Source: Tissierella pigra | GTDB lineage: Bacteria > Bacillota > Clostridia > Tissierellales > Tissierellaceae | Assembly: GCF_009695605.1 (NCBI RefSeq) | Contig: NZ_VUNQ01000010.1 | Location: 31,899-95,898, forward strand | DNA: 64,000 nt | Direction of reading: 5' to 3' | Shown: positions 1 to 64,000 of the stretch, one piece after another | Layout: every line of letters begins with the position of its first letter | How positions within the stretch are numbered: position 1 is the stretch's first letter | Made by a program: the position numbers and the translations under genes | The notes under the pieces: generated by a model | Seen by the model: only the letters and a program-made list of their open reading frames with translations | What the model was told of the DNA's origin: nothing | Database searches by the model: none

Positions 1-122
1 TGTCCTATACTTTCATCGATTATACCATAAGTACCTATAGGACTAACTTTTCTTTCTATATCTAGTTTTAATTTATTATATGAGTCTAAGCTATTTAACG
101 GATCTATTAAAATGTTTGACAT
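1..122 (-). CDS. mfd: Transcription-repair coupling factor Mfd, N-terminal fragment
   Basis: Only the first 40 codons lie in the window, read leftward from an ATG at 122 with an AGAGGTG ribosome binding site about 6 bases upstream. The fragment begins MSNILIDPLNSLDSYNKLKL, which fits the start of Mfd, the ATP-driven translocase that removes RNA polymerase stalled at DNA lesions and recruits UvrA. The main support is position: mfd directly follows pth in many Firmicutes, and the gap here is only 36 bases. The helicase domains lie outside the window, so the call rests on the start and on synteny. Confidence 0.72.
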   Translation of the reverse strand, partial: MSNILIDPLNSLDSYNKLKLDIERKVSPIGTYGIIDESIG

Positions 123-147
123 TTTTTCACCTCTTAGGTAAATACCT

Positions 148-174
148 CAAGCCCAGGTTTAATCCTGGGCCTTG
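148..174 (-). terminator. Hairpin overlapping the pth stop codon
   Basis: A GC-rich stem (CCCAGG paired with CCTGGG, extended by AAG/CTT with one bulge) has the pth TAA stop in its six-base loop. No T-run follows, so it may slow or process the transcript between pth and mfd rather than end it. Confidence 0.4.
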
Positions 175-755
175 TTTCCTTTATTATTGAATTTATTCAT
201 TGCTTCTTCTATACCATCTTTTATAATAGATTCTACTGATTCTGCTCCAATTAAAATAGATTCCTCAATTAATTTTCTTTCTTCTTTAGAAAATCTACTT
301 AGTACAAAATCTGCTAAATTTTGATTCTCCCTTTTCCTTCCAATTCCTATTTTTATTCTAGGAAAATCATCTTTTTGCAGGTGGTATATTATGGATTTTA
401 ATCCATTATGAGAACCAGCACTTCCTCTTCTCTTTATTCTAACAGCACTGAAGTCAATATCAATATCATCTACTATAACAATAATATTCTCTGGAGGAAT
501 CTTATAAAAACTAGATATTTCTCTGACTGTAATTCCACTATTATTCATATATGTTTGTGGCTTTACAAGTAGAACTTTGGAGCCTCCTATATTTCCTTCC
601 CCATATACAGATTTAAATTTAATTTTATTTATATTAATATGATTTCTTTCTGCCAATATATCTATTGTATCAAATCCTACATTATGTCTTGTATTTGTAT
701 AATCCTTCCCTGGATTACCAAGACCTACTACAACAAACAAAAAATCATCTCCCAT
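159..755 (-). CDS. pth: Peptidyl-tRNA hydrolase
   Basis: Cytosolic esterase that frees tRNA from peptidyl-tRNA dropped by stalled ribosomes. Visible family marks are the N-terminal VVGLGNPG strand with its conserved Asn (residue 14), the catalytic His 24 in TRHNVGF, the DDIDI strand near residue 94 with the Asp that assists the His, and SAGSHNG with the substrate-binding Asn. About 198 residues is normal. A TTG at 767 would add four residues and overlap the end of prs by 8 bases; I prefer the ATG at 755 because GLGNPG normally lies within about 15 residues of the start, although neither start has a clear ribosome binding site. Probably translationally coupled to prs. Confidence 0.95.
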   Translation of the reverse strand: MGDDFLFVVVGLGNPGKDYTNTRHNVGFDTIDILAERNHININKIKFKSVYGEGNIGGSKVLLVKPQTYMNNSGITVREISSFYKIPPENIIVIVDDIDIDFSAVRIKRRGSAGSHNGLKSIIYHLQKDDFPRIKIGIGRKRENQNLADFVLSRFSKEERKLIEESILIGAESVESIIKDGIEEAMNKFNNKGNKAQD

Positions 756-759
756 TATT

Positions 760-1707
760 TTATTCAAATAACTTGCTTACAGACTCATTATCATGAATTC
801 TTCTTATGGCCTCAGCAAATAGTGGAGCAACAGATACTATTTCTATTTTATCTATTTTCTTATCTGATGGAAGAGGTATTGTATCTGTAATAATAAACTT
901 CTCTAATTCTGAATCTCTTATTCTTTCTATGGCAGGACCTGATAGCACTCCATGAGTTGCACATCCATAAACCTTTTTAGCACCAAAGTTTTTAAGCACT
1001 GATGCCGCTTTAGCTATGGTTCCTGCTGTATCTATAATATCATCTACTATGATTACATTTTTTCCATTAATATCTCCTATAACATTCATTACTTCTGATA
1101 CATTTGCCTTAGGTCTTCTTTTTTCAATAATGGCTATAGGTAAATCCAAGTGATTAGCAAAAGCTCTGGCTCTACTTACTCCACCTAAATCTGGAGAAAC
1201 TATTACTGTTTCCTCTTCTATAAAATCTTTGAAGTATTCTGCCAGTATAGGAACACCTGAAAGATGGTCTACTGGAATATCAAAATATCCCTGAATCTGT
1301 GCAGCATGTAAATCCATGCTTATTACTCTATCTGCACCTGCTGTAGTAAATAGATTTGCTACTAGTTTTGCTGTAATTGGCTCTCTAGCCTTAGTTTTTC
1401 TATCTTGTCTAGCATAACCATAATATGGAATTACAGCATTTACTCTTCCTACAGATGCTCTCTTTACTGCATCTATAAGTATTAATGTTTCCATTAAATT
1501 ATCGTTTACAGGAGAACAAGTTGGTTGTATTATAAATACATCTATTCCTCTTACGGTTTCATCAATATTTACATTTATTTCTCCGTCACTAAATTGACTG
1601 ACATCACAAGTACCTAATGGAATACCTAATTCTTTACAAATCTTTTCTGCTAATTCCCTATTTGCATTGCCTGAAAAAACCTTCATGCCACCTCTACCTA
1701 AATTCAT
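760..1707 (-). CDS. prs: Ribose-phosphate pyrophosphokinase (PRPP synthetase)
   Basis: Makes PRPP from ribose 5-phosphate and ATP for purine, pyrimidine, NAD, His and Trp synthesis. At 315 residues it is full length. Recognisable elements are the N-terminal [16 protein letters not shown], the metal and ATP site [19 protein letters not shown] near residue 135, the flexible segment with [14 protein letters not shown], and the PRPP-binding loop [10 protein letters not shown] near residue 222. The ATG at 1707 follows AGGAGG by 9 bases; a second in-frame ATG seven codons in is also possible. It lies 19 bases after glmU, the usual Firmicute order. PRPP made here also feeds the xanthine phosphoribosyltransferase found further along. 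Confidence 0.97.
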
Positions 1708-1726
1708 TTACATATTCCTCCTAAGT

Positions 1727-3112
1727 TTATTTATCTTTTATTAAGTCTTTCTTTTCCACCCAACCTATCTTATTAACTTGTGCTGCCCTTGCTATAGACA
1801 ATGCACCTTCTGGAACTTCTTCTACTATTGTAGAACCTGCTGCCACATATCCCCGTGCTTCAACCTTTACAGGAGCTACTAAATTAGAATTACTTCCAAT
1901 AAAAGAATTATCTCCTACTGTTGTTCTAAACTTTTCTTTTCCATTATAATTTACAAATATAACTCCACAACCAATATTAACATCATGTCCAACATCTGCA
2001 TCTCCTATATATGCTAAATGTCCAGCTTTTGTATTATCCTTAATAACTGAATTTTTCACTTCAACAAAATTACCTATCTTAACATTTTCACCAATATTGC
2101 TATTTGGTCTAAGATGAGCAAAGGGACCTATATGGGTATTTTCTCCAACTTGACTGTCTTCTATAGTTGAAGATTCAATAATTACATTAGAGGATATTAT
2201 ACTATTTACAATTCTAGAATTATTCCTTATAATACAATCTTCTCCTATTTCCGTACTTCCTTCTAAACTCACTCCAGGATAAATAATAGTATCTCTACCT
2301 ATTTTTACAGTATCTTCAATATAAGTGTTAGAAGGGTCTATTATGGTTACACCATTTTCCATATGCCTTTCGTTAATTCTATCTTTCATTATCTTTTCAC
2401 TAAAACTAAGTTGTACTCTAGAATTAACTCCATGAATTTCTGTAGAGTCCTCAATTATATAGGCTCCTACTCTATGCCCTTCTTCTTTTAATATACCTAT
2501 AACATCAGTAATATAGTATTCATTTTGAGCATTATTGTTATCAATCTTACTTAAAGCATATTTTAACAGCTTTCCATCAAAGCAATATATACCTGAATTA
2601 ATCTCTTTTATTTTTTTCTCTTCTTCTGAAGCATCTTTTTGCTCAACAATTTTAAGTATATTTCCTGAGTCCTCTCTTATTATCCTTCCATATCCTGTAG
2701 GTTCCTCAAATATAGCTGTTAGTACAGTAGCTTGGAATCCACTTTTATTATGGTAATTAATCAATTTATTTATAGTTGATTCTGTAATAAGTGGTGTATC
2801 TCCATATAGTATTGTTATTGTACTATTATCATCTATGTGATCTATTGCCTGCATTACAGCATAACCAGTGCCATAAGGAATTCCTTCTCCAATAGGCTGT
2901 GTTTTAAAGATTATAGGTTCTTCTTTAAAATATTCCTTAGTTATATCTCCGCCATAACCCACTACAACTACATTCTTTTCAACATTTGCACCTTTACTAG
3001 CATCTATTACATATTGTAAAATAGGTTTTCCACATACCTTATGTAATACCTTAGGAAGTTTTGATTTCATTCTAGTACCTTCGCCAGCTGCTAATATAAT
3101 AGAAATATTCAT
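1727..3112 (-). CDS. glmU: Bifunctional N-acetylglucosamine-1-phosphate uridyltransferase / glucosamine-1-phosphate acetyltransferase
   Basis: Catalyses the last two steps to UDP-GlcNAc, the precursor of peptidoglycan and teichoic acids. Residues 1-230 form the uridyltransferase, starting with LAAGEGTRMKSKLPKVLHKV, the nucleotide-binding loop, and containing YGDTPLI with the metal-binding Asp near residue 104. Residues 250-455 are the left-handed beta-helix acetyltransferase, seen as repeated hexapeptides with I/V at every sixth place (VKIGRDTIIYPGV, IGNFVEVKNSV, AGHLAYIGDADVG). At 461 residues it is full length. It is separated from spoVG upstream by two hairpins, so it probably has its own promoter, and is cotranscribed with prs. 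Confidence 0.97.
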   Translation of the reverse strand: MNISIILAAGEGTRMKSKLPKVLHKVCGKPILQYVIDASKGANVEKNVVVVGYGGDITKEYFKEEPIIFKTQPIGEGIPYGTGYAVMQAIDHIDDNSTITILYGDTPLITESTINKLINYHNKSGFQATVLTAIFEEPTGYGRIIREDSGNILKIVEQKDASEEEKKIKEINSGIYCFDGKLLKYALSKIDNNNAQNEYYITDVIGILKEEGHRVGAYIIEDSTEIHGVNSRVQLSFSEKIMKDRINERHMENGVTIIDPSNTYIEDTVKIGRDTIIYPGVSLEGSTEIGEDCIIRNNSRIVNSIISSNVIIESSTIEDSQVGENTHIGPFAHLRPNSNIGENVKIGNFVEVKNSVIKDNTKAGHLAYIGDADVGHDVNIGCGVIFVNYNGKEKFRTTVGDNSFIGSNSNLVAPVKVEARGYVAAGSTIVEEVPEGALSIARAAQVNKIGWVEKKDLIKDK

Positions 3113-3295
3113 TTTTTACACCTCGATTTCAATTGTCTATCATTATTATTTTAACCCATTTAAAATATAAGTCTACAAAAAAATATAAAATTTAATATAA
3201 TTTATATTTTTCCTATAAATATAAGGAAGTCTTTTTTTGAAACTATAACAAGTTTTAATTTAAAAATATAAAAAAAGCAGAACATTCCTATCCCT

Positions 3296-3325
3296 TATAA
3301 AAAAGAGCCTCTAACTCTTTTTATA
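3296..3325 (-). terminator. AT-rich hairpin upstream of glmU
   Basis: TATAAAAAAGAG and CTCTTTTTATA can pair around a 7-base loop. It is the second of two hairpins in the 318-base stretch between spoVG and glmU; apart from these and AT-rich sequence that must hold the glmU promoter, I see nothing else in that stretch. Confidence 0.4.
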
Positions 3326-3405
3326 GTAAATAGAAAAATTCTACTTTTTATTTTTCAAATCAATAATTTTCAATTTACTTCAATTAATTTAAACAAAAGT
3401 TACCA

Positions 3406-3430
3406 AAAAGCTTCTATATAGAAGCTTTGG
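3406..3430 (-). terminator. Rho-independent terminator after spoVG
   Basis: Self-complementary AAAGCTTC and GAAGCTTT around TATATA, directly after the spoVG stop. On the minus strand the stem is followed by TTTTTGG, a short T-run. Confidence 0.65.
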
Positions 3431-3694
3431 CTATACTGTAGCTAATGATTTCTCGTATTCTTCAAATATGGCTTCTTGAATTTTCTGTCTAGTATCAGCA
3501 TTTATAGGATGTGCTATATCTCTAAATTCCCCATCTGCCATTTTTCTACTTGGCATAGCAACAAAAAGTCCATTTTGACCTTCTATTATTTTGATGTCAT
3601 GAACTACAAATTCTTCATCAAAAGTTACTGATACTATTGCTTTCATCTTTCCTTCTTCTGTTATTTTCCTTAATCTTACATCTGTGATTTTCAT
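3431..3694 (-). CDS. spoVG: Septation/sporulation regulator SpoVG
   Basis: Small nucleic-acid-binding regulator conserved across Firmicutes, involved in sporulation and septation in Bacillus and in capsule and virulence control in Staphylococcus. The protein begins [19 protein letters not shown] and carries the typical core [24 protein letters not shown]; 87 residues is the usual length of the core family. The gene stands alone between a terminator and the divergent murC, about 280 bases away. The spoVG-glmU-prs neighbourhood is the standard Firmicute one. In Bacillus its promoter is used by sigma-H; I could not identify a convincing sigma-H box here. Confidence 0.96.
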
Positions 3695-3851
3695 TTTGTA
3701 TTTAGCCCCCTTTATTTAAGTCATGAAACTATTGAATATTCTATATATTCTATAAAAGTTTTAAAACTCCTTCTTTTTTTTGAAATTTTTTTTATTTTTT
3801 TACTTTTTTATATGAAATTACCATATACTTTACATAATCTATTAAATTTAT

Positions 3852-3880
3852 GTTTAAATATCTTAGGTTTATGATATAAT
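3852..3880 (+). promoter_or_regulatory. Possible murC promoter
   Basis: A perfect -10 TATAAT lies at 3875-3880, about 100 bases before murC, with only a weak -35 (GTTTAA) 17 bases upstream. Confidence 0.35.
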
Positions 3881-3977
3881 CTATCAGTGACAATTTAATA
3901 ATATTAGAATAAAATAATATTAATATATATAAGAATGGTAATAATACATATATAGTATCTAAATAGGAGGAAATATT

Positions 3978-5381
3978 ATGTTCAATTTTTGTATAGATAG
4001 TAAGGAATATTCAAAAGTTCATTTCATAGGAATAGGTGGTATTTCTATGAGTGGTTTAGCAGAAATTTTATTGAGTGAAGGATATTCTGTAAGTGGCTCA
4101 GATGCTAAAGATAGTCCAATAATTGAAAAACTTAGAGATATGGGAGCCAAAATTTACATAAATCATAACGAAGATAATGTAAATGATGCAGATTTAATAA
4201 TATATACTGACGCCATATCTAAAGATAATGAAGAACTTACAAAGGCTTTCAGCATTGGAGTACCTGTAATAGATAGGGCAACTTTTTTAGGTGCATTAAT
4301 GAAGAATTATAAAAATTCTATTGCAGTATCTGGTACTCATGGAAAAACTACAACCACTAGTATGTTGTCTACTATATTAAATCGTTCAACACTTAATCCT
4401 ACTATTCTTTTAGGAGGACAATTAGATGAAATCAATGGCAATGTAAGACTAGGATCTAAAGATTTTATTCTTACAGAAGCTTGTGAATATAAAGGAAATA
4501 TTTTGAAATATTTTCCCACAATGGCTATTATATTAAATATTGATGCAGACCATTTAGATTTCTTCAAGAATATGGATCACATACTTGATACTTTTGTGCA
4601 ATATGGTGAGAACCTTTCCAGCCATAGTAGATTATTGATAAATGCAGATGATGGAAACGCAAAAAAAGTTATAGAAAAAACAAAAGCCAAGGTAATTACT
4701 TTTGGTAAAAATGGTGATTGGGATTATACTGCAGAAAATATTAACTTTTCTCCAGAAGGGTATCCATCCTATACTCTTAGAATTAAGGGAGAAGGATTAT
4801 ATACTATTCATCTAAATGTAATGGGAGAGCATAATGTATATAATTCTTTGGCCAGTATTGCCGCAGCACATATATATGGTGTGCCTATAGAAGATATTCA
4901 AAATAATATTTCTCTTTATTCTGGAGTTCATAGAAGATTAGAACTAAAAGGATATTTCAACGATATAAAAATAATTGATGATTATGCTCATCATCCAACA
5001 GAAATTAAGGCATCACTAAATGCAATTAAAAAATCTACTCAAGGTAATATATATTGTGTATTTCAACCTCATACATTTACTAGAACAAAACTTTTACTAA
5101 ACAACTTCGCAGAATCATTTACAGATGCAAATAAAGTTATAATTACAGATATTTACGCTGCTAGAGAAAAAGATAATGGACTTATTCATTCTAAAGATTT
5201 AGTAGATGCAATTATTGATAAAGGATCTGATGCCATTTATTTAGGTTCCTTTAATGAAGTAGAAAACTATTTATTAGATAATATAAAAGAGAATGATATT
5301 ATAGTAACTATGGGAGCTGGAAATGTTTATATGGTTGGAGATTCAATAATAAGCCAAAACAAAGAAAAAGAAGCAGTATAG
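3978..5381 (+). CDS. murC: UDP-N-acetylmuramate--L-alanine ligase
   Basis: Adds L-Ala to UDP-MurNAc, the first amino acid of the peptidoglycan stem, using ATP in the cytosol. Domain order is normal for the Mur ligases: an N-terminal nucleotide-binding domain with VHFIGIGGISMSGLAEIL (residues 14-31), the central ATPase with the P-loop SGTHGKTTTTSML near residue 121, then a C-terminal domain including IIDDYAHHPTEI near residue 335 and VFQPHTFTRT. At 467 residues it is full length. The ATG follows AGGAGG by 6 bases. It is a single-gene unit, ended by a strong bidirectional terminator shared with the convergent LCP gene. Confidence 0.97.
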   Translation: MFNFCIDSKEYSKVHFIGIGGISMSGLAEILLSEGYSVSGSDAKDSPIIEKLRDMGAKIYINHNEDNVNDADLIIYTDAISKDNEELTKAFSIGVPVIDRATFLGALMKNYKNSIAVSGTHGKTTTTSMLSTILNRSTLNPTILLGGQLDEINGNVRLGSKDFILTEACEYKGNILKYFPTMAIILNIDADHLDFFKNMDHILDTFVQYGENLSSHSRLLINADDGNAKKVIEKTKAKVITFGKNGDWDYTAENINFSPEGYPSYTLRIKGEGLYTIHLNVMGEHNVYNSLASIAAAHIYGVPIEDIQNNISLYSGVHRRLELKGYFNDIKIIDDYAHHPTEIKASLNAIKKSTQGNIYCVFQPHTFTRTKLLLNNFAESFTDANKVIITDIYAAREKDNGLIHSKDLVDAIIDKGSDAIYLGSFNEVENYLLDNIKENDIIVTMGAGNVYMVGDSIISQNKEKEAV

Positions 5382-5414
5382 AATTGTGAATGTTGAATTC
5401 TAATTTAAGAGATT

Positions 5415-5465
5415 AAAAAAGATTCTGTTTTTTGGTTATTGTAACCAAAAAACAGAATCTTTTTT
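5415..5465. terminator. Bidirectional terminator between murC and the LCP gene
   Basis: A perfect 24-base inverted repeat (AAAAAAGATTCTGTTTTTTG paired with its complement, loop TTG region) gives a T-run on both strands, serving the two convergent genes. Confidence 0.9.
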
Positions 5466-5467
5466 AA

Positions 5468-6463
5468 TTAACGATTATAGTCTACATTATATATTTCTTC
5501 CAATAATTTTCTTGCTTCTTTTTTATCATAAATAAAATAGGATAAAACTTTTTTATTTATTCTCCTAAACTCTGGTTTGCCAGGTAATGTTATCATCTCA
5601 AAATCTTCCTTTGTCATTCCTATGGCTTTTCTTCCCCAAGATAAAGAGTCCACCAAACTTATATCTGTTTTAACATGTTTAAATCCCTTTGTAATCACCG
5701 TAAGCATATTATCTGAAGCTTTACTTATAAAAGAACTCATAAACTCTTGTTGAGCCTTTATTCTTCCCAAATCGCCATCTCTATATCCCCCTTTATTGTT
5801 ATTTCCTTTTCTATACCTTAGAAATTCCAATGATTTCTTTCCATCTAGTATCTGATTTCCTGGTTGTATATCAATTTCCAAGGGTGGTTTTCCTGTAGGG
5901 TCTTTATACTTCATATGAATAGGTACATTGACCTCTACTCCACCTAAACTATCAACTATTTTTTCCACACCTTCATAATCAAGCATAACATAATGATGTA
6001 TTGGTACGTTATCTAAAATATAAGATACAGTCTTTTTAACTCCAGTTACACCATGTTTTTCATATATACTATTTATTTTTCTTTGTTCTGCTGTATTATA
6101 TCCTTTTCTATGAATATAAGTATCTCTTGGTATATTCATTAAATTCATTTTTTTAGTATCTGGACAAAAAGAGGCGAAAATAATAGTATCTGTTCTAACA
6201 TCTTCTAGTCCCATTACTAAAAAATTTATTCTGTTACTTTTTTCTACTGCTTCCTTTAAAGTGGAATAAACTTCTGGTTCCTTTGGTTCCGTCTCTAGCT
6301 TTTCCATAATCTTTTTGCTTATATCTAATTGTTCTTTCATGGAATTATCTATATTGGTTTCAAGTTTAATATCTTTTTCTTTTACATAGGAATAAGAACC
6401 AATGGATATTGCCATTAAAAAACATATAAAAGATAGAATAAAAACCTTTGAAAAAGTTCTCAT
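5468..6463 (-). CDS. LytR-CpsA-Psr (LCP) family cell-envelope phosphotransferase
   Basis: LCP enzymes transfer teichoic acids or other glycopolymers from undecaprenyl carriers to peptidoglycan on the outer membrane face. One N-terminal membrane helix (residues 7-25) acts as anchor. The LCP domain runs from about residue 75, with the conserved RTDTIIFAS (the Arg and Asp that bind pyrophosphate and Mg), MNIPRDTYIHRKG, the KINSIYEKHG segment, and FLRYRKGNNNKGGYRDGDLGRIKAQQEF containing the expected Arg residues. At 331 residues it is typical of a one-domain LCP. Transcribed alone. Which glycopolymer it attaches cannot be told. Confidence 0.9.
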   Translation of the reverse strand: MRTFSKVFILSFICFLMAISIGSYSYVKEKDIKLETNIDNSMKEQLDISKKIMEKLETEPKEPEVYSTLKEAVEKSNRINFLVMGLEDVRTDTIIFASFCPDTKKMNLMNIPRDTYIHRKGYNTAEQRKINSIYEKHGVTGVKKTVSYILDNVPIHHYVMLDYEGVEKIVDSLGGVEVNVPIHMKYKDPTGKPPLEIDIQPGNQILDGKKSLEFLRYRKGNNNKGGYRDGDLGRIKAQQEFMSSFISKASDNMLTVITKGFKHVKTDISLVDSLSWGRKAIGMTKEDFEMITLPGKPEFRRINKKVLSYFIYDKKEARKLLEEIYNVDYNR

Positions 6464-6540
6464 ATAATGCCACCTTTCTAATGTGGATTCTTATTAGTAT
6501 ATTGTAACCAAAAAAAATAATTTTAAATTTAAAATTACAG

Positions 6541-6576
6541 AAAAAAATACCCTTCAGTAAACTGAAGAGTATTTTA
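6541..6576 (-). terminator. Rho-independent terminator after hbd
   Basis: On the minus strand an 11-bp stem (ATACTCTTCAG with CTGAAGGGTAT, loop TTTA) is followed by seven T residues. Confidence 0.88.
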
Positions 6577-6597
6577 AAATTAATATTCTATTTAAAA

Positions 6598-7446
6598 TTA
6601 ATATTCAAAGAAACCTTTTTTAGTTTTTCTTCCTAACAAGCCACCTCTAACCATTTTTCTTAGTAGTGGATGTGCTCTATATTTAGGATCTCCAAACTCC
6701 TCATATAAAACATCCATTATTGCTAAACAAACATCAAGACCTACTAAATCCCCTAAAGCTAAAGGTCCCATTGGATGATTTGCACCTAATTTCATAGCTT
6801 CATCTATATCCTCTGCAGTAGCTACTCCATCGGCTAAAATACCTACAGCCTCATTTATCATAGGAATAAGTATTCTATTTACTACAAAACCTGGTGCTTC
6901 TTCTACTTCCACTGGAGTTTTTCCTAGTTCTTTAGATAATTCTATAATTATATTTTTTGTTTCTTCTGAAGTAGCAATTCCTTTTATAACCTCAACTAAT
7001 TTCATCATTGGAACTGGATTAAAAAAGTGCATTCCTATAACTTTATCTGGTCTATTAGTTGAGTTAGCAATTTCAGTAATTGATAAAGAAGATGTATTGG
7101 TAGCAAGGATTGTATCTTCCTTACATAACTTATCTAGTCTACCAAATATCTCTTTTTTCAGTTCCATATCTTCAGATATGGCTTCAATAACTAAGTCGCA
7201 GTCCTTTAAGTCTTCATAGGAGGTAGTTATGGAAATATTGTTTAATATATTTTCCATGTTTTCTTTTGTAATCTTTTCTTTTTCTACTAGTCTATTTAAT
7301 CCTTTCTCTATAGACTTGATGCTTCCTCTTGGATTTTCCTCATCTATGGCTCTAACCCACATAGTTACATTGTAATCCTTCTGAGCAAAAATTTGTACAA
7401 TTCCACAAGCCATAGTTCCTCTACCTAAAATACCTATATTTTTCAT
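6598..7446 (-). CDS. hbd: 3-hydroxybutyryl-CoA dehydrogenase
   Basis: NAD(P)-dependent interconversion of acetoacetyl-CoA and 3-hydroxybutyryl-CoA, or more generally short 3-hydroxyacyl-CoA. The Rossmann fingerprint is [12 protein letters not shown] at residues 5-16, the catalytic His sits in [11 protein letters not shown] near residue 137, and the C-terminal domain has [16 protein letters not shown] and ends KKGFFEY as in the family. Length 282 is standard. It lies 15 bases downstream of a crotonase gene, so both form a two-gene operon for the dehydratase and dehydrogenase steps of butyryl-CoA formation or fatty acid oxidation. No thiolase, butyryl-CoA dehydrogenase or Etf genes adjoin. Confidence 0.92.
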
Positions 7447-7461
7447 AAAGCACCTCCGAAA

Positions 7462-8241
7462 TTATTTTAATTTATAATTAGGTATACGTTTTTCTAAAAA
7501 AGCCCTCATACCTTCTTTTTGGTCTTCTGTGGAAAAACATAAACCAAATAAATCCTTTTCTATGACCATTCCAGTAGATAAATCTGTTTCTATTCCTCTA
7601 TTTATTGCAGTTTTAGCATATCTTACAGCAACCTGTCCTTTAGATATAATTTTACTTGCCATTTCCATAGCTGAATTCATTAGATCTTCTGATGCTACTA
7701 CCTTATTAACTAATCCAATTCTAGCCGCTTCTTCTGCACCAATTATGTCACAAGTAAATATAAGTTCTTTTGCCCTGCCTATTCCAACTAATCTAGCTAA
7801 TCTTTGTGTGCCAGCAAATCCTGGAATAATTCCAAGTCCTACTTCTGGTTGTCCAAACTTAGCTTTTTCGGAAGCTATTCTTATATCACAACACATAGAA
7901 AGTTCACAGCCACCGCCTAATGCAAATCCATTTACTGCGGCAATTACTGGCTTTTCCATTAACTCTATCTTCCTGAATACAGATAATCCCTTTTCAGCAA
8001 ATTTTCTAGCTTCCATAGAGTTCATATCCTTCATTTCCCCTATATCTGCTCCAGCTACAAAAGACCTACCCTCACCAGTTAGTATAAGTATATAAATATT
8101 TTCATCATTATTAATTATGTCTATTGCTTCATTTAATTCATCTAATACTGCTTCATTCAAAGCATTTAATGCCTCGGGTCTATTGATTGATAAAATTCCA
8201 ATGTTTCCTTCTCTCTTAAATAATAGACTTTTCCAATTCAA
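7462..8241 (-). CDS. crt: Enoyl-CoA hydratase/crotonase
   Basis: Hydrates short trans-2-enoyl-CoA such as crotonyl-CoA to the 3-hydroxy form. The crotonase fold marks are ALNALNEAVL at residue 24, the oxyanion-hole segment GRSFVAGADIGEM, and GFALGGGCELSMCCDIRIA with the first catalytic Glu, followed by FGQPEVGLGIIPGFAGTQRLAR with the second Glu. Length 259 is standard. First gene of the pair with hbd. The substrate chain length is inferred from that pairing. Confidence 0.92.
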   Translation of the reverse strand: MNWKSLLFKREGNIGILSINRPEALNALNEAVLDELNEAIDIINNDENIYILILTGEGRSFVAGADIGEMKDMNSMEARKFAEKGLSVFRKIELMEKPVIAAVNGFALGGGCELSMCCDIRIASEKAKFGQPEVGLGIIPGFAGTQRLARLVGIGRAKELIFTCDIIGAEEAARIGLVNKVVASEDLMNSAMEMASKIISKGQVAVRYAKTAINRGIETDLSTGMVIEKDLFGLCFSTEDQKEGMRAFLEKRIPNYKLK

Positions 8242-8362
8242 ACCTATCCCCCCTTAGTAAATTCACGGCTATTATTGTCAATATCATATCAAACTCTTTT
8301 TTATAAATCAACACCTTTTATATATTATGTAGGTACTAGTTCTATTAATACATCATTAAATA

Positions 8363-8395
8363 ACAAAAGACCAAATAGCCAAAGCTATTCAGTCT
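8363..8395 (-). terminator. Terminator after the PAS-phosphatase gene
   Basis: AGAC-TG-AATAGC pairs with GCTATT-TG-GTCT on the minus strand and runs into TTTTG. Confidence 0.7.
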
Positions 8396-8403
8396 ATTAT
8401 TAT

Positions 8404-9537
8404 CTATTCAATTACTTCCATAAGAACTAGAGCAAAGTCATCTTGCTGTTCTCCCCAACTATAGGTTATAATTTCATTATTTATTTCATTTAAAATATCT
8501 TCTTTATGACTCCTTATCATATCTATTACGCTTTCTATACCAAATTCTCTGCCTGTTCTATCTTTGGCTTCTGTTATTCCATCTGTATAAAATAGTATTT
8601 TATCACCTTTTTTTAATTTAATAACTTCTTCATCATATACAATCTCATCAAATAATAAAACCATAGGGTATCCTTTTACTTCTAACATTTCCATACCATC
8701 ATCATTATACTTAATTGGTATACAATTATGTCCTGCATTTGCATATTTAAATTCATAGGTGGTTTTATTGAAAATACCATAGAACATAGTAAAATACTTA
8801 TCTACTTCTAAATTCAATGTCCTAAATCTTTTATATAGTTCTGATAATGTAGCTGATGGATCCAAAATATCATCCTTTATAGCCCTCATAGTTTGCCTAA
8901 TAAACATGGTCATCATAGCTGCAGCTATACCATGACCTGACACGTCTGATATATATATCCCTATATTTTCATCATCAATGTGAAATACATCAAACATATC
9001 TCCACTTAACATCTCTGATGGTTTATATATATAGTCAACGAAAATATTTTCTAATACTTCTTTACCAGGTAGAATTTTTTCTTGAATTCTCTTAGCAAAA
9101 CCAAGGTCTTTACTCATCTTTTTATTTTTATCAATTAACTCTAACTCTAGCTTTCTTTCTCTTGTTACATCTCTAAATACTTCTACTGCTGCAAACACTT
9201 CTCCATTGGAATTAGTAACTGGTGATGATTTTACTGAAAAATATCTTCCATTAATTTCCTCTTCTTTTTGCACAGTTTCACCAGTTTTTATACTTCTTTT
9301 TGTAATGCAAAAAGTACAAGGAGTTACTTTGCAATGGGCTTTATAACATTTCATGCCAACAATATTATCTCCTAAATGTTCTTTCATTGTTTTATTGGCA
9401 TATATAATAGTGCCTTCTTTATCCACCACTCGAACCCAGTCTGCCATACCTTCTAACACATGATAATTTAGCATACCATATTCTTCTATTTTTTTTTCTA
9501 CTGGACTTAAATCTTCTTTACTTAGCATGCTTATCAC
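8404..9537 (-). CDS. PAS domain plus SpoIIE/RsbU-type PP2C serine phosphatase
   Basis: A signalling phosphatase of the kind that dephosphorylates anti-sigma-factor antagonists. Residues 20-125 form a PAS sensor (VRVVDKEGTIIYANKTM; RYFSVKSSPV), and 145-377 the SpoIIE domain with AKRIQEKILPG, the metal-binding SGDMFDVF, VSGHGIAAAMMTMF and FYTDGITEAKDRTGREFG. The PAS part carries four Cys spaced C-x4-C-x4-C-x2-C (residues about 83-96), a pattern common in PAS domains of anaerobes and suggestive of metal or redox sensing. No anti-sigma factor or antagonist gene adjoins, so the target is unknown. Single-gene unit. Confidence 0.88.
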   Translation of the reverse strand: MISMLSKEDLSPVEKKIEEYGMLNYHVLEGMADWVRVVDKEGTIIYANKTMKEHLGDNIVGMKCYKAHCKVTPCTFCITKRSIKTGETVQKEEEINGRYFSVKSSPVTNSNGEVFAAVEVFRDVTRERKLELELIDKNKKMSKDLGFAKRIQEKILPGKEVLENIFVDYIYKPSEMLSGDMFDVFHIDDENIGIYISDVSGHGIAAAMMTMFIRQTMRAIKDDILDPSATLSELYKRFRTLNLEVDKYFTMFYGIFNKTTYEFKYANAGHNCIPIKYNDDGMEMLEVKGYPMVLLFDEIVYDEEVIKLKKGDKILFYTDGITEAKDRTGREFGIESVIDMIRSHKEDILNEINNEIITYSWGEQQDDFALVLMEVIE

Positions 9538-9655
9538 CCATATAATATTTATTTGTATAATAAAACTACTCTTTGTAACATTCTATACTATTTATATAAT
9601 AATTTCTACCTTTTTTTGATTTTATTGCTTTATTTCGGTAAACTTTTTCTAAATT

Positions 9656-10183
9656 TTACATATATTTTACATGAGTCTCTTTTTCTTCAGAATATCTTGC
9701 CATTGCATATAAACAATCTGATAACCTATTTACATATTTTATGACTAAAGGGTCTACTTCTGCATGACCTGATAAAGTGATAATCCTTCTTTCTGCTCTT
9801 CTACACACAGTTCTAGCCACATGAAGATATGCAGACTTCTTTCCTGAACCTGGCACTATAAAACCAGTGGGATTATTTAATCTTCCCATATATAAATCAA
9901 TTATCTTTTCTAAATCATCTATATCTTTTTCTAGTATATGATGCTTTACCTTTTTACTGTCCTCTGTGGCTAAGTTTGTGGCAACTGTAAATAACTTGTT
10001 TTGAATGGATTCAATTAGTTCATACATTTCCTTATCATCTACATAATTCTTTGCTAAACCCATAAAAGAACCTAGTTCATCAACAGTTCCATAACTTTCC
10101 ACTCTAATATCATCCTTTGATACTCTTTTATTATCAAACAAACTCGTGGAACCCTTATCTCCAGTTTTAGTATATATGGTCAT
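9656..10183 (-). CDS. ATP:cob(I)alamin adenosyltransferase, PduO type
   Basis: Transfers the adenosyl group of ATP to cob(I)alamin to make coenzyme B12. The N-terminal TKTGDKGSTSLFDNKRVSKDD is the ATP-binding signature of the PduO/MMAB family; FIVPGSGKKSAYLHVARTVCRRAERRI near residue 120 holds the conserved Arg and Glu, followed by NRLSDCLYAMARY. At 175 residues it is the stand-alone catalytic domain without the C-terminal GlcG-like domain of longer PduO proteins. There is no other cobalamin gene nearby and it is 35 kb from the microcompartment genes, so it is probably a general cofactor enzyme. Confidence 0.93.
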   Translation of the reverse strand: MTIYTKTGDKGSTSLFDNKRVSKDDIRVESYGTVDELGSFMGLAKNYVDDKEMYELIESIQNKLFTVATNLATEDSKKVKHHILEKDIDDLEKIIDLYMGRLNNPTGFIVPGSGKKSAYLHVARTVCRRAERRIITLSGHAEVDPLVIKYVNRLSDCLYAMARYSEEKETHVKYM

Positions 10184-10335
10184 GTCTACACCTCCGTATA
10201 TTTAGTAAACAACTAATAACTAATAATTAATATAAGCAGGGTACCAAAATTGTGGTTTTCAATTTTGTGTGCATCCCTTAGTTTGTTTATCTAGTGAATA
10301 GTTGTGGAAGTTTCTAGTAAACTAGAATCTATTAA

Positions 10336-11469
10336 CTATTTTTCTGGTCTTGGTCCATAGTATTGATAGTAGTCTACCTTTATTCTTCCATTGTATAGCT
10401 TTCTTTTTTTATTTGCTTTCTTTCCATATTGCTTCTCAAATTCCTCTTCAGAAGTAATTATATACAACGACCAAGTATCTAGCTCTTTAAACTTAATCCC
10501 TAAATCTTTGTGAAGTCTTTCTACTTCTCTTTTCTCACTTAATCTTTCACCATAAGGTGGATTAGTTATAACTACTCCATATTCGTTTTTTAGCTCTGCA
10601 TCTCTGAAGTCTTTATTAAAAAATGCGATATCATCTTCTAATCCTAAATTTGCGGCATTATCTCTAGCACGATGAATTGCTTTTTTGTCTATATCACAAC
10701 CAAGAATGTGTAATTTAGTCTCATTATCTATTGCTTGAAATGCTTCCTTTCTTGCTTCCTTCCAATATTCTTCCTTTACTCTAGGCCAGTTCTCTGCTGC
10801 AAAATTTCTATCAAGACCTGGTGCCATATTTCTTCCTATCATTGCCGCCTCTATTGGTATAGTTCCTGATCCACAGAATGGGTCCATTAAAACTCTATCT
10901 TTATTCCAATAACTTAAAAGTATCATAGCAGCAGCTAAAGTCTCTTTTATAGGTGCATCACCCTGTCTATCTCTATAACCTCTTTTATGAAGTCCTTCTC
11001 CCGATGTGTCTATAGTTAAAGTTGCTATATCCTTAAGAAGAGCTACCTCAATAGTATATTTAGCACCTGATTTCTCAAACCATTCTACATTATATTTAGT
11101 CTTTAACTTTTCTATTACCGCTTTTTCTACGATTCTCTGACAATCCGAAATACTAAATAGCTTTGAATCTATACTCTTGCCATTTACTACAAAGTTTGCG
11201 TCTTCTGTAATCCATTGATCCCATGGTAATGCTTTTGTTTTTTCAAATAACTCATCAAAGGTTAATGCTTTAAACTCACCCATCTTTAAAAGAACTCTAT
11301 CTGCAGTTCTTAACCATAAATTAGTTTTTGGTATATCTTTTTCTGTTCCTGTAAATGTTACCTTACCATTTTCTACTACTAAATCATTATATCCTAAATT
11401 CATTAGTTCTCTTTTTACTACTGACTCTAACCCAAAGGTAGCAGTAGCTATTAATTGAATGTTTCCCAT
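10336..11469 (-). CDS. THUMP-domain RNA methyltransferase (RlmL/YpsC family)
   Basis: S-adenosylmethionine-dependent guanine-N2 methyltransferase, most likely acting on 23S rRNA. Residues 40-160 form the ferredoxin-like/THUMP RNA-binding part. The catalytic domain has KETLAAAMILLSYW, the AdoMet loop DPFCGSGTIPIEAAMI near residue 196, and the catalytic TNPPYGERL near residue 303 (NPPY is typical of exocyclic-amine methylation). At 377 residues it corresponds to Bacillus YpsC and to the N-terminal half of the longer E. coli RlmL. The 150 bases upstream of the next gene hold only short imperfect hairpins. Confidence 0.9.
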   Translation of the reverse strand: MGNIQLIATATFGLESVVKRELMNLGYNDLVVENGKVTFTGTEKDIPKTNLWLRTADRVLLKMGEFKALTFDELFEKTKALPWDQWITEDANFVVNGKSIDSKLFSISDCQRIVEKAVIEKLKTKYNVEWFEKSGAKYTIEVALLKDIATLTIDTSGEGLHKRGYRDRQGDAPIKETLAAAMILLSYWNKDRVLMDPFCGSGTIPIEAAMIGRNMAPGLDRNFAAENWPRVKEEYWKEARKEAFQAIDNETKLHILGCDIDKKAIHRARDNAANLGLEDDIAFFNKDFRDAELKNEYGVVITNPPYGERLSEKREVERLHKDLGIKFKELDTWSLYIITSEEEFEKQYGKKANKKRKLYNGRIKVDYYQYYGPRPEK

Positions 11470-11535
11470 TTTATCTCTCCTTCAAGCATATCTATCTATA
11501 TTATACTCTAAATATAAAATATTTACCTATTAATA

Positions 11536-11565
11536 TTGATTTTTTTAAAAATAATTGGGTATAGA
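11536..11565 (+). promoter_or_regulatory. Candidate promoter of the superoxide reductase gene
   Basis: TTGATT and TATAGA are spaced 18 bases apart, ending 39 bases before the chosen start codon. Confidence 0.5.
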
Positions 11566-11604
11566 TAGTAGGAGATTATAAAAATGATTATGGAGGGGTT
11601 ATAT

Positions 11605-11982
11605 ATGAAAAGCATAGGCAGTTTGTATCAAAGTGGAGATTGGAAAGGTGAAAAACATGTACCAGTAATTCACGCTCCTGAAAAAGTTAAACTTGGGGAT
11701 TTAGTAGATGTTAAGGTTATGGTTGGTGAAGAAATAGCACATCCGAATACATTTGAGCATTACATATCATGGATAAAAGTTTACTATCAACCAGAAGGAC
11801 ATAAATTCCCTATAGAAATTGGTTCATTTAACTTTACAGCTCATGGAGAAAGCGAATTATATACTGAACCAAATGTATCCCTTAGATTTAAGCCATCAAA
11901 ATGTGGTACAATTTATGCAACTTCCTATTGTAACATTCATGGACTATGGGAAAATAGCGTAGAACTTAAAGTTGAAGAATAG
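11605..11982 (+). CDS. Superoxide reductase (neelaredoxin, class II)
   Basis: Reduces superoxide to peroxide without releasing oxygen, with electrons usually from rubredoxin; a hallmark of anaerobes. The mononuclear iron ligands are visible: EKHVPVI (His), EIAHPNTFEHYI (two His) and YCNIHGLW (Cys and His), giving the Fe(His)4Cys centre. The N-terminal desulforedoxin-type FeCys4 domain of class I enzymes is absent. An ATG at 11584 would extend the protein by seven residues, but the ATG at 11605 follows GGAGGGG by 7 bases and starts MKSIGSLYQSGDWKGEKH as in the family (125 residues). The only rubredoxin gene nearby lies about 20 kb away. Confidence 0.92.
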   Translation: MKSIGSLYQSGDWKGEKHVPVIHAPEKVKLGDLVDVKVMVGEEIAHPNTFEHYISWIKVYYQPEGHKFPIEIGSFNFTAHGESELYTEPNVSLRFKPSKCGTIYATSYCNIHGLWENSVELKVEE

Positions 11983-11987
11983 TAGTA

Positions 11988-12018
11988 AAGCCTAGAAGAT
12001 TTCTAGGCTTTTTATTTT
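11988..12018 (+). terminator. Rho-independent terminator after superoxide reductase
   Basis: AAGCCTAGAA pairs with TTCTAGGCTT, followed by a T-run with one A. Confidence 0.9.
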
Positions 12019-12022
12019 AGCC

Positions 12023-12051
12023 TTGACAACATATTTATATTGTATTAAGAT
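12023..12051 (+). promoter_or_regulatory. Promoter of the tyrS T-box transcript
   Basis: Consensus -35 TTGACA at 12023-12028, 17-base spacer, -10 TAAGAT at 12046-12051, just upstream of the T-box leader. Confidence 0.75.
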
Positions 12052-12057
12052 AATATA

Positions 12058-12276
12058 AATATATAGTAGACTATGAAGGAGTTAAGTAACTGATTAAAGG
12101 TAAATCCACAGAGAATAGACTATTGCTGAGAAGTCTATATCCTTAAATTAGTGAATTACAATTCCAGAGTTCAATTTTGCGGTTTCCACACGTTACGTGG
12201 CTGAGGCTTTATGCGAATTAAGGTGGTACCACGGGTTTCCTCTCGTCCTTTAGACGAGATGATGCCCGTTTTTTTA
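12058..12276 (+). promoter_or_regulatory. Tyrosine-specific T-box riboswitch with terminator
   Basis: The leader senses uncharged tRNA-Tyr. The T-box core AAGGTGGTACCACG lies near 12220-12233 and can form the antiterminator with upstream bases or give way to a terminator: CGGG at 12232 through an internal CTCGTC...GACGAG hairpin to CCCG and a T-run at 12268-12276. A TAC triplet at 12157-12159 (in GAATTACAATTC) sits where the specifier codon is expected and would read Tyr, matching the downstream tyrS. Stem I lies between about 12075 and 12185. The T-box call is secure; the exact specifier is inferred. Confidence 0.93.
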
Positions 12277-12277
12277 T

Positions 12278-12660
12278 GACCTAACACAACGAACGATAGT
12301 GAGTTGATGTAGGTCAAACGTAACGAACACCAAATTCATGTGAGCGTAGCGAGCAAATGAATTTGTGCTGTGAGACTGCGTGATATGACCTAACTTAGCG
12401 AACGACAGTGAGCTTTAGTAGGTCAAACGCAACGAGAACCAAATTCATACGAGTGTAACGAGTAAATGAATTTGAGTTTCGAGACTGCGTAGTCTACACA
12501 ATACAACAAGCATAACAAGTTAAATAAAGTCAAACGCACCTATGCTATCTGTTTTGTCTATAATTCGCTACGCTGATTGGACAAAAAGGCAATGAGCACC
12601 AAATCTATACGAGCGTAGCGAGTAAATAGATTTGAGTTGCGAGACTGCGTAATATCCCTA
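12278..12660 (+). repeat. Three-unit structured repeat between T-box and tyrS
   Basis: Two tandem units of about 109 bases (12278-12386, 12387-12494) begin GACCTAAC and end GAGACTGCGT; a third diverged unit lies at 12527-12652. Each unit contains a 9-bp stem with a 17-base loop: CAAATTCAT/ATGAATTTG at 12331-12365 and 12440-12474, and CAAATCTAT/ATAGATTTG at 12600-12634. The third copy differs on both arms so that pairing is kept. Loops share GAGYGTARCGAG. A companion hairpin precedes each (ACCTA...TAGGT in units 1 and 2; TTTTGTC/GACAAAA at 12552-12586 in unit 3). The motif AAGCATAACAAGTTAA also occurs twice, at 12508 and 12668. No open frame of note is present. Confidence 0.85.
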
Positions 12661-12739
12661 ACACACCAAGCATAACAAGTTAACCAAAGTCAATAAATTA
12701 AAATTATAAACTTAATATAAAATTACTAGGAGGAATAAA

Positions 12740-13963
12740 ATGGATAATGTATTTGATATTTTAATGGAGAGAGGGTATATAAAACAAACTACTCATGAAG
12801 AAGAAATAAGAGAATTGTTGGGTAAAGAAAGTATAACATTTTATATAGGATTTGACCCTACAGCAGATAGTCTACATGTAGGTCACTTTATAGCTATGAT
12901 GTTTATGGCTCATATGCAAAGAGCAGGTCATAGACCTATTGCCTTAGTTGGTGGTGGTACAGCAATGGTGGGAGACCCTTCTGGAAGAACTGATATGAGA
13001 AATATGCTCACTAAAGAAAACATAAATCACAATGCAGGCTGTATCAAAAAACAATTAGAAAGATTAATAGATTTCAATGATGGTAAAGCAATTTTAGAAA
13101 ACAATGCTGATTGGCTTCTTGATTTAAATTATGTTGATTTTTTAAGAGATGTAGGTTCTCATTTCTCTGTCAATAGAATGTTAACTGCTGAATGCTTCAA
13201 ACAAAGACTAGAAAAAGGATTATCATTCCTAGAATTTAACTATATGTTAATGCAGGGATATGATTTCTATGTATTAAATGAAAAGCATAATTGTAAAATG
13301 CAATTAGGCGGAGATGATCAATGGTCAAATATGATTGCAGGTATGGATTTAATCAGAAGAAAATCTAGTAAGCAAGTATATGCCATGACTTGTACTCTTC
13401 TTACAAATAGTGAAGGAGACAAAATGGGCAAAACAGCTAAAGGTGCTGTATGGTTAGACCCAGAAAAGACATCTCCTTATGAATTCTATCAATATTGGAG
13501 AAATGTTGAAGATGCTGATGTAAATAAATGTTTAAGAATGCTTACATTTGTCCCTATGGATGAAGTAAGAAGACTTAGTGCTTTAGAAGGTGCAGAAATC
13601 AATGTTGCTAAGGAGATATTAGCTTTTGAAGTGACTAAATTAATCCATGGAGAAGAAGAGGCTAATAAAGCACAACAAGCTGCTAAAGCATTGTTCTCAG
13701 GTGGCATAGATGAAGGCTCTATTCCATTTACTGAAATGGATAAATCTAGTTTTGAAAATGGTATAGGTATTCTTGATTTGCTAAAAGAAGTAGGTCTTAC
13801 TAAATCCAATGGAGAAGGAAGAAGACTAGTAGAACAAGGGGGTATATCCATTGATGAAGTAAAAGTTGAATCCATAGATAAACAAATTACATTAGATGAT
13901 TTCAAAGATGGAAAAATAATGATTAAAAAAGGTAAAAAAGTATATCATCAAGTGAGAATTTAA
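12740..13963 (+). CDS. tyrS: Tyrosyl-tRNA synthetase
   Basis: Charges tRNA-Tyr. Class I features are [13 protein letters not shown] (HIGH box HVGH at residues 46-49), the tyrosine pocket [10 protein letters not shown] near residue 192, and KMGKT near residue 231 as the KMSKS box. The C-terminal S4-like RNA-binding domain occupies about residues 340-405 ([17 protein letters not shown]). At 407 residues it is full length. The ATG follows AGGAGG by 7 bases. Its T-box ends about 460 bases upstream, with a block of structured repeats between, which is unusual. Confidence 0.97.
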
Positions 13964-14009
13964 AATAACTCCGATTTTTGGTACAATAACCAAAAATCGG
14001 AGTTATTTA
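13964..14009. terminator. Bidirectional terminator between tyrS and the phosphorylase gene
   Basis: A 20-bp perfect stem (AAATAACTCCGATTTTTGG with its complement) serves convergent transcripts and overlaps the last codons of the minus-strand gene. Confidence 0.9.
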
Positions 14010-14738
14010 TTTACTTAGTCTTACGAAGGTTTCCAATGCTAAAATGATTTCCCTTTTTTCTCCTTCTATAGTCTCTATATCTTTCATGGCATAATCTTCT
14101 ACTGATTCTTTTAAATCTGATTTATATTCTACTACATTGTTTAATATACTGGCTGTTTTTACTCCCCTAAGTTGTCCAACTACAAATAAAGAAGAGGTTT
14201 CCATATCTGAAGCCAGTATATTTTTACTATTCCAATATTCCATTAACTTATTTTCATCATCAGTATAAAAAGAATCATGTGACCTTACTATTCCACAATG
14301 ATATTTATATTTTAATTCTTCACAAGTATCTATAATTAAATTAGTAAGTTTTATATCAGCTACAGCAGGATATTTAGGACTTATATACATATTTGTAGCA
14401 CCATCTTCCCTTATGGCAGCAGAACAAATAATTAAATCACCTATATTTATATTTGATTGAACTGCACCACCTGAACCTATTCTAATAATATACTTTGCAC
14501 CACAGTAAATCAATTCTTCTATGGCTATGGCAGCTGATGGTCCTCCTATTCCTGTGGAAGTAACTGTTATAGGTACTCCCTTATAATAGCCTTTAATTGT
14601 TCTAAACTCTCTATTATATGCTATTTCTTCATAGGAATCCAACAATTCTCCTACTCTTAAAACCCTTGCTGGGTCTCCTGGAAGTATTACATATTCAGAG
14701 ATATCTTTTGACTCACATAATATATGAGGCTGTTTCAT
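14007..14738 (-). CDS. Uridine phosphorylase-like nucleoside phosphorylase
   Basis: Phosphorolysis of a nucleoside to free base and pentose 1-phosphate, of the PNP/UDP family 1. Family signs: YVILPGDPARVLRVGELL near residue 15, TSTGIGGPSAAIAIEELI near 61, IIRIGSGGAVQ near 85, and SDMETSSLFVVG near 180, where EME binds ribose. Length 243 fits uridine or purine phosphorylases of this group; the specific base is not fixed by what I can see. Last gene of the nucleoside import operon, four bases after the flavoprotein gene, so it would split the nucleosides the importer brings in. Confidence 0.85.
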   Translation of the reverse strand: MKQPHILCESKDISEYVILPGDPARVLRVGELLDSYEEIAYNREFRTIKGYYKGVPITVTSTGIGGPSAAIAIEELIYCGAKYIIRIGSGGAVQSNINIGDLIICSAAIREDGATNMYISPKYPAVADIKLTNLIIDTCEELKYKYHCGIVRSHDSFYTDDENKLMEYWNSKNILASDMETSSLFVVGQLRGVKTASILNNVVEYKSDLKESVEDYAMKDIETIEGEKREIILALETFVRLSK

Positions 14739-14742
14739 TTTA

Positions 14743-16074
14743 TCACCTTCTATTCTTTCCTTGTAATAAAGCTTCTCGTATTGATTCTCCTAAACTAGGA
14801 TGAATAATTAAATTAGATAATAGGTCATCTGCTGTTTTTCCGTCCTTTATCACAGAACCTATTAATCCGATATATTCAGATACATTTTCTCCTATCATCC
14901 ATAATCCTAGAATCTTATTTTCTTCATCTAGTATAACCTTTACAAAACCGCAATCTATATTCTTTGCCCAGCCTCTCCAAGAATCTTTAAATAAGGCGAT
15001 TCCTATTTTATATGAAATACCATCCTCTTTTAATTCTAGCTCTTGCTTACCTACACCTGCCATTTCTGGTAAAGTAAATACTGCTCGTGGTAAAATATAG
15101 TATGATGTGTCCACTGGTATACCGTTCAGTATATAATCTGCTACACTTAATCCTTGTTGAATAGCCACATGAGCCATTCCTAAAATTCCATTGATGTCTC
15201 CAATGGCAAAAATATTTTGTTCATCAGTCAATAAATTTTCATAGACTATTATATTATTTTCATTTGTTTTTATATTGGTATTTTCAATTCCCAATGGAAA
15301 ATTAGGTTTTCTCATGAATGTTACCAATGCTTTTTCAGTGGAAATTATAGTTCCATCCTCTAACAGTGTCTCTACTGCTCCTTTACTTACTTTTGCACTT
15401 TTGGCCCCTATACCTTTTATTATTTTTACACCCTTTGATATTAAATGAGTTTCTATAGGTTCTACTAAATCTCCATCGTTTCCAGATAAAATACCATCTT
15501 CTTTTTCTATAACAATAACATCTACACCTAATTCAGCATATAGTGCTGCAAATTCTATTCCCTCAACATTTCCACCTAAAATAGTTATACTCTTTGGAAT
15601 ATGAGTTAGATCAATAGCTTCCTTATGAGTTATTATATTTACTCCATCAATGGGAATTTCCTTTATACTATGGGGTTCAGTTCCTGTTGCAATAATAAAG
15701 TACTGAGCATCCAATATTTCATCTTCTACTGTAAATCTTTTTGAGTCTATAAACTTGCCGTTACCAATATATATATCTATATTTTCATTTATTAAATCTT
15801 CTTTAATCTTACTATCTAATATACTTAAATCTTCATTCCATTTATTTATAAGGTTTTCTCTAATGTTTTTAGTTTCATTATATTTATCTTTTATGCCTTT
15901 AAAAGAATCTAAAGCTTTTTTTACAGGTAGTGCACCCCATCTAAGAGCAGTTCCTCCTAATGAGTTCTTTTCTACTAATGCTACAGTTTTCCCACCTTTT
16001 TTTAAAGCCATAGCACTATAATATCCGCCAATTCCACCACCTATTATGACTACATCATATTTCTTATTCACCAA
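14743..16074 (-). CDS. Dihydrolipoamide dehydrogenase-like flavoprotein lacking the redox cysteines
   Basis: A two-dinucleotide flavoprotein: FAD fingerprint VVIIGGGIGGYYSAMAL at residues 9-25, NAD(P) fingerprint SITILGGNVEGIEFAALYAELG near 170, and the second FAD motif NIFAIGDINGI near 285. The dimerisation domain keeps HPSLGES, matching the His and Glu of the family active site. However the GGTCxxxGCIPSK disulfide motif reads GGTALRWGALPVK: both Cys are Ala. It therefore cannot do classical dithiol chemistry and may be an NAD(P)H-dependent flavin reductase or oxidase. It starts at TTG 16074 or GTG 16071, overlapping the permease gene by about 10 bases. Fully embedded in the nucleoside importer operon. 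Confidence 0.82.
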   Translation of the reverse strand: MVNKKYDVVIIGGGIGGYYSAMALKKGGKTVALVEKNSLGGTALRWGALPVKKALDSFKGIKDKYNETKNIRENLINKWNEDLSILDSKIKEDLINENIDIYIGNGKFIDSKRFTVEDEILDAQYFIIATGTEPHSIKEIPIDGVNIITHKEAIDLTHIPKSITILGGNVEGIEFAALYAELGVDVIVIEKEDGILSGNDGDLVEPIETHLISKGVKIIKGIGAKSAKVSKGAVETLLEDGTIISTEKALVTFMRKPNFPLGIENTNIKTNENNIIVYENLLTDEQNIFAIGDINGILGMAHVAIQQGLSVADYILNGIPVDTSYYILPRAVFTLPEMAGVGKQELELKEDGISYKIGIALFKDSWRGWAKNIDCGFVKVILDEENKILGLWMIGENVSEYIGLIGSVIKDGKTADDLLSNLIIHPSLGESIREALLQGKNRR

Positions 16075-17008
16075 GGTTTATCGCCTCTTCCTTATTCTTT
16101 TTCCCCTTATTCATCTGTCTCTTAGTCACAATTACTAGAGCAAATATAGTAGCCAAATAAGGAACCATTTGAGTAAATTGAGCAGGAACTCCCACTACCT
16201 GCAGTCTAACACCTAAGGCATCAAAGAACCCAAATAATAAGGTAGCTAAAAAAGTCCCTATTGGATTAGCTTTACCGAATATTATGGCTGCCAATGCAAT
16301 AAACCCTCTATTGGCACTCATATTTTCTGTAAATAAGGTTAAATATCCAAGGGATAAATGAGCACCAGCTAGTCCGCATAGTACTCCACAAGCTATGGAA
16401 CTAGTATATTTCATTTTTCTTGGACTAATTCCAGCTGTCTCCAAAGCATCAGGGTATTCCCCTGCGCCACGCAACCAAATTCCTTGGGGTGTTTTGTATA
16501 AATACATATAAATAAATATTACTAAAATCCAACTAATATAAATAAATATAGTATGATTATTAAATATTATATTTAGAAATTCTATATTATCCATAAATGG
16601 AAAGTTTAGTTTTGGTAAAGGAACTATATCTGGAGAAGAAAATGCACCCTTCACTCCAAATATACTTCTCAATAGAAATACAGTAAGTCCTCCTGCAAAC
16701 ATATTTATGGCTATTCCTATTACAAATTCATCTGATTTCAGGTCTATAACAAATAATGCAAATATTAGACCTATAACCATTCCTATAATAGCAGCCAATG
16801 CAACTCCTGCAAGAGAACTGCCAAAGAAATAACTTCCTACTACTGCAAAAAATGCCCCTAAAAGAATCATTCCCTCCATACCTATGTTCAATATTCCTGC
16901 TTGCTGAGTAAGAAGTCCCCCTAATGCAGCTAAAATAAGAGGGGTAGCTGTTCTAATGGTATGTTGTAATAATGTTAGGTTAAAAAGCTCCTTAAACAAT
17001 TTTTTCAC
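16064..17008 (-). CDS. nupQ: Nucleoside ABC transporter permease (NupQ/YufQ type)
   Basis: One of two integral membrane subunits of a BMP-type nucleoside importer (branched-chain permease fold, PF02653). The 314-residue protein is almost all hydrophobic helices, starts in ILAALGGLLTQQAGILNIGMEGMILLGAF, and has the coupling segment with GEYPDALETAGISPRKMKYTSSIACG. Its start overlaps the end of the partner permease gene by 17 bases. The order lipoprotein-ATPase-permease-permease matches Bacillus NupNOPQ, a guanosine transporter; substrate here is inferred as nucleoside. Confidence 0.87.
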   Translation of the reverse strand: MKKLFKELFNLTLLQHTIRTATPLILAALGGLLTQQAGILNIGMEGMILLGAFFAVVGSYFFGSSLAGVALAAIIGMVIGLIFALFVIDLKSDEFVIGIAINMFAGGLTVFLLRSIFGVKGAFSSPDIVPLPKLNFPFMDNIEFLNIIFNNHTIFIYISWILVIFIYMYLYKTPQGIWLRGAGEYPDALETAGISPRKMKYTSSIACGVLCGLAGAHLSLGYLTLFTENMSANRGFIALAAIIFGKANPIGTFLATLLFGFFDALGVRLQVVGVPAQFTQMVPYLATIFALVIVTKRQMNKGKKNKEEAINLGE

Positions 17009-18074
17009 CTACTTTACTATTAGCTGTCTTTTTCATCTTCCAGTTTTTATATATATTTTTAAAACCTGCTTCTCCTGCAATAAATAAAATTATTATGGAT
17101 TGAATAACTGATACTAGCTCTGATGGTATTCCTATGGAATTTTCCATAGCAATAGAACCAGTTTTCAATGCTCCAAAAAATATGGACATCAATACTACAC
17201 CTATAGGGTTGTTTTTTACGATTAATGCTATTAACATACCATCAAAGGCATATCCTGGGGATATATGCTGTAAAAACCTATAGTGAACTCCTAAAACTTC
17301 CAATGCCCCAGCAATTCCACATAATCCTCCTGAGATTACCATGGCTAATACCATTTGATTTTTATCTTTTATTCCTGCGTATCTGCTAAATATACTATTT
17401 TGCCCTACTATTTTGAAGTCATATCCATAGGAGGTTTTCTCCATTAAATAATAAATCACCACAGCTATAATCCCCATATAAAATATACTTGTATTCAATG
17501 TAGATAGTTTAACTAATCGAGAAAATCTAAATTGTTCTGCTACCATTTCTGTACCACCCATTTTACCTTGAGATGAAGCAAATGGGTAATTAACTAGATA
17601 TGCAGTAAATAGTGTGGCTACTGTATTTAACATTATTGTGGTTATTACTTCGTCTACTTTATATTTTACTTTCAATATGGCAGGAACAAAACCATAAGCT
17701 CCTCCAACTAATGCACCTGCAATAATTGCTAATATTATACCTATAATTCCTGGTAATCCAGTGAAGGTAATACCTACATAAGCTGCAGCAAATGCACCTA
17801 AATATAGTTGTCCTTCTCCTCCTACATTTGATATTCCAGCCCTAAATGCTATGGCTGTTGCCAGCCCAGTAATTACTAGGGGAACAGTTTTAGCAAAAGT
17901 AGTTGCTATATTATACTTTGATCCAAATGCTCCTGTTAATAAAGCCCCATATCCTACTAATGGACTTCTGCCATTTGCTATCATAATCAATGCTCCTATT
18001 AAAAGTGATGCAAATATGGATATAAATAAGGAATTTAGATATTGGAGGTTCTTATTCTTAGTTAATCTTTCCAT
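16992..18074 (-). CDS. nupP: Nucleoside ABC transporter permease (NupP/YufP type)
   Basis: The first permease of the importer, 360 residues with about ten hydrophobic segments. It includes TGLATAIAFRAGISNVGGEGQLYLGAF, which parallels the NIGMEG motif of its partner, and the coupling region with NSIFSRYAGIKDKNQMVLAMVISGG. It would form a heterodimer with the following permease. The gene begins 15 bases after the ATPase gene. Confidence 0.87.
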   Translation of the reverse strand: MERLTKNKNLQYLNSLFISIFASLLIGALIMIANGRSPLVGYGALLTGAFGSKYNIATTFAKTVPLVITGLATAIAFRAGISNVGGEGQLYLGAFAAAYVGITFTGLPGIIGIILAIIAGALVGGAYGFVPAILKVKYKVDEVITTIMLNTVATLFTAYLVNYPFASSQGKMGGTEMVAEQFRFSRLVKLSTLNTSIFYMGIIAVVIYYLMEKTSYGYDFKIVGQNSIFSRYAGIKDKNQMVLAMVISGGLCGIAGALEVLGVHYRFLQHISPGYAFDGMLIALIVKNNPIGVVLMSIFFGALKTGSIAMENSIGIPSELVSVIQSIIILFIAGEAGFKNIYKNWKMKKTANSKVGEKIV

Positions 18075-18088
18075 TTAATTCACCTTCT

Positions 18089-19624
18089 TTAAATTTGTAT
18101 GTTCTTTCCAGTCATATAGAGTCCGATTTCTTGCTTTGAAATTTCGCCTTCCTTAAATTCTCCTGTAATAATTCCTTCATAAATAGTTATTATCCTATCA
18201 GATAATCTAAATATTTCATCTAGTTCAGCTGAAACCAACAAAATAGCACAACCTTGATTTCTCTTCTCAATTATTTGGCTATGAATAAATTCAATCGCCC
18301 CTATATCTACTCCCCTAGTTGGTTGAGATATAATCAGTATAGGAGTATTAAAGGAAAACTCCCTAGCTATAATTACTTTTTGCATATTTCCACCAGATAA
18401 ATTCCCAACTAAAACATCTTCTGAAGGAGTTCTTATATCAAACTCTTTTATTAGTTTTCTACTTTTGGATTTAATCTTTGATTTATTCAAATGAATGCCT
18501 TTAATAGCATATGGTTCATTATGCTGATTTCCCATAAGGATATTTTCTGAAATTGAGGCATCTTTAGATAGACCCATGGCAAGTCTATCCTCTGGAACAT
18601 GGGCAATACCCAGCTCTCTTATATCCCTTGGAGACTTATTGGAAATTTCAACTCCATTGATAAATATTTGTCCACTTTCCTTTTCTCTAAGTCCAGTTAA
18701 GACTTCTACTAACTCCGACTGTCCATTTCCTTCTATTCCTGCAATTCCTAGAATTTCTCCCGATTTTAAACTTAAATCTATGCTTCTCAAAGCTATAAGA
18801 CCTCTATTATCTCTAGCCCTTAATTTTTCTACCTTTAGCATTTCTTCATGTTTTCTATTTTCTATATGCTTCTTGTCTATTTTGTTAAATAATACTTCTC
18901 TGCCTACCATCATTTCTGCTAAAATCTTTTCATTGGCGTCCTTTGTATCTAAAGTGCCTATCATCTTTCCTTGTCTCATTACACTTACTCTATCAGAAAT
19001 AGATAATACTTCTTGAAGCTTATGGGTAATTATTATTATTGTCTTTCCCGATTCATCTACTAATCTTTTTATTACTTTAAATAATTCATCCGTTTCCTGT
19101 GGAGTCAAAACAGCCGTTGGCTCATCTAATATTAAAACATCTGCTCCTTTATAAAGAGCCTTTAGTATCTCAACTCTTTGTTGAACTCCTACAGATAATG
19201 ACTCCACCTTTAACTTCGGGTCAACTGTTAAACCATAAGTCTCTGATAACTTTTTTGTAGATTCTATAGCTTTTTCTTTATCTACAAATATTTTTCTTTT
19301 TGTAGGTTCTGTTCCCAATACTATATTTTCTGCCACAGTAAATGAAGGAACCAACATAAAATGTTGATGAACCATACCAATTCCTATTTTTATTGCATCT
19401 AAAGGACTAGTCATTTTGATGGGTTTCCCATTATAATAAATATCTCCTGTAGTTGGTTCATGAAGTCCATACAATATATTCATCAGTGTAGATTTTCCCG
19501 CACCATTTTCTCCAATTATTGCATGAATTTCTCCTTTTCTAATATCAAGGTTTATATTATCATTAGCCAATACCTCAGGAAATTGTTTGGACACATTTTT
19601 TAACTCTAAAACCTTTTCATACAT
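18089..19624 (-). CDS. nupO: Nucleoside ABC transporter ATP-binding protein (NupO/YufO type)
   Basis: Energises the importer. Two ABC modules in one chain of 511 residues: module 1 has Walker A GENGAGKSTLMNI (residue 38), signature LSVGVQQRVEIL and Walker B VLILDEPTAVLTP; module 2 has the degenerate Walker A GIEGNGQSELVE (residue 296), signature LSGGNMQKVIIAREF and the changed Walker B ILIISQPTRGVD. That asymmetry is normal for sugar and nucleoside importers of this class. A stable hairpin separates it from the lipoprotein gene, which would let the binding protein be made in excess. Confidence 0.92.
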   Translation of the reverse strand: MYEKVLELKNVSKQFPEVLANDNINLDIRKGEIHAIIGENGAGKSTLMNILYGLHEPTTGDIYYNGKPIKMTSPLDAIKIGIGMVHQHFMLVPSFTVAENIVLGTEPTKRKIFVDKEKAIESTKKLSETYGLTVDPKLKVESLSVGVQQRVEILKALYKGADVLILDEPTAVLTPQETDELFKVIKRLVDESGKTIIIITHKLQEVLSISDRVSVMRQGKMIGTLDTKDANEKILAEMMVGREVLFNKIDKKHIENRKHEEMLKVEKLRARDNRGLIALRSIDLSLKSGEILGIAGIEGNGQSELVEVLTGLREKESGQIFINGVEISNKSPRDIRELGIAHVPEDRLAMGLSKDASISENILMGNQHNEPYAIKGIHLNKSKIKSKSRKLIKEFDIRTPSEDVLVGNLSGGNMQKVIIAREFSFNTPILIISQPTRGVDIGAIEFIHSQIIEKRNQGCAILLVSAELDEIFRLSDRIITIYEGIITGEFKEGEISKQEIGLYMTGKNIQI

Positions 19625-19663
19625 TTAAGTTTCACCTCTTAATCTCAAAAACTGTTTTAAAAT

Positions 19664-19687
19664 GGAGAAGTAGTTAACTACTTCTCC
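19664..19687 (-). terminator. Intercistronic hairpin after the BMP lipoprotein gene
   Basis: A perfect palindrome GGAGAAGTAGTTAACTACTTCTCC lacks a clean T-run on the minus strand (ATTTTAAAAC). It is likely a partial terminator or an mRNA stabiliser between binding protein and ATPase. Confidence 0.6.
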
Positions 19688-19695
19688 AATAATTA

Positions 19696-20748
19696 TTACT
19701 TACCTGTTGGTACTGTAATTTCTCCGCTAATGATTTTTGCCTTAATATCTTCAAGAGTGTTCTTCATATCTTCTGTTGCAAATTGCATCATATCATCTGT
19801 ACCATAAGCCATACCCACACCATCTTGAGCTAGGCCATAGTAAACAACCTTACCTTTTTCAACTTCATCTTTTTGGATTTTTTCTATAGTTTCATAAATT
19901 GATTTTCCTACTTCTTTAATCATTGAAGCAACTATATTATTTGGATTAATATAACGCTGATCTGAGTCTACTCCTATGGCATATTTACCATGTTCTGCAG
20001 CAGCCTCAAATACACCTTCTCCCGTTTTTCCTGCTGCTTGGAATATAATATCAGCTCCTCTTCCATAAAGAACTGTTGCATGTTCTTTACCTTTTGCAGG
20101 GTCTTCAAAGTCTTCTGCAAATGTTGTTTGAATTTCAATTTCTGAATCAATATACTTTGCTCCAGCTTCAAATCCTATTTGGTAGTTTCTGATTACAGGA
20201 ATATCCATTCCTCCAACCATACCTATTAGTTTACTGTCATCTATACCTTCTATAGATGTTTCTGTTGTAAGCATAGCAGCCAATGCTCCTGCTAAAAAAG
20301 CTCCTTCATTTTCTGCATAAGAAACAGTAATTAAATTATCCATCCCTTCTATTTCATTATCTACATATATATAATTAACGTCTGGGAACTCTTTTGCAAC
20401 ATCTTGTACAACATCAAAGAATTCAAAACCTACTACTGCTACAATTGAACCATATTGTGATGCTTGTACTACTTGATCATTTAATAAAGACGAATCATTC
20501 CTACATTCATATACCTTATACTCAATTCCGAAATCTTTTTTAGCTTTTTCTACACCTTCGTGGGATGAATCATAGAAAGAACGATCTCCTAAACCACCAG
20601 CTAATACTAATCCTACTTTTACTCCTTCTCCAGCTGTATCTCCTGAGTTATTAGAAGCACCTGGCACATCATTAGCTTTTTTACAACCTGATAATGCTAA
20701 AGATACTGTCAGCATCAGTACTAAAAAAATCGTAAGTTTCTTTTTCAA
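19696..20748 (-). CDS. nupN: BMP-family nucleoside-binding lipoprotein (NupN type)
   Basis: Extracellular receptor of the importer, anchored by lipid. The signal peptide MKKKLTIFLVLMLTVSLA ends in the lipobox LSGC, giving a lipidated Cys at residue 21. The BMP (Med/PnrA) domain follows, with KVGLVLAGGLGDRSFYDSSHEGVEKA, VAVVGFEFFDVVQDVA, and IGMVGGMDIPVIRNYQIGFEAG, all usual for PnrA-like purine nucleoside receptors. Length 350 is typical. First gene of a six-gene operon; the Crp/Fnr gene lies 66 bases upstream on the same strand. Confidence 0.92.
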   Translation of the reverse strand: MKKKLTIFLVLMLTVSLALSGCKKANDVPGASNNSGDTAGEGVKVGLVLAGGLGDRSFYDSSHEGVEKAKKDFGIEYKVYECRNDSSLLNDQVVQASQYGSIVAVVGFEFFDVVQDVAKEFPDVNYIYVDNEIEGMDNLITVSYAENEGAFLAGALAAMLTTETSIEGIDDSKLIGMVGGMDIPVIRNYQIGFEAGAKYIDSEIEIQTTFAEDFEDPAKGKEHATVLYGRGADIIFQAAGKTGEGVFEAAAEHGKYAIGVDSDQRYINPNNIVASMIKEVGKSIYETIEKIQKDEVEKGKVVYYGLAQDGVGMAYGTDDMMQFATEDMKNTLEDIKAKIISGEITVPTGK

Positions 20749-20814
20749 GAAAAATACCTCCTTATTTTATATTATTTTTTATATAAAATCGATTATCTCG
20801 ATTCTATTTCATAG

Positions 20815-21501
20815 TTATTCATTTTTACTTGTTTTTTCTTGAAGTTTCAATCCATTAATATCTATTATGGTAATATAATTATTTGATACATCTATTAAAT
20901 TACTTTCCTTTAACTGCTGAAGAACTCTATTTATACTTCTAGATGTAACTGCAAACTGCTCACTTAACTGTTCCTTATTTATATCAATTTGTATTCCAGT
21001 GCCCGATTTAACTCCAGAATCTGTTCTATATAAAAGATAATTACATATTCTGTATTTTAAGGAATATAGAGTATTTTCTCCTGCTAATTTAGATAATGTA
21101 TAAAAATTATGACATAATGTTTTCATTATATGTAGGGAGAAATGTCTATCTTTATCTATCCATTTTAGAAAGCTATCTCTATCTATTCGTATTAATTGAA
21201 TATCTGTCAAAGCTTCAATGGAACATCCATAGGGCTTATTATCAAATATCTCCAGTTCTCCAAAATAATCTCCCTTTTTATATATAGCTTGAGAATATTT
21301 TTTACCATTCTCCCCATTTATACATATGTTGGCATATCCATTTACTATAATATAAAAATATTCATATACTATACCCTGTTGACAGATTATTTGCCCCTTT
21401 GTATAGTTCATGCTTTCCCATTTATTAAGAATGCTGTATGGGCAATCTTTTAGAATCTTTTTTATTATCTTATTAGACTCGATAATTTCTATTATATTCA
21501 C
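20815..21501 (-). CDS. Crp/Fnr-family transcription regulator
   Basis: Residues about 30-130 form the cyclic-nucleotide-binding-type sensor (VYEYFYIIVNGYANICI; YKKGDYFGELEIFDNKP), and the C-terminal HTH has SEQFAVTSRSINRVLQQLKESNLI. No Cys cluster for an iron-sulfur centre is visible, so it resembles the Crp side more than Fnr. A longer frame back to 21552 is open, but the GTG at 21501 follows AAAGGAG by 9 bases and gives a 228-residue protein of normal size, so I place the start there. It sits just before the nucleoside importer operon and is the obvious candidate regulator. Two TGTCCT-type sites precede it. Confidence 0.88.
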   Translation of the reverse strand: MNIIEIIESNKIIKKILKDCPYSILNKWESMNYTKGQIICQQGIVYEYFYIIVNGYANICINGENGKKYSQAIYKKGDYFGELEIFDNKPYGCSIEALTDIQLIRIDRDSFLKWIDKDRHFSLHIMKTLCHNFYTLSKLAGENTLYSLKYRICNYLLYRTDSGVKSGTGIQIDINKEQLSEQFAVTSRSINRVLQQLKESNLIDVSNNYITIIDINGLKLQEKTSKNE

Positions 21502-21545
21502 TAAATTCGCTCCTTTAAGTATATAGTAAATTAAAATCATTTTAA

Positions 21546-21620
21546 AGGACATCTGTCCTAAAAAGACATACTTTTTCTATTAATTATACTATATATAAAA
21601 AAAATTAGGAATTGTGTCCT
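21546..21620 (-). promoter_or_regulatory. Promoter with two operator-like palindromes before the Crp/Fnr gene
   Basis: AGGACATCTGTCCT at 21546-21559 is a perfect inverted repeat, and AGGAATTGTGTCCT at 21607-21620 is a second, weaker copy 61 bases away. Between them, on the minus strand, lies a -10 TATAAT at 21588-21583, so one site would flank the -35 side and the other the early transcript. This fits autoregulation, but is inference. Confidence 0.5.
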
Positions 21621-21634
21621 TCTATATCAAATTA

Positions 21635-21672
21635 AAAAGATTATTCTTCAACTTTTTAAGAATAATCTTTTT
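21635..21672. terminator. Terminator after xpt
   Basis: AAAAAGATTATTCTT pairs with AAGAATAATCTTTTT around an 8-base loop, giving T-runs on both strands. Confidence 0.85.
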
Positions 21673-21686
21673 AATTTAACACAATA

Positions 21687-22265
21687 TTATCTAAATATTA
21701 TTTTACCATTTTCTATGGAATCTACAATAGCCAAGGATTCTAATTTTATACCTTTATCTCGTAAATTTTTGCCACCATTTTGAAAGCCCTTTTCTATAAC
21801 TATTCCTACACCAATTAAATTGCTATTAGATTGATTTATTATATCTATTAATCCTTCTGCTGCCTTTCCCTTAGCAAGAAAGTCATCTAATATAAGTATG
21901 TTTTCTCCCTTATTTAAATATTTCTTAGATACCCTTATGGTATAGGTTTTATCCTTAGTATAAGAATATACTTTACTTTCATATGTATCTTTATCAAGAT
22001 TTTTTGAATCAGTTTTCTTTGCAAAAACCACAGGTACATTGAAATACTGTGCCACAATAACAGCTATGGCAATACCTGATGCTTCTATAGTAAGTATTTT
22101 GTCTATTTTTTCTAAGGAAAATCTTGATTTAAACTCCTTACCTATTTCATTTAATAGCTCTACGTCTATCTGATGGTTTAAAAAACTATCTACTTTAACT
22201 ATATTCCCTTCCTTAATATCTCCATCTTTATTTATTCTCTGTTTTAATAGTTCCATATTATTCAC
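21687..22265 (-). CDS. xpt: Xanthine phosphoribosyltransferase
   Basis: Salvages xanthine to XMP with PRPP. The 192-residue protein starts [19 protein letters not shown] like the Bacillus Xpt, has [27 protein letters not shown] near residue 58, and the PRPP loop [13 protein letters not shown] near residue 125. It lies 55 bases behind a nicotinamidase-like gene on the same strand. Xpt is usually paired with a xanthine permease and a purine riboswitch; neither is seen beside it here, and the 55-base gap is too short for the riboswitch. Its substrate xanthine is also the expected product of the molybdenum hydroxylase 26 kb away. Confidence 0.94.
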
Positions 22266-22320
22266 TCCAATAATTAATTTATATTATCGTATAATAACTA
22301 TTAGATTTATGCAAGATATA

Positions 22321-22845
22321 TTATTTAATCTGTATTTGGCAAATTTTCATTGCATTTAGTGCATTTTTATGACTTTCTTTAGTTACGCCTGCACAGCAAT
22401 TTTCATCCACAGAGATTTTCACTTCTGGTAAAAATGTTTTTATAGTAAGAGCATTGGATATTACACAAATATCTGTACAGATACCTACTAATTCTATTTC
22501 ATCTATGGGTTCTTTCTTATTCATTTCTTCTAGTTCTAAAATTAAGTCCTTTGAACCAAAGGTTACTTTGTTATAGATAACATTCTGAGGGCTTATTATC
22601 TCTTGAATATCCTTATGTATTTCCCATCCCAATGTACCTTCTATACAGTGTTCTATAGGTAAATTTCTGCCTTCCTGGGTGGATAAATAGTCTCCTTGGT
22701 GAGTATCTCTTGTGTATATTATCTTTCCTTCAAATTCTTTAATTTTCTGGACTACATTTGGAACAATACTTACTGCCTCTTTTGTACCTAATGAACCGTC
22801 TATAAAATCATTTTGCATATCAACAACTAATAACACTTTGTTCAT
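22321..22845 (-). CDS. Nicotinamidase-like isochorismatase-fold hydrolase
   Basis: Cysteine amidase likely converting nicotinamide to nicotinate for NAD salvage. The catalytic triad can be placed: Asp in VVDMQNDF (residue 9), Lys in YNKVTFGS, and the nucleophile Cys in GICTDICVISNAL near residue 125. The metal site typical of PncA is recognisable in RDTHQGDYL and IEHC. Length 174 is close to the family. The gene precedes xpt with a 55-base gap, a nucleotide-salvage pairing. Other amide substrates cannot be excluded. Confidence 0.85.
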   Translation of the reverse strand: MNKVLLVVDMQNDFIDGSLGTKEAVSIVPNVVQKIKEFEGKIIYTRDTHQGDYLSTQEGRNLPIEHCIEGTLGWEIHKDIQEIISPQNVIYNKVTFGSKDLILELEEMNKKEPIDEIELVGICTDICVISNALTIKTFLPEVKISVDENCCAGVTKESHKNALNAMKICQIQIK

Positions 22846-22878
22846 TTGAATTCACCCTCCTTTTTTTATTTTATAAAC

Positions 22879-23841
22879 TTATTCTCTGCCTAATAACTTT
22901 TCTATAATCATATGAGTTTTATAACCTTCTTCAAAATCAACAATCTTAGCCTTTTCTCCTTCTATTGCCTTAAATACATTGTCTAATAAATCAACTAGAT
23001 GATTTTCTTCTTTAATATCTAATTTCTCTAAGACTGAATCTTTCGTAGCTATCCATAGCTCTCTCCAATTCTTTAAATATATAGATCCCTTTGTACCAAA
23101 TATCTTAAAACATAATTCTTCTTCCATACCTACATCAGTAACTCCATTGATTAACACTGGAACTCCTTTTACCATTCCCCTAGCAATAATGCTTTCTTCT
23201 GAAATCTGCGGATTTGCAGGATATTCTATAAAAGTACTTATATCTTCTATATCTCCAAATAGCCTTTGAATCATTTGAATGTAATGAGTAACCACCTCTC
23301 TTACAAAACCACCTTGCTCCCTTGATGTTATCCAATCGTTTTTTTGCCACAGTCTTGGCCAATGAGTAAAATAACCTTGAAACTCAACTCTAACTAGATC
23401 ACCAATAAATCCCTCATCTAAAAGCTCCTCTATCTTTTCATAGGCCTTCATATATATAGTAGGAAAGTTCATTCCATGAACTATATTTTTATCCTTAGCT
23501 GTTTTATACATTTCTTTTGCCTCATCTGTTGAATTTGCCAAAGGTTTCTCGCATATAAAATGTTTATCTGTCTTTAATACATCCATAGCTATGGGATAAT
23601 GATATTTTGGAGGCACCGCTAAATAAATAATATCTATATCTTTATCCTCCAATAACGCATTATAAGAATCTACAGCTTTTAACTTATACTTCTCTGTTAT
23701 TTCTCTTAGTCTACTAGTATTTACATCATATATCCCTTTTATATTTGATTTTGGATGATTGTTACTAGCATTTATTATTCTTTCTGCAACTACTCCTGCC
23801 CCTATGATTCCTATATTCATGTTTTTCTCCATTACATTCAT
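22879..23841 (-). CDS. Gfo/Idh/MocA-family NAD(P)-dependent oxidoreductase
   Basis: Predicted sugar or polyol dehydrogenase. Residues 10-130 are a Rossmann domain (NIGIIGAGVVAERIINAS; IYLAVPPKYHYP), with the active-site EKPLA motif in HFICEKPLANST near residue 98. The C-terminal half matches the GFO_IDH_MocA alpha/beta domain. Length 320 is usual. Three starts are possible (23841, 23832, 23820), the last two with better-spaced GGAG-like sites. The substrate is unknown; no sugar genes adjoin. It is 33 bases upstream of the nicotinamidase-like gene and may share its transcript. Confidence 0.85.
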   Translation of the reverse strand: MNVMEKNMNIGIIGAGVVAERIINASNNHPKSNIKGIYDVNTSRLREITEKYKLKAVDSYNALLEDKDIDIIYLAVPPKYHYPIAMDVLKTDKHFICEKPLANSTDEAKEMYKTAKDKNIVHGMNFPTIYMKAYEKIEELLDEGFIGDLVRVEFQGYFTHWPRLWQKNDWITSREQGGFVREVVTHYIQMIQRLFGDIEDISTFIEYPANPQISEESIIARGMVKGVPVLINGVTDVGMEEELCFKIFGTKGSIYLKNWRELWIATKDSVLEKLDIKEENHLVDLLDNVFKAIEGEKAKIVDFEEGYKTHMIIEKLLGRE

Positions 23842-23978
23842 CCTTCCTTTCCATCATAACAGGAACAAAGTTCATTCCTGATATTTTTATTATGTCTATA
23901 TTGTTATCTTATCATAAATTTTAAGTATTGGAACTGTTTATAAATAGATTTTATTAGTGCTATTAAAACAAGTTTAAA

Positions 23979-24006
23979 TTGAGAATTATTTGGTGTATTA
24001 TATATA
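23979..24006 (+). promoter_or_regulatory. Candidate promoter of the threonine aldolase gene
   Basis: TTGAGA and TATATA are spaced 16 bases apart, 31 bases before the start codon. Confidence 0.4.
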
Positions 24007-24036
24007 TAAGAAAATACTATAAACGGAGGAATAGAT

Positions 24037-25062
24037 ATGTATAGTTTTAGAAATGATTATAGCGAAGGTGCTCATCCGAGAATTTTAGAATTACTTATGA
24101 GCTCGAATTATGAACCCAATATAGGTTATGGAGAAGATATTCATAGTGACAGGGCAAAAGAATATATTAAGAGATTAATTGAAAGAGAAGATGCAGATAT
24201 ACATTTTATTCCTGGTGGAACTCAAACCAATATGCTGGTAATATCATCATTTTTACGACCACACCAATGTGTAATTTCAGCAGATACAGGTCATATAAAT
24301 GTTCATGAAACTGGTGCAATAGAAGCTACAGGTCATAAAGTAGTGGCTATGCCTTGCAAAGATGGTAAATTGACACCAGATATTATAAAGAAAGCTCTAA
24401 ATCATCATTCTGATGAACATATGGTACAGCCTAAGATGGTATATATATCCAACTGCACTGAGCTGGGAACCATATATTCAAAAGATGAACTAATATCAAT
24501 TCATGAGATATGTAAAAAAAATGAATTATTGTTATTTTTAGATGGTGCAAGAATAGGTTCAGCCCTTACATGTAAAACTAATGATTTAAATATTAAAGAT
24601 ATTGCCAATCTAGTAGATGTATTTTATATTGGTGGAACAAAAAATGGAGCGTTACTTGGAGAAGCTTTAATTATATTAAATAAAGATTTAAAAAAAGACT
24701 TCCGTTTTTTAATAAAACAAAGGGGAGCATTGGCTGCTAAAGGCTTTGTTTTAGGAATTCAATTTGAAGCATTATTTCAAGATGATTTATATTTTGAATT
24801 GGCAAAACATGCAAATGAAATGGCTGAAATATTAAAATCAATCATTGAAGAAACAGGATATACGTTTTATGCTGAACCATATACAAATCAAATATTTCCA
24901 ATATTTCCAGATACTTTACTTAAAAAGATGGAAAAAGAGTTCGTATATGAGTTTATTGAAAAGGTAGATGAAAATAATACTGCTGTACGATTTGTTACAT
25001 CCTGGGCAACTAAAGTTGAAGCTGTGGAGGCTGTAAGAGCTTTTTTAAATAAAAACAAGTAA
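24037..25062 (+). CDS. Low-specificity L-threonine aldolase family (PLP enzyme)
   Basis: PLP-dependent cleavage of threonine or allo-threonine to glycine and acetaldehyde. Typical marks are FRNDYSEGAHPRILELL at the start, NIGYGEDIHSDRAKEYI, HFIPGGTQTNMLVISSFL, TGHINVHETGAIEATGH where His stacks on PLP, LFLDGARIGSAL with the Asp that binds the pyridine nitrogen, and FYIGGTKNGALLGEALI with the PLP Lys near residue 205. At 341 residues it is full length. Monocistronic, with a strong GGAGG site. Glycine metabolism would connect it to purine fermentation only loosely. Confidence 0.92.
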   Translation: MYSFRNDYSEGAHPRILELLMSSNYEPNIGYGEDIHSDRAKEYIKRLIEREDADIHFIPGGTQTNMLVISSFLRPHQCVISADTGHINVHETGAIEATGHKVVAMPCKDGKLTPDIIKKALNHHSDEHMVQPKMVYISNCTELGTIYSKDELISIHEICKKNELLLFLDGARIGSALTCKTNDLNIKDIANLVDVFYIGGTKNGALLGEALIILNKDLKKDFRFLIKQRGALAAKGFVLGIQFEALFQDDLYFELAKHANEMAEILKSIIEETGYTFYAEPYTNQIFPIFPDTLLKKMEKEFVYEFIEKVDENNTAVRFVTSWATKVEAVEAVRAFLNKNK

Positions 25063-25066
25063 AACT

Positions 25067-25088
25067 AATGGGGACAATTGTCCCCATT
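25067..25088 (+). terminator. Hairpin after the threonine aldolase gene
   Basis: AATGGGGACAATTGTCCCCATT is a perfect palindrome but has only ATTCATTAAAT after it, so termination would be inefficient. Confidence 0.45.
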
Positions 25089-25175
25089 CATTAAATATTT
25101 ACTATTTAAGTTTTCTAAAGCATAATTTATTTTACCAATCAATATATATTTCTGTTCTAGAAGTCTATTTTCATT

Positions 25176-25532
25176 TTACTCTAATATATTTTTCCATTCA
25201 TCTTCTTTAAATCCAACAAAAACATACTTTTCACCTACTATAATAGGTCTTTTGACAAGCATACCATCTGTAGATAAAATATTTATCTTCTCATCATCGT
25301 TCATATCTGACAGTTTATCCTTTAATTTTAACTCCTTATAAACATTGCCACTTGTATTAAAGAACTTTTTTATAGGATAATTACTTTTGATAATCCACTG
25401 CCTTAATTCATCTTCAGTTGGATTGTTTTCTTTAATATTTCTTTCTTCATATTCTATATTATTTTCATCAAGCCACTTTCTAGCCTTCGTACAAGTAGTA
25501 CATCTTGGATAACATAATAATAAGTATTTCAT
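25176..25532 (-). CDS. ArsC/Spx-family thioredoxin-fold protein
   Basis: A 118-residue protein of the ArsC-like family to which Spx, MgsR and YffB belong. It has an N-terminal CxxC (C11 and C14 in PRCTTCTKARKWL), IEYEERNIKENNPTEDEL, and a cis-Pro region KRPIIVGEKYVFVGFKEDEW. The catalytic Arg set of true plasmid arsenate reductases is not evident, and there is no arsenic gene nearby, so a general thiol reductase or an Spx-like regulator is more likely. Single gene. Confidence 0.82.
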   Translation of the reverse strand: MKYLLLCYPRCTTCTKARKWLDENNIEYEERNIKENNPTEDELRQWIIKSNYPIKKFFNTSGNVYKELKLKDKLSDMNDDEKINILSTDGMLVKRPIIVGEKYVFVGFKEDEWKNILE

Positions 25533-25629
25533 AAAATCCTCCTTTAAGTATTTCTTTTATTTAACCTTTTTCTTATGGCAGTATTTTATATTTATAATAC
25601 TAAATCATTTTTTATTATACACCTCTTCT

Positions 25630-25908
25630 CTAAAAATAAAATATGTCTCTTAAAACTTTTAAACAAAATCCAATAACTATTGCTACTAAAATAGCTCTGC
25701 AAAAATTTCTCAGATTCATATTAGACTTTTTTCCGAATGTCCATATAGAAAACATTATGATATTAATTAGGGGTATAAATAATATTGTTATTACCCCTAC
25801 CCATTCCATAACAATCATTACAACTTCAGTATCACGAAAGCTGGAATATCCAGAAGGATTATCTTGAAATTTATTATTTTTAGTAATATCATAATCTTTG
25901 AAACCCAT
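25630..25908 (-). CDS. Small two-helix membrane protein of unknown function
   Basis: From the ATG at 25908, preceded by GAGGGAG, the frame gives 92 residues; the frame is open a further 18 codons upstream but without a good site. Residues 1-28 are polar (MGFKDYDITKNNKFQDNPSG). Two hydrophobic segments follow, about residues 30-53 (VVMIVMEWVGVITILFIPLI) and 70-88. The topology would leave a short KKSNMNLRNFCR loop inside. I do not recognise the family. Transcribed alone. Confidence 0.55.
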   Translation of the reverse strand: MGFKDYDITKNNKFQDNPSGYSSFRDTEVVMIVMEWVGVITILFIPLINIIMFSIWTFGKKSNMNLRNFCRAILVAIVIGFCLKVLRDIFYF

Positions 25909-26105
25909 TTCAGTCTCCCTCTCAACTAATATTTTATATACCCATTTATTATAAATTTTCATATATATTTCTAAATCTCCTTTTATATATGAAATTATTC
26001 TGCTCTTTCTTTATCCCTATATCTATATATTCCACAAATAAAACCAAAGTCCTTCTTTTCACCAATTTTTCTTGAAATCACTTATTATATTTAGCTTTGG
26101 ACTAT

Positions 26106-26138
26106 AAAAATCTTCTTATCTAAGATAAGAAGATTTTT
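26106..26138 (-). terminator. Terminator after the 190-residue unknown gene
   Basis: AAAAATCTTCTTATC pairs with its complement, loop TTAG region, with a T-run at the minus-strand end. It closes the gap 25963-26141. Confidence 0.85.
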
Positions 26139-26141
26139 ATT

Positions 26142-26714
26142 TTATAGTCTAATATCAATACCTTTTCCTTTCTCTTTCTCATTTATATCTTTAGGGGTAT
26201 TTCCTTTATTTTTACCACCATTTTTATTATAATCTGATTCAACCTTATTTACTGCTTCCATAAGATATTCTCCATAGATTTGGTCACCTTTGTCCAAGGC
26301 TATTTTTGCCTCTACCTTAGATTCCAATATTATATCTCTAGCTTCCCTTTCAGTTTTAGCAGCTTTTACTCTATTTTCTATTTCTTTACGTCTTTTATTG
26401 GCTTGTACAGCCTTTTCTAGTCTATCTGGAGCTTTTTCCATAATCATAGCTCTTTCTTCTGCTGTAATTTCTTCTCCCCTTGCAATTTTCCTAGCTATTT
26501 TATCTAATATTATAGACTCATATATTCCTTTATACATATTACCCTCAGAACTTTGAGGTCCTTCTAATTTTTCATTTTTATCTTGTCTTATATTTGCTCT
26601 AAATATATTCTGTCCCGACATGATAATTTTACTATTCCAAGGCTTAAATCCTATGTTTTTTTTATTATTTTGCATAAAGTTATTAGTATTAAATTGATTC
26701 CCTGTTATTTTCAT
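26142..26714 (-). CDS. Unknown charged helical protein
   Basis: I do not recognise this gene. The ATG at 26714 follows AAGGGTGAG and gives 190 residues; a start at 26732 is possible but worse. Residues 1-60 are polar and Asn-rich; 65-165 are strongly helical and charged, with EEITAEERAMIMEKAPDRLEKA and repeated K/E/A/R patterns; the tail is Lys, Gly and Asn rich. There is no signal peptide or membrane segment. The EITAEERAMI...PDRLEKA element recurs, in my memory, in unannotated proteins of spore-forming clostridia. It has its own terminator and stands alone. Confidence 0.6.
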   Translation of the reverse strand: MKITGNQFNTNNFMQNNKKNIGFKPWNSKIIMSGQNIFRANIRQDKNEKLEGPQSSEGNMYKGIYESIILDKIARKIARGEEITAEERAMIMEKAPDRLEKAVQANKRRKEIENRVKAAKTEREARDIILESKVEAKIALDKGDQIYGEYLMEAVNKVESDYNKNGGKNKGNTPKDINEKEKGKGIDIRL

Positions 26715-26801
26715 ATTCTCACCCTTTCCCATATATTATCTGCCTTATATTATATATCGGCACAACGGAAAGTAGTTTAATCTTAATTTCTAACTAATTT
26801 T

Positions 26802-26835
26802 AAGGCGTCTATTTTTATTACAAAATAGACGCCTT
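26802..26835 (-). terminator. Long hairpin after the tldD/tldE pair
   Basis: AAGGCGTCTATTTT and AAAATAGACGCCTT form a 14-bp perfect stem with loop TATTAC. Neither strand has a strong T-run after it, though the stem itself is partly A/T. Confidence 0.6.
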
Positions 26836-26864
26836 TCATCCACCAATTCTATTTTTATATCTTT

Positions 26865-28094
26865 TTAAATATAATCCACTTCTAAGTTAAATACCATAGT
26901 CTTATTGTCTAATAATCCCTTATTTTGAGACTTCCCAACAAAATCATCACCAAACATTGAATATAGTTCACCTGATATTGTAAGTTCAGGAAGTCGTCCC
27001 AATAGCTTTTCTCCATCAGTTAAGAATGCCAATTGAACAGGTGTCCCAAATACTCCTTCTTGAGTAAAGTCTCCACCTGATGCAATAAGAACTGCTATAC
27101 CTAGTTGACCATTTAATAATTCCTTTAAAGTTTTATCGCTAGATTTTACAACAAGATTCCTAGGTGTTAAGGAAGGAACCTTATCATATTCTGATGAAGC
27201 ACTTCCTGTAAGAGGTAAATTAAATTCTGAGGCAGTTTTTTTATCTGTATATGGAGTTATTATCTTACCATTTTCAATTAAGGTGTATCTGTAGTCAGGA
27301 TTTACAACACCTTCTGCATCGAAAAATTCAACTCCAGTTAATTCTTCTTCCTCTGCACTTTGATATAATGTAAATTTATCGCTGAACTTTTTCTCTCCTA
27401 TGAAGTCTTTAAACAATGAAGCACCTGTTCCTACCTTATATCCGTTCATTTCTTCTATTATTTTCTTTAGAGGCAACATATCATCTGCAAAAAAAACTAC
27501 AGGCTGCTTTCCTTTAATAGGCAGTTCTACCTTGTTTCTATAAGCCGTTAAAGTTTCCCTTATATTGTTTAAGATCTTCTCTCTGCTATATTCCCTATCT
27601 ACATAGCTTGAAAAAGCATCAAATACATTCACAGAATCCTTTTCTTTTATTATAATTGCTGCTGCAACTATTCTATCTATATGAGTTAGATCAACTCCCT
27701 TATTATTTATTAACTTAGTTTCAAAATCTTGGATATAGATATTATTTGAAAAAATGAAATCTGGAAACTCTTCTCTTAATAATTTAAATAACTCCTCTAT
27801 TTCTTTTACCAACTCTTCATGGGATAATACTTCTTTCCTATAGTCAACTTTTTTTACAAGATTAGCAGAGGGCTCATAAGGATAAGGTATTTCAAGCCTT
27901 AAATTTTCAATTGCTCTTTTTTCCAACTCAGATTCATCTACTTTTCCCACAGCCCCTGCAATACCAATAAATCCATTTTCATACACTCTAAAACCCATTT
28001 TAGTAATATCCTTTTTTCTTACAGATCTTATATTTGATTGAAGAATATTTATACTTATCTCTTTGAAATTACTAATATATTTTTCCTTAATCAT
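26865..28094 (-). CDS. TldE/PmbA-like subunit of the TldD/TldE protease
   Basis: In the TldD/TldE system this subunit is the non-catalytic partner in a heterodimeric zinc metalloprotease that digests unfolded peptides and matures some modified peptides. The protein is 409 residues and shows the family C-terminal region (PLTGSASSEYDKVPSLTPRNLVV; GDFTQEGVFGTPVQLAFLTDG) but no HExxxH. The gene follows tldD by 12 bases, so the products are likely made in step. No precursor-peptide gene is visible around it. Confidence 0.85.
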   Translation of the reverse strand: MIKEKYISNFKEISINILQSNIRSVRKKDITKMGFRVYENGFIGIAGAVGKVDESELEKRAIENLRLEIPYPYEPSANLVKKVDYRKEVLSHEELVKEIEELFKLLREEFPDFIFSNNIYIQDFETKLINNKGVDLTHIDRIVAAAIIIKEKDSVNVFDAFSSYVDREYSREKILNNIRETLTAYRNKVELPIKGKQPVVFFADDMLPLKKIIEEMNGYKVGTGASLFKDFIGEKKFSDKFTLYQSAEEEELTGVEFFDAEGVVNPDYRYTLIENGKIITPYTDKKTASEFNLPLTGSASSEYDKVPSLTPRNLVVKSSDKTLKELLNGQLGIAVLIASGGDFTQEGVFGTPVQLAFLTDGEKLLGRLPELTISGELYSMFGDDFVGKSQNKGLLDNKTMVFNLEVDYI

Positions 28095-28106
28095 AGAAAT
28101 CCCTCC

Positions 28107-29444
28107 TTACTGTACCGTAATATTTTTTACTCTAATATAAGGACCGCCCATACCTACTGGAAGTGGAAATTGCTCCATTTTCCCACAACCTGATAATGGA
28201 AAGAAAACAATTTCTATTTCATTTGAGATCCCATCGATTTCATATAAAGTCTCCATTACATTGCCACTAATAACTGCAATATTTACAGGCTCTGCAATTT
28301 TTCCATCTCTTATCATATAAGAGATACTAGGTGCTATGGTAAATGTTGACATACCTGCACCATGTCTTATATCCTCAACTAATATACCTTCTTCTACCTC
28401 TGAGATTAGTTCCTCTTTAGTCTTATCTCCAGCTTCAATATAAGTGGTAGTCATTCTCACTATTGGTTCAAACTCAAAATTCATTGCTCTTGCATTACCT
28501 GTTACATTCTCTTTAAGAGATTCAGCGGTTAAACTACTATGAAGTCTCCCTGAAAGAATTCCATCTTTAATAAGATAAGTTTCATTATATTTAGTCCCCT
28601 CATCATCAAAGGGAACAAATCCACATCCTAAAATATCTCCCCTATCAACTATAGATAAATTATCTACACCTACTTTTTTACCAATAGTCCATTCTCTCAT
28701 CATGGTTTCATCTCCAACCATGAAATCTGCTTCAGATTTATGGCCAAAACTTTCATGAGTGAATACTCCCGTTGCTATAGGTGAGAATATAACAGTGTAT
28801 TTTCCTGGTTTAACAGGCTTGGCATCCTTAGTATAAATAATATCTTTATCTATTTTATTTTTAAGTTTTTCGTGTAATAATTTAAGTTCATCAAAATCTG
28901 TGGTAGTCTTGTCATATTTGCTATCTAAAGTCTTACCATCTACATTTATAGAATACCTAAATGCAATAGCACAAGTCTGATAATCAAATATTAAATCTGC
29001 ACCTTTACTGGAAAAAAACTGTTTTGTGATTTTACTGTCAACATATATTGCTCTGCACATTTTTATTTCTTCGGTTTTACTTATAATTGGAAAATATGAT
29101 TTCAAAAGAGTAAGTTTTTCTTCTTGACTAATATTTAATATATCATTATCTTGAAAATATAGAAATTCTCCAGTATTGATTTCAAATTTTTTAACAACAG
29201 GGTTTTCATTGATTTTTTCATTTTTCTTAGCCATAAGAGCAAGGTTATCTATTTCTTCTTGAATATTATCTATATCTGTAGTTGAACTGTAGTACCACCT
29301 TTCTCCGTCGAATATTCTAATAAATCCACCCTTATGGTTTCTTTTTAAGTTTTGTCTTAGTTCCTTATTCTCATAAGTAATTTCACTGATAGAAACCTCT
29401 TCTAATCTCACATCTGTATAAAGATTCTCTGGAAAAATATACAT
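28107..29444 (-). CDS. tldD: TldD-like metalloprotease subunit
   Basis: Catalytic subunit of the TldD/TldE protease. The metal-binding motif is the family HExxxH: FTHESFGHKSEADFMVGDE near residue 228, with further conserved GRLHSSLTAES and TGNARAMNFEFEPIVRMTTTYIE. Length 445 is normal. The ATG follows GGGGGA by 5 bases. First gene of a two-gene operon; the gap to the divergent gene upstream (about 200 bases) must hold both promoters. Confidence 0.88.
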   Translation of the reverse strand: MYIFPENLYTDVRLEEVSISEITYENKELRQNLKRNHKGGFIRIFDGERWYYSSTTDIDNIQEEIDNLALMAKKNEKINENPVVKKFEINTGEFLYFQDNDILNISQEEKLTLLKSYFPIISKTEEIKMCRAIYVDSKITKQFFSSKGADLIFDYQTCAIAFRYSINVDGKTLDSKYDKTTTDFDELKLLHEKLKNKIDKDIIYTKDAKPVKPGKYTVIFSPIATGVFTHESFGHKSEADFMVGDETMMREWTIGKKVGVDNLSIVDRGDILGCGFVPFDDEGTKYNETYLIKDGILSGRLHSSLTAESLKENVTGNARAMNFEFEPIVRMTTTYIEAGDKTKEELISEVEEGILVEDIRHGAGMSTFTIAPSISYMIRDGKIAEPVNIAVISGNVMETLYEIDGISNEIEIVFFPLSGCGKMEQFPLPVGMGGPYIRVKNITVQ

Positions 29445-29653
29445 CTAATCCCCCCTAAAGTTTTAGTTGATTAAATATTACCAATATTACAAAATATTGT
29501 CAATGAACCTTTACTCCGATTTCAATTCCTAATGTACTTCCTTGTTACCTTACAAATTATATATTAGTAGAAAATAAAATATTCTACATTGATTATGTAT
29601 TATTGTCACTCTTCACAATAAGATATATAATAATTTTGAAAGGAGTGTTTTGT

Positions 29654-30322
29654 ATGCTTACCATTACTTGTGAAGAAATGAAGGCTATGGACTGTTATAC
29701 TATAGAAAAAATTGGCATTCCTAGTATAGTTCTAATGGAAAATGCTGCCCTTAAGGTAATTTATAATATTGATTTAAATAAGACCAATAGTTTCAATATA
29801 GTATGTGGAGTTGGAAACAATGGTGGAGATGGTCTAGCAATAGCTCGTCACCTTATAACAAATGGAAAAGATGTAGATTTATTTATTATTGGAAATTTAG
29901 ATAAAGGAACTAAGGATTTTAATATTAATTTAAACATACTTAAAAATATGGAAGTAAAATTTATTCATGTAACTGGAGAAATGGAGTTAGAATATCTTAA
30001 AGATTCTCTAGTAAAAAATGATTTGACTATAGATTCAATATTTGGAATTGGATTAACCCGAGAAATTGAGGGCATCTTTAAAAAGGTAATTTCTTTAATT
30101 AATAGTTATTCCAATAATATCCTTTCAGTTGATATTCCTTCTGGGTTAGATGGTAATACAGGAAATACTCTTGGCATTTCTGTTAAAGCAAACAAGACTA
30201 TTACTTTTCATTTAGTTAAAAAAGGATTACTGGAATCTAAAGAATATACTGGAGAAGTAATAGTAGAATCTATTGGAATACCCAAAAAAGTTACTAATAA
30301 AATATTGGAAAGGATGGTATAA
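29654..30322 (+). CDS. nnrE: NAD(P)H-hydrate epimerase (YjeF N-terminal domain)
   Basis: Repairs damaged NADH and NADPH by interconverting R and S hydrates. Seen: CEEMKAMDCYTIEKIGIPSIVLMENAA at the start, the fingerprint IVCGVGNNGGDGLAIARHL near residue 57, and ILSVDIPSGLDGNTG near residue 155. It is the epimerase domain alone (222 residues); the dehydratase usually fused to it is absent and not nearby. The ATG at 29654 follows AAAGGAG, better than the open extension to 29603. The stop codon lies in the loop of a hairpin shared with the convergent gene. Confidence 0.9.
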   Translation: MLTITCEEMKAMDCYTIEKIGIPSIVLMENAALKVIYNIDLNKTNSFNIVCGVGNNGGDGLAIARHLITNGKDVDLFIIGNLDKGTKDFNINLNILKNMEVKFIHVTGEMELEYLKDSLVKNDLTIDSIFGIGLTREIEGIFKKVISLINSYSNNILSVDIPSGLDGNTGNTLGISVKANKTITFHLVKKGLLESKEYTGEVIVESIGIPKKVTNKILERMV

Positions 30323-30332
30323 ACCATCCTTT
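30310..30332. terminator. Bidirectional hairpin between nnrE and the TIGR00266 gene
   Basis: AAGGATGG and CCATCCTT pair around TATAAA; TTCTT follows on the plus strand. Confidence 0.65.
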
Positions 30333-30333
30333 C

Positions 30334-31005
30334 TTATCCTTTAGAGGGTACAAATGGCACTATCCTTGCAGCTAAATTTGATATAGGCATTGATTGGAGA
30401 ATTACTTTACCAGGACCTATTAATCTTACAAGAAATAATCCTTCCCCTCCAAATAGAACATTTTTCATCCCTTTAATTGTTTCTATTTCATATTTTACAC
30501 TTTCTTCAAATAAGAATACATGACCTTGATCTACTAACATTACTTCCCCTGAATTTAAGTTATATTCAGTTAAAGATCCATCTGCCTCTAGGAATAAATC
30601 TCCATATCCCGAAAACCTTTGTAAAACAAATCCTTCTCCTCCCAATAAACCTGAGGAAAACTTTTTAGTAAATACAGTTTGAAATTCAACACTGGTTTCT
30701 GAGGCTAGATATGCTGATTTCTGTCCTATTAATATTTGACCCTCCATTTTTATATGTCTTATTGTTCCTGGTAATGATGAAGCAAATACAATTTCTTGAT
30801 TATCTGCTTTTGCTGTATAAAGATTAAAAAACATGCTCTCTCCTGAAAACATTCTAGCTATGCCTTTCATAATACCACCTGATGCAGTTTCAATATCAAA
30901 TCCATCTGTCATCCAAGACATAGCTCCTGCACTGGTTTTTATAGTCTCTCCTCTATTAAGTACACATCTGAGTATTGGATAATCCCCTTCTATTGAATAT
31001 TTCAT
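30334..31005 (-). CDS. TIGR00266/AIM24-family protein
   Basis: A 223-residue beta-rich protein of the AIM24 family (formerly DUF124), found in bacteria and mitochondria, biochemical role unknown. Family-like elements include RGETIKTSAGAMSWMTDGFDIET, repeated GG-turns (GLLGGEGFVLQRFSGYGDLFLEADG), and GEVMLVDQGHVFLFEESV, consistent with a tubby-like barrel. No signal peptide or membrane segment. Single gene, with its stop next to the hairpin shared with nnrE. Confidence 0.85.
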   Translation of the reverse strand: MKYSIEGDYPILRCVLNRGETIKTSAGAMSWMTDGFDIETASGGIMKGIARMFSGESMFFNLYTAKADNQEIVFASSLPGTIRHIKMEGQILIGQKSAYLASETSVEFQTVFTKKFSSGLLGGEGFVLQRFSGYGDLFLEADGSLTEYNLNSGEVMLVDQGHVFLFEESVKYEIETIKGMKNVLFGGEGLFLVRLIGPGKVILQSMPISNLAARIVPFVPSKG

Positions 31006-31212
31006 ATTCCTATCTCCTTTATAAATTATCTTTTTTTGTCTACCTCTATATTTTATATGATTTTTTAAATTTCTTCTATAAATTTATCTTATTCTATAGG
31101 TAAGCTTATTATTTTTTTCTATTGGTCAGCTATTTTAAACTTTAGTATAATTAATTAGTAGATTATAACTTTTGGTTTGTATATTTATAAATTTAAATTG
31201 GAGGAATTTAAT

Positions 31213-31563
31213 ATGAAAAGTCCTAGAGAATATTTAGCTGATTTCAATAATGGTATGGCAAGTATTGCAGCAACAAATCCAGAGCAATTATCTGCCTTTG
31301 GGAATTTTGCAGATACTGTATTTAAAGATGGTGCTATTGATTTAAAGAAAAAAGAATTAGTGGCTATTGGTATATCCGTATATAGTAGATGTGAGTATTG
31401 CATAGTTGGACATGCTTACAATGCTTTAAAAGCTGGTTTAACTAAGGAAGAAATAATGGAAGCTGCAATGGTTGCAATTGCATTTGGTGGTGGTCCATCC
31501 CTTGGTTATACTATAACCTTATTAAAGGATTCATTGGAAGAGTTTGCTAAAGACTTTGAATAA
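31213..31563 (+). CDS. Carboxymuconolactone decarboxylase/AhpD-like protein
   Basis: AhpD-fold protein, 116 residues from the ATG at 31213 that follows TTGGAGG. The core has the redox CxxC and His of the family: [35 protein letters not shown], close to AhpD-type peroxidase and thiol partners. It ends in a perfect palindromic terminator facing the rubredoxin gene. With rubredoxin, superoxide reductase and nitroreductase in the same region, a role in oxidative defence is plausible but not shown. Confidence 0.88.
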
Positions 31564-31570
31564 TATTAAT

Positions 31571-31610
31571 AAATTAAGAAACTACCTAAATTTAGGTAGT
31601 TTCTTAATTT
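31571..31610. terminator. Bidirectional terminator between the AhpD-like gene and rubredoxin
   Basis: A perfect 40-base palindrome centred on TAAATTTA, with A- and T-rich arms. Confidence 0.9.
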
Positions 31611-31617
31611 ATATGGC

Positions 31618-31779
31618 TTATTTCATTTCCTCAAAAGCCATTTTAGGTTGATTACAAGTAGGACATTTCCAGTCCTCTGGTAAATCTTCAAAAGCTGTAT
31701 TAGGGTCTATATCCCGTAGTTTATCTCCTCTTTCTGGTCTATAGGTGTAACCGCATACTGTACATTTATAATTATTCAT
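31618..31779 (-). CDS. Rubredoxin
   Basis: Small one-iron electron carrier; in anaerobes it feeds superoxide reductase and other detoxifying enzymes. The FeCys4 ligands are the pairs CTVCGY (residues 6-11) and CPTC (residues 39-42), with the usual PEDWKCP. The ATG at 31779 follows GGAGATG by 5 bases and gives 53 residues, the standard length; an upstream extension to 31830 is not needed. Single gene. Confidence 0.95.
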   Translation of the reverse strand: MNNYKCTVCGYTYRPERGDKLRDIDPNTAFEDLPEDWKCPTCNQPKMAFEEMK

Positions 31780-31866
31780 TTTATCATCTCCATATCTATG
31801 GTTTACGCAGATTATATTTTTAATCACCACAATTCTAAAGGATTTTCTACTTTTCTTTAAGTATAT

Positions 31867-32082
31867 TTACAATGTTTTATCTAATGCTTCCTTCAGTATC
31901 CTTGCTTCTTCATCACTAAGAGTAACTCCTTTTCCCATTTTCCCTTCTTCATGATTCCAATCTCTCAAATCAAACTTTGCTGGTCTATTATTCCAACTAA
32001 CCTTGTTAAACTCTTTCGTCCAATTTCCTTTTTCTGAAAGCACTGCTATTTTTTCTATTATTTCATATTTTATTTCTGCCAT
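31867..32082 (-). CDS. YdbC/PC4-family single-stranded nucleic acid-binding protein
   Basis: The 71-residue protein resembles the bacterial YdbC branch of the PC4 coactivator fold: KYEIIEKIAVLSEKGNWTKEFNKVSWN, then RPAKFDLRDW and a short C-terminal helix SDEEARILKEALDKTL. Family members dimerise and bind ssDNA or RNA without sequence preference. Its role in the cell is uncertain. The ribosome binding site is GGAGG. Single gene. Confidence 0.88.
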   Translation of the reverse strand: MAEIKYEIIEKIAVLSEKGNWTKEFNKVSWNNRPAKFDLRDWNHEEGKMGKGVTLSDEEARILKEALDKTL

Positions 32083-32327
32083 ATTATAGCCTCCTTTTAT
32101 CTGTAGTTTAATTTTCTAATAATAGTCTTATTAAATATTTATACTTGTATACATTAGACCTCTTGTATCCTAAAAGCTGAAATATCTTGTTTAATTAGTA
32201 TTTAGATATCCTTATATTATACATTATAATACCATATTATCAGAAAAGTCTATATCAACATGTTAAAGGTAGCTTTCTTCAAAGTCATTGACTTGAGACT
32301 CAAAGATTTCAGAAATCAGAACTTGCC

Positions 32328-32356
32328 TATTGGTTATAAATAATCTATGTTATAAT
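32328..32356 (+). promoter_or_regulatory. Possible nitroreductase promoter in the 306-base gap 32083-32388
   Basis: A perfect -10 TATAAT at 32351-32356 lies 33 bases before the start codon, with a poor -35 (TATTGG). Apart from this and presumably the promoter of the divergent PC4-like gene, I see nothing in this AT-rich stretch. Confidence 0.4.
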
Positions 32357-32388
32357 ATTCTTACAATACTAAAATAAGGAGTGATACC

Positions 32389-32919
32389 ATGTTAGATTTA
32401 CTTATGAAAAGAAGAAGTATCAGAAAATATAAGAATCGAGAAATAGAAAAAGAAGTACTAGATAAAATTTTGCAAGGGGTACTAACCTCTCCTTCTTCTA
32501 AAAATAGACGTCCTTGGGAACTTATAGTAGTTAATAATAGAGAAAATTTAATAAAACTAGGTGACTCGAGAGGTCCTGCTTCAGCTCCTATAAAAAATGC
32601 ACCTTTAGCGATTGTTGTAGCTGCAGATTCTCAAAATAGTGAGATTTGGATAGAGGATTCTTCCATTATAGCCACTGTTATTCAGATAATGGCAGAGTCC
32701 CTTGGTCTGGGTTCTTGCTGGATTCAAGTAAGAGAAAGACTTACTCCCCAAAACCAAAGTGTAGAGGATTATGTAAAAAATATATTAAATATTCCTGAAA
32801 AATATAATATTGAATGTATGATTTCCTTAGGTTATCCTGATGAAGAAAAATCTCCTCATAATAATGAAACTCTTCCTTACGATAAAGTTCATTATAATGA
32901 GTTTAATACAGCAAAATAA
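32389..32919 (+). CDS. Nitroreductase-family flavoprotein
   Basis: FMN-dependent NAD(P)H oxidoreductase fold. It starts with the typical MLDLLMKRRSIRKYKNREIE, followed by SPSSKNRRPWELIVV, which contacts FMN, and LGLGSCWIQV near residue 104. Length 176 fits the short nitroreductases without extra domains. The physiological substrate (quinone, flavin or nitro compound) cannot be told. Single gene ended by a bidirectional terminator. Confidence 0.88.
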   Translation: MLDLLMKRRSIRKYKNREIEKEVLDKILQGVLTSPSSKNRRPWELIVVNNRENLIKLGDSRGPASAPIKNAPLAIVVAADSQNSEIWIEDSSIIATVIQIMAESLGLGSCWIQVRERLTPQNQSVEDYVKNILNIPEKYNIECMISLGYPDEEKSPHNNETLPYDKVHYNEFNTAK

Positions 32920-32931
32920 GTTTTAAAAGTC

Positions 32932-32957
32932 TCCTTGTTATGAAGGAGACTTTTAAA
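32932..32957. terminator. Bidirectional terminator between nitroreductase and the AtuA operon
   Basis: TTTAAAAGTCTCCTT and its complement, loop GTTATG. Confidence 0.85.
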
Positions 32958-32982
32958 TAAAATAATATTCTTTTTATTGCTA

Positions 32983-33282
32983 TTATATTTCCATTTCTAA
33001 AAGCGCCATCCCAAGGGATTTTCCATGCTTATCTATTGCAAGGCTTCTCGTAACTCCTCCTCCTAATGACTCTTCCAATACAAAATTAAACGCATAGATA
33101 TTATCAAGTTCATATCTCTTAACTCCTCCAAAACATATTTCAGAAAAAAATTCTTCTACCTTTTCTGCAGTTAAGATTTCTTTAAGTATATGATAGTCTC
33201 TCTCTTCGTATGGAATAACTGCAATATTTGACATATTCCCCTTATCTCCAGTTCTAGTATGTGCTATTTCTTTAAGTTTCAT
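32983..33282 (-). CDS. AtuA C-terminal-like domain protein
   Basis: A 99-residue protein matching the small ferredoxin-fold domain found at the end of longer AtuA-type proteins: MKLKEIAHTRTGDKGNMSNI, CFGGVKRYELDNIYAFNFVLEESLGGGVTRSL. It begins 3 bases after the AtuA main protein ends, so what is one chain in many bacteria is split into two adjacent genes here. It presumably works with the larger protein. Function of the family remains unproven. Confidence 0.82.
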   Translation of the reverse strand: MKLKEIAHTRTGDKGNMSNIAVIPYEERDYHILKEILTAEKVEEFFSEICFGGVKRYELDNIYAFNFVLEESLGGGVTRSLAIDKHGKSLGMALLEMEI

Positions 33283-33285
33283 GGT

Positions 33286-34635
33286 CTATACCTCCCAATA
33301 AGTAATTTGAACATTTATATTTTCTTTTGGAATGATAATGGCACCTACAGATAATACTTGCTTCACTCCCGATTCTATTCCAGAAGAACCTGCTGGCCCA
33401 TTTGTGTAAAGATAGTCTAATTCCTGAGCTATAAGCATTGCATCATCATAGTTCTTTGTTCTACCACTTATTCTAAGTCTTATTTCACTATGTTCCTTAG
33501 GTGCAAAACTATCTGAAATATTTGTTTTATATAAGGAGTTATATCCAACATAATCAACTCTATATTCATCTATATTTGCTCCTACAATTTTTAGTCTCTT
33601 TTCAATTATATCAGCACACATCTTTGCACGCGGAAGAGAGTTTAGCCCACCAAAGCTTACTTCTCCTTCTCCAATATAACAATCACAATATCCAACATTG
33701 ACCTTATATGTAGTAGGACTTCCCTTTGATATAGCTCCAGTTACAAGAACAACATCTTTGTCAATCTGCCTAAAACAAACCTTAGTAAAGTCTACTATAG
33801 CATTGGGAGTGATATAACAAGATGGGTCTGTTATTTCATATAATAGCTGTTCTTTACAAGTTCTAAGAGATACTTCGCCTCCTGATCCTTTTACTTTGGT
33901 GACAATAAAATCTCCAGTTTCATCTATTTCAGCAATTGGGTGTCCTAGAATATGTAGGTCTTCCACATCTTTATAACCAGGATCTGCAAAATATCCTCCT
34001 GTAATTTGTCCACCACATTCTAAAAGATGTCCCAATAAAGTTGCTTGTCCTATTTTATACAAATCATTTTCTGTCCAGCCAAACTCGTGCATCAAAGGAC
34101 CTACAAATAAGGCTACATCCGCAACTCTTCCTGTAACCACAATATCAGCTCCATTATCAAGAGCTTCTTTTATTGCCTCAGCCCCTAAATATACATTTGC
34201 TGATATTATCTCAGCCTCAAGTTCACCAAGAGTATGTGTACTTTGCCACATGACTATCTCCTTATACTTCTCTAAATCATCTGTTATATTATCTCCTGAA
34301 ATCATTGCAACTTTAATATCTGTAATATCCATTTCTTTTGTAATTTCTAATATTAACTTAATAGCTGCTTCTGGATTTGCTGCACCCATATTAGTAACTA
34401 TTTTTATACCTTCTTCTTTACATTTCCTTAAAATACCTCTTATTCTAGGCTCTAGCATAGGAGTATATCCTTTTGAGGGATCCTTTAATTTTTGTTGTTG
34501 ATTATTTGCAATTGTCCTCTCTGCAAGACATTCAAATACAATATAATCAATATCACCTTTTTCCACCAGTTCTATTGCTGGTTCTAGCCTATCATAAGAG
34601 CATCCTGCTCCACATCCAATTCTAATCTTTTTCAC
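33286..34635 (-). CDS. AtuA family protein (DUF1446)
   Basis: A 449-residue member of the family named after the acyclic terpene utilisation gene atuA of Pseudomonas. Typical are RIGCGAGCSYDRLEPAIELVEKGDIDYIVFECLAERTIA at the start, TNMGAANPEAAIKL near residue 81, VVTGRVADVALFVGPLMHEFGW and HLLECGGQITGGYFADPGYKDV. The biochemical role is not established. It forms the end of an operon with a nitrate/taurine-type ABC importer, suggesting it acts on the imported compound, probably an organic acid, but that is inference. Confidence 0.85.
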   Translation of the reverse strand: MKKIRIGCGAGCSYDRLEPAIELVEKGDIDYIVFECLAERTIANNQQQKLKDPSKGYTPMLEPRIRGILRKCKEEGIKIVTNMGAANPEAAIKLILEITKEMDITDIKVAMISGDNITDDLEKYKEIVMWQSTHTLGELEAEIISANVYLGAEAIKEALDNGADIVVTGRVADVALFVGPLMHEFGWTENDLYKIGQATLLGHLLECGGQITGGYFADPGYKDVEDLHILGHPIAEIDETGDFIVTKVKGSGGEVSLRTCKEQLLYEITDPSCYITPNAIVDFTKVCFRQIDKDVVLVTGAISKGSPTTYKVNVGYCDCYIGEGEVSFGGLNSLPRAKMCADIIEKRLKIVGANIDEYRVDYVGYNSLYKTNISDSFAPKEHSEIRLRISGRTKNYDDAMLIAQELDYLYTNGPAGSSGIESGVKQVLSVGAIIIPKENINVQITYWEV

Positions 34636-34658
34636 CTATAACCCTCCCACTTTAAATA

Positions 34659-34688
34659 TAGCCACAGTAAAAAATTCAACTGTGGCTA
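34659..34688 (-). terminator. Intercistronic hairpin between permease and AtuA genes
   Basis: TAGCCACAGT pairs with ACTGTGGCTA around a T-rich loop; no proper T-run follows on the minus strand. Likely a partial terminator or stability element. Confidence 0.5.
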
Positions 34689-34699
34689 CATTATAATTT

Positions 34700-35473
34700 T
34701 TATTTATTCTCATTAAGAGTCCAAAATAATATTTTCTTTTTGAACTTTTCAAATCCAAGCATGACTATAACAATAAAGCCTCCCATAAATAACAGACCAG
34801 AAATTACCCTTGCATAATCTGAAAAATCGGCATAATATTGAATAAAATGTCCTAATCCAGAATTTGTTGCAAACATTTCAGCTATAGCAAGTAAAATAAA
34901 TGCGAAGTTTAATGCTGTTCCTGCACCCGATAAAATAGATGGTGCTGCTGCAGGTAAGATTACATTAAATAGCTTCTTAAATCCTTTTAACTCTAATACC
35001 TTAGAATTGTCCAAATATTTTTGGTCAATTAAAACAATTCCGTTTATAGTACCATTTAAAAATGGCCAAAAACATCCTATAAAAATAACAGCCACCGATG
35101 ATAAATAAAAAGTTGGCATAATCGCTATAAGATAAGGAGTCATCATAGATGGTGGAATCGGATTAAGTGCAAATATAATTGGCTTTAAATTCTTATTTAA
35201 TCTTGGATTAGTACCTATTAAAATCCCCAATAATATACCTGAAAAGGCAGCACCAAAATATCCTGGTATTAATAATTTTAGAGAACTAATAAGACTTTTC
35301 CAAAGTTTAGGCATAGAGCTATAAAATTTGGGTCCAATCTTTGAAAAACCTGGAAATAAAACTGGATCAAGAATATTATAAATATCCGTGGCAAATATAT
35401 AAATCAAAAATGCCATGATTAGAATTATAATAGTCCCAATATAATCTTTAATGTTTTTTATACCTTTTAACAT
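34700..35473 (-). CDS. ABC transporter permease, SsuC/TauC type
   Basis: Inner-membrane subunit of a nitrate/sulfonate/taurine-type importer, 257 residues with six predicted helices. The coupling EAA-like loop is visible as LELKGFKKLFNVILPAAAPSILSGAGTALNFAF near residue 165. It lies 45 bases after the binding protein gene and is followed by the AtuA genes. The substrate is unknown. Confidence 0.87.
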   Translation of the reverse strand: MLKGIKNIKDYIGTIIILIMAFLIYIFATDIYNILDPVLFPGFSKIGPKFYSSMPKLWKSLISSLKLLIPGYFGAAFSGILLGILIGTNPRLNKNLKPIIFALNPIPPSMMTPYLIAIMPTFYLSSVAVIFIGCFWPFLNGTINGIVLIDQKYLDNSKVLELKGFKKLFNVILPAAAPSILSGAGTALNFAFILLAIAEMFATNSGLGHFIQYYADFSDYARVISGLLFMGGFIVIVMLGFEKFKKKILFWTLNENK

Positions 35474-35518
35474 CTTATCTCACCTATTGCAGTAAACATA
35501 ATCCAAACCATTATACAA

Positions 35519-36649
35519 CTAATCTAAACCTTCAGAATTATAGTTAGAAAATTTCTCTTGAAGTTCTTTATAAAAAGATTCATTTGGATTTTCTGATGTA
35601 AGTTCATCTAGAGCCTCTTTATATATCTTAACATTAATATGATCATTTACATCGATATCAGCTGGGTCAATATATTTCATATCAATTAAACGATTCCACA
35701 TATATCGAACGCCATCACTTTTAGGGTCTGTATCGAAAACTTGATTCGTTTCAAGAAGCATAGTTCTTGCATCTTTTTCATCAAGTTCAAGGTATTTCAT
35801 ATTTAATTGAACTGCATACTCTGGCTCTTCCCTTAATATCTTTTCAGCCCGTATATATGAACGTAAAAATGCTTTTACAGCATCCCTATTTTCATTAATC
35901 CACTCTGTATTAGCAACTGGTCTACAGCATACATGAACTGGATCCCAGAACTCATTACTCCAAGCAATAGTTTTAAGACCTGCTTCAAGTGATTGTAAAT
36001 ATGTTGAATTTGTTCCTATTCCTATATCTGCATTGCCAGATTTAACAGCTTCTAAAACTTCACTTGGTTTTTTAAATTCTAGTATGGTTACATCTTTTTC
36101 CAAATCATATCCTGCTTCCATCATAGCACCACGCCATACAATATCAGGAGTATACATCCTTGCAGTAGCTACTTTTTTCCCAACAAATGACTCTAATCCC
36201 TTATACTCTAAATCAGATACGGCATAAACAGGCATACCTCCAGATAAATATCCTCCAAAAATTGAAAAATCAGCACCATTTGTAACATACGTAAGAGGTG
36301 CAGCAGTTCCAAAAGAAACGGCCACATCAATTTTCTTGGATTGTAAAGCTGTCAACGCATCTGTTGAATTAGAAAACGGAATAAGTTCAATTTCTATACC
36401 TTCTTCTGCAGCAATTCCTTTATCAATAGCAATAAACCCTAAAATATTTCCTGTTCCCGGATTATATGCAACATTTATTTTATGTAATTCTTTTTTGTCA
36501 GGTGTTTCTGGTGTCTCAGATGTTCCTGTGACCTGTTGTACGTCTTCTTTAACCATATTCTTTTCTTGATTTCCGCAACCACCCATAACTCCTGTTAACA
36601 TTAATATAACAAGTATTAGTGTAATAACGCGGCTCTTTTTTTGTTTCAT
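35519..36649 (-). CDS. ABC substrate-binding lipoprotein, SsuA/NMT1 type
   Basis: Extracellular binding protein, 376 residues. The signal peptide ends in the lipobox VMGGC (lipidated Cys near residue 26). The NMT1/SsuA fold follows: NVAYNPGTGNILGFIAIDKGIAAEEGIEIEL, DALTALQSKKIDVAVSFGTAAPL and a second lobe with ILEFKKPSEVLEAVKSGNADIG. Binding proteins of this fold take up sulfonates, nitrate or thiamin precursors, among others. Its ATG overlaps the stop of the ATPase gene by 4 bases (ATGA), so the two are coupled. Confidence 0.87.
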   Translation of the reverse strand: MKQKKSRVITLILVILMLTGVMGGCGNQEKNMVKEDVQQVTGTSETPETPDKKELHKINVAYNPGTGNILGFIAIDKGIAAEEGIEIELIPFSNSTDALTALQSKKIDVAVSFGTAAPLTYVTNGADFSIFGGYLSGGMPVYAVSDLEYKGLESFVGKKVATARMYTPDIVWRGAMMEAGYDLEKDVTILEFKKPSEVLEAVKSGNADIGIGTNSTYLQSLEAGLKTIAWSNEFWDPVHVCCRPVANTEWINENRDAVKAFLRSYIRAEKILREEPEYAVQLNMKYLELDEKDARTMLLETNQVFDTDPKSDGVRYMWNRLIDMKYIDPADIDVNDHINVKIYKEALDELTSENPNESFYKELQEKFSNYNSEGLD

Positions 36650-37446
36650 ATTATAATCTCCTTTAAATTAATTTTTTCTTCAATATCTTTGTTTATGATA
36701 TGAATAAGTTTGTTTCTTAAATCTAAAATTTCCTTATTATTAAATAAGGAATCACGGTCAACTTTTTCTTCATCTCCAAAAGAATGTGTATAAATGATTT
36801 TGCTAGGACTTGAACCAAAAACAAATATTTTTGTAGATAGAAGTAAAGCTTCATCAACATCATGGGTAACAAAAAAAATAGTCTTTCTATTTTCTTTATC
36901 CTTTCTCCAAAGATCTAATACCATGTCCTGTAACTTAGCCCGTGTAACAGCATCTAAAGCACCGAAAGGCTCGTCCATAAGTAAAATAGGAGGATCTAAT
37001 GCAAAGGAGCGGCATATTGCAGAACGTTGACGCATACCTCCTGAAAGCTCATTTGGATATTTATCAAATGTAGCTTTATCTAATCCTACTCTTTCCAAAT
37101 AATATAAAGCACGTTTTTTTAATTCCTTTTTACTCTCATTTTTAAATTTCTGCTGTAAAGAAAGTATAATATTCTTTCCCGTAGTTAGCCATGGAAATAA
37201 GCTATAATCTTGGAAAACCACGCCTCTATCAAGGCTAGCTCCTTTTAATTCATTATCTCCAACAAGAATATTGCCTGAATCTGGTTCTGATAATCCTGCC
37301 ATCAATCTAAGAAAAGTGCTTTTGCCACAACCTGATTGACCTAGCAAACAAACAAAATCCCCAGAATCTATTTTCATACTTATATTTTCAAGAATAAGCT
37401 CCTTATCATATGAAAACATAATGTTTTTAACTGTAATGTCATGCAT
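36646..37446 (-). CDS. ABC transporter ATP-binding protein, SsuB/TauB type
   Basis: ATPase of the importer. Walker A is LGQSGCGKSTFLRLMAGL near residue 42, Q-loop FQDYSLFPW, signature LSGGMRQRSAICR and Walker B ILLMDEPFGALDAVTR, then the switch His in FFVTHDVDEAL. From the ATG at 37446, which follows AGGAGGTG by 5 bases, the protein has 266 residues; an upstream extension to 37482 is unlikely. First gene of the five-gene AtuA operon. The upstream 180 bases hold the liv terminator and AT-rich promoter DNA. Confidence 0.9.
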   Translation of the reverse strand: MHDITVKNIMFSYDKELILENISMKIDSGDFVCLLGQSGCGKSTFLRLMAGLSEPDSGNILVGDNELKGASLDRGVVFQDYSLFPWLTTGKNIILSLQQKFKNESKKELKKRALYYLERVGLDKATFDKYPNELSGGMRQRSAICRSFALDPPILLMDEPFGALDAVTRAKLQDMVLDLWRKDKENRKTIFFVTHDVDEALLLSTKIFVFGSSPSKIIYTHSFGDEEKVDRDSLFNNKEILDLRNKLIHIINKDIEEKINLKEIII

Positions 37447-37617
37447 AATCACACCTCCTAAGGCATCTATACAGCATTCCAATAACTTTCTATATAATAC
37501 TAATGTATTTATAATACTAAATCAAATTAAAAATAATTATAGCAATCATCATTTGCATAGATTATTTCTATAGCAAATTTAATATTATTAAGAAAACATT
37601 ATATAAAATTACTTTAA

Positions 37618-37655
37618 ATGAAAAAAACTACTGACCTTTCTAAAGTCAGCAGTTT
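37618..37655 (-). terminator. Terminator of the liv operon
   Basis: AAACT-G-CTGAC pairs with GTCAG-T-AGTTT on the minus strand and runs into seven T residues. Confidence 0.88.
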
Positions 37656-37662
37656 CTTTATA

Positions 37663-38370
37663 TTATGCTTCACCTAAATAAGCTTTTCTTACTCTGTCAT
37701 CATGTAATAAATCCTTAGCATCTCCTGTAAATAGAATTTTTCCTGTTTCTATTACATATCCTCTATCTGCGGTTTGTAATGCAATATTGGCATTTTGCTC
37801 AACAAATAAGAATGTAAGACCTGTTTTTTGATTTATTTCTCTAATGGACTCAAATATTTCTTCAATAATTATTGGTGCTAGTCCCATGGAAGGTTCATCT
37901 AGCATTAGTAGTTCTGGATCTGATAGTAATGCTCTTCCAATTGCCAACATCTGCTGTTCTCCACCACTTAGAGTTCCACCATATTGTTTTGTTCTTTCTC
38001 TTAATCTAGGGAACATATTATATACAAATTCAAGGTCTTCCTTTATTTTATCCTTATCATTTCTTAAATAAGCACCCATTAAAAGGTTTTCTTCTACTGT
38101 TAGGGCAGTAAATATTCTTCTTCCTTCTGGTACATGAATAAGTTTTTTAGCAACTATTTTTTCTGCACTTAAATTACTTATTTCTTCATCTTTATATTTT
38201 ATACTACCTTGGGATTTTATTAGGTTAGATATGGCTCTTAGGGTGCTGGTCTTTCCTGCACCATTACTTCCAATTAAAGTAATTATTTCTCCCTTTTTTA
38301 TTTCAAAGTCTAATCCTTGTAAGGCATGTATTCCACCATAATATACGTTTAAATCTTCAACCTTTAACAT
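37663..38370 (-). CDS. livF: Branched-chain amino acid ABC transporter ATP-binding protein LivF
   Basis: Second ATPase of a LIV-I type importer, 235 residues. Walker A LIGSNGAGKTSTLRAISNL, the LivF-type Q-loop region VPEGRRIFTALTVEENL, signature LSGGEQQMLAIGRALL and Walker B LLMLDEPSMGLAPIIIEEIF are all present. Its start overlaps the last base of livG. Last gene of livJHMGF. Confidence 0.94.
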   Translation of the reverse strand: MLKVEDLNVYYGGIHALQGLDFEIKKGEIITLIGSNGAGKTSTLRAISNLIKSQGSIKYKDEEISNLSAEKIVAKKLIHVPEGRRIFTALTVEENLLMGAYLRNDKDKIKEDLEFVYNMFPRLRERTKQYGGTLSGGEQQMLAIGRALLSDPELLMLDEPSMGLAPIIIEEIFESIREINQKTGLTFLFVEQNANIALQTADRGYVIETGKILFTGDAKDLLHDDRVRKAYLGEA

Positions 38371-39146
38371 TACTTAGCACCCCCCTTACCTAGGTAAGCT
38401 TCGATTACTCTATCATTACTTTGTATTTCATGTGGTAATCCTTCTGCTATTTTGTTTCCATATTCTAATACAGAAATCCTATCAGATATACCCATTACAA
38501 GTTTCATGTCATGCTCTATAACTAAAATAGTATTTCCCCTATCTCTAATTTTCTTTATAAGATTTGTCATTTCAACCTTTTCACCTGAGTTCATACCTGC
38601 TGCTGGTTCATCAAGTAAGATTAACTTAGGTTCTGTAGCCATTGCTCGGGCGACCTCTACTCTTCTTTGATAACCATAGGGAAGACTTACAGCTATTTCA
38701 TCTTTCATATCAGTCAGCTCTAAGAATTCTAAAATATCCATTACTTTCTCTTCAACTTCTTTCTCTTCCTTTATAAGTTTAGGGGATTTCAATATGGTAG
38801 CCAATAGATTTGAAGATGTTCTACAATATTGACCTACCATTACATTTTCAAGAACTGTCATGGTACTAAACAACCTTATATTTTGAAAAGTTCTACCTAT
38901 ACCCATCTTTGTTATTTCATATGGTTTAGATTTCTTTACCTTTTCTCCTAAAAATGCAACTTCTCCTGCTGTTGGTTCATATATCCCAGTAATAGCATTG
39001 AAAAAAGTAGTTTTTCCCGCTCCATTTGGTCCTATTAAACTTACTATTTCACCTTTATCTATATGGAAATCTACATTATTTACAGCAGTTAATCCACCGA
39101 AACGCATTGTAATTCCTTTAGCTTCTAGAATTCTCATGCTTTGCAC
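38370..39146 (-). CDS. livG: Branched-chain amino acid ABC transporter ATP-binding protein LivG
   Basis: First ATPase of the importer, 258 residues, longer than LivF as usual. Walker A LIGPNGAGKTTFFNAITGI, IGRTFQNIRLFSTMTVLENVMVG, a LivG-type long insert, signature region SLPYGYQRRVEVARAMA and Walker B LILLDEPAAGMNSGE. Its start overlaps the end of livM by about 29 bases, with coupled translation. Confidence 0.94.
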   Translation of the reverse strand: MQSMRILEAKGITMRFGGLTAVNNVDFHIDKGEIVSLIGPNGAGKTTFFNAITGIYEPTAGEVAFLGEKVKKSKPYEITKMGIGRTFQNIRLFSTMTVLENVMVGQYCRTSSNLLATILKSPKLIKEEKEVEEKVMDILEFLELTDMKDEIAVSLPYGYQRRVEVARAMATEPKLILLDEPAAGMNSGEKVEMTNLIKKIRDRGNTILVIEHDMKLVMGISDRISVLEYGNKIAEGLPHEIQSNDRVIEAYLGKGGAK

Positions 39147-40197
39147 CTCCCTTTAGACTAGACATGCTGATCATTCCTTGAGGTCTTACTATCATCATCA
39201 TTACTAAAAGTATTCCGTATATTGCATATCTATAAGTGGATATACCTCTAAGTGCCTCAGGTAATATTGTAAGTATAGTAGCACCTACAATGATTCCTGG
39301 AATACTTCCTACTCCTCCTAATACTACCATAGTAAGCATTACTACTGATTCCATATATGTGAAGTTATCTGGATTTACATAGTGGATAAATGAAGCAAAT
39401 ACTCCTCCTGCAAGTCCTGCTATTGCTGCTCCTAAAACAAATGCTAAGATTTTTAGGAATGTTGGGTTTATTCCCATAGCCTCAGCAGCTACTTCATCAT
39501 CTTTTACTGCTACTAATCCTCTTCCAAGTCTTGAATTTAATAATCTATAGGATATAAATATAGTTAAAATTGCTAATACGTATAATATATAATAATATCC
39601 TGTATTGCTACTTATGGTATAACCAAATATCTTAGGTGATGGAATTCCTGGTATACCAGCTGGTCCCCTTGTAAAAGATGCCCAGTTAATTAAAACTAAT
39701 CTTAAAATTTCACTAAATCCGATTGTTGTGATTGCTAAGTAGTCTCCTTTTAGTCTTAAAGTAGGAATTCCTAAGAGCAATCCAAATATTGCTGAAACTA
39801 AACCACTGCAAACTAATGCAATCCAAAATGGCACATTATAAGTTACTGTAAGAATAGCAGTAGTATAAGCTCCTACAGCATAAAATGCTGAATGTCCCAT
39901 TGAAAGCTGACCTGCAAATCCTAAAACAAAGTTTAAGCTTAAAGCCAATACTATATATATAAGTACCAATACACTGGTTCTTAGTGCATAGGTATTGTTG
40001 GCTAAAATTAAAGGTAATAATGCCCCTAATACTAAAAATCCTAAACCTGCAAATTTTCTATTCTTATTATTTAAGTTCATAAATTTCTTTGTACCTAAGT
40101 CAAATATTTTTGAAAGTATAATTATACCTAGATACAATATTCCTGAATATAATATTAAATTTAATAAAACCTTTGAAATATTACCCATTCTTTCCAC
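39118..40197 (-). CDS. livM: Branched-chain amino acid ABC transporter permease LivM
   Basis: Membrane subunit with about ten helices, 359 residues. The family core is seen in ALSLNFVLGFAGQLSMGHSAFYAVGAYTTAIL near residue 82 and GRGLVAVKDDEVAAEAMGINPTFLKILAFVLGAAIAGLAGGV, the coupling region. It partners LivH. The N-terminal 60 residues form an extra helix and a charged loop (DLGTKKFMNLNNKNRKF), common in LivM proteins. Confidence 0.92.
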   Translation of the reverse strand: MERMGNISKVLLNLILYSGILYLGIIILSKIFDLGTKKFMNLNNKNRKFAGLGFLVLGALLPLILANNTYALRTSVLVLIYIVLALSLNFVLGFAGQLSMGHSAFYAVGAYTTAILTVTYNVPFWIALVCSGLVSAIFGLLLGIPTLRLKGDYLAITTIGFSEILRLVLINWASFTRGPAGIPGIPSPKIFGYTISSNTGYYYILYVLAILTIFISYRLLNSRLGRGLVAVKDDEVAAEAMGINPTFLKILAFVLGAAIAGLAGGVFASFIHYVNPDNFTYMESVVMLTMVVLGGVGSIPGIIVGATILTILPEALRGISTYRYAIYGILLVMMMIVRPQGMISMSSLKGGAKHENSRS

Positions 40198-40200
40198 CTC

Positions 40201-41073
40201 CTATACCTTTTCTTTAATGCCCTTACCTAATAGTCCTTCAGGTTTTAGAATAAGGATGATTATTAGAATTATAAAAGCTATTGCATCTCTATATCCAGAG
40301 GATATATATCCTGCACCTAAACTTTCTGATACTCCCATTATAATACCTCCAAGCATTGCACCTGGAATACTACCTATACCACCTATTACTGCTGCAATAA
40401 ATGCCTTTAATCCTGGTACATATCCCATCATAGGATAAGCTGCCTTATAGTATATTGCAACTAAAGTACCTGCTGCTGCTCCAAGGGCTGAACCAAGTCC
40501 AAATGTAAAGTATACTATTTTATTTGTATTAATTCCCATAAGTCGTGAAACATCCATATCTTGAGATACACATCTCATGGCACGTCCAATTCTTGTATAT
40601 TGTACTATATAAGTCAGGATTGCAACTAAAACAATTGTTGTACCTAAAATTATTAACTGAATAGTATTAACTCTTATTCCTAAAAAACTAAACACCTTAT
40701 TATTAATTACAGTTGGAAATGATTGAGTCTCTGGACCCCATATAAGCATGGCAAAGTTCTCCAAAAATATTCCCATTCCTACTGCAGATAAAAATAGATT
40801 TATCTTAGGTGCCTTAAATACAGGACTATAAGCAAATTTTGCTATGGCTATACCAAATATAGATGCACCAGCCATTCCAAATAAGAAAGCAAGGGCTATT
40901 GGCATATTAAATAGTGTCAATCCTGTATATGTTAAGAAAGCACCAATCATATAAACATCACCATGAGCAAAGTTTATAAGTCTGATAATACCATAGACCA
41001 TAGTAAATCCTATAGCAGTTAAGGCATAAATACTACCTAAAGCTATACCATTACTTAAATGCTCCATAAACAT
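40201..41073 (-). CDS. livH: Branched-chain amino acid ABC transporter permease LivH
   Basis: Partner permease, 290 residues. Characteristic start NGIALGSIYALTAIGFTMVYGIIRLINFAHGDVYMIGAFL and coupling region GRAMRCVSQDMDVSRLMGINTNKIVYFTFGLGSALGAAAGTL. Lies 3 bases before livM. A hairpin separates it from livJ, so binding protein may be made in excess over the membrane parts. Confidence 0.92.
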   Translation of the reverse strand: MFMEHLSNGIALGSIYALTAIGFTMVYGIIRLINFAHGDVYMIGAFLTYTGLTLFNMPIALAFLFGMAGASIFGIAIAKFAYSPVFKAPKINLFLSAVGMGIFLENFAMLIWGPETQSFPTVINNKVFSFLGIRVNTIQLIILGTTIVLVAILTYIVQYTRIGRAMRCVSQDMDVSRLMGINTNKIVYFTFGLGSALGAAAGTLVAIYYKAAYPMMGYVPGLKAFIAAVIGGIGSIPGAMLGGIIMGVSESLGAGYISSGYRDAIAFIILIIILILKPEGLLGKGIKEKV

Positions 41074-41097
41074 ATTCTTTCACTCTCCTTTATGTCA

Positions 41098-41119
41098 AGG
41101 AAGCCCTAATGGGCCTCCT
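41098..41119 (-). terminator. Hairpin between livJ and livH
   Basis: AGG-AA-GCCC and GGGC-CT-CCT pair around TAAT with an internal mismatch. No T-run; probable processing or partial-termination site. Confidence 0.45.
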
Positions 41120-41125
41120 ATGATT

Positions 41126-42265
41126 TTAATTTAATTGATCTTCTGATAAAACGATTTGTCCATCTTTAACTTCTAATATTAGAATACTTCTTGTTACATC
41201 ATTATTTTCAAAAGATATTGGTCCTGCTACTCCAGGGAACTCCTTAACTTCTTGTAAATATTTAGTTATGCCATCTCTTGTTGCTCCATTTTGTTTCATA
41301 CCTTCAAGAATAAGTTTTGCTGAGTCATAAGCTAATGCTGCATAGTTATCAGGTTCTTTATTATATTTAGTTCTAAATGATTCTACAAACTCCTTTGTTC
41401 CTGGGAACTCTACATCTTTGTGGAAGAAAGCTGCGAATCTTATTCCTTCAACTGCATCTCCACCCAGTTTAATTAATTCATCTGAACTAATTCCCTCTGT
41501 TCCTATCATTGGAACATTTAATCCTGCTGGTCCTGCCTGTTGTGCTATTAAAGCTGTTTCTACATAATATCCTGCAACAAACATTATATCTGGATTTTCA
41601 CCTTTAATCTTTGTAAGCTGAGGGCTGAAATCCTTTGATTGTCCTTCAAAATATGTTTCTGATGCTACAACTTTTCCACCTAGGCTTTCAAACTCTTCTG
41701 TAAAGTCATTTTTAAGCCCTGTACCAAAGTCATTTGCTGTAAACAGTATTGCTGCACTTTTTTTACCTAATACATTGTAAGCATATTGTGCTAAGTTTTT
41801 AGCCTGTGTAGTATCTGTTAATGATATACGATATAAATGAGGTGTACTTCCGTCAGTTATTTGTTTATTAACTGAGTCTGTAATAACTGGTATACCAGCA
41901 GCTTCATAAATTCCTCTTGCTGCCAATGTACAAGAACTGTTCCAGTGACCAATTACTGCTAAAACTTTATTATCTCCTGCAAACTTTTGAGCTACGTTTG
42001 GTGCCTCTTTAGGATTTCCTGTATCATCACCAACAATTAATTTTACTTGTTTACCATCAATACCACCTGCTTTATTTACTTCATCTAGTGCTAGTTCTAT
42101 TGCTTTAACTTTCATATCACCAAATTGAGCTGAGTCACCTGTCATAGGGTTGGCTGATGCTATATATAATTCTGTGGAACTGTTGCTTCCTCCACCTCCA
42201 CCACTACATGCAGATAGTGAAATTACTAAAATCAACATAATTGCAATAAAAGCGTTTTTCTTCAT
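41126..42265 (-). CDS. livJ: Branched-chain amino acid-binding lipoprotein LivJ
   Basis: Extracellular receptor of the LIV-type importer, 379 residues from the ATG at 42265 that follows AGGAGG; the frame open to 42307 has no such site. The signal peptide MKKNAFIAIMLILVISLSAC ends in the lipobox LSAC, followed by a Gly/Ser linker. The periplasmic-binding fold I has IASANPMTGDSAQFGDMKVKAIELALDEVNKAGGIDGKQVKLIVGDD and VIGHWNSSCTLAARGIYEAAGIPVI. The ligand is predicted to be an amino acid, but binding proteins of this fold also bind amides and other small acids. Transcribed from a sigma-54-type promoter. Confidence 0.92.
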   Translation of the reverse strand: MKKNAFIAIMLILVISLSACSGGGGGSNSSTELYIASANPMTGDSAQFGDMKVKAIELALDEVNKAGGIDGKQVKLIVGDDTGNPKEAPNVAQKFAGDNKVLAVIGHWNSSCTLAARGIYEAAGIPVITDSVNKQITDGSTPHLYRISLTDTTQAKNLAQYAYNVLGKKSAAILFTANDFGTGLKNDFTEEFESLGGKVVASETYFEGQSKDFSPQLTKIKGENPDIMFVAGYYVETALIAQQAGPAGLNVPMIGTEGISSDELIKLGGDAVEGIRFAAFFHKDVEFPGTKEFVESFRTKYNKEPDNYAALAYDSAKLILEGMKQNGATRDGITKYLQEVKEFPGVAGPISFENNDVTRSILILEVKDGQIVLSEDQLN

Positions 42266-42330
42266 TATAATCCTCCTTAATTTTTTAGAAATCTTTATCG
42301 ATTCCATATTTTTTTATAACACTATATATA

Positions 42331-42346
42331 GCAAATCCTGTGCCAA
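42331..42346 (-). promoter_or_regulatory. Sigma-54 (-24/-12) promoter of the liv operon
   Basis: On the minus strand TTGGCACAGGATTTGC matches the sigma-54 consensus TGGCAC-N5-TTGC without error, placing transcription start near 42319, about 54 bases before the livJ start codon. The sigma-54 activator gene in the divergent unit makes it very likely functional. Confidence 0.88.
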
Positions 42347-42394
42347 GTTTTTATATGGGTGTTTTTTGTCGAAATATAGGATTTTACCATAGAA

Positions 42395-42454
42395 TTCATA
42401 AAAGGTATGAAATAATAACCATGTAATTAATTCATACTATGAAATTTTTTCATA
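42395..42454. promoter_or_regulatory. Cluster of TTCATA/TATGAA sites, candidate activator-binding sites
   Basis: Two inverted repeats share the half site TTCATA: TTCATA-N5-TATGAA at 42395-42411 and TTCATA-N1-TATGAA at 42431-42443, plus a lone TTCATA at 42449. They lie about 75-135 bases upstream of the predicted sigma-54 start, the right distance for an enhancer, and also just before the histidine kinase gene, allowing autoregulation. Confidence 0.6.
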
Positions 42455-42501
42455 TAGGAGTATAATAATATTGAATCTATTCTAATGAATCGAGGTGTAA
42501 A

Positions 42502-44106
42502 ATGTACAAAAAAAAGATTTTAATTATATTAATAATCATATCTTCCATATTTACTATTGGATTTACTAACGATATACAGGATATTAAAATGGAACCTATT
42601 AAAATAGGTGGCGATAATAATTATCCCCCATATGAGTTTGTAGATAGTAATGAAAATTTTAGAGGATTTAATGTGGATATAATAAGAGCTGTGGCTATAG
42701 AGTTGGGTTTGGAAATTGAGTTAATACCTAATAGCTGGGAAAATACTATGGATGCTTTGAAAAATGGAGAAATCAACGCTATTCAAGGTATGACCATAAC
42801 TCCGGAACGTAGTAGAATATACGATTTCACAGAGGAAATAGTTGTAAACTCCCAGAATATTTTTGTCACAAAGGATACTAGCTATATAACAGATATTAGA
42901 GATTTATATGGAAAAAAAGTGGCTATTCAGGCAAAAGATGTTACTAAGGAAATTATTAAATCCATACCTAATATAGATATTGTAGAAAAAGTAAACCAAA
43001 TGGAAGCTTTAGAAGCTTTATTATCTGGAGAAGTGGATGCTTTTATAGGTAATAGGCTAACGGGAATCTTTTATGTACAAACTTTTGATTTAACAGAAAC
43101 TGTTAAAATTGTAGGAGAGCCTATTTATACTACTAAATATAGTATAGCTGTTAAAAAAGGTGATGATGAACTTTTAAGCCTTCTAAATACTGGATTAAAA
43201 GCCATTAAAACTAACGGGACATATGACAAAATTTATCTCAAGTGGTTTGGTGAAGATATTTTTGATATAAATCAGAAATGGAAAAATCTTTTTTCCACTG
43301 CCTTAGTAGCCCTTTTATTTTCTAGTATGTTTATATATATAATATATTATTGGAATAGAAGTTTGAAGAAAGAAGTGGATATTAGAACTAAAGAGATAAT
43401 TGCTTTGAATAATATTGCAATGCAAAATGATAAGATGCAGTCTTTGGGTAAATTATCTGCCAGTATTGCCCATGAACTTAGAAACCCTCTAACATCTATA
43501 AAGGCTTTTGTTGACTTAATCCCTTTGAAATATGAAGATGAAAGATTTAGAGATGAGTTAATAAAAGTAGTCCCAAATGAAATTAAAAGATTAGATGAGT
43601 TAGTTAGTTCTTTATTAGATTACTCAAAACCTAAAAGTCCAAAACCATCTAAAATAATACTTAAAGACATTTTATCTGAAACTTTAACATTACTAAAACA
43701 AAAAATTAGAGAAAAAAATATCGAAATTATTACTAAAGATACAGATATATATTTCTACGCAGATGCACCTCAAATGAAACAAATACTCATTAATATTATT
43801 CTTAACAGTATTGATGCCATAGAAGATAATGGTAAAATAGAAATATCGGGAGCTGTAGAAAACTCCAAAGCTGTTATAGATATTAAAGATAATGGCGTTG
43901 GAGTACCAAAGGAAATGTTAAATAAATTATTTGATCCTTTTATTACTTCTAAGAAAACTGGTTATGGTATAGGACTTTCGGTAACCCATAGACTAGTAAA
44001 TCAAAACAATGGAGAAATAAAGTTAAATAGTGAGCTTAGTAAAGGAACTGAAGTTATTCTTTATATGCCCAGGATTCTAGAAATTGGAGATGATAAAAAT
44101 GTATAA
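42502..44106 (+). CDS. Sensor histidine kinase with an amino-acid-binding-type (SBP_bac_3) sensor
   Basis: Membrane sensor of 534 residues. Signal sequence or first helix at 5-22; residues 30-255 are an extracellular solute-binding family 3 domain (PIKIGGDNNYPPYEFVDSNENFRGFNVDI; GMTITPERSRIYDFTEEI; VKKGDDELLSLLNTGLKAIKTNGTYDKIYLKWFGE), usual for polar amino acids. A helix at about 267-288 follows, then HisKA with the phospho-His in SASIAHELRNPLTSI near residue 326, and HATPase with N-box LNSIDAI, DNGVGVP and GYGIGLSVTHRL. Overlaps its response regulator by 8 bases. It should sense the ligand outside and control the divergent liv operon. Confidence 0.92.
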   Translation: MYKKKILIILIIISSIFTIGFTNDIQDIKMEPIKIGGDNNYPPYEFVDSNENFRGFNVDIIRAVAIELGLEIELIPNSWENTMDALKNGEINAIQGMTITPERSRIYDFTEEIVVNSQNIFVTKDTSYITDIRDLYGKKVAIQAKDVTKEIIKSIPNIDIVEKVNQMEALEALLSGEVDAFIGNRLTGIFYVQTFDLTETVKIVGEPIYTTKYSIAVKKGDDELLSLLNTGLKAIKTNGTYDKIYLKWFGEDIFDINQKWKNLFSTALVALLFSSMFIYIIYYWNRSLKKEVDIRTKEIIALNNIAMQNDKMQSLGKLSASIAHELRNPLTSIKAFVDLIPLKYEDERFRDELIKVVPNEIKRLDELVSSLLDYSKPKSPKPSKIILKDILSETLTLLKQKIREKNIEIITKDTDIYFYADAPQMKQILINIILNSIDAIEDNGKIEISGAVENSKAVIDIKDNGVGVPKEMLNKLFDPFITSKKTGYGIGLSVTHRLVNQNNGEIKLNSELSKGTEVILYMPRILEIGDDKNV

Positions 44107-45454
44107 TGTTTTAATTATAGACGATGAAGTTTCAATTCTTACTGCCTTAAGGTTTGCACTGGAAGATCATTTTAATGTATATACAACCACAGATGTACCA
44201 GAGGCTTTAGAAATTATTAACACTAAGGATATAGACTTAGTTTTACTTGATCAGTATTTAGGTGACTATAAGGGAATAGAGGTTTTAAATACTATTAAAT
44301 CTCAAAATCATAGGGTTATTGTAATTGCTATGACTGCTTATGGCTCCATTGAAGATTCCATTGAAGCCATTCAAAGAGGTGCTTATTACTATATTACAAA
44401 ACCTTTAGATATAAATGGCTTAATATCTTTAATAAATAAAGCTCTGGAATATCAATCTTTATCTGATGAGGTTCAAGATTTAACACGAAAAATTAAAGAA
44501 GATAAATTTGACCTTAAAATGGTATCTTCTAGCCATGCTATGAATGAAGTATTTAAAATGATTGATAGAATTAAAGATGTAGATATTAATGTTTTAATCT
44601 CTGGAGAATCTGGTACTGGCAAGGAACTTATTGCTAGAGCTATTCATGAAACCAGCAGACGAAAAAATCAAAATATGGAGATTATAAACTGTGCTGCTAT
44701 TCCACATAATCTTTTGGAATCTGAATTATTTGGATATGAAAAAGGAGCTTTTACTGGGGCTAATAATAAATATAAGGGGAAATTTGAACTAGCTGATAAA
44801 GGGACTTTGTTTCTAGATGAAATTGGTGATATGGATTTACAGCTTCAAGCAAAACTATTAAGAGTTATTCAAGAAAAAACTATTACCCCTCTTGGAAGTG
44901 AAAAACCTGTACCAGTTGACTTTAGACTAGTAGCTGCTACTAATCTAAATTTAAGTGCTGAGGTGAAGAAAGGTAATTTTAGAGAAGACTTGTTTTTTAG
45001 ACTAAATGTAGTAAATATTGAAACTCCTCCTCTAAGAAATAGAAGAGACGATATTCCAGCTCTAACAAAACATTTTATAAATAAGTATAGCAAAGCTTTT
45101 AATAAAGATGTAACTGGTATAAGCCGTACTGCCATAGAAGTGTTAGAAAATCATGACTATCCTGGAAACGTACGTGAACTTCAAAATATTATTGAAAGAG
45201 CAGTAGCCTTGACAGATAAAAGTATTATTCAAGTCCAAGACTTGCCAAATGAACTTATACCAAATACTCATCGTGTTTCTTTAAGTGAAAGTGTTCCTAT
45301 TTATGTAGGAGACACCATAGAATCTGCAGAACAAAAACTTATTCTTGCCACATTGGAATATTGTGAGAATAATAAGAGGAAAACTGCCCAAATGCTAGGT
45401 ATGAGTGAAAGGCATCTTTATAACAAATTGAATCAATATAATTTAAAAAATTGA
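44099..45454 (+). CDS. NtrC-family sigma-54-dependent response regulator
   Basis: Residues 1-120 are a receiver with the phospho-acceptor Asp 51 in LVLLDQYLG. The AAA+ domain has Walker [16 protein letters not shown] near residue 165, the sigma-54 contact loop GAFTGA near 218, and Walker [10 protein letters not shown]. The C-terminal Fis-type HTH is [24 protein letters not shown]. From the ATG at 44099 (GGAG 10 bases upstream, overlapping the kinase stop) it has 451 residues. With the consensus sigma-54 promoter of liv next door the target is clear by inference. Confidence 0.94.
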
Positions 45455-45482
45455 GGAAATCACAGTGATCCCTCAATTTTTT
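45445..45482. terminator. Bidirectional terminator between the response regulator and mocA
   Basis: AAAAAATTGAGG pairs with CCTCAATTTTTT; inner bases ATCAC/GTGAT extend the hairpin. It overlaps the stop codons of both convergent genes. Confidence 0.85.
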
Positions 45483-46047
45483 ATTTTTTAAATTTCCTTA
45501 AATCTTCTTCATCATCTATATCTATACCAAGTATTTCTTCTTCTATATCTACTTTTTTTACCTTGGACATATTTCTCTTCACAATATCTCTAGCACCTTT
45601 ATCTCCTACTATCTGTAGCAGTTCTTCCCTATATATAGATGAAATAATCATTGGCATACCTCGATTTCCATTATAGTAGGGAACCAACATAGGTAGATTT
45701 GAACTTCTATATTGATAGATTAATTCATTTATTAATTCTGATGTAATAAAAGGCTGATCTCCTACAAAAAACATATACTCAGTATTTAAAGTATTTTTTA
45801 CACCTAGTTTTAGTCCTTCTGACTGTCCTAAGTGAGCGTTCTCATTATAATATGTGTTTATATTATACTTTTCTCCTATTTTCTTTACTTCTTTTTTTCT
45901 ATAGATTAAAATTATCTCATCTAAATCTGACTCTACGCAAGCTCTAATAACTCTCTCTACTATTTTTTCTCCCTCTATATCCATTAGAAGTTTATCTTTT
46001 TTCATTCTCCTTGAAAAGCCTGAGGCTAATATAATTCCTGTAATCAT
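45481..46047 (-). CDS. MocA/MobA-like molybdenum cofactor nucleotidyltransferase
   Basis: Predicted to attach CMP (MocA) to molybdopterin, giving the dinucleotide cofactor used by xanthine dehydrogenase-family enzymes. The 188-residue protein has the nucleotidyltransferase loop ILASGFSRRMKKDKLLM at residues 6-22, FFVGDQPFIT with the metal Asp near 96, and NRGMPMIISSIYREELLQIVGDKGAR, which is typical of MocA-like proteins. It is the last gene of the large minus-strand run that encodes a four-subunit molybdenum hydroxylase, which fits this role. It could also do GMP transfer; the operon argues for CMP. Confidence 0.87.
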   Translation of the reverse strand: MITGIILASGFSRRMKKDKLLMDIEGEKIVERVIRACVESDLDEIILIYRKKEVKKIGEKYNINTYYNENAHLGQSEGLKLGVKNTLNTEYMFFVGDQPFITSELINELIYQYRSSNLPMLVPYYNGNRGMPMIISSIYREELLQIVGDKGARDIVKRNMSKVKKVDIEEEILGIDIDDEEDLRKFKK

Positions 46048-46059
46048 TTTTATCTCCTA

Positions 46060-47637
46060 TTATATAGTCTTAATAAGGGAATCCAGTCCAAGACCTATTT
46101 CGTAAAGCTTTCCTTTTTCATCTGTCAGTGTTAAAAATTTAAACAATTTTCCATCTTCCACTCTTTTTTTTATTGGAGTTACCATATATTCCTTTTTGCC
46201 CTTCTTCAATTCATTAAAACTTGAATCTGCTTCATATAGATTTAAACCTAGAGCAGATTTTTCGTTAGTATATTCTACTACTCCATTGGAATTTGTAACA
46301 TATACGGCATCTACTCCTATATCTTTAATTAATTGATTTATCATATTATCATTTATATCTGTATTATTTCTAAAATATTCCCTTACATCATAGGCTTGCT
46401 TTAACATCTTCTCTTCCATTACTTTACCTACTACGAATTGCTGCATATCGTAAACGTATGTTTTTATCTCTTCCACTACATTATTTAAATCCTTTGATCT
46501 ATTATGTTGTGAAGTAGTCTCTTCTGTAGTCTGTACTATTTGAGCAGTTGTTTCTTCCGAAAACTCATGGATTCTAGTTACATTAGTGGCTATTTCTTCA
46601 ATCATAGAATTATTTTCACCTGTTGATTTCTTTATGCCCTCTAAACTTTCTTTACCTAAGTTTAATGTTTCTACAATGGACATAATTTCTTTATTTGTCT
46701 TTTCTATTATCTCACAGTTTTCGCCCATATATTCCATTTCATTTTCCATAGATTTAGAAATAAATACTATATCATCCTTTAATCTGTTAATTACTTCCCC
46801 TATTTTTTTAGATACAGTTTCTGTTTCATTTGCCAGTTTTCCTACTTCATTGGCTACTACAGAAAATCCCTTGCCATTTTCTCCTGCTCTAGCTGCTTCT
46901 ATAGAAGCATTTAATGAAAGCATCTTTGTTTGATTAGATATTTTATTTATTAAATCTACTAAATTTACTACTTCATCCAAATAGTTTCTTAGTTCTACTA
47001 CCTTCTTTCCACTTTCCTCTACCATAGACTTAGAATTTATTATCCTATTTTCTATGGATGTTATTTCCTCGATTCCATCTTGAGCCGCAGTAATAGAATT
47101 TGATATAAATTGAATCTTATCTATTACATCCTTATCTATATTTTTCATAGACAAATGAACTTTCTCTACTAAATTATTGGTTTCATTAAGCATTTGACTT
47201 TGTTCTACTGCATTGGAATCCGCTACTTCCACTGAAGTGGCTATTAACTCCGCACTTCCTAAGGATTCCATGGCTAAAACAGTTAAATTTTCACATATAT
47301 TAAATATTTCTGTTGAGATTTCTACTTGTGTTTTTAAATTATTCCTTACTTGTTTATATAAATCATGAATCTTTTCTCTAGCTTCTTCAGATATATTTGT
47401 CTTCTCTGTAAAATTAAAATCTAAATTATTTACATTAGACAAATGATTTATTATTTCTTTTAATCCACTATTACCTTTTACTTTTAATAGAGTTAATGAT
47501 AAGCCTATTGAAAGTAATATAGTTAGTCCAATTTGTATGAATTGTCCTTTAAAATACAAAGTAGTTAAATAATTAATCCCCATAAATATAATTGACAAAA
47601 TAAATAATTTAAAAAACTCCCTAGTTCTCTTTCCCAC
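46060..47637 (-). CDS. Methyl-accepting chemotaxis protein with C-terminal sensor domain
   Basis: Two close membrane helices (residues 11-50) without an external sensing domain, then the long coiled-coil signalling region with the hairpin tip [32 protein letters not shown] near residue 240. After the signalling part, residues about 410-525 form an extra cytoplasmic sensor-like domain ([55 protein letters not shown]). The start is GTG at 47637 with AAGGAGG 6 bases before it. The gene is 18 bases behind the molybdenum hydroxylase genes. Internal sensing of a purine or redox signal is a reasonable guess. Confidence 0.87.
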
Positions 47638-47655
47638 AATTTTCCTCCTTGTGTA

Positions 47656-48651
47656 TTATCTATTTTCCTTACATCCCCTTAGGTGCTTTATAAGTTTTTC
47701 TGGTGTCACTGGTAGCTCCTTTATTCTAACACCTACTGCATCATAGATAGCATTTAATATGGCCGGAGCTATTGGTATTGTAACTGGTTCTCCTATACCT
47801 TTAGCACCATAAGGTGCAGTGGGTTCAGGGTCTTCTACTATAATATTATTTATATCTACCATGTCCATAGCTGTTGGTATTAAATACTTTGAAAATCTAT
47901 TATTCTTCATTATTCCTTTATCAAGGTTTAAATCTTCAAATAATGTATATCCTAGTCCCATGGCAAATCCCCCGTCCATTTGTCCTTCTAATAACATTGG
48001 ATTTACTGCACGACCTGCATCTTGAGCAAAGGTGGACTTTAAAATATTGACTATACCAGTTTCAGTATCTACTTCTACTTCTACTGCACAAGCATTAAAT
48101 GTATAAGGCCAATATGGTGCTCCTTGACCAGTTTCTTTATCCATTTCTGTTGTTTGAGCAGTAAACTCTCCTTTTGCTTCTATTATAACATCATTATAAT
48201 ATATTTCAGATAATTTTTTGTACGATATTCTCTTCTGCGGAAAAAAACTTAAAATAACTTCACCTTTCTCTAAGGTTAATCCCGAAGTTGAATTAAGATT
48301 TAATTCTATTTTTGCTTTTTCTAATAATTCTTTCTTCATATTTTCACATGCTATTTTTATGGCATTTCCAGTGTTATAGGTTTGTCTTGTTGCAGCGGCT
48401 GTTCCTGAATCTGGCATTAAAGATGTATCTTCATGAACTAAATCTATATTCTCTATATCTATATCTAGGACTTCAGCACCAATTTGTCTCATTGAAGTTT
48501 TAGCACCCTGTCCCACTTCTGTAACTCCACAATATATTCCAATTCTACCTGCTGGCAGAAGCTTGATTATTGCCCTTGATACATCTGGAAATCCGTTGCC
48601 ATATCCTGTTCCATAATATGAAAGTCCTATACCTTTACCAATTTTTTTCAT
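47656..48651 (-). CDS. Molybdenum hydroxylase, molybdopterin subunit, C-terminal half (NdhM-like)
   Basis: 331 residues matching the second half of the xanthine dehydrogenase molybdopterin subunit. It has the cofactor-binding Gln segment GVTEVGQGAKTSMRQIGAEVL, GTAAATRQTYNTGNA, and the catalytic base Glu in APYGAKGIGEPVTIPIAPAILNA near residue 290. It overlaps the N-terminal-half gene by 4 bases (ATGA), which looks like designed coupling rather than a fresh frameshift. The sizes 331 and 423 closely match NdhM and NdhL of the nicotinate dehydrogenase of Eubacterium barkeri, in which the subunit is naturally split. Substrate here is more likely hypoxanthine or another purine, from the neighbours. 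Confidence 0.87.
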   Translation of the reverse strand: MKKIGKGIGLSYYGTGYGNGFPDVSRAIIKLLPAGRIGIYCGVTEVGQGAKTSMRQIGAEVLDIDIENIDLVHEDTSLMPDSGTAAATRQTYNTGNAIKIACENMKKELLEKAKIELNLNSTSGLTLEKGEVILSFFPQKRISYKKLSEIYYNDVIIEAKGEFTAQTTEMDKETGQGAPYWPYTFNACAVEVEVDTETGIVNILKSTFAQDAGRAVNPMLLEGQMDGGFAMGLGYTLFEDLNLDKGIMKNNRFSKYLIPTAMDMVDINNIIVEDPEPTAPYGAKGIGEPVTIPIAPAILNAIYDAVGVRIKELPVTPEKLIKHLRGCKENR

Positions 48652-49919
48652 ATAGATTCCACCTCCAATTTCCTTGAAAACTGAAATTCCTTATCTACTG
48701 CCTCTATACATTTATCTAAAGGCACACTATCTGTTAATATTTGACCTGTTGCTGTCATAGATCCTTTTCTAAATATATTTTTCATTCTAATTTCAATAGG
48801 ATCCATACCTAGCTTTACTGCCAATTCATCTATTTGCTGTTCATAGGCAATGGATACTTGTGTTGCACCAAATCCCCTCATGGCACCTGTAAAAGGATTA
48901 TTTGTATATACTGCATAACTGTCTACATTTACATTCGGTATTACATAAGGCCCTGTTGCGTGTACCCCTGCCTTTCTAAGTACGTTTATTGCCCAAGAAG
49001 CATGGGCACCAGAATCTCCAATTATTTCTGCCTCCATATATTGAAGGAATCCATTTTCATCTGCTCCTGTTTTATATTTCATAACCATAGGATGGCGTTT
49101 TGAATGGGCTAAGAAGGATTCTTCTCGAGAAAATATAATCTTTATTGGTCTTCTTAGCACTATTGCTGCCAATGCTAAATGGATTTGAACTGATATATCC
49201 TCCCTCGCTCCAAATGCCCCACCTATATTTGTATTGATTACCTTTATTTTTTCCTCTGGTAATCCTAAATTAATGGCTATTTCTTCTCTATCGTAATGAG
49301 GATATTGGGTAGCCACTGCTACAACTACTGTACCATCTTCTTCTAAATAGCTTAGTCCTGCCTCTGGCTGTAAAAAAGCATGCTCAACCATAGGAGACCT
49401 ATATATGTTTTCAACTATATATTTGCACTTTTTCTTGCCTTCTTCTATATCTCCATGTCTTAATTTATAGTGAAGGATTATATTTGAGTCTCCGTGAACT
49501 ATAGGAGAATCTTCTTTCATAGCTTCTATGGGATCAAAAACTGCATTTAACTCCTCATAATCCACTATAATTTTTTCATATGCTTCCTCACAAATCTCTT
49601 GTGTTTCACCTACTATAAAAGCTATAGGTTCTCCTATTCTAACAACCTTTTCACTAACAAATACTTCATGGTCTTTTAAAACTACTCCATATTTATTTTC
49701 CTTTGGTACATCTTTATAGGTAAAGATTTTTAATATACCCTTTACCTTTTCAGCTTCTGTAATATCCACTTTTATCTTTCCATGGGGTTTTGTTGACCTT
49801 AATACTTTTCCATAAACCATGTCTTCTAGATATATATCTTGAGGGTATAAAGCCTTTCCTGTAACTTTTGAATAGGCATCTACCCTAATGATGTTTTTGC
49901 CCACTACATTTAAGTCCAT
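48648..49919 (-). CDS. Molybdenum hydroxylase, molybdopterin subunit, N-terminal half (NdhL-like)
   Basis: 423 residues: the small N-terminal a/b hammerhead domain (DAYSKVTGKALYPQDIYLEDMVYGKVLRS) followed by the first molybdopterin-binding domain, with TNIGGAFGAREDISVQIHLALAAIVLRRPIK and FTGAMRGFGATQVSIAYEQQIDELA. The Glu of GAFGARED and the Arg of AMRGFG occupy places where xanthine dehydrogenase binds purines. The chain stops cleanly where the C-terminal half begins. Start codon ATG overlaps the stop of the iron-sulfur subunit gene by one base. The operon order FAD, FeS, L, M equals ndhFSLM. Confidence 0.87.
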   Translation of the reverse strand: MDLNVVGKNIIRVDAYSKVTGKALYPQDIYLEDMVYGKVLRSTKPHGKIKVDITEAEKVKGILKIFTYKDVPKENKYGVVLKDHEVFVSEKVVRIGEPIAFIVGETQEICEEAYEKIIVDYEELNAVFDPIEAMKEDSPIVHGDSNIILHYKLRHGDIEEGKKKCKYIVENIYRSPMVEHAFLQPEAGLSYLEEDGTVVVAVATQYPHYDREEIAINLGLPEEKIKVINTNIGGAFGAREDISVQIHLALAAIVLRRPIKIIFSREESFLAHSKRHPMVMKYKTGADENGFLQYMEAEIIGDSGAHASWAINVLRKAGVHATGPYVIPNVNVDSYAVYTNNPFTGAMRGFGATQVSIAYEQQIDELAVKLGMDPIEIRMKNIFRKGSMTATGQILTDSVPLDKCIEAVDKEFQFSRKLEVESI

Positions 49920-50392
49920 TATTTTCCCTCCTCCATATATTCAATAGCCTTCTCTGCTGCATAAATCATTTTATTATAGCCTGTACACCTACATAGATTT
50001 CCCGATATTCCTTCTCTAATTTCATCTTTTGAAGGATGAGGTTTTTTATCTAATAGAGCCTTAGTGGATAAAACCATTCCTGGAATACAGAAACCACATT
50101 GCACTGCTCCAACATCTATATATGCCTGTTGTATTGGGTGGATTTTTCCTTCCTTCTCCATTCCTTCTATTGTTAAAATATTACTTCCATTTGCTTGAAA
50201 TGCCATGACTAAACAGGAGTTTACAGTTTCTCCATCCATGATTACAGTACAAGCCCCACATTCACCTTCTCCACAGCCTTCTTTAGTTCCTATTAATCCT
50301 AATTCATCTCTAAGTAAATCTATGAGCCTTAGATTTTCACTTACAGAAACTTCAAATAGTTTTTCATTTACTATTAAACTTATATTTACCAT
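49919..50392 (-). CDS. Molybdenum hydroxylase, [2Fe-2S] subunit
   Basis: Electron-transfer subunit of 157 residues with two clusters. The plant-ferredoxin-type N-terminal cluster uses CGEGECGACTV plus Cys in VNSCLVM; the C-terminal cluster uses GAVQCGFCIPGM and NLCRCTGYNKM. This matches XdhC of xanthine dehydrogenase and NdhS of nicotinate dehydrogenase. It overlaps the FAD-subunit gene by 7 bases. Confidence 0.95.
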   Translation of the reverse strand: MVNISLIVNEKLFEVSVSENLRLIDLLRDELGLIGTKEGCGEGECGACTVIMDGETVNSCLVMAFQANGSNILTIEGMEKEGKIHPIQQAYIDVGAVQCGFCIPGMVLSTKALLDKKPHPSKDEIREGISGNLCRCTGYNKMIYAAEKAIEYMEEGK

Positions 50393-51252
50393 GCTCTCAC
50401 CTCAGTTCTAGTTTTTATAAATTCCTTAAGATTTTCTCTAAGAATACTAGATACAGCTACTCTTTTATATGGTAAAGTTGACCTTCCTTTTAGTCTTTCG
50501 TCCATAGAATTTTGTAATACTGTGATTGCTTCTTCTATTGTAGTTTCATTTATTTCTTTATTGATTAAATATTCTTCTACTTCTTTTTCTCTCATAGGGT
50601 ATTTTCCCAATGCTCCACTGGAAATTGTGACATTTTCGATTAGTCCTTCTTCATTTAATTCGATTAAAGATGCGATTGATAGTCTGGATATGGCTAAAGC
50701 TTTTCTAAGTCCAAGCTTTGCAAAGTTTAGATTTTGATTTTTATTAAGTTTTTCAAATTTTATTTCTGTTATAATTTCATTTGATTTTAATTTATTTATA
50801 TAATAATCCTCTAAAGGTATTTCCCTAGTTCCTTCTATACTACATATTTTTATTATAGCTCCTAAAGCTATTAAAGGAGGTATGCTATCTGCTGCTGATG
50901 AGCCATTTGCTATATTTCCTCCTATGGTTCCTTTATTCCTTATTTGTGGAGAACCCACCATTTTACAAGCTTTATGTAATCCATGTAGATTTCCCTTGAA
51001 CAATGGATTTTCGGTTATTTCAGTGAAGGTAACTCCTGAACCCAATATAATATGATTTTCGTCTTCTTTTATCTTTTTTAGTTCCTCTATCTTACTTATA
51101 TCTATCAAAATTTTAGGTGTTATTTTCTTATTTTTCAGCTCAATAACTATATCTGTTCCGCCAGAAATGAGCTTTGCTTCACTTCCATATTCCCCCAATA
51201 ATCCTACTACTTCCTCAACACTCCTGCTATTATATACTTCTTTTAAGGTCAT
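50386..51252 (-). CDS. Molybdenum hydroxylase, FAD-binding subunit
   Basis: Carries FAD and passes electrons from the iron-sulfur clusters to an acceptor such as NAD or ferredoxin. The FAD motifs are AKLISGGTDIVIELKNKK near residue 28 and NKGTIGGNIANGSSAADSIPPLIALGA near residue 107; the CO-dehydrogenase flavoprotein C-terminal domain follows. From the ATG at 51252, preceded by GAGGGGTGA, it has 288 residues. First of four subunit genes, and separated from the permease upstream by a terminator, so it probably has its own promoter or depends on read-through. Confidence 0.94.
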   Translation of the reverse strand: MTLKEVYNSRSVEEVVGLLGEYGSEAKLISGGTDIVIELKNKKITPKILIDISKIEELKKIKEDENHIILGSGVTFTEITENPLFKGNLHGLHKACKMVGSPQIRNKGTIGGNIANGSSAADSIPPLIALGAIIKICSIEGTREIPLEDYYINKLKSNEIITEIKFEKLNKNQNLNFAKLGLRKALAISRLSIASLIELNEEGLIENVTISSGALGKYPMREKEVEEYLINKEINETTIEEAITVLQNSMDERLKGRSTLPYKRVAVSSILRENLKEFIKTRTEVRAW

Positions 51253-51282
51253 ATCTTCACCCCTCATAGGATTTTTTGTTTT

Positions 51283-51315
51283 AAAAAAGCCACCCCCAAA
51301 AGAGGCGGCTTTTTA
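51283..51315 (-). terminator. Terminator between the purine permease and the molybdenum hydroxylase genes
   Basis: AAAAAGCC-G-CC pairs with GG-T-GGCTTTTTT on the minus strand, ending in six T residues. Divides the 16-kb run into two parts. Confidence 0.8.
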
Positions 51316-51358
51316 ATAAGTATTATTTTTTAGTAAACAGTTATACCAATTATGATTA

Positions 51359-52813
51359 TTATTCAATAAATGCTAGTATTACAAAGTTTAATATAAATAG
51401 TGCTGATGATACTATTAAAATAGGATGTACATCTTTCATTTCCTTTTTACATGCTTTAACTAATAAATAGAAAATAAATCCTGCTGCTATACCATAAGAA
51501 ATACTATAGCATAAAGCCATAAATATACCTGCAAAGAAAGCTGGTATTGCTTCTTCAAAATCATCCCATTTAATTTCACTAAAGGATGAAAGCATCATAA
51601 TACCAACTACTATTAAAGCTGGTGCTGTTGCTTCTGCAGGAACTATACCTGCAACTGGTGCCAAGAAAATTGCCAGAATAAACATAATTGAAGTAACAAC
51701 AGATGTTAATCCTGTACGACCGCCTGCACCGATTCCAGCTGCACTTTCAACATAAGTTGTAGTATTGGAAGTACCAATTAATGCACCAATGGAAGTTGCT
51801 ATAGCATCTGCAAATAATGCTTTATCCATTTTAGATTTGAATCCTGTGCTTTCTTCCATAGCCTTTTCATCTTCAGCACTAAAAATGCCGCTCTTACGTC
51901 CAGTACCAATAAAAGTTCCAATAGTATCAAATGTATCAGATAAACTGAATGCAAAAATTGTCATCAGAACTAGAGGAATTTTAGCAGGGTCAGAGAATAA
52001 GGAAAGCATTCCTTCTCTACCTAATGCAACTCCTATGGTTGAACCTAATTCCTTAAATGAATCACCAACTCCAGCAGTTGCACCTAATGTAGAAACATCT
52101 ACAACTCCCATAGGAATACCTATTAATGTAGTTCCTATAATACCTATTAAGATTGCTCCCTTTACCTTAAATATTAAAAGTACAAAAGTTAAAACTAATC
52201 CAATTAAAGCTAATAAAACACCTAAATTGTTAAAGTTTACAAGAGCTGGAACTGCAGCTGCATTAGAAATAACTGTACCACCATCTAAAATAATATTATC
52301 TCCCGGATTAGACGTGAAGTTAATGAAACCTGCATTTTTAATACCAATGTAAGCTATGAAAATACCTATACCACCACCAATTGCATTTTGCAAACTAAGA
52401 GGTATTGATTTAATTATAGACTTACGAATCTTTGTTACTGTAATAAATATATTTACCATACCACAAACGAAAACCATAGCTAATGCTTGCTGCCAAGTAA
52501 AACCTAAACTAAATACTACCGTATAGGTGAAAAGTGCATTTAAACCCATACCTGGTGCTTGCGCATAAGGAACATTAGCAAACAATGCCATAACTAATGT
52601 ACCAATTACTGCAGCAAATATTGTTGCAAGAAATACTGCCCCCCACGGCATACCTGTTTGTGCTAACATTGATGGGTTAACAAAGATGATATAAGACATT
52701 GCAAAGAATGTAGTCAAACCTGCTACAATTTCATTTGATACAGTTGTACCATTTTCCTTTAGCTTAAATTGTTTTTCAAAAAAACCACCATTTGAAGCTT
52801 TTTGACTAGACAT
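51359..52813 (-). CDS. NCS2-family purine permease (PbuG/AzgA type)
   Basis: Proton-coupled importer for hypoxanthine, guanine or adenine of the AzgA branch. 484 residues with about twelve helices. Recognised motifs: AGLTTFFAMSYIIFVNPSML near residue 30, NVPYAQAPGMGLNALFTYTVVF near 82, SLSDTFDTIGTFIGTGRKSG near 290 and GTSNTTTYVESAAGIGAGGRTGLTSVVTS near 340. It lies between adenine deaminase and the molybdenum hydroxylase genes, supplying their substrate. Confidence 0.92.
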   Translation of the reverse strand: MSSQKASNGGFFEKQFKLKENGTTVSNEIVAGLTTFFAMSYIIFVNPSMLAQTGMPWGAVFLATIFAAVIGTLVMALFANVPYAQAPGMGLNALFTYTVVFSLGFTWQQALAMVFVCGMVNIFITVTKIRKSIIKSIPLSLQNAIGGGIGIFIAYIGIKNAGFINFTSNPGDNIILDGGTVISNAAAVPALVNFNNLGVLLALIGLVLTFVLLIFKVKGAILIGIIGTTLIGIPMGVVDVSTLGATAGVGDSFKELGSTIGVALGREGMLSLFSDPAKIPLVLMTIFAFSLSDTFDTIGTFIGTGRKSGIFSAEDEKAMEESTGFKSKMDKALFADAIATSIGALIGTSNTTTYVESAAGIGAGGRTGLTSVVTSIMFILAIFLAPVAGIVPAEATAPALIVVGIMMLSSFSEIKWDDFEEAIPAFFAGIFMALCYSISYGIAAGFIFYLLVKACKKEMKDVHPILIVSSALFILNFVILAFIE

Positions 52814-52912
52814 AATACTCCTCCTTTTATTTGATTTTAAATACTATCCTCCTTTCTTTTCTATATCTATTTAGTATTATACTAAATTTTTTTAAATAAC
52901 TGTAGTAAATTC

Positions 52913-54724
52913 TTATTTTACAACTGGAGGAAGAATTTTAAAGTTGTTTACATCTATAAGTCCTTTATCTGTTATTTTCCAAGCTGGGCTAGTAGATAAT
53001 GCTAAGAAAGATAAGTGCATAAGTGGTGCATGAATTTTACATCCTAAATCTTTCGTTATTACACTTTCTAATTCAGCTATTTTTCTACTTACTTCATGTC
53101 CGTCAAGTTCATCTGTTATAAGTCCCCCAACTGGTAATCTCATTTCAGATAATACTCTGCCTCTATTTGCGATTGCTATTCCCCCACCCATTTCTATAAC
53201 TGCATTTACTGCTATGGTCATATCCTTTATATTACTTCCAACAACCATTATATTATGAGTGTCATGAGCTACTGATTCTGCAAAAGCTCCTTCCTGCATA
53301 CCAAATCCTTTTACAAAGGCTTTTCCTATATTATTTGTTCTATTATATCTTTCTACACAGGCTATATATAAAGTATCTTTTTTAGTGTCTGCCTCTACTA
53401 CCCCTCTACTTACCCTTAGAGTTTCTTCTGATTTTCCCGTCAAATTTTGGTCTGGTATAACTTCTATACATCTTACTTGTGCCGATTCACCTTCTGCCTC
53501 TATTTCTAAATCCTTTTCAGAGATTGGTCCTATTTTAACAGAAGTCTTCACAACTCCAGGATAAATATATCTTGGCAAATCTATAAGAAGTTCCTTCTTT
53601 AGAGAAACTAGGTTTCCTTTTAGGAACACTCCTGCTATGGTCATTTCTTCTAAATTGTCTATTATGGCTATATCTGCCTGTTTTCCAGGAGATAGTACGC
53701 CTACATGGTCAAGACCAAAGTATGTAGCTGGATTTATAGTAACCATTTGAATAGCTTCTGCTGGACTTACTCCTTCTCTTATGGTTCTTCTTACTATTTC
53801 ATTCATATGTCCTATGGTTTCTAAGTCTGCAGCTACCATATCATCTGTAGCCAATATACATCGTCTTGAATCCATTCCTTCTTCTGTTACTGCTCTTATA
53901 CATTCTGCCATATTCTTTTGAGTAGATCCTTCCCTCATAAACAGATATACTCCTTGGCGAAGTTTCTCTACTGCTTCTTCCTTTGTTGTCGTTTCATGGC
54001 ATGAACATTTTCCACCTGTTGATATTATATGAGCTGCCAGTTCTTTACCAAATAATTCTGGAGCATTTCCATCTACTACCATATTCTTTGACTTAGCATA
54101 CATTGTTGATGCTAATAAATCTGTTATTATTTCTGGTGTATTTCTATAGACATGTTTTGCATTACTGAATCCCTGTAACTCTCCTATGCCTATTATGTTT
54201 TTATAGTTTAGTAGTTCTTCCATATCCTTTGAATTTACATCATATCCTGCTGTTTCTAAATCTGGACAATCTGGTGTAAGAGCAGGAACCACTAAATATA
54301 CATCAGATGGGACATGATCTATTTCGTCTGCCATAGCTTTCATTCCAACTGCACCTAAAGCATTTCCTATTTCATGAGGGTCTGCTACTAAAGTTGTTGT
54401 TCCTGAAGGTATAGACAGTCTTGAAAACTCTGTTACTGTAAGCATACTGGATTCAAAGTGCATATGGGAATCTATAAATCCAGGTGATAAATATCTTCCA
54501 CTTACATCTATAACTGTAGTCTCAGGTCCTATTAGTTCCTTACAATCTCCTACTAATAAAATATATTTATGTTTAATAGCAATATCAGCTTTATATATTT
54601 CTCTAGTAATTACATTTACTACATTACCACCTACAAGAACTGTATCTGCATGTTCTTTGCTGCCCATTAGGGCATCAATGGAAGTTCTGTATTCCATTGC
54701 CATTTTTAAATACTTAGTATCCAT
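52913..54724 (-). CDS. ade: Adenine deaminase
   Basis: Deaminates adenine to hypoxanthine with a binuclear metal site. 603 residues, the long bacterial Ade form. Motifs: GFIDSHMHFESSMLTVTEF (metal His residues) near residue 89, GIGELQGFSN near 185, the HEHK-like CSCHETTTKEE near 245, and LATDDMVAADL near 297 with the metal Asp. The C-terminal adenine-deaminase domain has VAHDTHNIMVVG and VGGLITDELDGHEV. It lies 18 bases after the vertex-protein gene, inside the microcompartment run, which makes purines the likely substrate of that organelle. Confidence 0.94.
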   Translation of the reverse strand: MDTKYLKMAMEYRTSIDALMGSKEHADTVLVGGNVVNVITREIYKADIAIKHKYILLVGDCKELIGPETTVIDVSGRYLSPGFIDSHMHFESSMLTVTEFSRLSIPSGTTTLVADPHEIGNALGAVGMKAMADEIDHVPSDVYLVVPALTPDCPDLETAGYDVNSKDMEELLNYKNIIGIGELQGFSNAKHVYRNTPEIITDLLASTMYAKSKNMVVDGNAPELFGKELAAHIISTGGKCSCHETTTKEEAVEKLRQGVYLFMREGSTQKNMAECIRAVTEEGMDSRRCILATDDMVAADLETIGHMNEIVRRTIREGVSPAEAIQMVTINPATYFGLDHVGVLSPGKQADIAIIDNLEEMTIAGVFLKGNLVSLKKELLIDLPRYIYPGVVKTSVKIGPISEKDLEIEAEGESAQVRCIEVIPDQNLTGKSEETLRVSRGVVEADTKKDTLYIACVERYNRTNNIGKAFVKGFGMQEGAFAESVAHDTHNIMVVGSNIKDMTIAVNAVIEMGGGIAIANRGRVLSEMRLPVGGLITDELDGHEVSRKIAELESVITKDLGCKIHAPLMHLSFLALSTSPAWKITDKGLIDVNNFKILPPVVK

Positions 54725-54742
54725 AAAGCCTATCTCTCCCTT

Positions 54743-55030
54743 CTATTTATTGCCTAATAGGCTTTTATTTATATCTATTTCATCTATTATACCTACTATG
54801 GAAGCATCTATAGGTGAATCCATTTTTCTTGCAGCAATTCTAGAGGCTGTTCCTGTAACAAATGCTACTAATTCTCCTATACCTGCACCTACAGTATCTA
54901 CAGCAATAATGGATTCTCCCAATGGATTCAAATCTAAATCTAGAGGCTGTGTAATCATCAGCTTAGTTCCTATTAGCTTTTCATCTTTTCTTGTGGCTAC
55001 AATTGTTCCAATTACTCTACCGATTTTCAT
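54743..55030 (-). CDS. Microcompartment vertex protein (BMC-P, EutN/CcmL family)
   Basis: Pentamer that caps the vertices of a bacterial microcompartment. 95 residues with MKIGRVIGTIVATRKDEKLIG, the conserved AVDTVGAGIGELVAFVTGTASRIA and PIDASIVGIID at the C-terminal end. It is the only BMC-P gene in the window. Located between the flavoprotein gene (11 bases) and adenine deaminase. Confidence 0.94.
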   Translation of the reverse strand: MKIGRVIGTIVATRKDEKLIGTKLMITQPLDLDLNPLGESIIAVDTVGAGIGELVAFVTGTASRIAARKMDSPIDASIVGIIDEIDINKSLLGNK

Positions 55031-55041
55031 ACTAAGCCTCC

Positions 55042-55803
55042 TTATATCATTTCTATTTTTATATTTTTGGCTGAAGCTTTATCTCTAGCCAAATGAGTTA
55101 CTATTGCTCCCTTAGGTAAGATCAATTTGCTATTTGAAGATAAATTTAGTATATCTTTTTCTGTTATTACTTTTTTATCTGGATTTTCTTCTGATTTAGA
55201 ATTTGATTTTATATTTTCATCCTCTACTCCTATTACTATATTTTCTGTGTATTTATTATGTTCTATCTCTATTGCCCCCATTTTCTTGGCTCTGTCCATG
55301 TGTCCCTCTAGTATAGACAATATCTCTTTATTGTTGGTTTCTTCTCCTAAATAATTCTTTACTCCTTCAAAGTCCATATATACATTTTTACTTTGGTACA
55401 TAAATGTCCATATTAAATTGGGGACAAAGGAGTCTATCATTCCTAGGGATATTTTAGAAATTGTATTTACAGTTATATTTGGGCAAATTATTCCAGAATA
55501 ATTTCTTGAAATTTCTTTTAGCCTTACAATATCTGACTCTCCATAAATATTTCTAGGAGACAAAATATTAGTAATCTTTCCTATATCCAATATTTGCTCT
55601 GCCATAAAAGAAAAAGCTAAAGATATTTTTATTCCTTTATTTTTTAGACATTTTATTTCTTCTATCTTTTTGTCTAAATTGTTATTAGAACCATTAAAAG
55701 CTACTATTATGGATTCTTTATTTCCTTGATTCCATTTGTTGTCTCCATTTAAAAGCCTTTTAGATATATCCTCCAATACATTTGAAGTTATCCTTGTTTT
55801 CAT
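55042..55803 (-). CDS. Microcompartment-associated flavoprotein-like protein
   Basis: 253 residues with weak similarity in layout to Firmicute ethanolamine-type microcompartment proteins of unknown role and to the flavoprotein (UbiX/Dfp) fold: IIVAFNGSNNNLDKKIEEIKCLKNKGIKISLAFSFMAEQILD, and YSGIICPNITVNTISKISLGMIDSF, which recalls the phosphate- or flavin-contacting Asn/Thr loops. The last 40 residues, ITEKDILNLSSNSKLILPKGAIVTHLARD, match a short module that I know from several microcompartment-associated proteins. Flavin binding is inferred. It lies between hexamer and pentamer genes and is therefore likely to be part of the organelle. Confidence 0.65.
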   Translation of the reverse strand: MKTRITSNVLEDISKRLLNGDNKWNQGNKESIIVAFNGSNNNLDKKIEEIKCLKNKGIKISLAFSFMAEQILDIGKITNILSPRNIYGESDIVRLKEISRNYSGIICPNITVNTISKISLGMIDSFVPNLIWTFMYQSKNVYMDFEGVKNYLGEETNNKEILSILEGHMDRAKKMGAIEIEHNKYTENIVIGVEDENIKSNSKSEENPDKKVITEKDILNLSSNSKLILPKGAIVTHLARDKASAKNIKIEMI

Positions 55804-55819
55804 CTAAAACACTCCAATG

Positions 55820-56098
55820 TTATTCATATTGTTTTAAGATAACTCTTTCCACTTCTGCATGTGGTCTTGGTATTACATGAACGGAGTGAAGTTCTCCTAC
55901 ATTTCTAGCGGCTTCTGCTCCTGCATCTACTGCTGCCTTCACTGCACCTACATCTCCTCTAACCATTACTGTTACAAGACCAAATCCAATCTTTTCGTAT
56001 CCTACTAAAGTAACGTTTGCAGCCTTTACCATAGCATCTGCTGCCTCTATACTACCTACTAATCCTTTAGTTTCAACTAATCCTAATGCTTGACTCAT
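55820..56098 (-). CDS. Microcompartment hexamer shell protein (BMC-H) 1
   Basis: A 92-residue PduA/EutM-type shell tile: [59 protein letters not shown] and the C-terminal [11 protein letters not shown]. The pore loop reads KIGFGL where the common sequence is KIGSGL, so a Phe replaces the small residue lining the central pore. Together with two other BMC-H genes it should build the facets. Confidence 0.96.
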
Positions 56099-56138
56099 AA
56101 TTTATTCCTCCTTATGGATTTCTTATTCTATATTTTAT

Positions 56139-56504
56139 TTATTTTTTGTTTTCTTCTTTATTTTCTTGCTTTGCCACTTTCTTTGTTTCCTTCTTATTGA
56201 CTTTATTTTTTACATTTTTAGCAAACTTAGATATTAGTGCATCTACTTCATCATGAGGTCTTGGGATTACATGAGATGAAAAAATTACTCCTACTCTATT
56301 TCCCGCAGTTACTGCTGCATCTACTGCCGCTTGAACTGCTGCCACTTCTCCTGCTATTTGAATATTTACTCCCACAGATTTACCTACTCCTATGATTTTC
56401 TCAAATCCAACTAAAGTTACATCAGCAGCTTTACTAGCCGCATCTAAGGCTGTAACTGCTGTAGTTAAACCTAATGCTTCTATAAGTCCCAATGCTTTAT
56501 TCAT
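56139..56504 (-). CDS. Microcompartment hexamer shell protein (BMC-H) 2 with charged tail
   Basis: 121 residues: a BMC domain (residues 3-90; ALGLIEALGLTTAVTALDAASKAADVTLVGFEKI; SSHVIPRPHDEVD) followed by about 25 residues of Lys/Glu/Asn repeats (VNKKETKKVAKQENKEEN). The pore region is altered and longer: GFEKIIGVGKSVGVNIQIAG instead of [16 protein letters not shown]. The tail probably projects from one face and may bind cargo, nucleic acid or other shells. Second of three hexamer genes. Confidence 0.94.
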   Translation of the reverse strand: MNKALGLIEALGLTTAVTALDAASKAADVTLVGFEKIIGVGKSVGVNIQIAGEVAAVQAAVDAAVTAGNRVGVIFSSHVIPRPHDEVDALISKFAKNVKNKVNKKETKKVAKQENKEENKK

Positions 56505-56520
56505 TTCACACCTCCCATTA

Positions 56521-56751
56521 CTAACGGTTATTTTTTACTCTTTCCGCTGCTTCCTCTAAGGTTATTGCTTTTACTCCATTTACTTCTTCTATTACTTGTC
56601 TTTCCCTGTTTATTATATCTGAGATTATTCTACTTTCTCCGCCGTATAGATTCCCTACATTACTAGTTTTGTTTTGTACCATGTTGCTTATTATAGGTCT
56701 ATTTCCATTGATTATATTGCCCATGGCAATTCTAGATAAAGGATTTGCCAT
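56521..56751 (-). CDS. Small unknown protein encoded among shell genes
   Basis: A 76-residue protein I do not recognise. The N-terminal part (MANPLSRIAMGNIINGNRPI) is mildly hydrophobic; residues 40-76 form a likely amphipathic helix (RIISDIINRERQVIEEVNGV and ITLEEAAERVKNN). No Cys and no membrane segment. It lies 16 bases after shell gene 2 and 2 bases before shell gene 3, so translation is coupled to the shell. Candidates are a shell-interior adaptor or a cargo-docking protein. ATG is in frame with an adequate GTGGTGA site. Confidence 0.72.
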   Translation of the reverse strand: MANPLSRIAMGNIINGNRPIISNMVQNKTSNVGNLYGGESRIISDIINRERQVIEEVNGVKAITLEEAAERVKNNR

Positions 56752-56753
56752 AA

Positions 56754-57035
56754 TTATTCACCACCATCAAAATCAAATATTTTATCTACTTCATCATGAG
56801 GTCTTGGAATTACATTAGCAGATACTACTTCTGCTACCATTGCACCTCGTTCTTTTCCTGTCTCTACTGCAGCGGTTACTGCTGCCACATCTCCCGTTAC
56901 TGTAACAGAAACTAATCCAGAGCCTACTATTTGAAAATCCATAATCTTTACACTGGCAGCTTTTGTCATAGCATCTGCCACTTCAAGAGCCGCAACAAAT
57001 GACTTAGTTTCAACCATTCCTATAGCTTCTCTCAC
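56754..57035 (-). CDS. Microcompartment hexamer shell protein (BMC-H) 3
   Basis: A 93-residue BMC domain: EAIGMVETKSFVAALEVADAMTKAASVKIMDFQIVGSGLVSVTVTGDVAAVTAAVETG, ending SANVIPRPHDEVDKIFDFDGGE. The pore loop is QIVGSGL, a third variant within this locus, and the tail is acidic. First shell gene in the transcript, 16 bases behind the UbiD-type decarboxylase gene. Confidence 0.95.
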   Translation of the reverse strand: MREAIGMVETKSFVAALEVADAMTKAASVKIMDFQIVGSGLVSVTVTGDVAAVTAAVETGKERGAMVAEVVSANVIPRPHDEVDKIFDFDGGE

Positions 57036-57051
57036 TTACCTCACCAACTTT

Positions 57052-58389
57052 CTAAATATTTGGAAAGTATTTACTTATATCTATATTATCATATTCTGGT
57101 ATAATAGCCCTACTAAATTTTCCTGTATTGTCTTCCAAAGGTTTAGTAGCATCTATTCCAACCTTATCTGTTACTCCTCTTATATCATGGGATGGCTCTA
57201 ACGATGAACCTAAAGCCCCTTCCACTATGGTATAATCCATAGATGCCTGTGATCTTGTAGTTATTGCCCATTCTATTTCTTGAAGGTCAAATATATTTAC
57301 ATCCTCATTTACTATTACTACCTGTTTTAAGTCCTTATTTAATCCTAATGCAGCTAATATTGCAGTTTTCGCATCACCTTTTTTATGTTTCCTTATGGCA
57401 ATAAAAGCATTGAATCTATATCCTCCGCCTTCTGTTACATTTACATCTACTACATCTACTTGATTTTTCAAGTGATAGTATAGTTCCATTTCCCTTATAA
57501 GTCCATTTGATACATGTTCTTCCCTACAAGGAAATGCTGTTTGATATATTGGATTATTTCTATGAAGAATACAATCTACCTCTATTATTGGATGAGGTGC
57601 TTGTGCTCCATAATATCCCATTAATTCTCCAAAAGGCCCTTCTAATTCTCTTTTATTGGGAACAATTCTTCCTTCTAAAACTATTTCCGCATTGGCTGGA
57701 ACTAGAAGGTCTACTGTTTCACAAGGTACAAGTTCTAAAGGTTCACCTCTTAAACTACTGTCTACCATATATTTATCTACACCATAGGTGGCTGAACTTA
57801 TTTGACTAGCCATTAAAAATGGGGCATCGTACCCTAAAATTATGGCTACTTCCAAGGGTTTTCCTTGTTTTTCAAGTTCTAAAAAATCATTAGTCAGCTT
57901 TGGCGATGCTATAAGAGCTGAAAGTTGATTTCCTCCATTTACTTGTAATCTTCTTATGGAAGTAAAAAATTTACCTGTATCAGGATCTTTTACTACCATT
58001 ACTCCTGCTGTTATAAAGCTTGATGAATCTTTTTCCTGAAATTTATTTATAGGTAGAATCCTTTGAATATCTATATTTCTTTTTATTATATTTTCTTTAA
58101 CTTTTCCATTACTAACTACTTTATATGGTTGTGGATTCACTATGGAATTCATAAATCTTTCTATTCTATTGTTATGGTCAATTCCTAGCAAATCATATAT
58201 TAACATTCTGTCTCCATAAAGTCCTCCTACAGAAGACAATGGATTTCCCTTTATGTTATTAAATAACATAGGTACTTTATTATTGAAATATTTTAGAACT
58301 GCTCCCATTTCATATATATAATCTACTTCTTTATCAGTTTCTAAAAGGGAATTGTTAGCCCTTAGCGTTTCTAAGGTAGATCTTAACAC
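57052..58389 (-). CDS. UbiD-family decarboxylase
   Basis: Reversible (de)carboxylase that uses prenylated FMN. 445 residues: N-terminal [33 protein letters not shown], metal- and cofactor-binding [32 protein letters not shown], and the catalytic region [21 protein letters not shown] with the expected Arg and Glu residues near 248-258. Start is GTG at 58389 after GGAGGGAG. It directly follows its maturation partner UbiX and precedes shell genes. In this setting the likely substrate is an imidazole carboxylate (4-amino-5-imidazolecarboxylate), but UbiD enzymes also act on aromatic acids. Confidence 0.9.
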
Positions 58390-58410
58390 TTATATTCTCC
58401 CTCCTTATAC

Positions 58411-58968
58411 TTATTGTCCTGTCCATCTATTAACTAGGTCATTGTCTATTTCTAAAGCATCTAATATTCTTCCTGTCATATTAAATACTATATCTTCTAT
58501 AGTTTCTGGATGATTGTAAAATCCTGGACTTAGTGGAAATATGGTTACATTCATTTTAGAAAGCTTTAACATATTCTCTAGGTGTATGGAGCTTAATGGA
58601 GTTTCTCTAGGTACTAAAATTAGCTTTCTTCCTTCTTTTATAGTTACATCACAGGCACGGGCTATTAAAGAATCAGAAAAGCCATAGGCAACAGAGGATA
58701 ATGTCTTCATGGAGCAAGGCAATACTATCATTTTATCTACCTTAAAAGAGCCACTGGCTATAGGTGCTGCAAAGTTTTTATTATCATGATAATATGTTGC
58801 TAAGGATTTTAATTCTTCTAAGCTTACTCCACATTCATGTTCCGTTACATACTCCCCCATGGTGGAAACTACAAGATGAGTTTCGATATTTAATTCTTTT
58901 AATGCCTTTAGAAGAGAAATAGCATAAATAGATCCACTACCTCCAGATACTCCAACTACTATTTTCAT
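58411..58968 (-). CDS. ubiX: UbiX-family flavin prenyltransferase
   Basis: Makes prenylated FMN for UbiD enzymes. 185 residues with VGVSGGSGSIYAISLLKAL (FMN loop), MIVLPCSMKTLSSVAYGFSDSLIARACDVTIKEGRKLILVPRETPLSSIHLENML, and the C-terminal MTGRILDALEI. All match the family closely. It sits 21 bases upstream of the UbiD gene, the usual pairing. Confidence 0.94.
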   Translation of the reverse strand: MKIVVGVSGGSGSIYAISLLKALKELNIETHLVVSTMGEYVTEHECGVSLEELKSLATYYHDNKNFAAPIASGSFKVDKMIVLPCSMKTLSSVAYGFSDSLIARACDVTIKEGRKLILVPRETPLSSIHLENMLKLSKMNVTIFPLSPGFYNHPETIEDIVFNMTGRILDALEIDNDLVNRWTGQ

Positions 58969-58996
58969 CTTTTTTCCTCACTTTCTATGTACTAAT

Positions 58997-59017
58997 TAGG
59001 CGGTCTTTGACCGCCTA
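58997..59017 (-). terminator. Intercistronic hairpin after the isochorismatase-like gene
   Basis: TAGGCGGTC and GACCGCCTA pair around AAA/TTT. No T-run follows on the minus strand, so probably a partial terminator or mRNA stability element within the operon. Confidence 0.55.
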
Positions 59018-59020
59018 TTA

Positions 59021-59632
59021 TTATTCTACTTTATTTTCTGGATCTCCTCCACCTGTCCATGGATCTAAACCTTTTTCCCAAGCATCTTTATATTCATCGA
59101 AATCCATTAACTTTGTAAATATACTTAAATCTTTCAAACCATTTTCGTGCATTTCTTCAGTCTTAGAGTGAATTGCATCTGTAAGTGAAATAACCTTATA
59201 TGCCCTAGCTAAAGCATCTGTAGCAGTTGACCTTACACATACATTAGTCCAAGTACCAGTTACAACAACAGTATCTATATTCTCTTCTCTTAAATAAAGG
59301 TCTAGATCAGTATAAGCAAATCCACTATGTCTTCTTTTCTTTACTATATATTCGTCTCCCTCAGGCTTTAATTCAGGAACAAAGTCTGAACCCCAAGTTC
59401 CATCTACTGCATGAACTGGTCTTACTTTAAAGTCTGCATCATTTTTTCTATGGGCTTCTTGAATATGAACTAATTGCACATCATCATTTCCATTAGCATT
59501 TCTCTCTCTTACCCATTTAAAAATCTCTTGCAGCTTTGGAGTTATTATTGCTGTTCCCTCACAGAATAAAGCTCCCTTTGGATTAGCAAAATCATTTAAC
59601 ATATCTATTATTAAAATCGCATGTCTAGCCAT
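59021..59632 (-). CDS. Isochorismatase-fold amidohydrolase (cysteine hydrolase)
   Basis: 203 residues, the fold of ureidoacrylate hydrolase, N-carbamoylsarcosine amidase and triuret hydrolase. The triad can be seen: Asp in ILIIDMLNDF (residue 10), Lys in YIVKKRRHSGF (near 98), Cys in TGTWTNVCVRSTATDAL (near 131). The C-terminal tail WEKGLDPWTGGGDPENKVE is unusual. The type of reaction known for this family, release of ammonia and CO2 from a ureido or carbamoyl group, fits removal of the ureido group from 4-ureido-5-imidazolecarboxylate. That assignment is inferred from the operon alone. Confidence 0.86.
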   Translation of the reverse strand: MARHAILIIDMLNDFANPKGALFCEGTAIITPKLQEIFKWVRERNANGNDDVQLVHIQEAHRKNDADFKVRPVHAVDGTWGSDFVPELKPEGDEYIVKKRRHSGFAYTDLDLYLREENIDTVVVTGTWTNVCVRSTATDALARAYKVISLTDAIHSKTEEMHENGLKDLSIFTKLMDFDEYKDAWEKGLDPWTGGGDPENKVE

Positions 59633-59651
59633 CTATATTCCTCCTATATTC

Positions 59652-61250
59652 TTAAAACTTTATTTGTCTTGGTAAAATTTGAATACTTTGTCTCTTTACG
59701 AATTGTCCAAATCCTGGTTTAATCATGATTCCATCAATATTTCTTATATGTTTATCTATTACTTCAGGATGTTCTTTTCTATAACTCTTTTCATACTCTG
59801 CACTATGGGCATGAGGATAGTTTTCAAATATTCTACTATATTTTTCCTCTACTCTCTTTGGATAGTTGTGAACTATTTCCTCCAGTTCATTATCTGTTAA
59901 ATCTCTTAATTTACTTTCTTCTACATCTTTAAATACTAAATGTCCACGAACTATGGTTTGAGCTACTTTTCCTGTTAGTTCCATTCCTTCCAATGGAGTA
60001 TATCCACACATAGATGCTTGAGTCTTAGGATCTATGGTCCATTTCTTTTCTAAATCTATTATAGTAAAGTCTGCATCTGAGCCTATGTTCATTGCACCTT
60101 TCTTTGGATATATTCCATAATGGATTGCAGCATTCTTACTTAATATATCAACTAGTTTACTTAAAGATATTCTTCCTTTATTGTAACCTTCACTTACAAT
60201 AATAGGAACCATAGTCTCTACTCCAGGTATTCCAGGAAATGCAGTCCAGATATTCATTCCTTCTTTTGCTTTTTCACTTTCTATTTCATAAGGAGCATGG
60301 TCTGTGGCTATGAAATCAATACTTCCATTGTTTATTCCTTCCCATTGCTCTTCATTATCTTTTTTAGTTCTAAGAGGTGGAGCTATTTTTGCACAAGCAC
60401 CATGCTTTGTCATAGCGTCTTGATAATTTAATGTTAAATAGTGAGGACAGGATTCTGATGTTACGTTTAATCCTCTTTTCTTCGCATCCCCTACTAATTT
60501 AGCACCTATTCCTGTACTCATATGGACTATATGAAGTCTTGCTCCTGAATCTTCAGCAAAACTTATACCTAACTCTATGGCAACTTTTTCTGCCAATTCC
60601 ATTCTGGCTTCTGCCCAAGCAGGTCCATCCATTCTTCCTTCTTCACGGAATTTATTTACATAGTAGTCACACATAGAATAATTCTCTGCATGAATTCCTA
60701 TTGGAAGTCCTGTTTTTGCTACTGCTTTAAAAGCTTCGTACATTTCTGGGTCTGTAACTCTAGGGAAAGTAGGTACTGAAGGTGTCATATATGCTTTAAA
60801 TGCTACTACTCCATAGTCTGCCTGTTCTTGTACATGGTCTAGCCACCCTTCTCTTACATCTTCTCCTGTTACTCCTCCCCACATGGCAAAATCCACTAAA
60901 GCCTGAGGTTTAACTAAATCCAATTTCAACTCTAATTGTTCCACACTTCTTGCAGATGGTACAGAACAACAAGGCATATCAATAATTGTAGTTACTCCAC
61001 CACGAGCAGCAGCTGCTGTACCTGTTAGGAAGTTTTCTCTATGAGGAAATCCTTGATACATAAAATGGGTATGGGAATCTATACATCCAGGTAAGGTTAA
61101 GTTACCTTCTGCATCTATTATTTCCTTTGCCTCTATACCATCAATATTATCTAGGAATCCAGCAATTTTTTCATCTTTTACTAAGATATTAGTAAGTACA
61201 GTGTCATCGTTTTGAGGAATTCTTGCATTTTTTATTATTACATCATACAT
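59652..61250 (-). CDS. Hydantoinase/allantoinase-type cyclic amidohydrolase with C-terminal extension
   Basis: Ring-opening metal hydrolase of the dihydroorotase superfamily, 532 residues. Metal sites: LPGCIDSHTHFMYQG (HxH) near residue 61, carboxylated Lys in VAFKAYMTPSV near 152, His in HAENYS and RLHIVHMSTG, and Asp in IDFIATDHAPYE near 318. About 80 residues beyond the usual end (after TIVRGHLVF) form a helical, charged extension with NYPHAHSAEYEKSYRKEHPEVIDK and end RQSIQILPRQIKF. As first gene of the microcompartment run it is the candidate for xanthine ring opening; hydantoin, allantoin or dihydropyrimidine are alternatives. Confidence 0.86.
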   Translation of the reverse strand: MYDVIIKNARIPQNDDTVLTNILVKDEKIAGFLDNIDGIEAKEIIDAEGNLTLPGCIDSHTHFMYQGFPHRENFLTGTAAAARGGVTTIIDMPCCSVPSARSVEQLELKLDLVKPQALVDFAMWGGVTGEDVREGWLDHVQEQADYGVVAFKAYMTPSVPTFPRVTDPEMYEAFKAVAKTGLPIGIHAENYSMCDYYVNKFREEGRMDGPAWAEARMELAEKVAIELGISFAEDSGARLHIVHMSTGIGAKLVGDAKKRGLNVTSESCPHYLTLNYQDAMTKHGACAKIAPPLRTKKDNEEQWEGINNGSIDFIATDHAPYEIESEKAKEGMNIWTAFPGIPGVETMVPIIVSEGYNKGRISLSKLVDILSKNAAIHYGIYPKKGAMNIGSDADFTIIDLEKKWTIDPKTQASMCGYTPLEGMELTGKVAQTIVRGHLVFKDVEESKLRDLTDNELEEIVHNYPKRVEEKYSRIFENYPHAHSAEYEKSYRKEHPEVIDKHIRNIDGIMIKPGFGQFVKRQSIQILPRQIKF

Positions 61251-61493
61251 AATTTTTCCCCCTTCTAAATTAATTTTGTATTAATAATAACACATTAATA
61301 AAAAATAAGCCTTGTTAGTTTACTATAAAAATATACTAAAGAATTGAATTTAATACCAATTTTTTTGTTAGTTTTTTATAATTTTTTGTATATCTTTTAT
61401 ATATGATTTAAATTAACAATTAGTTATAATAAAAATTAAATAATACACATATCTATATATGATGTAGCAAAATATTATTGGGGAGGAGATTTT

Positions 61494-62189
61494 ATGACAT
61501 TGAAATTAATTGACCTATCTCAAGAAATTTATCAAGGTATGGATATTTTTCCAATGCACCAACAAACCTTTATAATGACAAATATGACCCATGAGGAGAA
61601 TATGCAGAAAACAGGAAGTAAAAAATTAGGGTTTTCTGCTAGGAATTTACTTATTAGTGAACATGGCGGCACTCACAGTGATGGAGTATGGGAGTATAAC
61701 CCTAATGGACCTACTATTGATAAAATGCCTTTAGAATATTTTTGGGGTTCAGCCATATGTATAGACTTATCCCATATAAGATATCCTAATTATTTTGAAC
61801 CAAAGGATTTGGAGGAAGCTTTGAGACGTTCTGGACAAGAAATAAAAGAAGGAGATATTGTACTAATTCATACTGGACACCATGACAGAGCCTTTGGAAC
61901 AGATTTATTTCAAAAAGAATATGCAGGACTAAGCTATGAAGGGGCAAAATGGTTAGCAGAAAAAGGAGTAGTAAATATTGGAGTAGATGCACCTGCAATA
62001 GACCAAACTCCTGATGATATTGATTTTTCAGCTCATTTAGTCTGTGGAGAGTATAATATAACCAATACAGAGAATTTGTGTAATTTAGACAAACTAATAA
62101 ATAAGAGATTTCTATATATTGGATTGCCTTTAAAAATAAGAGATGGTACAGGCTCACCAATTAGGGCAGTTGCTTTATTAGAGGAATAG
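61494..62189 (+). CDS. Cyclase-family metal-dependent hydrolase (kynurenine formamidase-like)
   Basis: 231 residues of the cyclase family (PF04199), which includes kynurenine formamidase and isatin hydrolase, enzymes that open cyclic or formyl amides with a Mn or Zn centre. It starts LIDLSQEIYQGMDIFPMHQQTF and has the metal motif SEHGGTHSDGVWEYNP near residue 56, IVLIHTGH near 122 and VVNIGVDAPAIDQTPDDIDF. It diverges from the microcompartment run with 243 bases between the two starts, which must hold both promoters. A likely step is opening of the imidazolone ring. ATG follows GGGGAGGAG. Confidence 0.88.
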   Translation: MTLKLIDLSQEIYQGMDIFPMHQQTFIMTNMTHEENMQKTGSKKLGFSARNLLISEHGGTHSDGVWEYNPNGPTIDKMPLEYFWGSAICIDLSHIRYPNYFEPKDLEEALRRSGQEIKEGDIVLIHTGHHDRAFGTDLFQKEYAGLSYEGAKWLAEKGVVNIGVDAPAIDQTPDDIDFSAHLVCGEYNITNTENLCNLDKLINKRFLYIGLPLKIRDGTGSPIRAVALLEE

Positions 62190-62194
62190 TGAAC

Positions 62195-62226
62195 AGTCCA
62201 AGGAATATTCCTTGGACTATTTTTTA
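62195..62226 (+). terminator. Terminator after the cyclase gene
   Basis: AGTCCAAGGAATATTCCTTGGACT is a perfect palindrome followed by ATTTTTTATT. Confidence 0.9.
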
Positions 62227-62471
62227 TTGTAAGGTAACCTTTGGATATTCAGTGGATATATGTCAAATATAAAATTTGTTCCTGATATAAGAAAATGATA
62301 AATTTTCTTAGGAGCAAGTATATTATCTTTTTGAAAGTTTTGTAAATATTTCGAGGATTCACTTATATAAAAAGTCCATAGGTCGGGTCTATAGGTTTCT
62401 TGAGTTACCTGATAACAAAGGACATCCTCCCAAATTAGTTTAACAAAATAATCAGAATATTTATCTTTGTT
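62217..62471 (-). pseudogene. Decayed immunity-like protein gene
   Basis: An 84-codon stop-free frame without any ATG, GTG or TTG, ending TAG at 62217. The peptide looks like real protein (DYFVKLIWEDVLCYQVTQET, YRPDLWTFYISESSKYL, KKIYHFLISGTNFIFDIY) and its order of features recalls small immunity-type proteins beside polymorphic toxins. Upstream, another frame reads TTFEKDFNKLNQGKTTTYSS and then stops at 62432-62430 region, so at least one frameshift and lost start separate the pieces. It is part of the 570-base stretch 62190-62758, which otherwise holds two terminators and a long hairpin. Assignment is tentative. Confidence 0.4.
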
Positions 62472-62602
62472 CTATAATTATTCAACTTAATTCCGCTTGA
62501 ATAAGTGGTAGTCTTTCCTTGATTCAATTTATTAAAATCTTTCTCAAAGGTAGTATTTTTTAAGAAAACCACTTAAAAAAATCTCCACCTTGTTTTATTA
62601 AA

Positions 62603-62694
62603 TTTCATCTGCTTTATAAAAAAATTAGGCGAAGGTAACAAAGATATATAGAAAGTTATATTTCTCCTTCGCCTAAAAATTATAGCAGACGAAA
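62603..62694. repeat. Long imperfect inverted repeat
   Basis: The arms 62603-62635 and 62666-62694 pair over about 29-33 bases; the inner TTAGGCGAAGG/CCTTCGCCTAA is perfect and the outer TTTC-TCTGCT-TATAA has a few mismatches and bulges. Loop 30 bases. It resembles a small folded repeat or a remnant of a miniature mobile element. No target duplication could be identified. Confidence 0.65.
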
Positions 62695-62719
62695 CCATTC
62701 TCTAGTCTTGTTGGAAAAT

Positions 62720-62748
62720 ATAAAAAGAACCTGATAAGCTCAGGTTCT
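62720..62748 (-). terminator. Terminator after the probable immunity gene
   Basis: AGAACCTGA pairs with TCAGGTTCT, loop GCTTA on the minus strand, followed by TTTTTA. Confidence 0.88.
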
Positions 62749-62758
62749 AAAAATATAT

Positions 62759-63133
62759 CTATAGTTCTTCTTTTATCATCTTTATGGTTTCTTTATATTT
62801 GTTTACTCTTTCTTCATTTTTTTCAATCAAAATAGCTCTATTTATATAATTTATAGCAACTTCATCTCCATTAAATGGATGTAAAAACAATCCAACATAA
62901 TAACCAATTAAATGATAAATATATGCTATTTCATCTTGATTTCTTTCAAAATCACTTTCTAGATATTGAACTTGTGATAATAATTTAAAATAAATATTAG
63001 AAACATCAATATTTTGTTCAGATAAAATTCCTTCAGCTTCTAATATAGAAACTTCAGTCAATAAAGTGTAAATTTCTTCGCCTTCTAATTTAGATTCATT
63101 TTCAAAACTAAAATAAGATTTTATATTTTCCAT
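62759..63133 (-). CDS. Probable immunity protein
   Basis: 124 residues, acidic and helical, without signal peptide or membrane segment: EEIYTLLTEVSILEAEGIL, YFKLLSQVQYLESDF, IAYIYHLIGYYVGLFLHPFNGDEVAINYINRAILIEKN. The helical pairs look like a TPR-like stack, a form frequent in immunity proteins. I do not recognise the exact family. Its start lies 1 base beyond the stop of the secreted toxin-like protein gene, so both are made together. Function as immunity to that protein is inferred from the layout. Confidence 0.65.
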   Translation of the reverse strand: MENIKSYFSFENESKLEGEEIYTLLTEVSILEAEGILSEQNIDVSNIYFKLLSQVQYLESDFERNQDEIAYIYHLIGYYVGLFLHPFNGDEVAINYINRAILIEKNEERVNKYKETIKMIKEEL

Positions 63134-63134
63134 A

Positions 63135-63851
63135 TTACTTCACCCAAGCATTTGATATTTTTATAACTCCATCTTTTAACTTTTGATAAGTTACTTCTAC
63201 AACTTCACCTTTATATCTTAATGTCTTTTTATATGCACTACCATATGCAGATTCAGAACCTTCTTTCATAACCTTCTCAATAATCTTTTTTATTTTATTC
63301 CATCTATTAGGATCTTTAGGTCCTCCAGGTACTAATGAACTCCAATTATGTTTAGATTGCAAAATATGATTAGCTTTATTTGAATTCACTCCTCCTAACT
63401 CTGAAATAGCCTTATCAATTTGTTTATTTATAGCTCTATTTTTTAACCAGTCTTTAACTTTACTAGCAATCGAAGAACTAACTTTAGTAAGAACAATACC
63501 ACCTACATAAATAGCACCTACTGTTACTACTACTTTTCCGATTCCTGGAATATACCAAGTACCTGCCATTATCTTCATAACATCATCCATAGGCATTGCC
63601 ATAGATCTAGTTCCAATATTGCCTACAGACTCTTTTGTATAATCATCTAAAAAGTTTGTTTCAGAAGAAACTTTATAAACTTCTCCCTCGTATGCTTCTA
63701 AGATTTCAATAAATTCTCTTTCAGTTACATTCTGACCATTTTCAAGAGTTATCATTACTACTTCTTGATTGGAAATACCATCTGCAAAAACTCCACTTGC
63801 AAATGATAACATCATTACAATTACCATAATAAAACTAATTTTCCTCTTCAT
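63135..63851 (-). CDS. Secreted protein with polymorphic-toxin-like C-terminal domain
   Basis: 238 residues. Signal peptide MKRKISFIMVIVMMLSFASGVFA with likely cleavage near residue 23; residues 24-80 are a polar spacer (VTEREFIEILEAYEGEVYKV); 97-125 are Gly-rich and hydrophobic (GTWYIPGIGKVVVTVGAIYVGGIV); 155-238 form a basic domain with NKANHILQSKHNWSSLV, WNKIKKIIEKVMKEG and VVEVTYQKLKDGVIKISNAWVK. That C-terminal order (HILxxKHxW, then W..I...I..V, then KISNAWVK) is one I associate with polymorphic-toxin ends (SAR2788 or Ntox35-like), from memory. ATG follows AGGGGGG. Directly followed by the probable immunity gene. Confidence 0.68.
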   Translation of the reverse strand: MKRKISFIMVIVMMLSFASGVFADGISNQEVVMITLENGQNVTEREFIEILEAYEGEVYKVSSETNFLDDYTKESVGNIGTRSMAMPMDDVMKIMAGTWYIPGIGKVVVTVGAIYVGGIVLTKVSSSIASKVKDWLKNRAINKQIDKAISELGGVNSNKANHILQSKHNWSSLVPGGPKDPNRWNKIKKIIEKVMKEGSESAYGSAYKKTLRYKGEVVEVTYQKLKDGVIKISNAWVK

Positions 63852-63939
63852 AAACTACCCCCCTGTTATAATAAGTTAGTGTAAACCTATTTATATAATT
63901 AATAGATCTATACTCTGTATTATCAAGGGTTTCAAAGTT

Positions 63940-64000
63940 TTTTTAAAACAAAAAACAATGACCCCCCTTTTTTTGGTATAATTGAGTCGCTAAACAAACA
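63940..64000 (+). other. Possible left end of a mobile element at the window edge
   Basis: The last 60 bases include an A-run, GACCCCCC, a T-run and TTGGTATAAT, a pattern seen at ends of clostridial insertion sequences with an outward-facing promoter. No transposase codons are visible before the window ends. Confidence 0.2.

What the first reader, a model, noticed from the sequence alone, without database searches (positions are those of the whole stretch)
45481..62189. A purine-degrading bacterial microcompartment locus without aldehyde chemistry
Seen: one BMC-P, three BMC-H, a flavoprotein-like and a small unknown protein lie in one run with a cyclic amidohydrolase, an isochorismatase-fold hydrolase, UbiD and UbiX, adenine deaminase, a purine permease and a molybdenum hydroxylase, plus a divergent cyclase-family hydrolase. 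Known: purine-fermenting clostridia convert xanthine by ring opening to 4-ureido-5-imidazolecarboxylate, loss of the ureido group, decarboxylation to 4-aminoimidazole, deamination and opening of imidazolone to formiminoglycine. Inference: adenine deaminase -> molybdenum hydroxylase -> amidohydrolase (xanthine ring) -> isochorismatase-like (ureido group) -> UbiD (decarboxylation) -> cyclase-family enzyme (imidazolone ring). Comparative surveys have, as I recall, listed similar loci as microcompartments of unknown function or for xanthine use; the enzyme assignments here would be largely untested.
Basis: partly seen in the sequence, partly recalled or inferred. Interest (0 to 1): 0.95.

Follow-up and report, generated by a model that had tools for sequence, protein, structure and literature searches.

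The report
Purine-fermenting shell organelle with disordered tether

Summary
In detail: 45481-62189 holds three BMC-H, one BMC-P, UbiX/UbiD, a cyclic amidohydrolase, an isochorismatase-fold hydrolase, a cyclase-family hydrolase, an adenine-deaminase-family enzyme, a purine permease and a molybdenum hydroxylase, with no aldehyde enzyme. It is a member of the published Xau/BUF1 type (Axen 2014; Ravcheev 2019); a xanthinase-pathway gene cluster was reported in 2023. New here: (1) the BMC locus lies in Clostridium acidurici and G. purinilytica, classic xanthine fermenters, each with one UbiD only, in this locus; (2) 61 of 63 fetched xanthinase loci with UbiD carry shell genes, and 56 of 57 with all four shell genes keep one order; (3) the "adenine deaminase" follows BMC-P in 55 of 55 loci with room and is better read as the missing 4-aminoimidazole deaminase; (4) the "small unknown" (56521-56751) belongs to an unnamed, fast-evolving, mostly disordered family in the same slot (63 distinct members), present in 40 of 41 xanthinase genomes of the order, modelled as three separate short helices: a likely cargo-shell tether. 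Counter-evidence: a published table scores T. praeacuta or T. creatinophila xanthine-negative, although T. praeacuta has the locus. No activity or shell was tested.

The parts
61494..62189 (+). cyclase-family (PF04199) metal hydrolase, divergent; predicted 4-imidazolonase
   Evidence: PDB kin by sequence include kynurenine formamidase and isatin hydrolase; H57, T60, H61, D63 invariant in 63 of 63 rows
59652..61250 (-). cyclic amidohydrolase (allantoinase/hydantoinase-like, 532 aa); predicted xanthine amidohydrolase (xanthinase)
   Evidence: H60, H62, K152, H187, H243, D317 invariant in 81 of 81 rows; 75% identical to the C. acidurici protein P0067
59021..59632 (-). isochorismatase-fold cysteine hydrolase; predicted 4-ureido-5-imidazolecarboxylate amidohydrolase
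   Evidence: 324 bits to PDB 3hb7; D10, K99, C132 invariant in 75 of 75 rows
58411..58968 (-). UbiX flavin prenyltransferase
   Evidence: TIGR00421 235 bits
57052..58389 (-). UbiD decarboxylase; predicted 4-amino-5-imidazolecarboxylate decarboxylase
   Evidence: only UbiD found in the genome; R147, E250, E255 invariant in 69 of 69 rows
56754..57035 (-). BMC-H shell protein H1 (GSG at the pore)
56521..56751 (-). 76-aa slot protein; predicted multivalent cargo-shell tether of a mostly disordered family
   Evidence: position-blind HMM test; found in 40 of 41 xanthinase genomes of the order; AF2 three separate helices, low confidence; no Pfam or NCBIfam match
56139..56504 (-). BMC-H shell protein H2 (loop insertion, lysine-rich tail)
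55820..56098 (-). BMC-H shell protein H3 (EutM-like; GFG at the pore)
55042..55803 (-). TIGR02536/PduM-type accessory protein: N-terminal helix, linker, UbiX-like domain, PduM-like C-terminus
54743..55030 (-). BMC-P vertex protein (EutN/CcmL family)
   Evidence: PF03319 E 3.4e-31
52913..54724 (-). adenine-deaminase-family enzyme; predicted 4-aminoimidazole deaminase
   Evidence: directly after BMC-P in 55 of 55 loci with room (by script 54; L062 by its coordinates); split from AdeC-type enzymes of the same genomes in the tree
51359..52813 (-). purine permease (PF00860)
50386..51267 (-). molybdenum hydroxylase FAD subunit
49919..50392 (-). molybdenum hydroxylase 2Fe-2S subunit
48648..49919 (-). 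molybdenum hydroxylase Mo subunit, N-terminal half
47656..48651 (-). molybdenum hydroxylase Mo subunit, C-terminal half
46060..47637 (-). methyl-accepting chemotaxis protein; role in the system not shown
45481..46047 (-). MocA-like molybdenum cofactor cytidylyltransferase
   Evidence: TIGR03310 162 bits, below the cut-off of 186

Best explanation
The window holds a conserved cluster of genes for three BMC-H and one BMC-P shell proteins, a cyclic amidohydrolase, an isochorismatase-fold hydrolase, UbiX, UbiD, an adenine-deaminase-family enzyme and a divergent cyclase-family hydrolase, which together would likely break xanthine down to formiminoglycine within a predicted protein shell, with a small protein predicted to tether cargo to the shell. 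Proposed order, each step inferred from family and gene context: purines enter by the permease and the molybdenum hydroxylase turns hypoxanthine or urate into xanthine; the amidohydrolase opens the pyrimidine ring to 4-ureido-5-imidazolecarboxylate; the isochorismatase-fold enzyme removes the ureido group; UbiD, with prenyl-FMN made by UbiX, decarboxylates 4-amino-5-imidazolecarboxylate to 4-aminoimidazole; the adenine-deaminase-family enzyme deaminates it to 4-imidazolone; the cyclase-family enzyme opens the ring to formiminoglycine. Outside the shell a formiminotransferase and a cyclodeaminase, encoded elsewhere in the genome (contig C13), would pass the formimino group to tetrahydrofolate and give glycine. 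This chemistry would need no NAD, CoA or electron carrier in the lumen, which fits a shell without BMC-T; what is kept in would be the unstable 4-aminoimidazole and 4-imidazolone (instability recalled, not from a call). The 76-aa slot protein, with three short helices on flexible linkers, is predicted to bind shell and enzymes at once.
For: Gene order UbiX-UbiD-H1-H2-H3-BMC-P-ADE in 56 of 57 loci with all four shell genes, among 80 loci kept of 147 relatives. Shell genes in 61 of 63 loci with UbiD. C. acidurici (G018, protein P0067 at 100%) and G. purinilytica (G019) have the shell locus and each, like the window's genome, one UbiD only, in this locus; both ferment xanthine (table in PMC5737214). 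Catalytic residues invariant (roles recalled). A PucR-type purine regulator within reach of 48 of 80 loci and a formiminotransferase in 42 of 80; FTCD_N/FTCD and FTCD_C genes in the own genome. Shell-less XAH-ISO pairs in Thermosyntropha (L069, L070) make these two likely consecutive steps. Xanthinase gene cluster identified according to PMC12507026. Slot protein: 44 of 44 HMM hits at E < 1e-3 lie in the slot; found in 40 of 41 xanthinase genomes against 3 of 208 others (the profile holds members from some of these genomes).
Against: I found no activity, expression or particle data for this organism. Table 1 of PMC5737214 scores 'T. praeacuta or T. creatinophila' negative for xanthine and uric acid, yet T. 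praeacuta DSM 18095 carries the whole locus (L020). Ravcheev 2019 appears to give the two ring-opening roles the other way round (mapped by synteny only). G. purinilytica grows on adenine, yet only enzymes of the locus clade were found there at E <= 1e-30, so this clade may still deaminate adenine. Shell-less exceptions: L076 has XAH, ISO and a 44% UbiD without shell genes; L029 lacks them too (contig with broken genes). C. acidurici and G. purinilytica hold a second XAH outside the shell locus, C. acidurici with a second CYC. Enzyme lengths give no hint of a terminal shell tag. The window's own slot protein is not called disordered by the charge-hydropathy rule, and its middle helix is hardly more amphipathic than shuffles.
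Confidence: 0.8

Rival explanations
1. The shell serves another N-heterocycle (hydantoin, creatinine, allantoin, pyrimidine or an aromatic acid); xanthine is only the nearest textbook pathway.
For: The amidohydrolase scores best against allantoinase, hydantoinase and dihydroorotase models; the UbiD's best PDB matches by sequence are 6h6v/6h6x (recalled as the furandicarboxylate decarboxylase HmfF); a Tissierella with the locus may be xanthine-negative.
Against: Purine permease, molybdenum hydroxylase, PucR and formiminotransferase accompany many of the loci; two obligate purine fermenters carry it with their only UbiD; a xanthinase gene cluster was identified in Clostridia and Bacilli according to PMC12507026.
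Confidence: 0.1
2. The deaminase in the locus is a true adenine deaminase feeding adenine in, and 4-aminoimidazole is deaminated by another enzyme or without one.
For: TIGR01178 score 486.6, over the cut-off of 472.5; G. purinilytica uses adenine with only this clade found.
Against: Directly after BMC-P in 55 of 55 loci with room; C. acidurici and E. angustum do not use adenine and C. acidurici has the gene; the own genome has a separate AdeC-type gene (616 bits, C55); no other deaminase family was matched in the run; Ravcheev's XauE appears to be the same gene in the same role.
Confidence: 0.2
3. The slot protein is not a scaffold but a small regulator, chaperone or shell-capping factor that happens to be largely disordered.
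For: No binding data; mid-helix hardly more amphipathic than shuffles (mean moment 0.317 against 0.265, sd 0.130); low AF2 confidence.
Against: All 44 hits of the blind test lie inside the shell gene block; short conserved motifs on linkers of variable length, as expected of a tether; in L086 and L087 the slot holds a protein with two BMC-type domains and a helix-like N-terminus.
Confidence: 0.3

Closest known systems
Xau (xanthine utilization) BMC, Ravcheev 2019 (PMC6620236); BUF / BUF1 of Axen 2014 and Sutter 2021
   Same: Shell genes with two ring-opening hydrolases, amidohydrolases, carboxy-lyase, deaminase, dehydrogenase and permease; no metabolosome core enzymes.
   Different: The two ring-opening roles are, by synteny, assigned the other way round here; the formiminotransferase lies on another contig; no BMC-T (Axen names BMC-T among BUF genes); the slot protein is not described in the passages and the section I read; supplements were not open to me.
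Xanthinase pathway of purinolytic clostridia (Rabinowitz and Pricer 1956; Tong 2023; both as cited in PMC12507026)
   Same: Same predicted reactions; C. acidurici carries a 75%-identical amidohydrolase and the same cluster.
   Different: PMC12507026 has no mention of microcompartments; whether Tong 2023 mentions the shell is unknown to me (paper not held).
CsoS2, disordered scaffold of alpha-carboxysomes
   Same: Works like: low-complexity chain with conserved short motifs, encoded among shell genes, predicted to link cargo and shell.
   Different: No sequence kinship shown; short (70-260 aa); in a catabolic compartment.
Encapsulation-peptide proteins of metabolosomes
   Same: Short terminal helix on a flexible linker (slot protein; N-terminus of the PduM-type protein).
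   Different: No folded cargo domain attached to the slot protein; three helices in a 76-aa chain.
Ethanolamine (EUT) BMC, also in this genome (contig C24)
   Same: EutM- and EutN-type shell parts and a TIGR02536-type protein (family named for ethanolamine utilization) shared.
   Different: The C24 locus has EutB, EutC, EutL, EutD and acetaldehyde dehydrogenase; none of these is in the run.

Membership tests
Xau/BUF1 BMC | BMC-H and BMC-P shell genes | tested here: met
Xau/BUF1 BMC | No aldehyde dehydrogenase, PTAC or alcohol dehydrogenase in the locus | tested here: met
   none among the 19 genes of the run
Xau/BUF1 BMC | Two ring-opening hydrolases, isochorismatase, carboxy-lyase, deaminase, molybdenum dehydrogenase | tested here: met
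Xau/BUF1 BMC | Formiminotransferase in the locus (absent in two Bacillus loci of Ravcheev) | tested here: not met
   in the genome but on contig C13; within reach of 42 of 80 relatives; not defining by Ravcheev's own data
Xau/BUF1 BMC | BMC-T gene (named by Axen for four Firmicutes) | tested here: not met
   none on this contig; 2 of 65 related loci have one; I take it as a description rather than a definition, so membership is kept
Xanthinase pathway | Candidate gene for each of five steps | tested here: met
   families and invariant catalytic residues
Xanthinase pathway | Activity on xanthine and imidazole intermediates | not testable with these tools
   needs assays
Canonical metabolosome | Aldehyde-generating signature enzyme plus aldehyde dehydrogenase core | tested here: not met
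CsoS2-like scaffold | Intrinsically disordered | tested here: inconclusive
   43 of 63 by charge-hydropathy, the window's copy not among them; AF2 pTM 0.23, pLDDT 67
CsoS2-like scaffold | Homology to CsoS2 | tested here: not met
   no Pfam or NCBIfam match of any kind; in the protein database 4 of 29 matches bear a name, hypothetical or uncharacterized; no direct comparison with CsoS2 was run; works-like claim only
CsoS2-like scaffold | Binds both shell and cargo | not testable with these tools
   needs binding assays
Adenine deaminase (AdeC) | TIGR01178 score over cut-off | tested here: met
   486.6 against 472.5; the locus copies of G018, G019, G016 and G017 fall below, 457-468 bits
Adenine deaminase (AdeC) | Groups with AdeC-type enzymes | tested here: not met
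   other side of a 100/100 branch from the five AdeC-type rows; no characterised AdeC was in the tree, and the tool warns of long branches

The most novel reading that the evidence does not exclude
Anaerobic xanthine fermentation, worked out in clostridia in the 1950s as soluble biochemistry, is carried out in an organelle, and that organelle is built by a new class of multivalent disordered tether (the H1-H2 slot protein) that does for a catabolic microcompartment what CsoS2 does for the carboxysome.
Probability: 0.45. Interest if true: 0.82.

Novelty: new member of a known kind. Interest (0 to 1): 0.6.

Why it matters
Hydrolytic and decarboxylating chemistry inside a BMC, without aldehydes or redox cofactors, would be a third use of these organelles (proposed by Axen and by Ravcheev). 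Finding the locus in C. acidurici and G. purinilytica turns that prediction into something testable in organisms whose xanthine fermentation is established, and would help explain why C. acidurici has 'adenine deaminase' genes but does not use adenine. A conserved tether of 70-260 residues would be a compact tool for loading enzymes into engineered shells. Purine clearance by gut bacteria is of interest for gout.

Tried and rejected
Xanthine or purine riboswitch: no Rfam match in the window at gathering thresholds. Shell-specific extensions on the enzymes: lengths are alike in loci with and without shell genes held, and the ~60-aa insertion near the C-terminus of the amidohydrolase is also present in the C. 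acidurici and G. purinilytica copies outside the shell locus and missing from many copies inside one, so it is not taken as a targeting signal. Promoter- and terminator-like sites show no clear excess (96 against 83.7, sd 10.6; 8 against 7.4). C. cylindrosporum could not be checked: it is not among the names in the 120 proteins listed of 676 by a UbiD search. The L040 MAG titled Andreesenia angusta has 33% G+C in the stretch held against 43.7% reported for the E. angustum genome, so I do not count it as that species; unnamed G016 (41.5% in the stretch, 2.3 Mb) fits better but is not proven. Reading the PduM-type protein as a second prenyltransferase: fold alike but too distant to claim.

Rows dropped before counts: the scan kept 80 of 147 relatives; ORFs under 40-45 aa were ignored; UbiD hits under 40% identity were not counted as UbiD; 'with room' means at least 1.9 kb beyond BMC-P. 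From the slot family were left out the slots of L086, L087 and L097 (other proteins), L096 (no ORF of 40 aa there) and two duplicates; the first-picked ORF of L089 was replaced by the one the profile found. The HMM test set contains at least two slot sequences identical to training ones (L116 = L040, L123 = L024). The profile A2 used across the order was built from 32 members, many of them from genomes of that order. The motif patterns were written after seeing the sequences: N motif 53 of 63, middle motif 29 of 63, C-terminal motif 16 of 63, against 1, 10 and 0 of 2700 control ORFs; descriptive only. The third 'adenine deaminase' of C. acidurici (377.6 bits) was not placed in the tree.
Full report
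What is there. On the minus strand from 61250 down to 45481 lie an amidohydrolase (XAH below), an isochorismatase-fold hydrolase (ISO), UbiX, UbiD, BMC-H H1, a 76-aa unknown, BMC-H H2, BMC-H H3, a TIGR02536/PduM-type protein, BMC-P, an adenine-deaminase-family enzyme (ADE), a purine permease, molybdenum hydroxylase subunits, a chemoreceptor and MocA; a cyclase-family hydrolase (CYC) is divergent at 61494-62189. No aldehyde enzyme is in the run. By protein identity the host is Tissierella-like: Tissierella names stand among the nearest relatives of XAH and ADE.

It is a known type. Axen 2014 (PMC4207490, passages) named such loci BUF, 'a third BMC paradigm?', listing amidohydrolases, deaminase, carboxy-lyase, isochorismatase and formiminotransferases. 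Ravcheev 2019 (PMC6620236, passages and the section on xanthine) predicted xanthine use (Xau). Sutter 2021 (PMC8217296, passages) lists BUF1, and PMC8156839 (passages) describes a BUF1 as a compartment for potential xanthine degradation, after Ravcheev. PMC12507026 (passages) states that the gene cluster of the 'xanthinase pathway' was identified by Tong 2023 in Clostridia and Bacilli with a xanthinase kcat of 0.1 per s; I could not read Tong 2023. From recall of its abstract: four hydrolases of different families and a prenyl-FMN decarboxylase, which would be this gene set. So the locus is a new member of a known kind, and its enzymology may be largely known.

Conservation. A scan of species genomes with a xanthinase alignment (A1) gave 147 relatives, of which 80 loci were kept. 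Sixty-three hold a UbiD of at least 40% identity, and 61 of these also shell genes. The two without are L029, a contig with broken genes, and L076 (Thermosyntropha lipolytica), which has XAH-ISO-UbiD and no shell gene in the following 7.9 kb. In 56 of 57 loci with all four shell genes the order UbiX-UbiD-H1-H2-H3-BMC-P-ADE holds on one strand; the 57th (L030) lacks ADE in the DNA held. Loci with shell genes also come from records titled Brenneria (L090), Rhodospirillales MAG (L096) and Calditrichales (L078).

Two classic purine fermenters have it. Searching 249 genomes of the order found xanthinase in 41 (E <= 1e-100). G018 matches the C. acidurici protein P0067 at 100% and has its contig length; G019 has the contig lengths of the two G. 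purinilytica proteins. Both carry the shell locus (L112 complete; L113 complete from XAH to ADE, its contig ending before any CYC). In L112 a PucR-type regulator, a cyclodeaminase (FTCD_C) and a xanthine permease follow. Each of G018, G019, G016 and the window's genome has exactly one UbiD match, the one in this locus. C. acidurici lives on xanthine, urate, guanine and hypoxanthine but not adenine (PMC3519856, passage); G. purinilytica also uses adenine (PMC4582583, first part of the text); PMC5737214 gives the comparative table (passages). PMC3519856 and PMC5737214 contain no mention of 'microcompartment' (search listing), and the searches 'acidurici + microcompartment' (4 papers) and 'microcompartment / xanthinase' (1 paper) found none that joins the two subjects, judged from the listings; only open-licence papers were searched. 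This is the strongest new support for function: in organisms known to run the pathway, the only UbiD sits among shell genes.

Enzyme assignment. Catalytic residues (roles recalled from the families) are invariant: XAH 81 of 81, ISO 75 of 75, UbiD 69 of 69, CYC 63 of 63 rows. Ravcheev made Amet_4587 the xanthine opener and Amet_4584 the imidazolone opener; read by synteny, 4587 would be CYC and 4584 XAH.

The deaminase. ADE directly follows BMC-P in 54 of 55 loci with room by script, and in the 55th (L062) too once its upstream start is allowed for. In a tree of 70 sequences the locus enzymes and three paralogues (own C57, and one each of G. purinilytica and C. acidurici) are split by a 100/100 branch from five AdeC-type enzymes, among them the window genome's own on contig C55; the tool warns that long branches meet there, and no characterised AdeC was included. 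C. acidurici has the gene but no adenine growth. I therefore assign 4-aminoimidazole deaminase, as Ravcheev did with XauE. Against this: G. purinilytica uses adenine, and only two genes, both of the locus side, were found there, so adenine activity in this clade is not excluded.

The slot protein. Between H1 and H2 nearly every locus has a small, poorly alignable ORF. A profile trained on 20 loci plus the window, then run blind to position over 5564 ORFs of 81 other loci, gave 44 hits at E < 1e-3; 41 are the slot ORF by script and the other three (L049, L078, L089) lie directly after H1 or between the two shell genes by their coordinates; the next hit is at E 0.81. At least two of the 44 are duplicates of training sequences. 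Across the order's 249 genomes a slot hit occurs in 43 and xanthinase in 41, with 40 shared; the profile there includes members from some of these genomes, and of the three slot-only genomes one hit (G086, inside a 664-codon frame, E 4e-4) is probably chance. The 63 distinct members are 70-260 aa; the consensus has an N-terminal MANPLARVxMxNI, a middle NLxxKEExLLxxII and a later ITLxELA-like motif, some longer forms repeating the last one, and 16 of 63 with a VSLxSIGK-like motif. By charge-hydropathy 43 of 63 count as disordered, against 0 or 1 for each other locus protein family; the window's copy does not. AlphaFold2 with 32 sequences gives three separate helices (4-16, 37-51, 65-74) and no fold (pLDDT 67, pTM 0.23). 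The N-helix is more amphipathic than shuffles (0.428 against 0.270, sd 0.131; 53 segments, 34 above mean plus one sd), the middle one hardly (0.317 against 0.265, sd 0.130; 29 segments, 8 above). No Pfam or NCBIfam match; of 29 database matches the four named are hypothetical or uncharacterized. In L086 and L087 the slot instead holds a protein with two BMC-type domains and a helix-like N-terminus. I read the slot protein as a multivalent tether between cargo and shell; binding is untested.

The PduM-type protein (55042-55803) is modelled (pLDDT 87, pTM 0.67) as an N-terminal helix on a linker, a UbiX/PPC-decarboxylase-like domain and a small PduM-like end. A terminal helix on a flexible linker is how PMC12339742 (passages) describes encapsulation peptides; its function is unknown.

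Completeness of the pathway. The genome holds two formiminotransferase matches: one with histidine-degradation genes (C75: HutH, HutI) and one with a cyclodeaminase (C13); the C13 type is found in 42 of 80 xanthinase loci. So formiminoglycine could be taken on to glycine and folate-bound C1 units outside the shell.

What weighs against. A table in PMC5737214 scores 'T. praeacuta or T. creatinophila' xanthine- and urate-negative, while T. praeacuta DSM 18095 has the whole locus (L020). Either the entry refers to T. creatinophila, or growth as sole carbon source fails although the pathway serves for nitrogen, or the substrate differs. No shell, expression or activity for any of these loci was shown in what I read, apart from the xanthinase work quoted from Tong 2023.

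Noticed in passing
own genome contig C24 (L120): A separate ethanolamine BMC locus (EutB, EutC, EutL, EutS-like, EutD, acetaldehyde dehydrogenase): the host has two BMC types and could mix shell parts.
   Followed up: partly
55820-56098: BMC-H3, the most conserved protein of the locus (mean 90% identity), has GFG at the pore in 60 of 68 copies, where the usual motif is GSG (usual motif recalled).
   Followed up: partly
47656-49919: The Mo subunit of the hydroxylase is split into two ORFs overlapping by 4 bases; the same split is seen in L026.
   Followed up: partly
L111, L114 (C. acidurici, G. purinilytica), L128, L129: A second XAH outside the shell locus in both (C. acidurici with a second CYC), and second ADE copies of the locus clade: perhaps a soluble branch of the pathway.
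   Followed up: partly
L086:14327-15301, L087:5920-6900: Protein with two BMC-type domains and a long N-terminal extension that begins with an encapsulation-peptide-like helix, in the slot of the small tether.
   Followed up: partly
42502-45454: Sensor kinase with an amino-acid-binding-type domain and an NtrC-type regulator (read from the sequence) on the plus strand beside the locus; whether they control it is unknown.
   Followed up: no
L029: A Tissierellia MAG contig with XAH, UbiX, UbiD, PduM pieces and ADE but no shell genes: a shell loss or an assembly fault.
   Followed up: no
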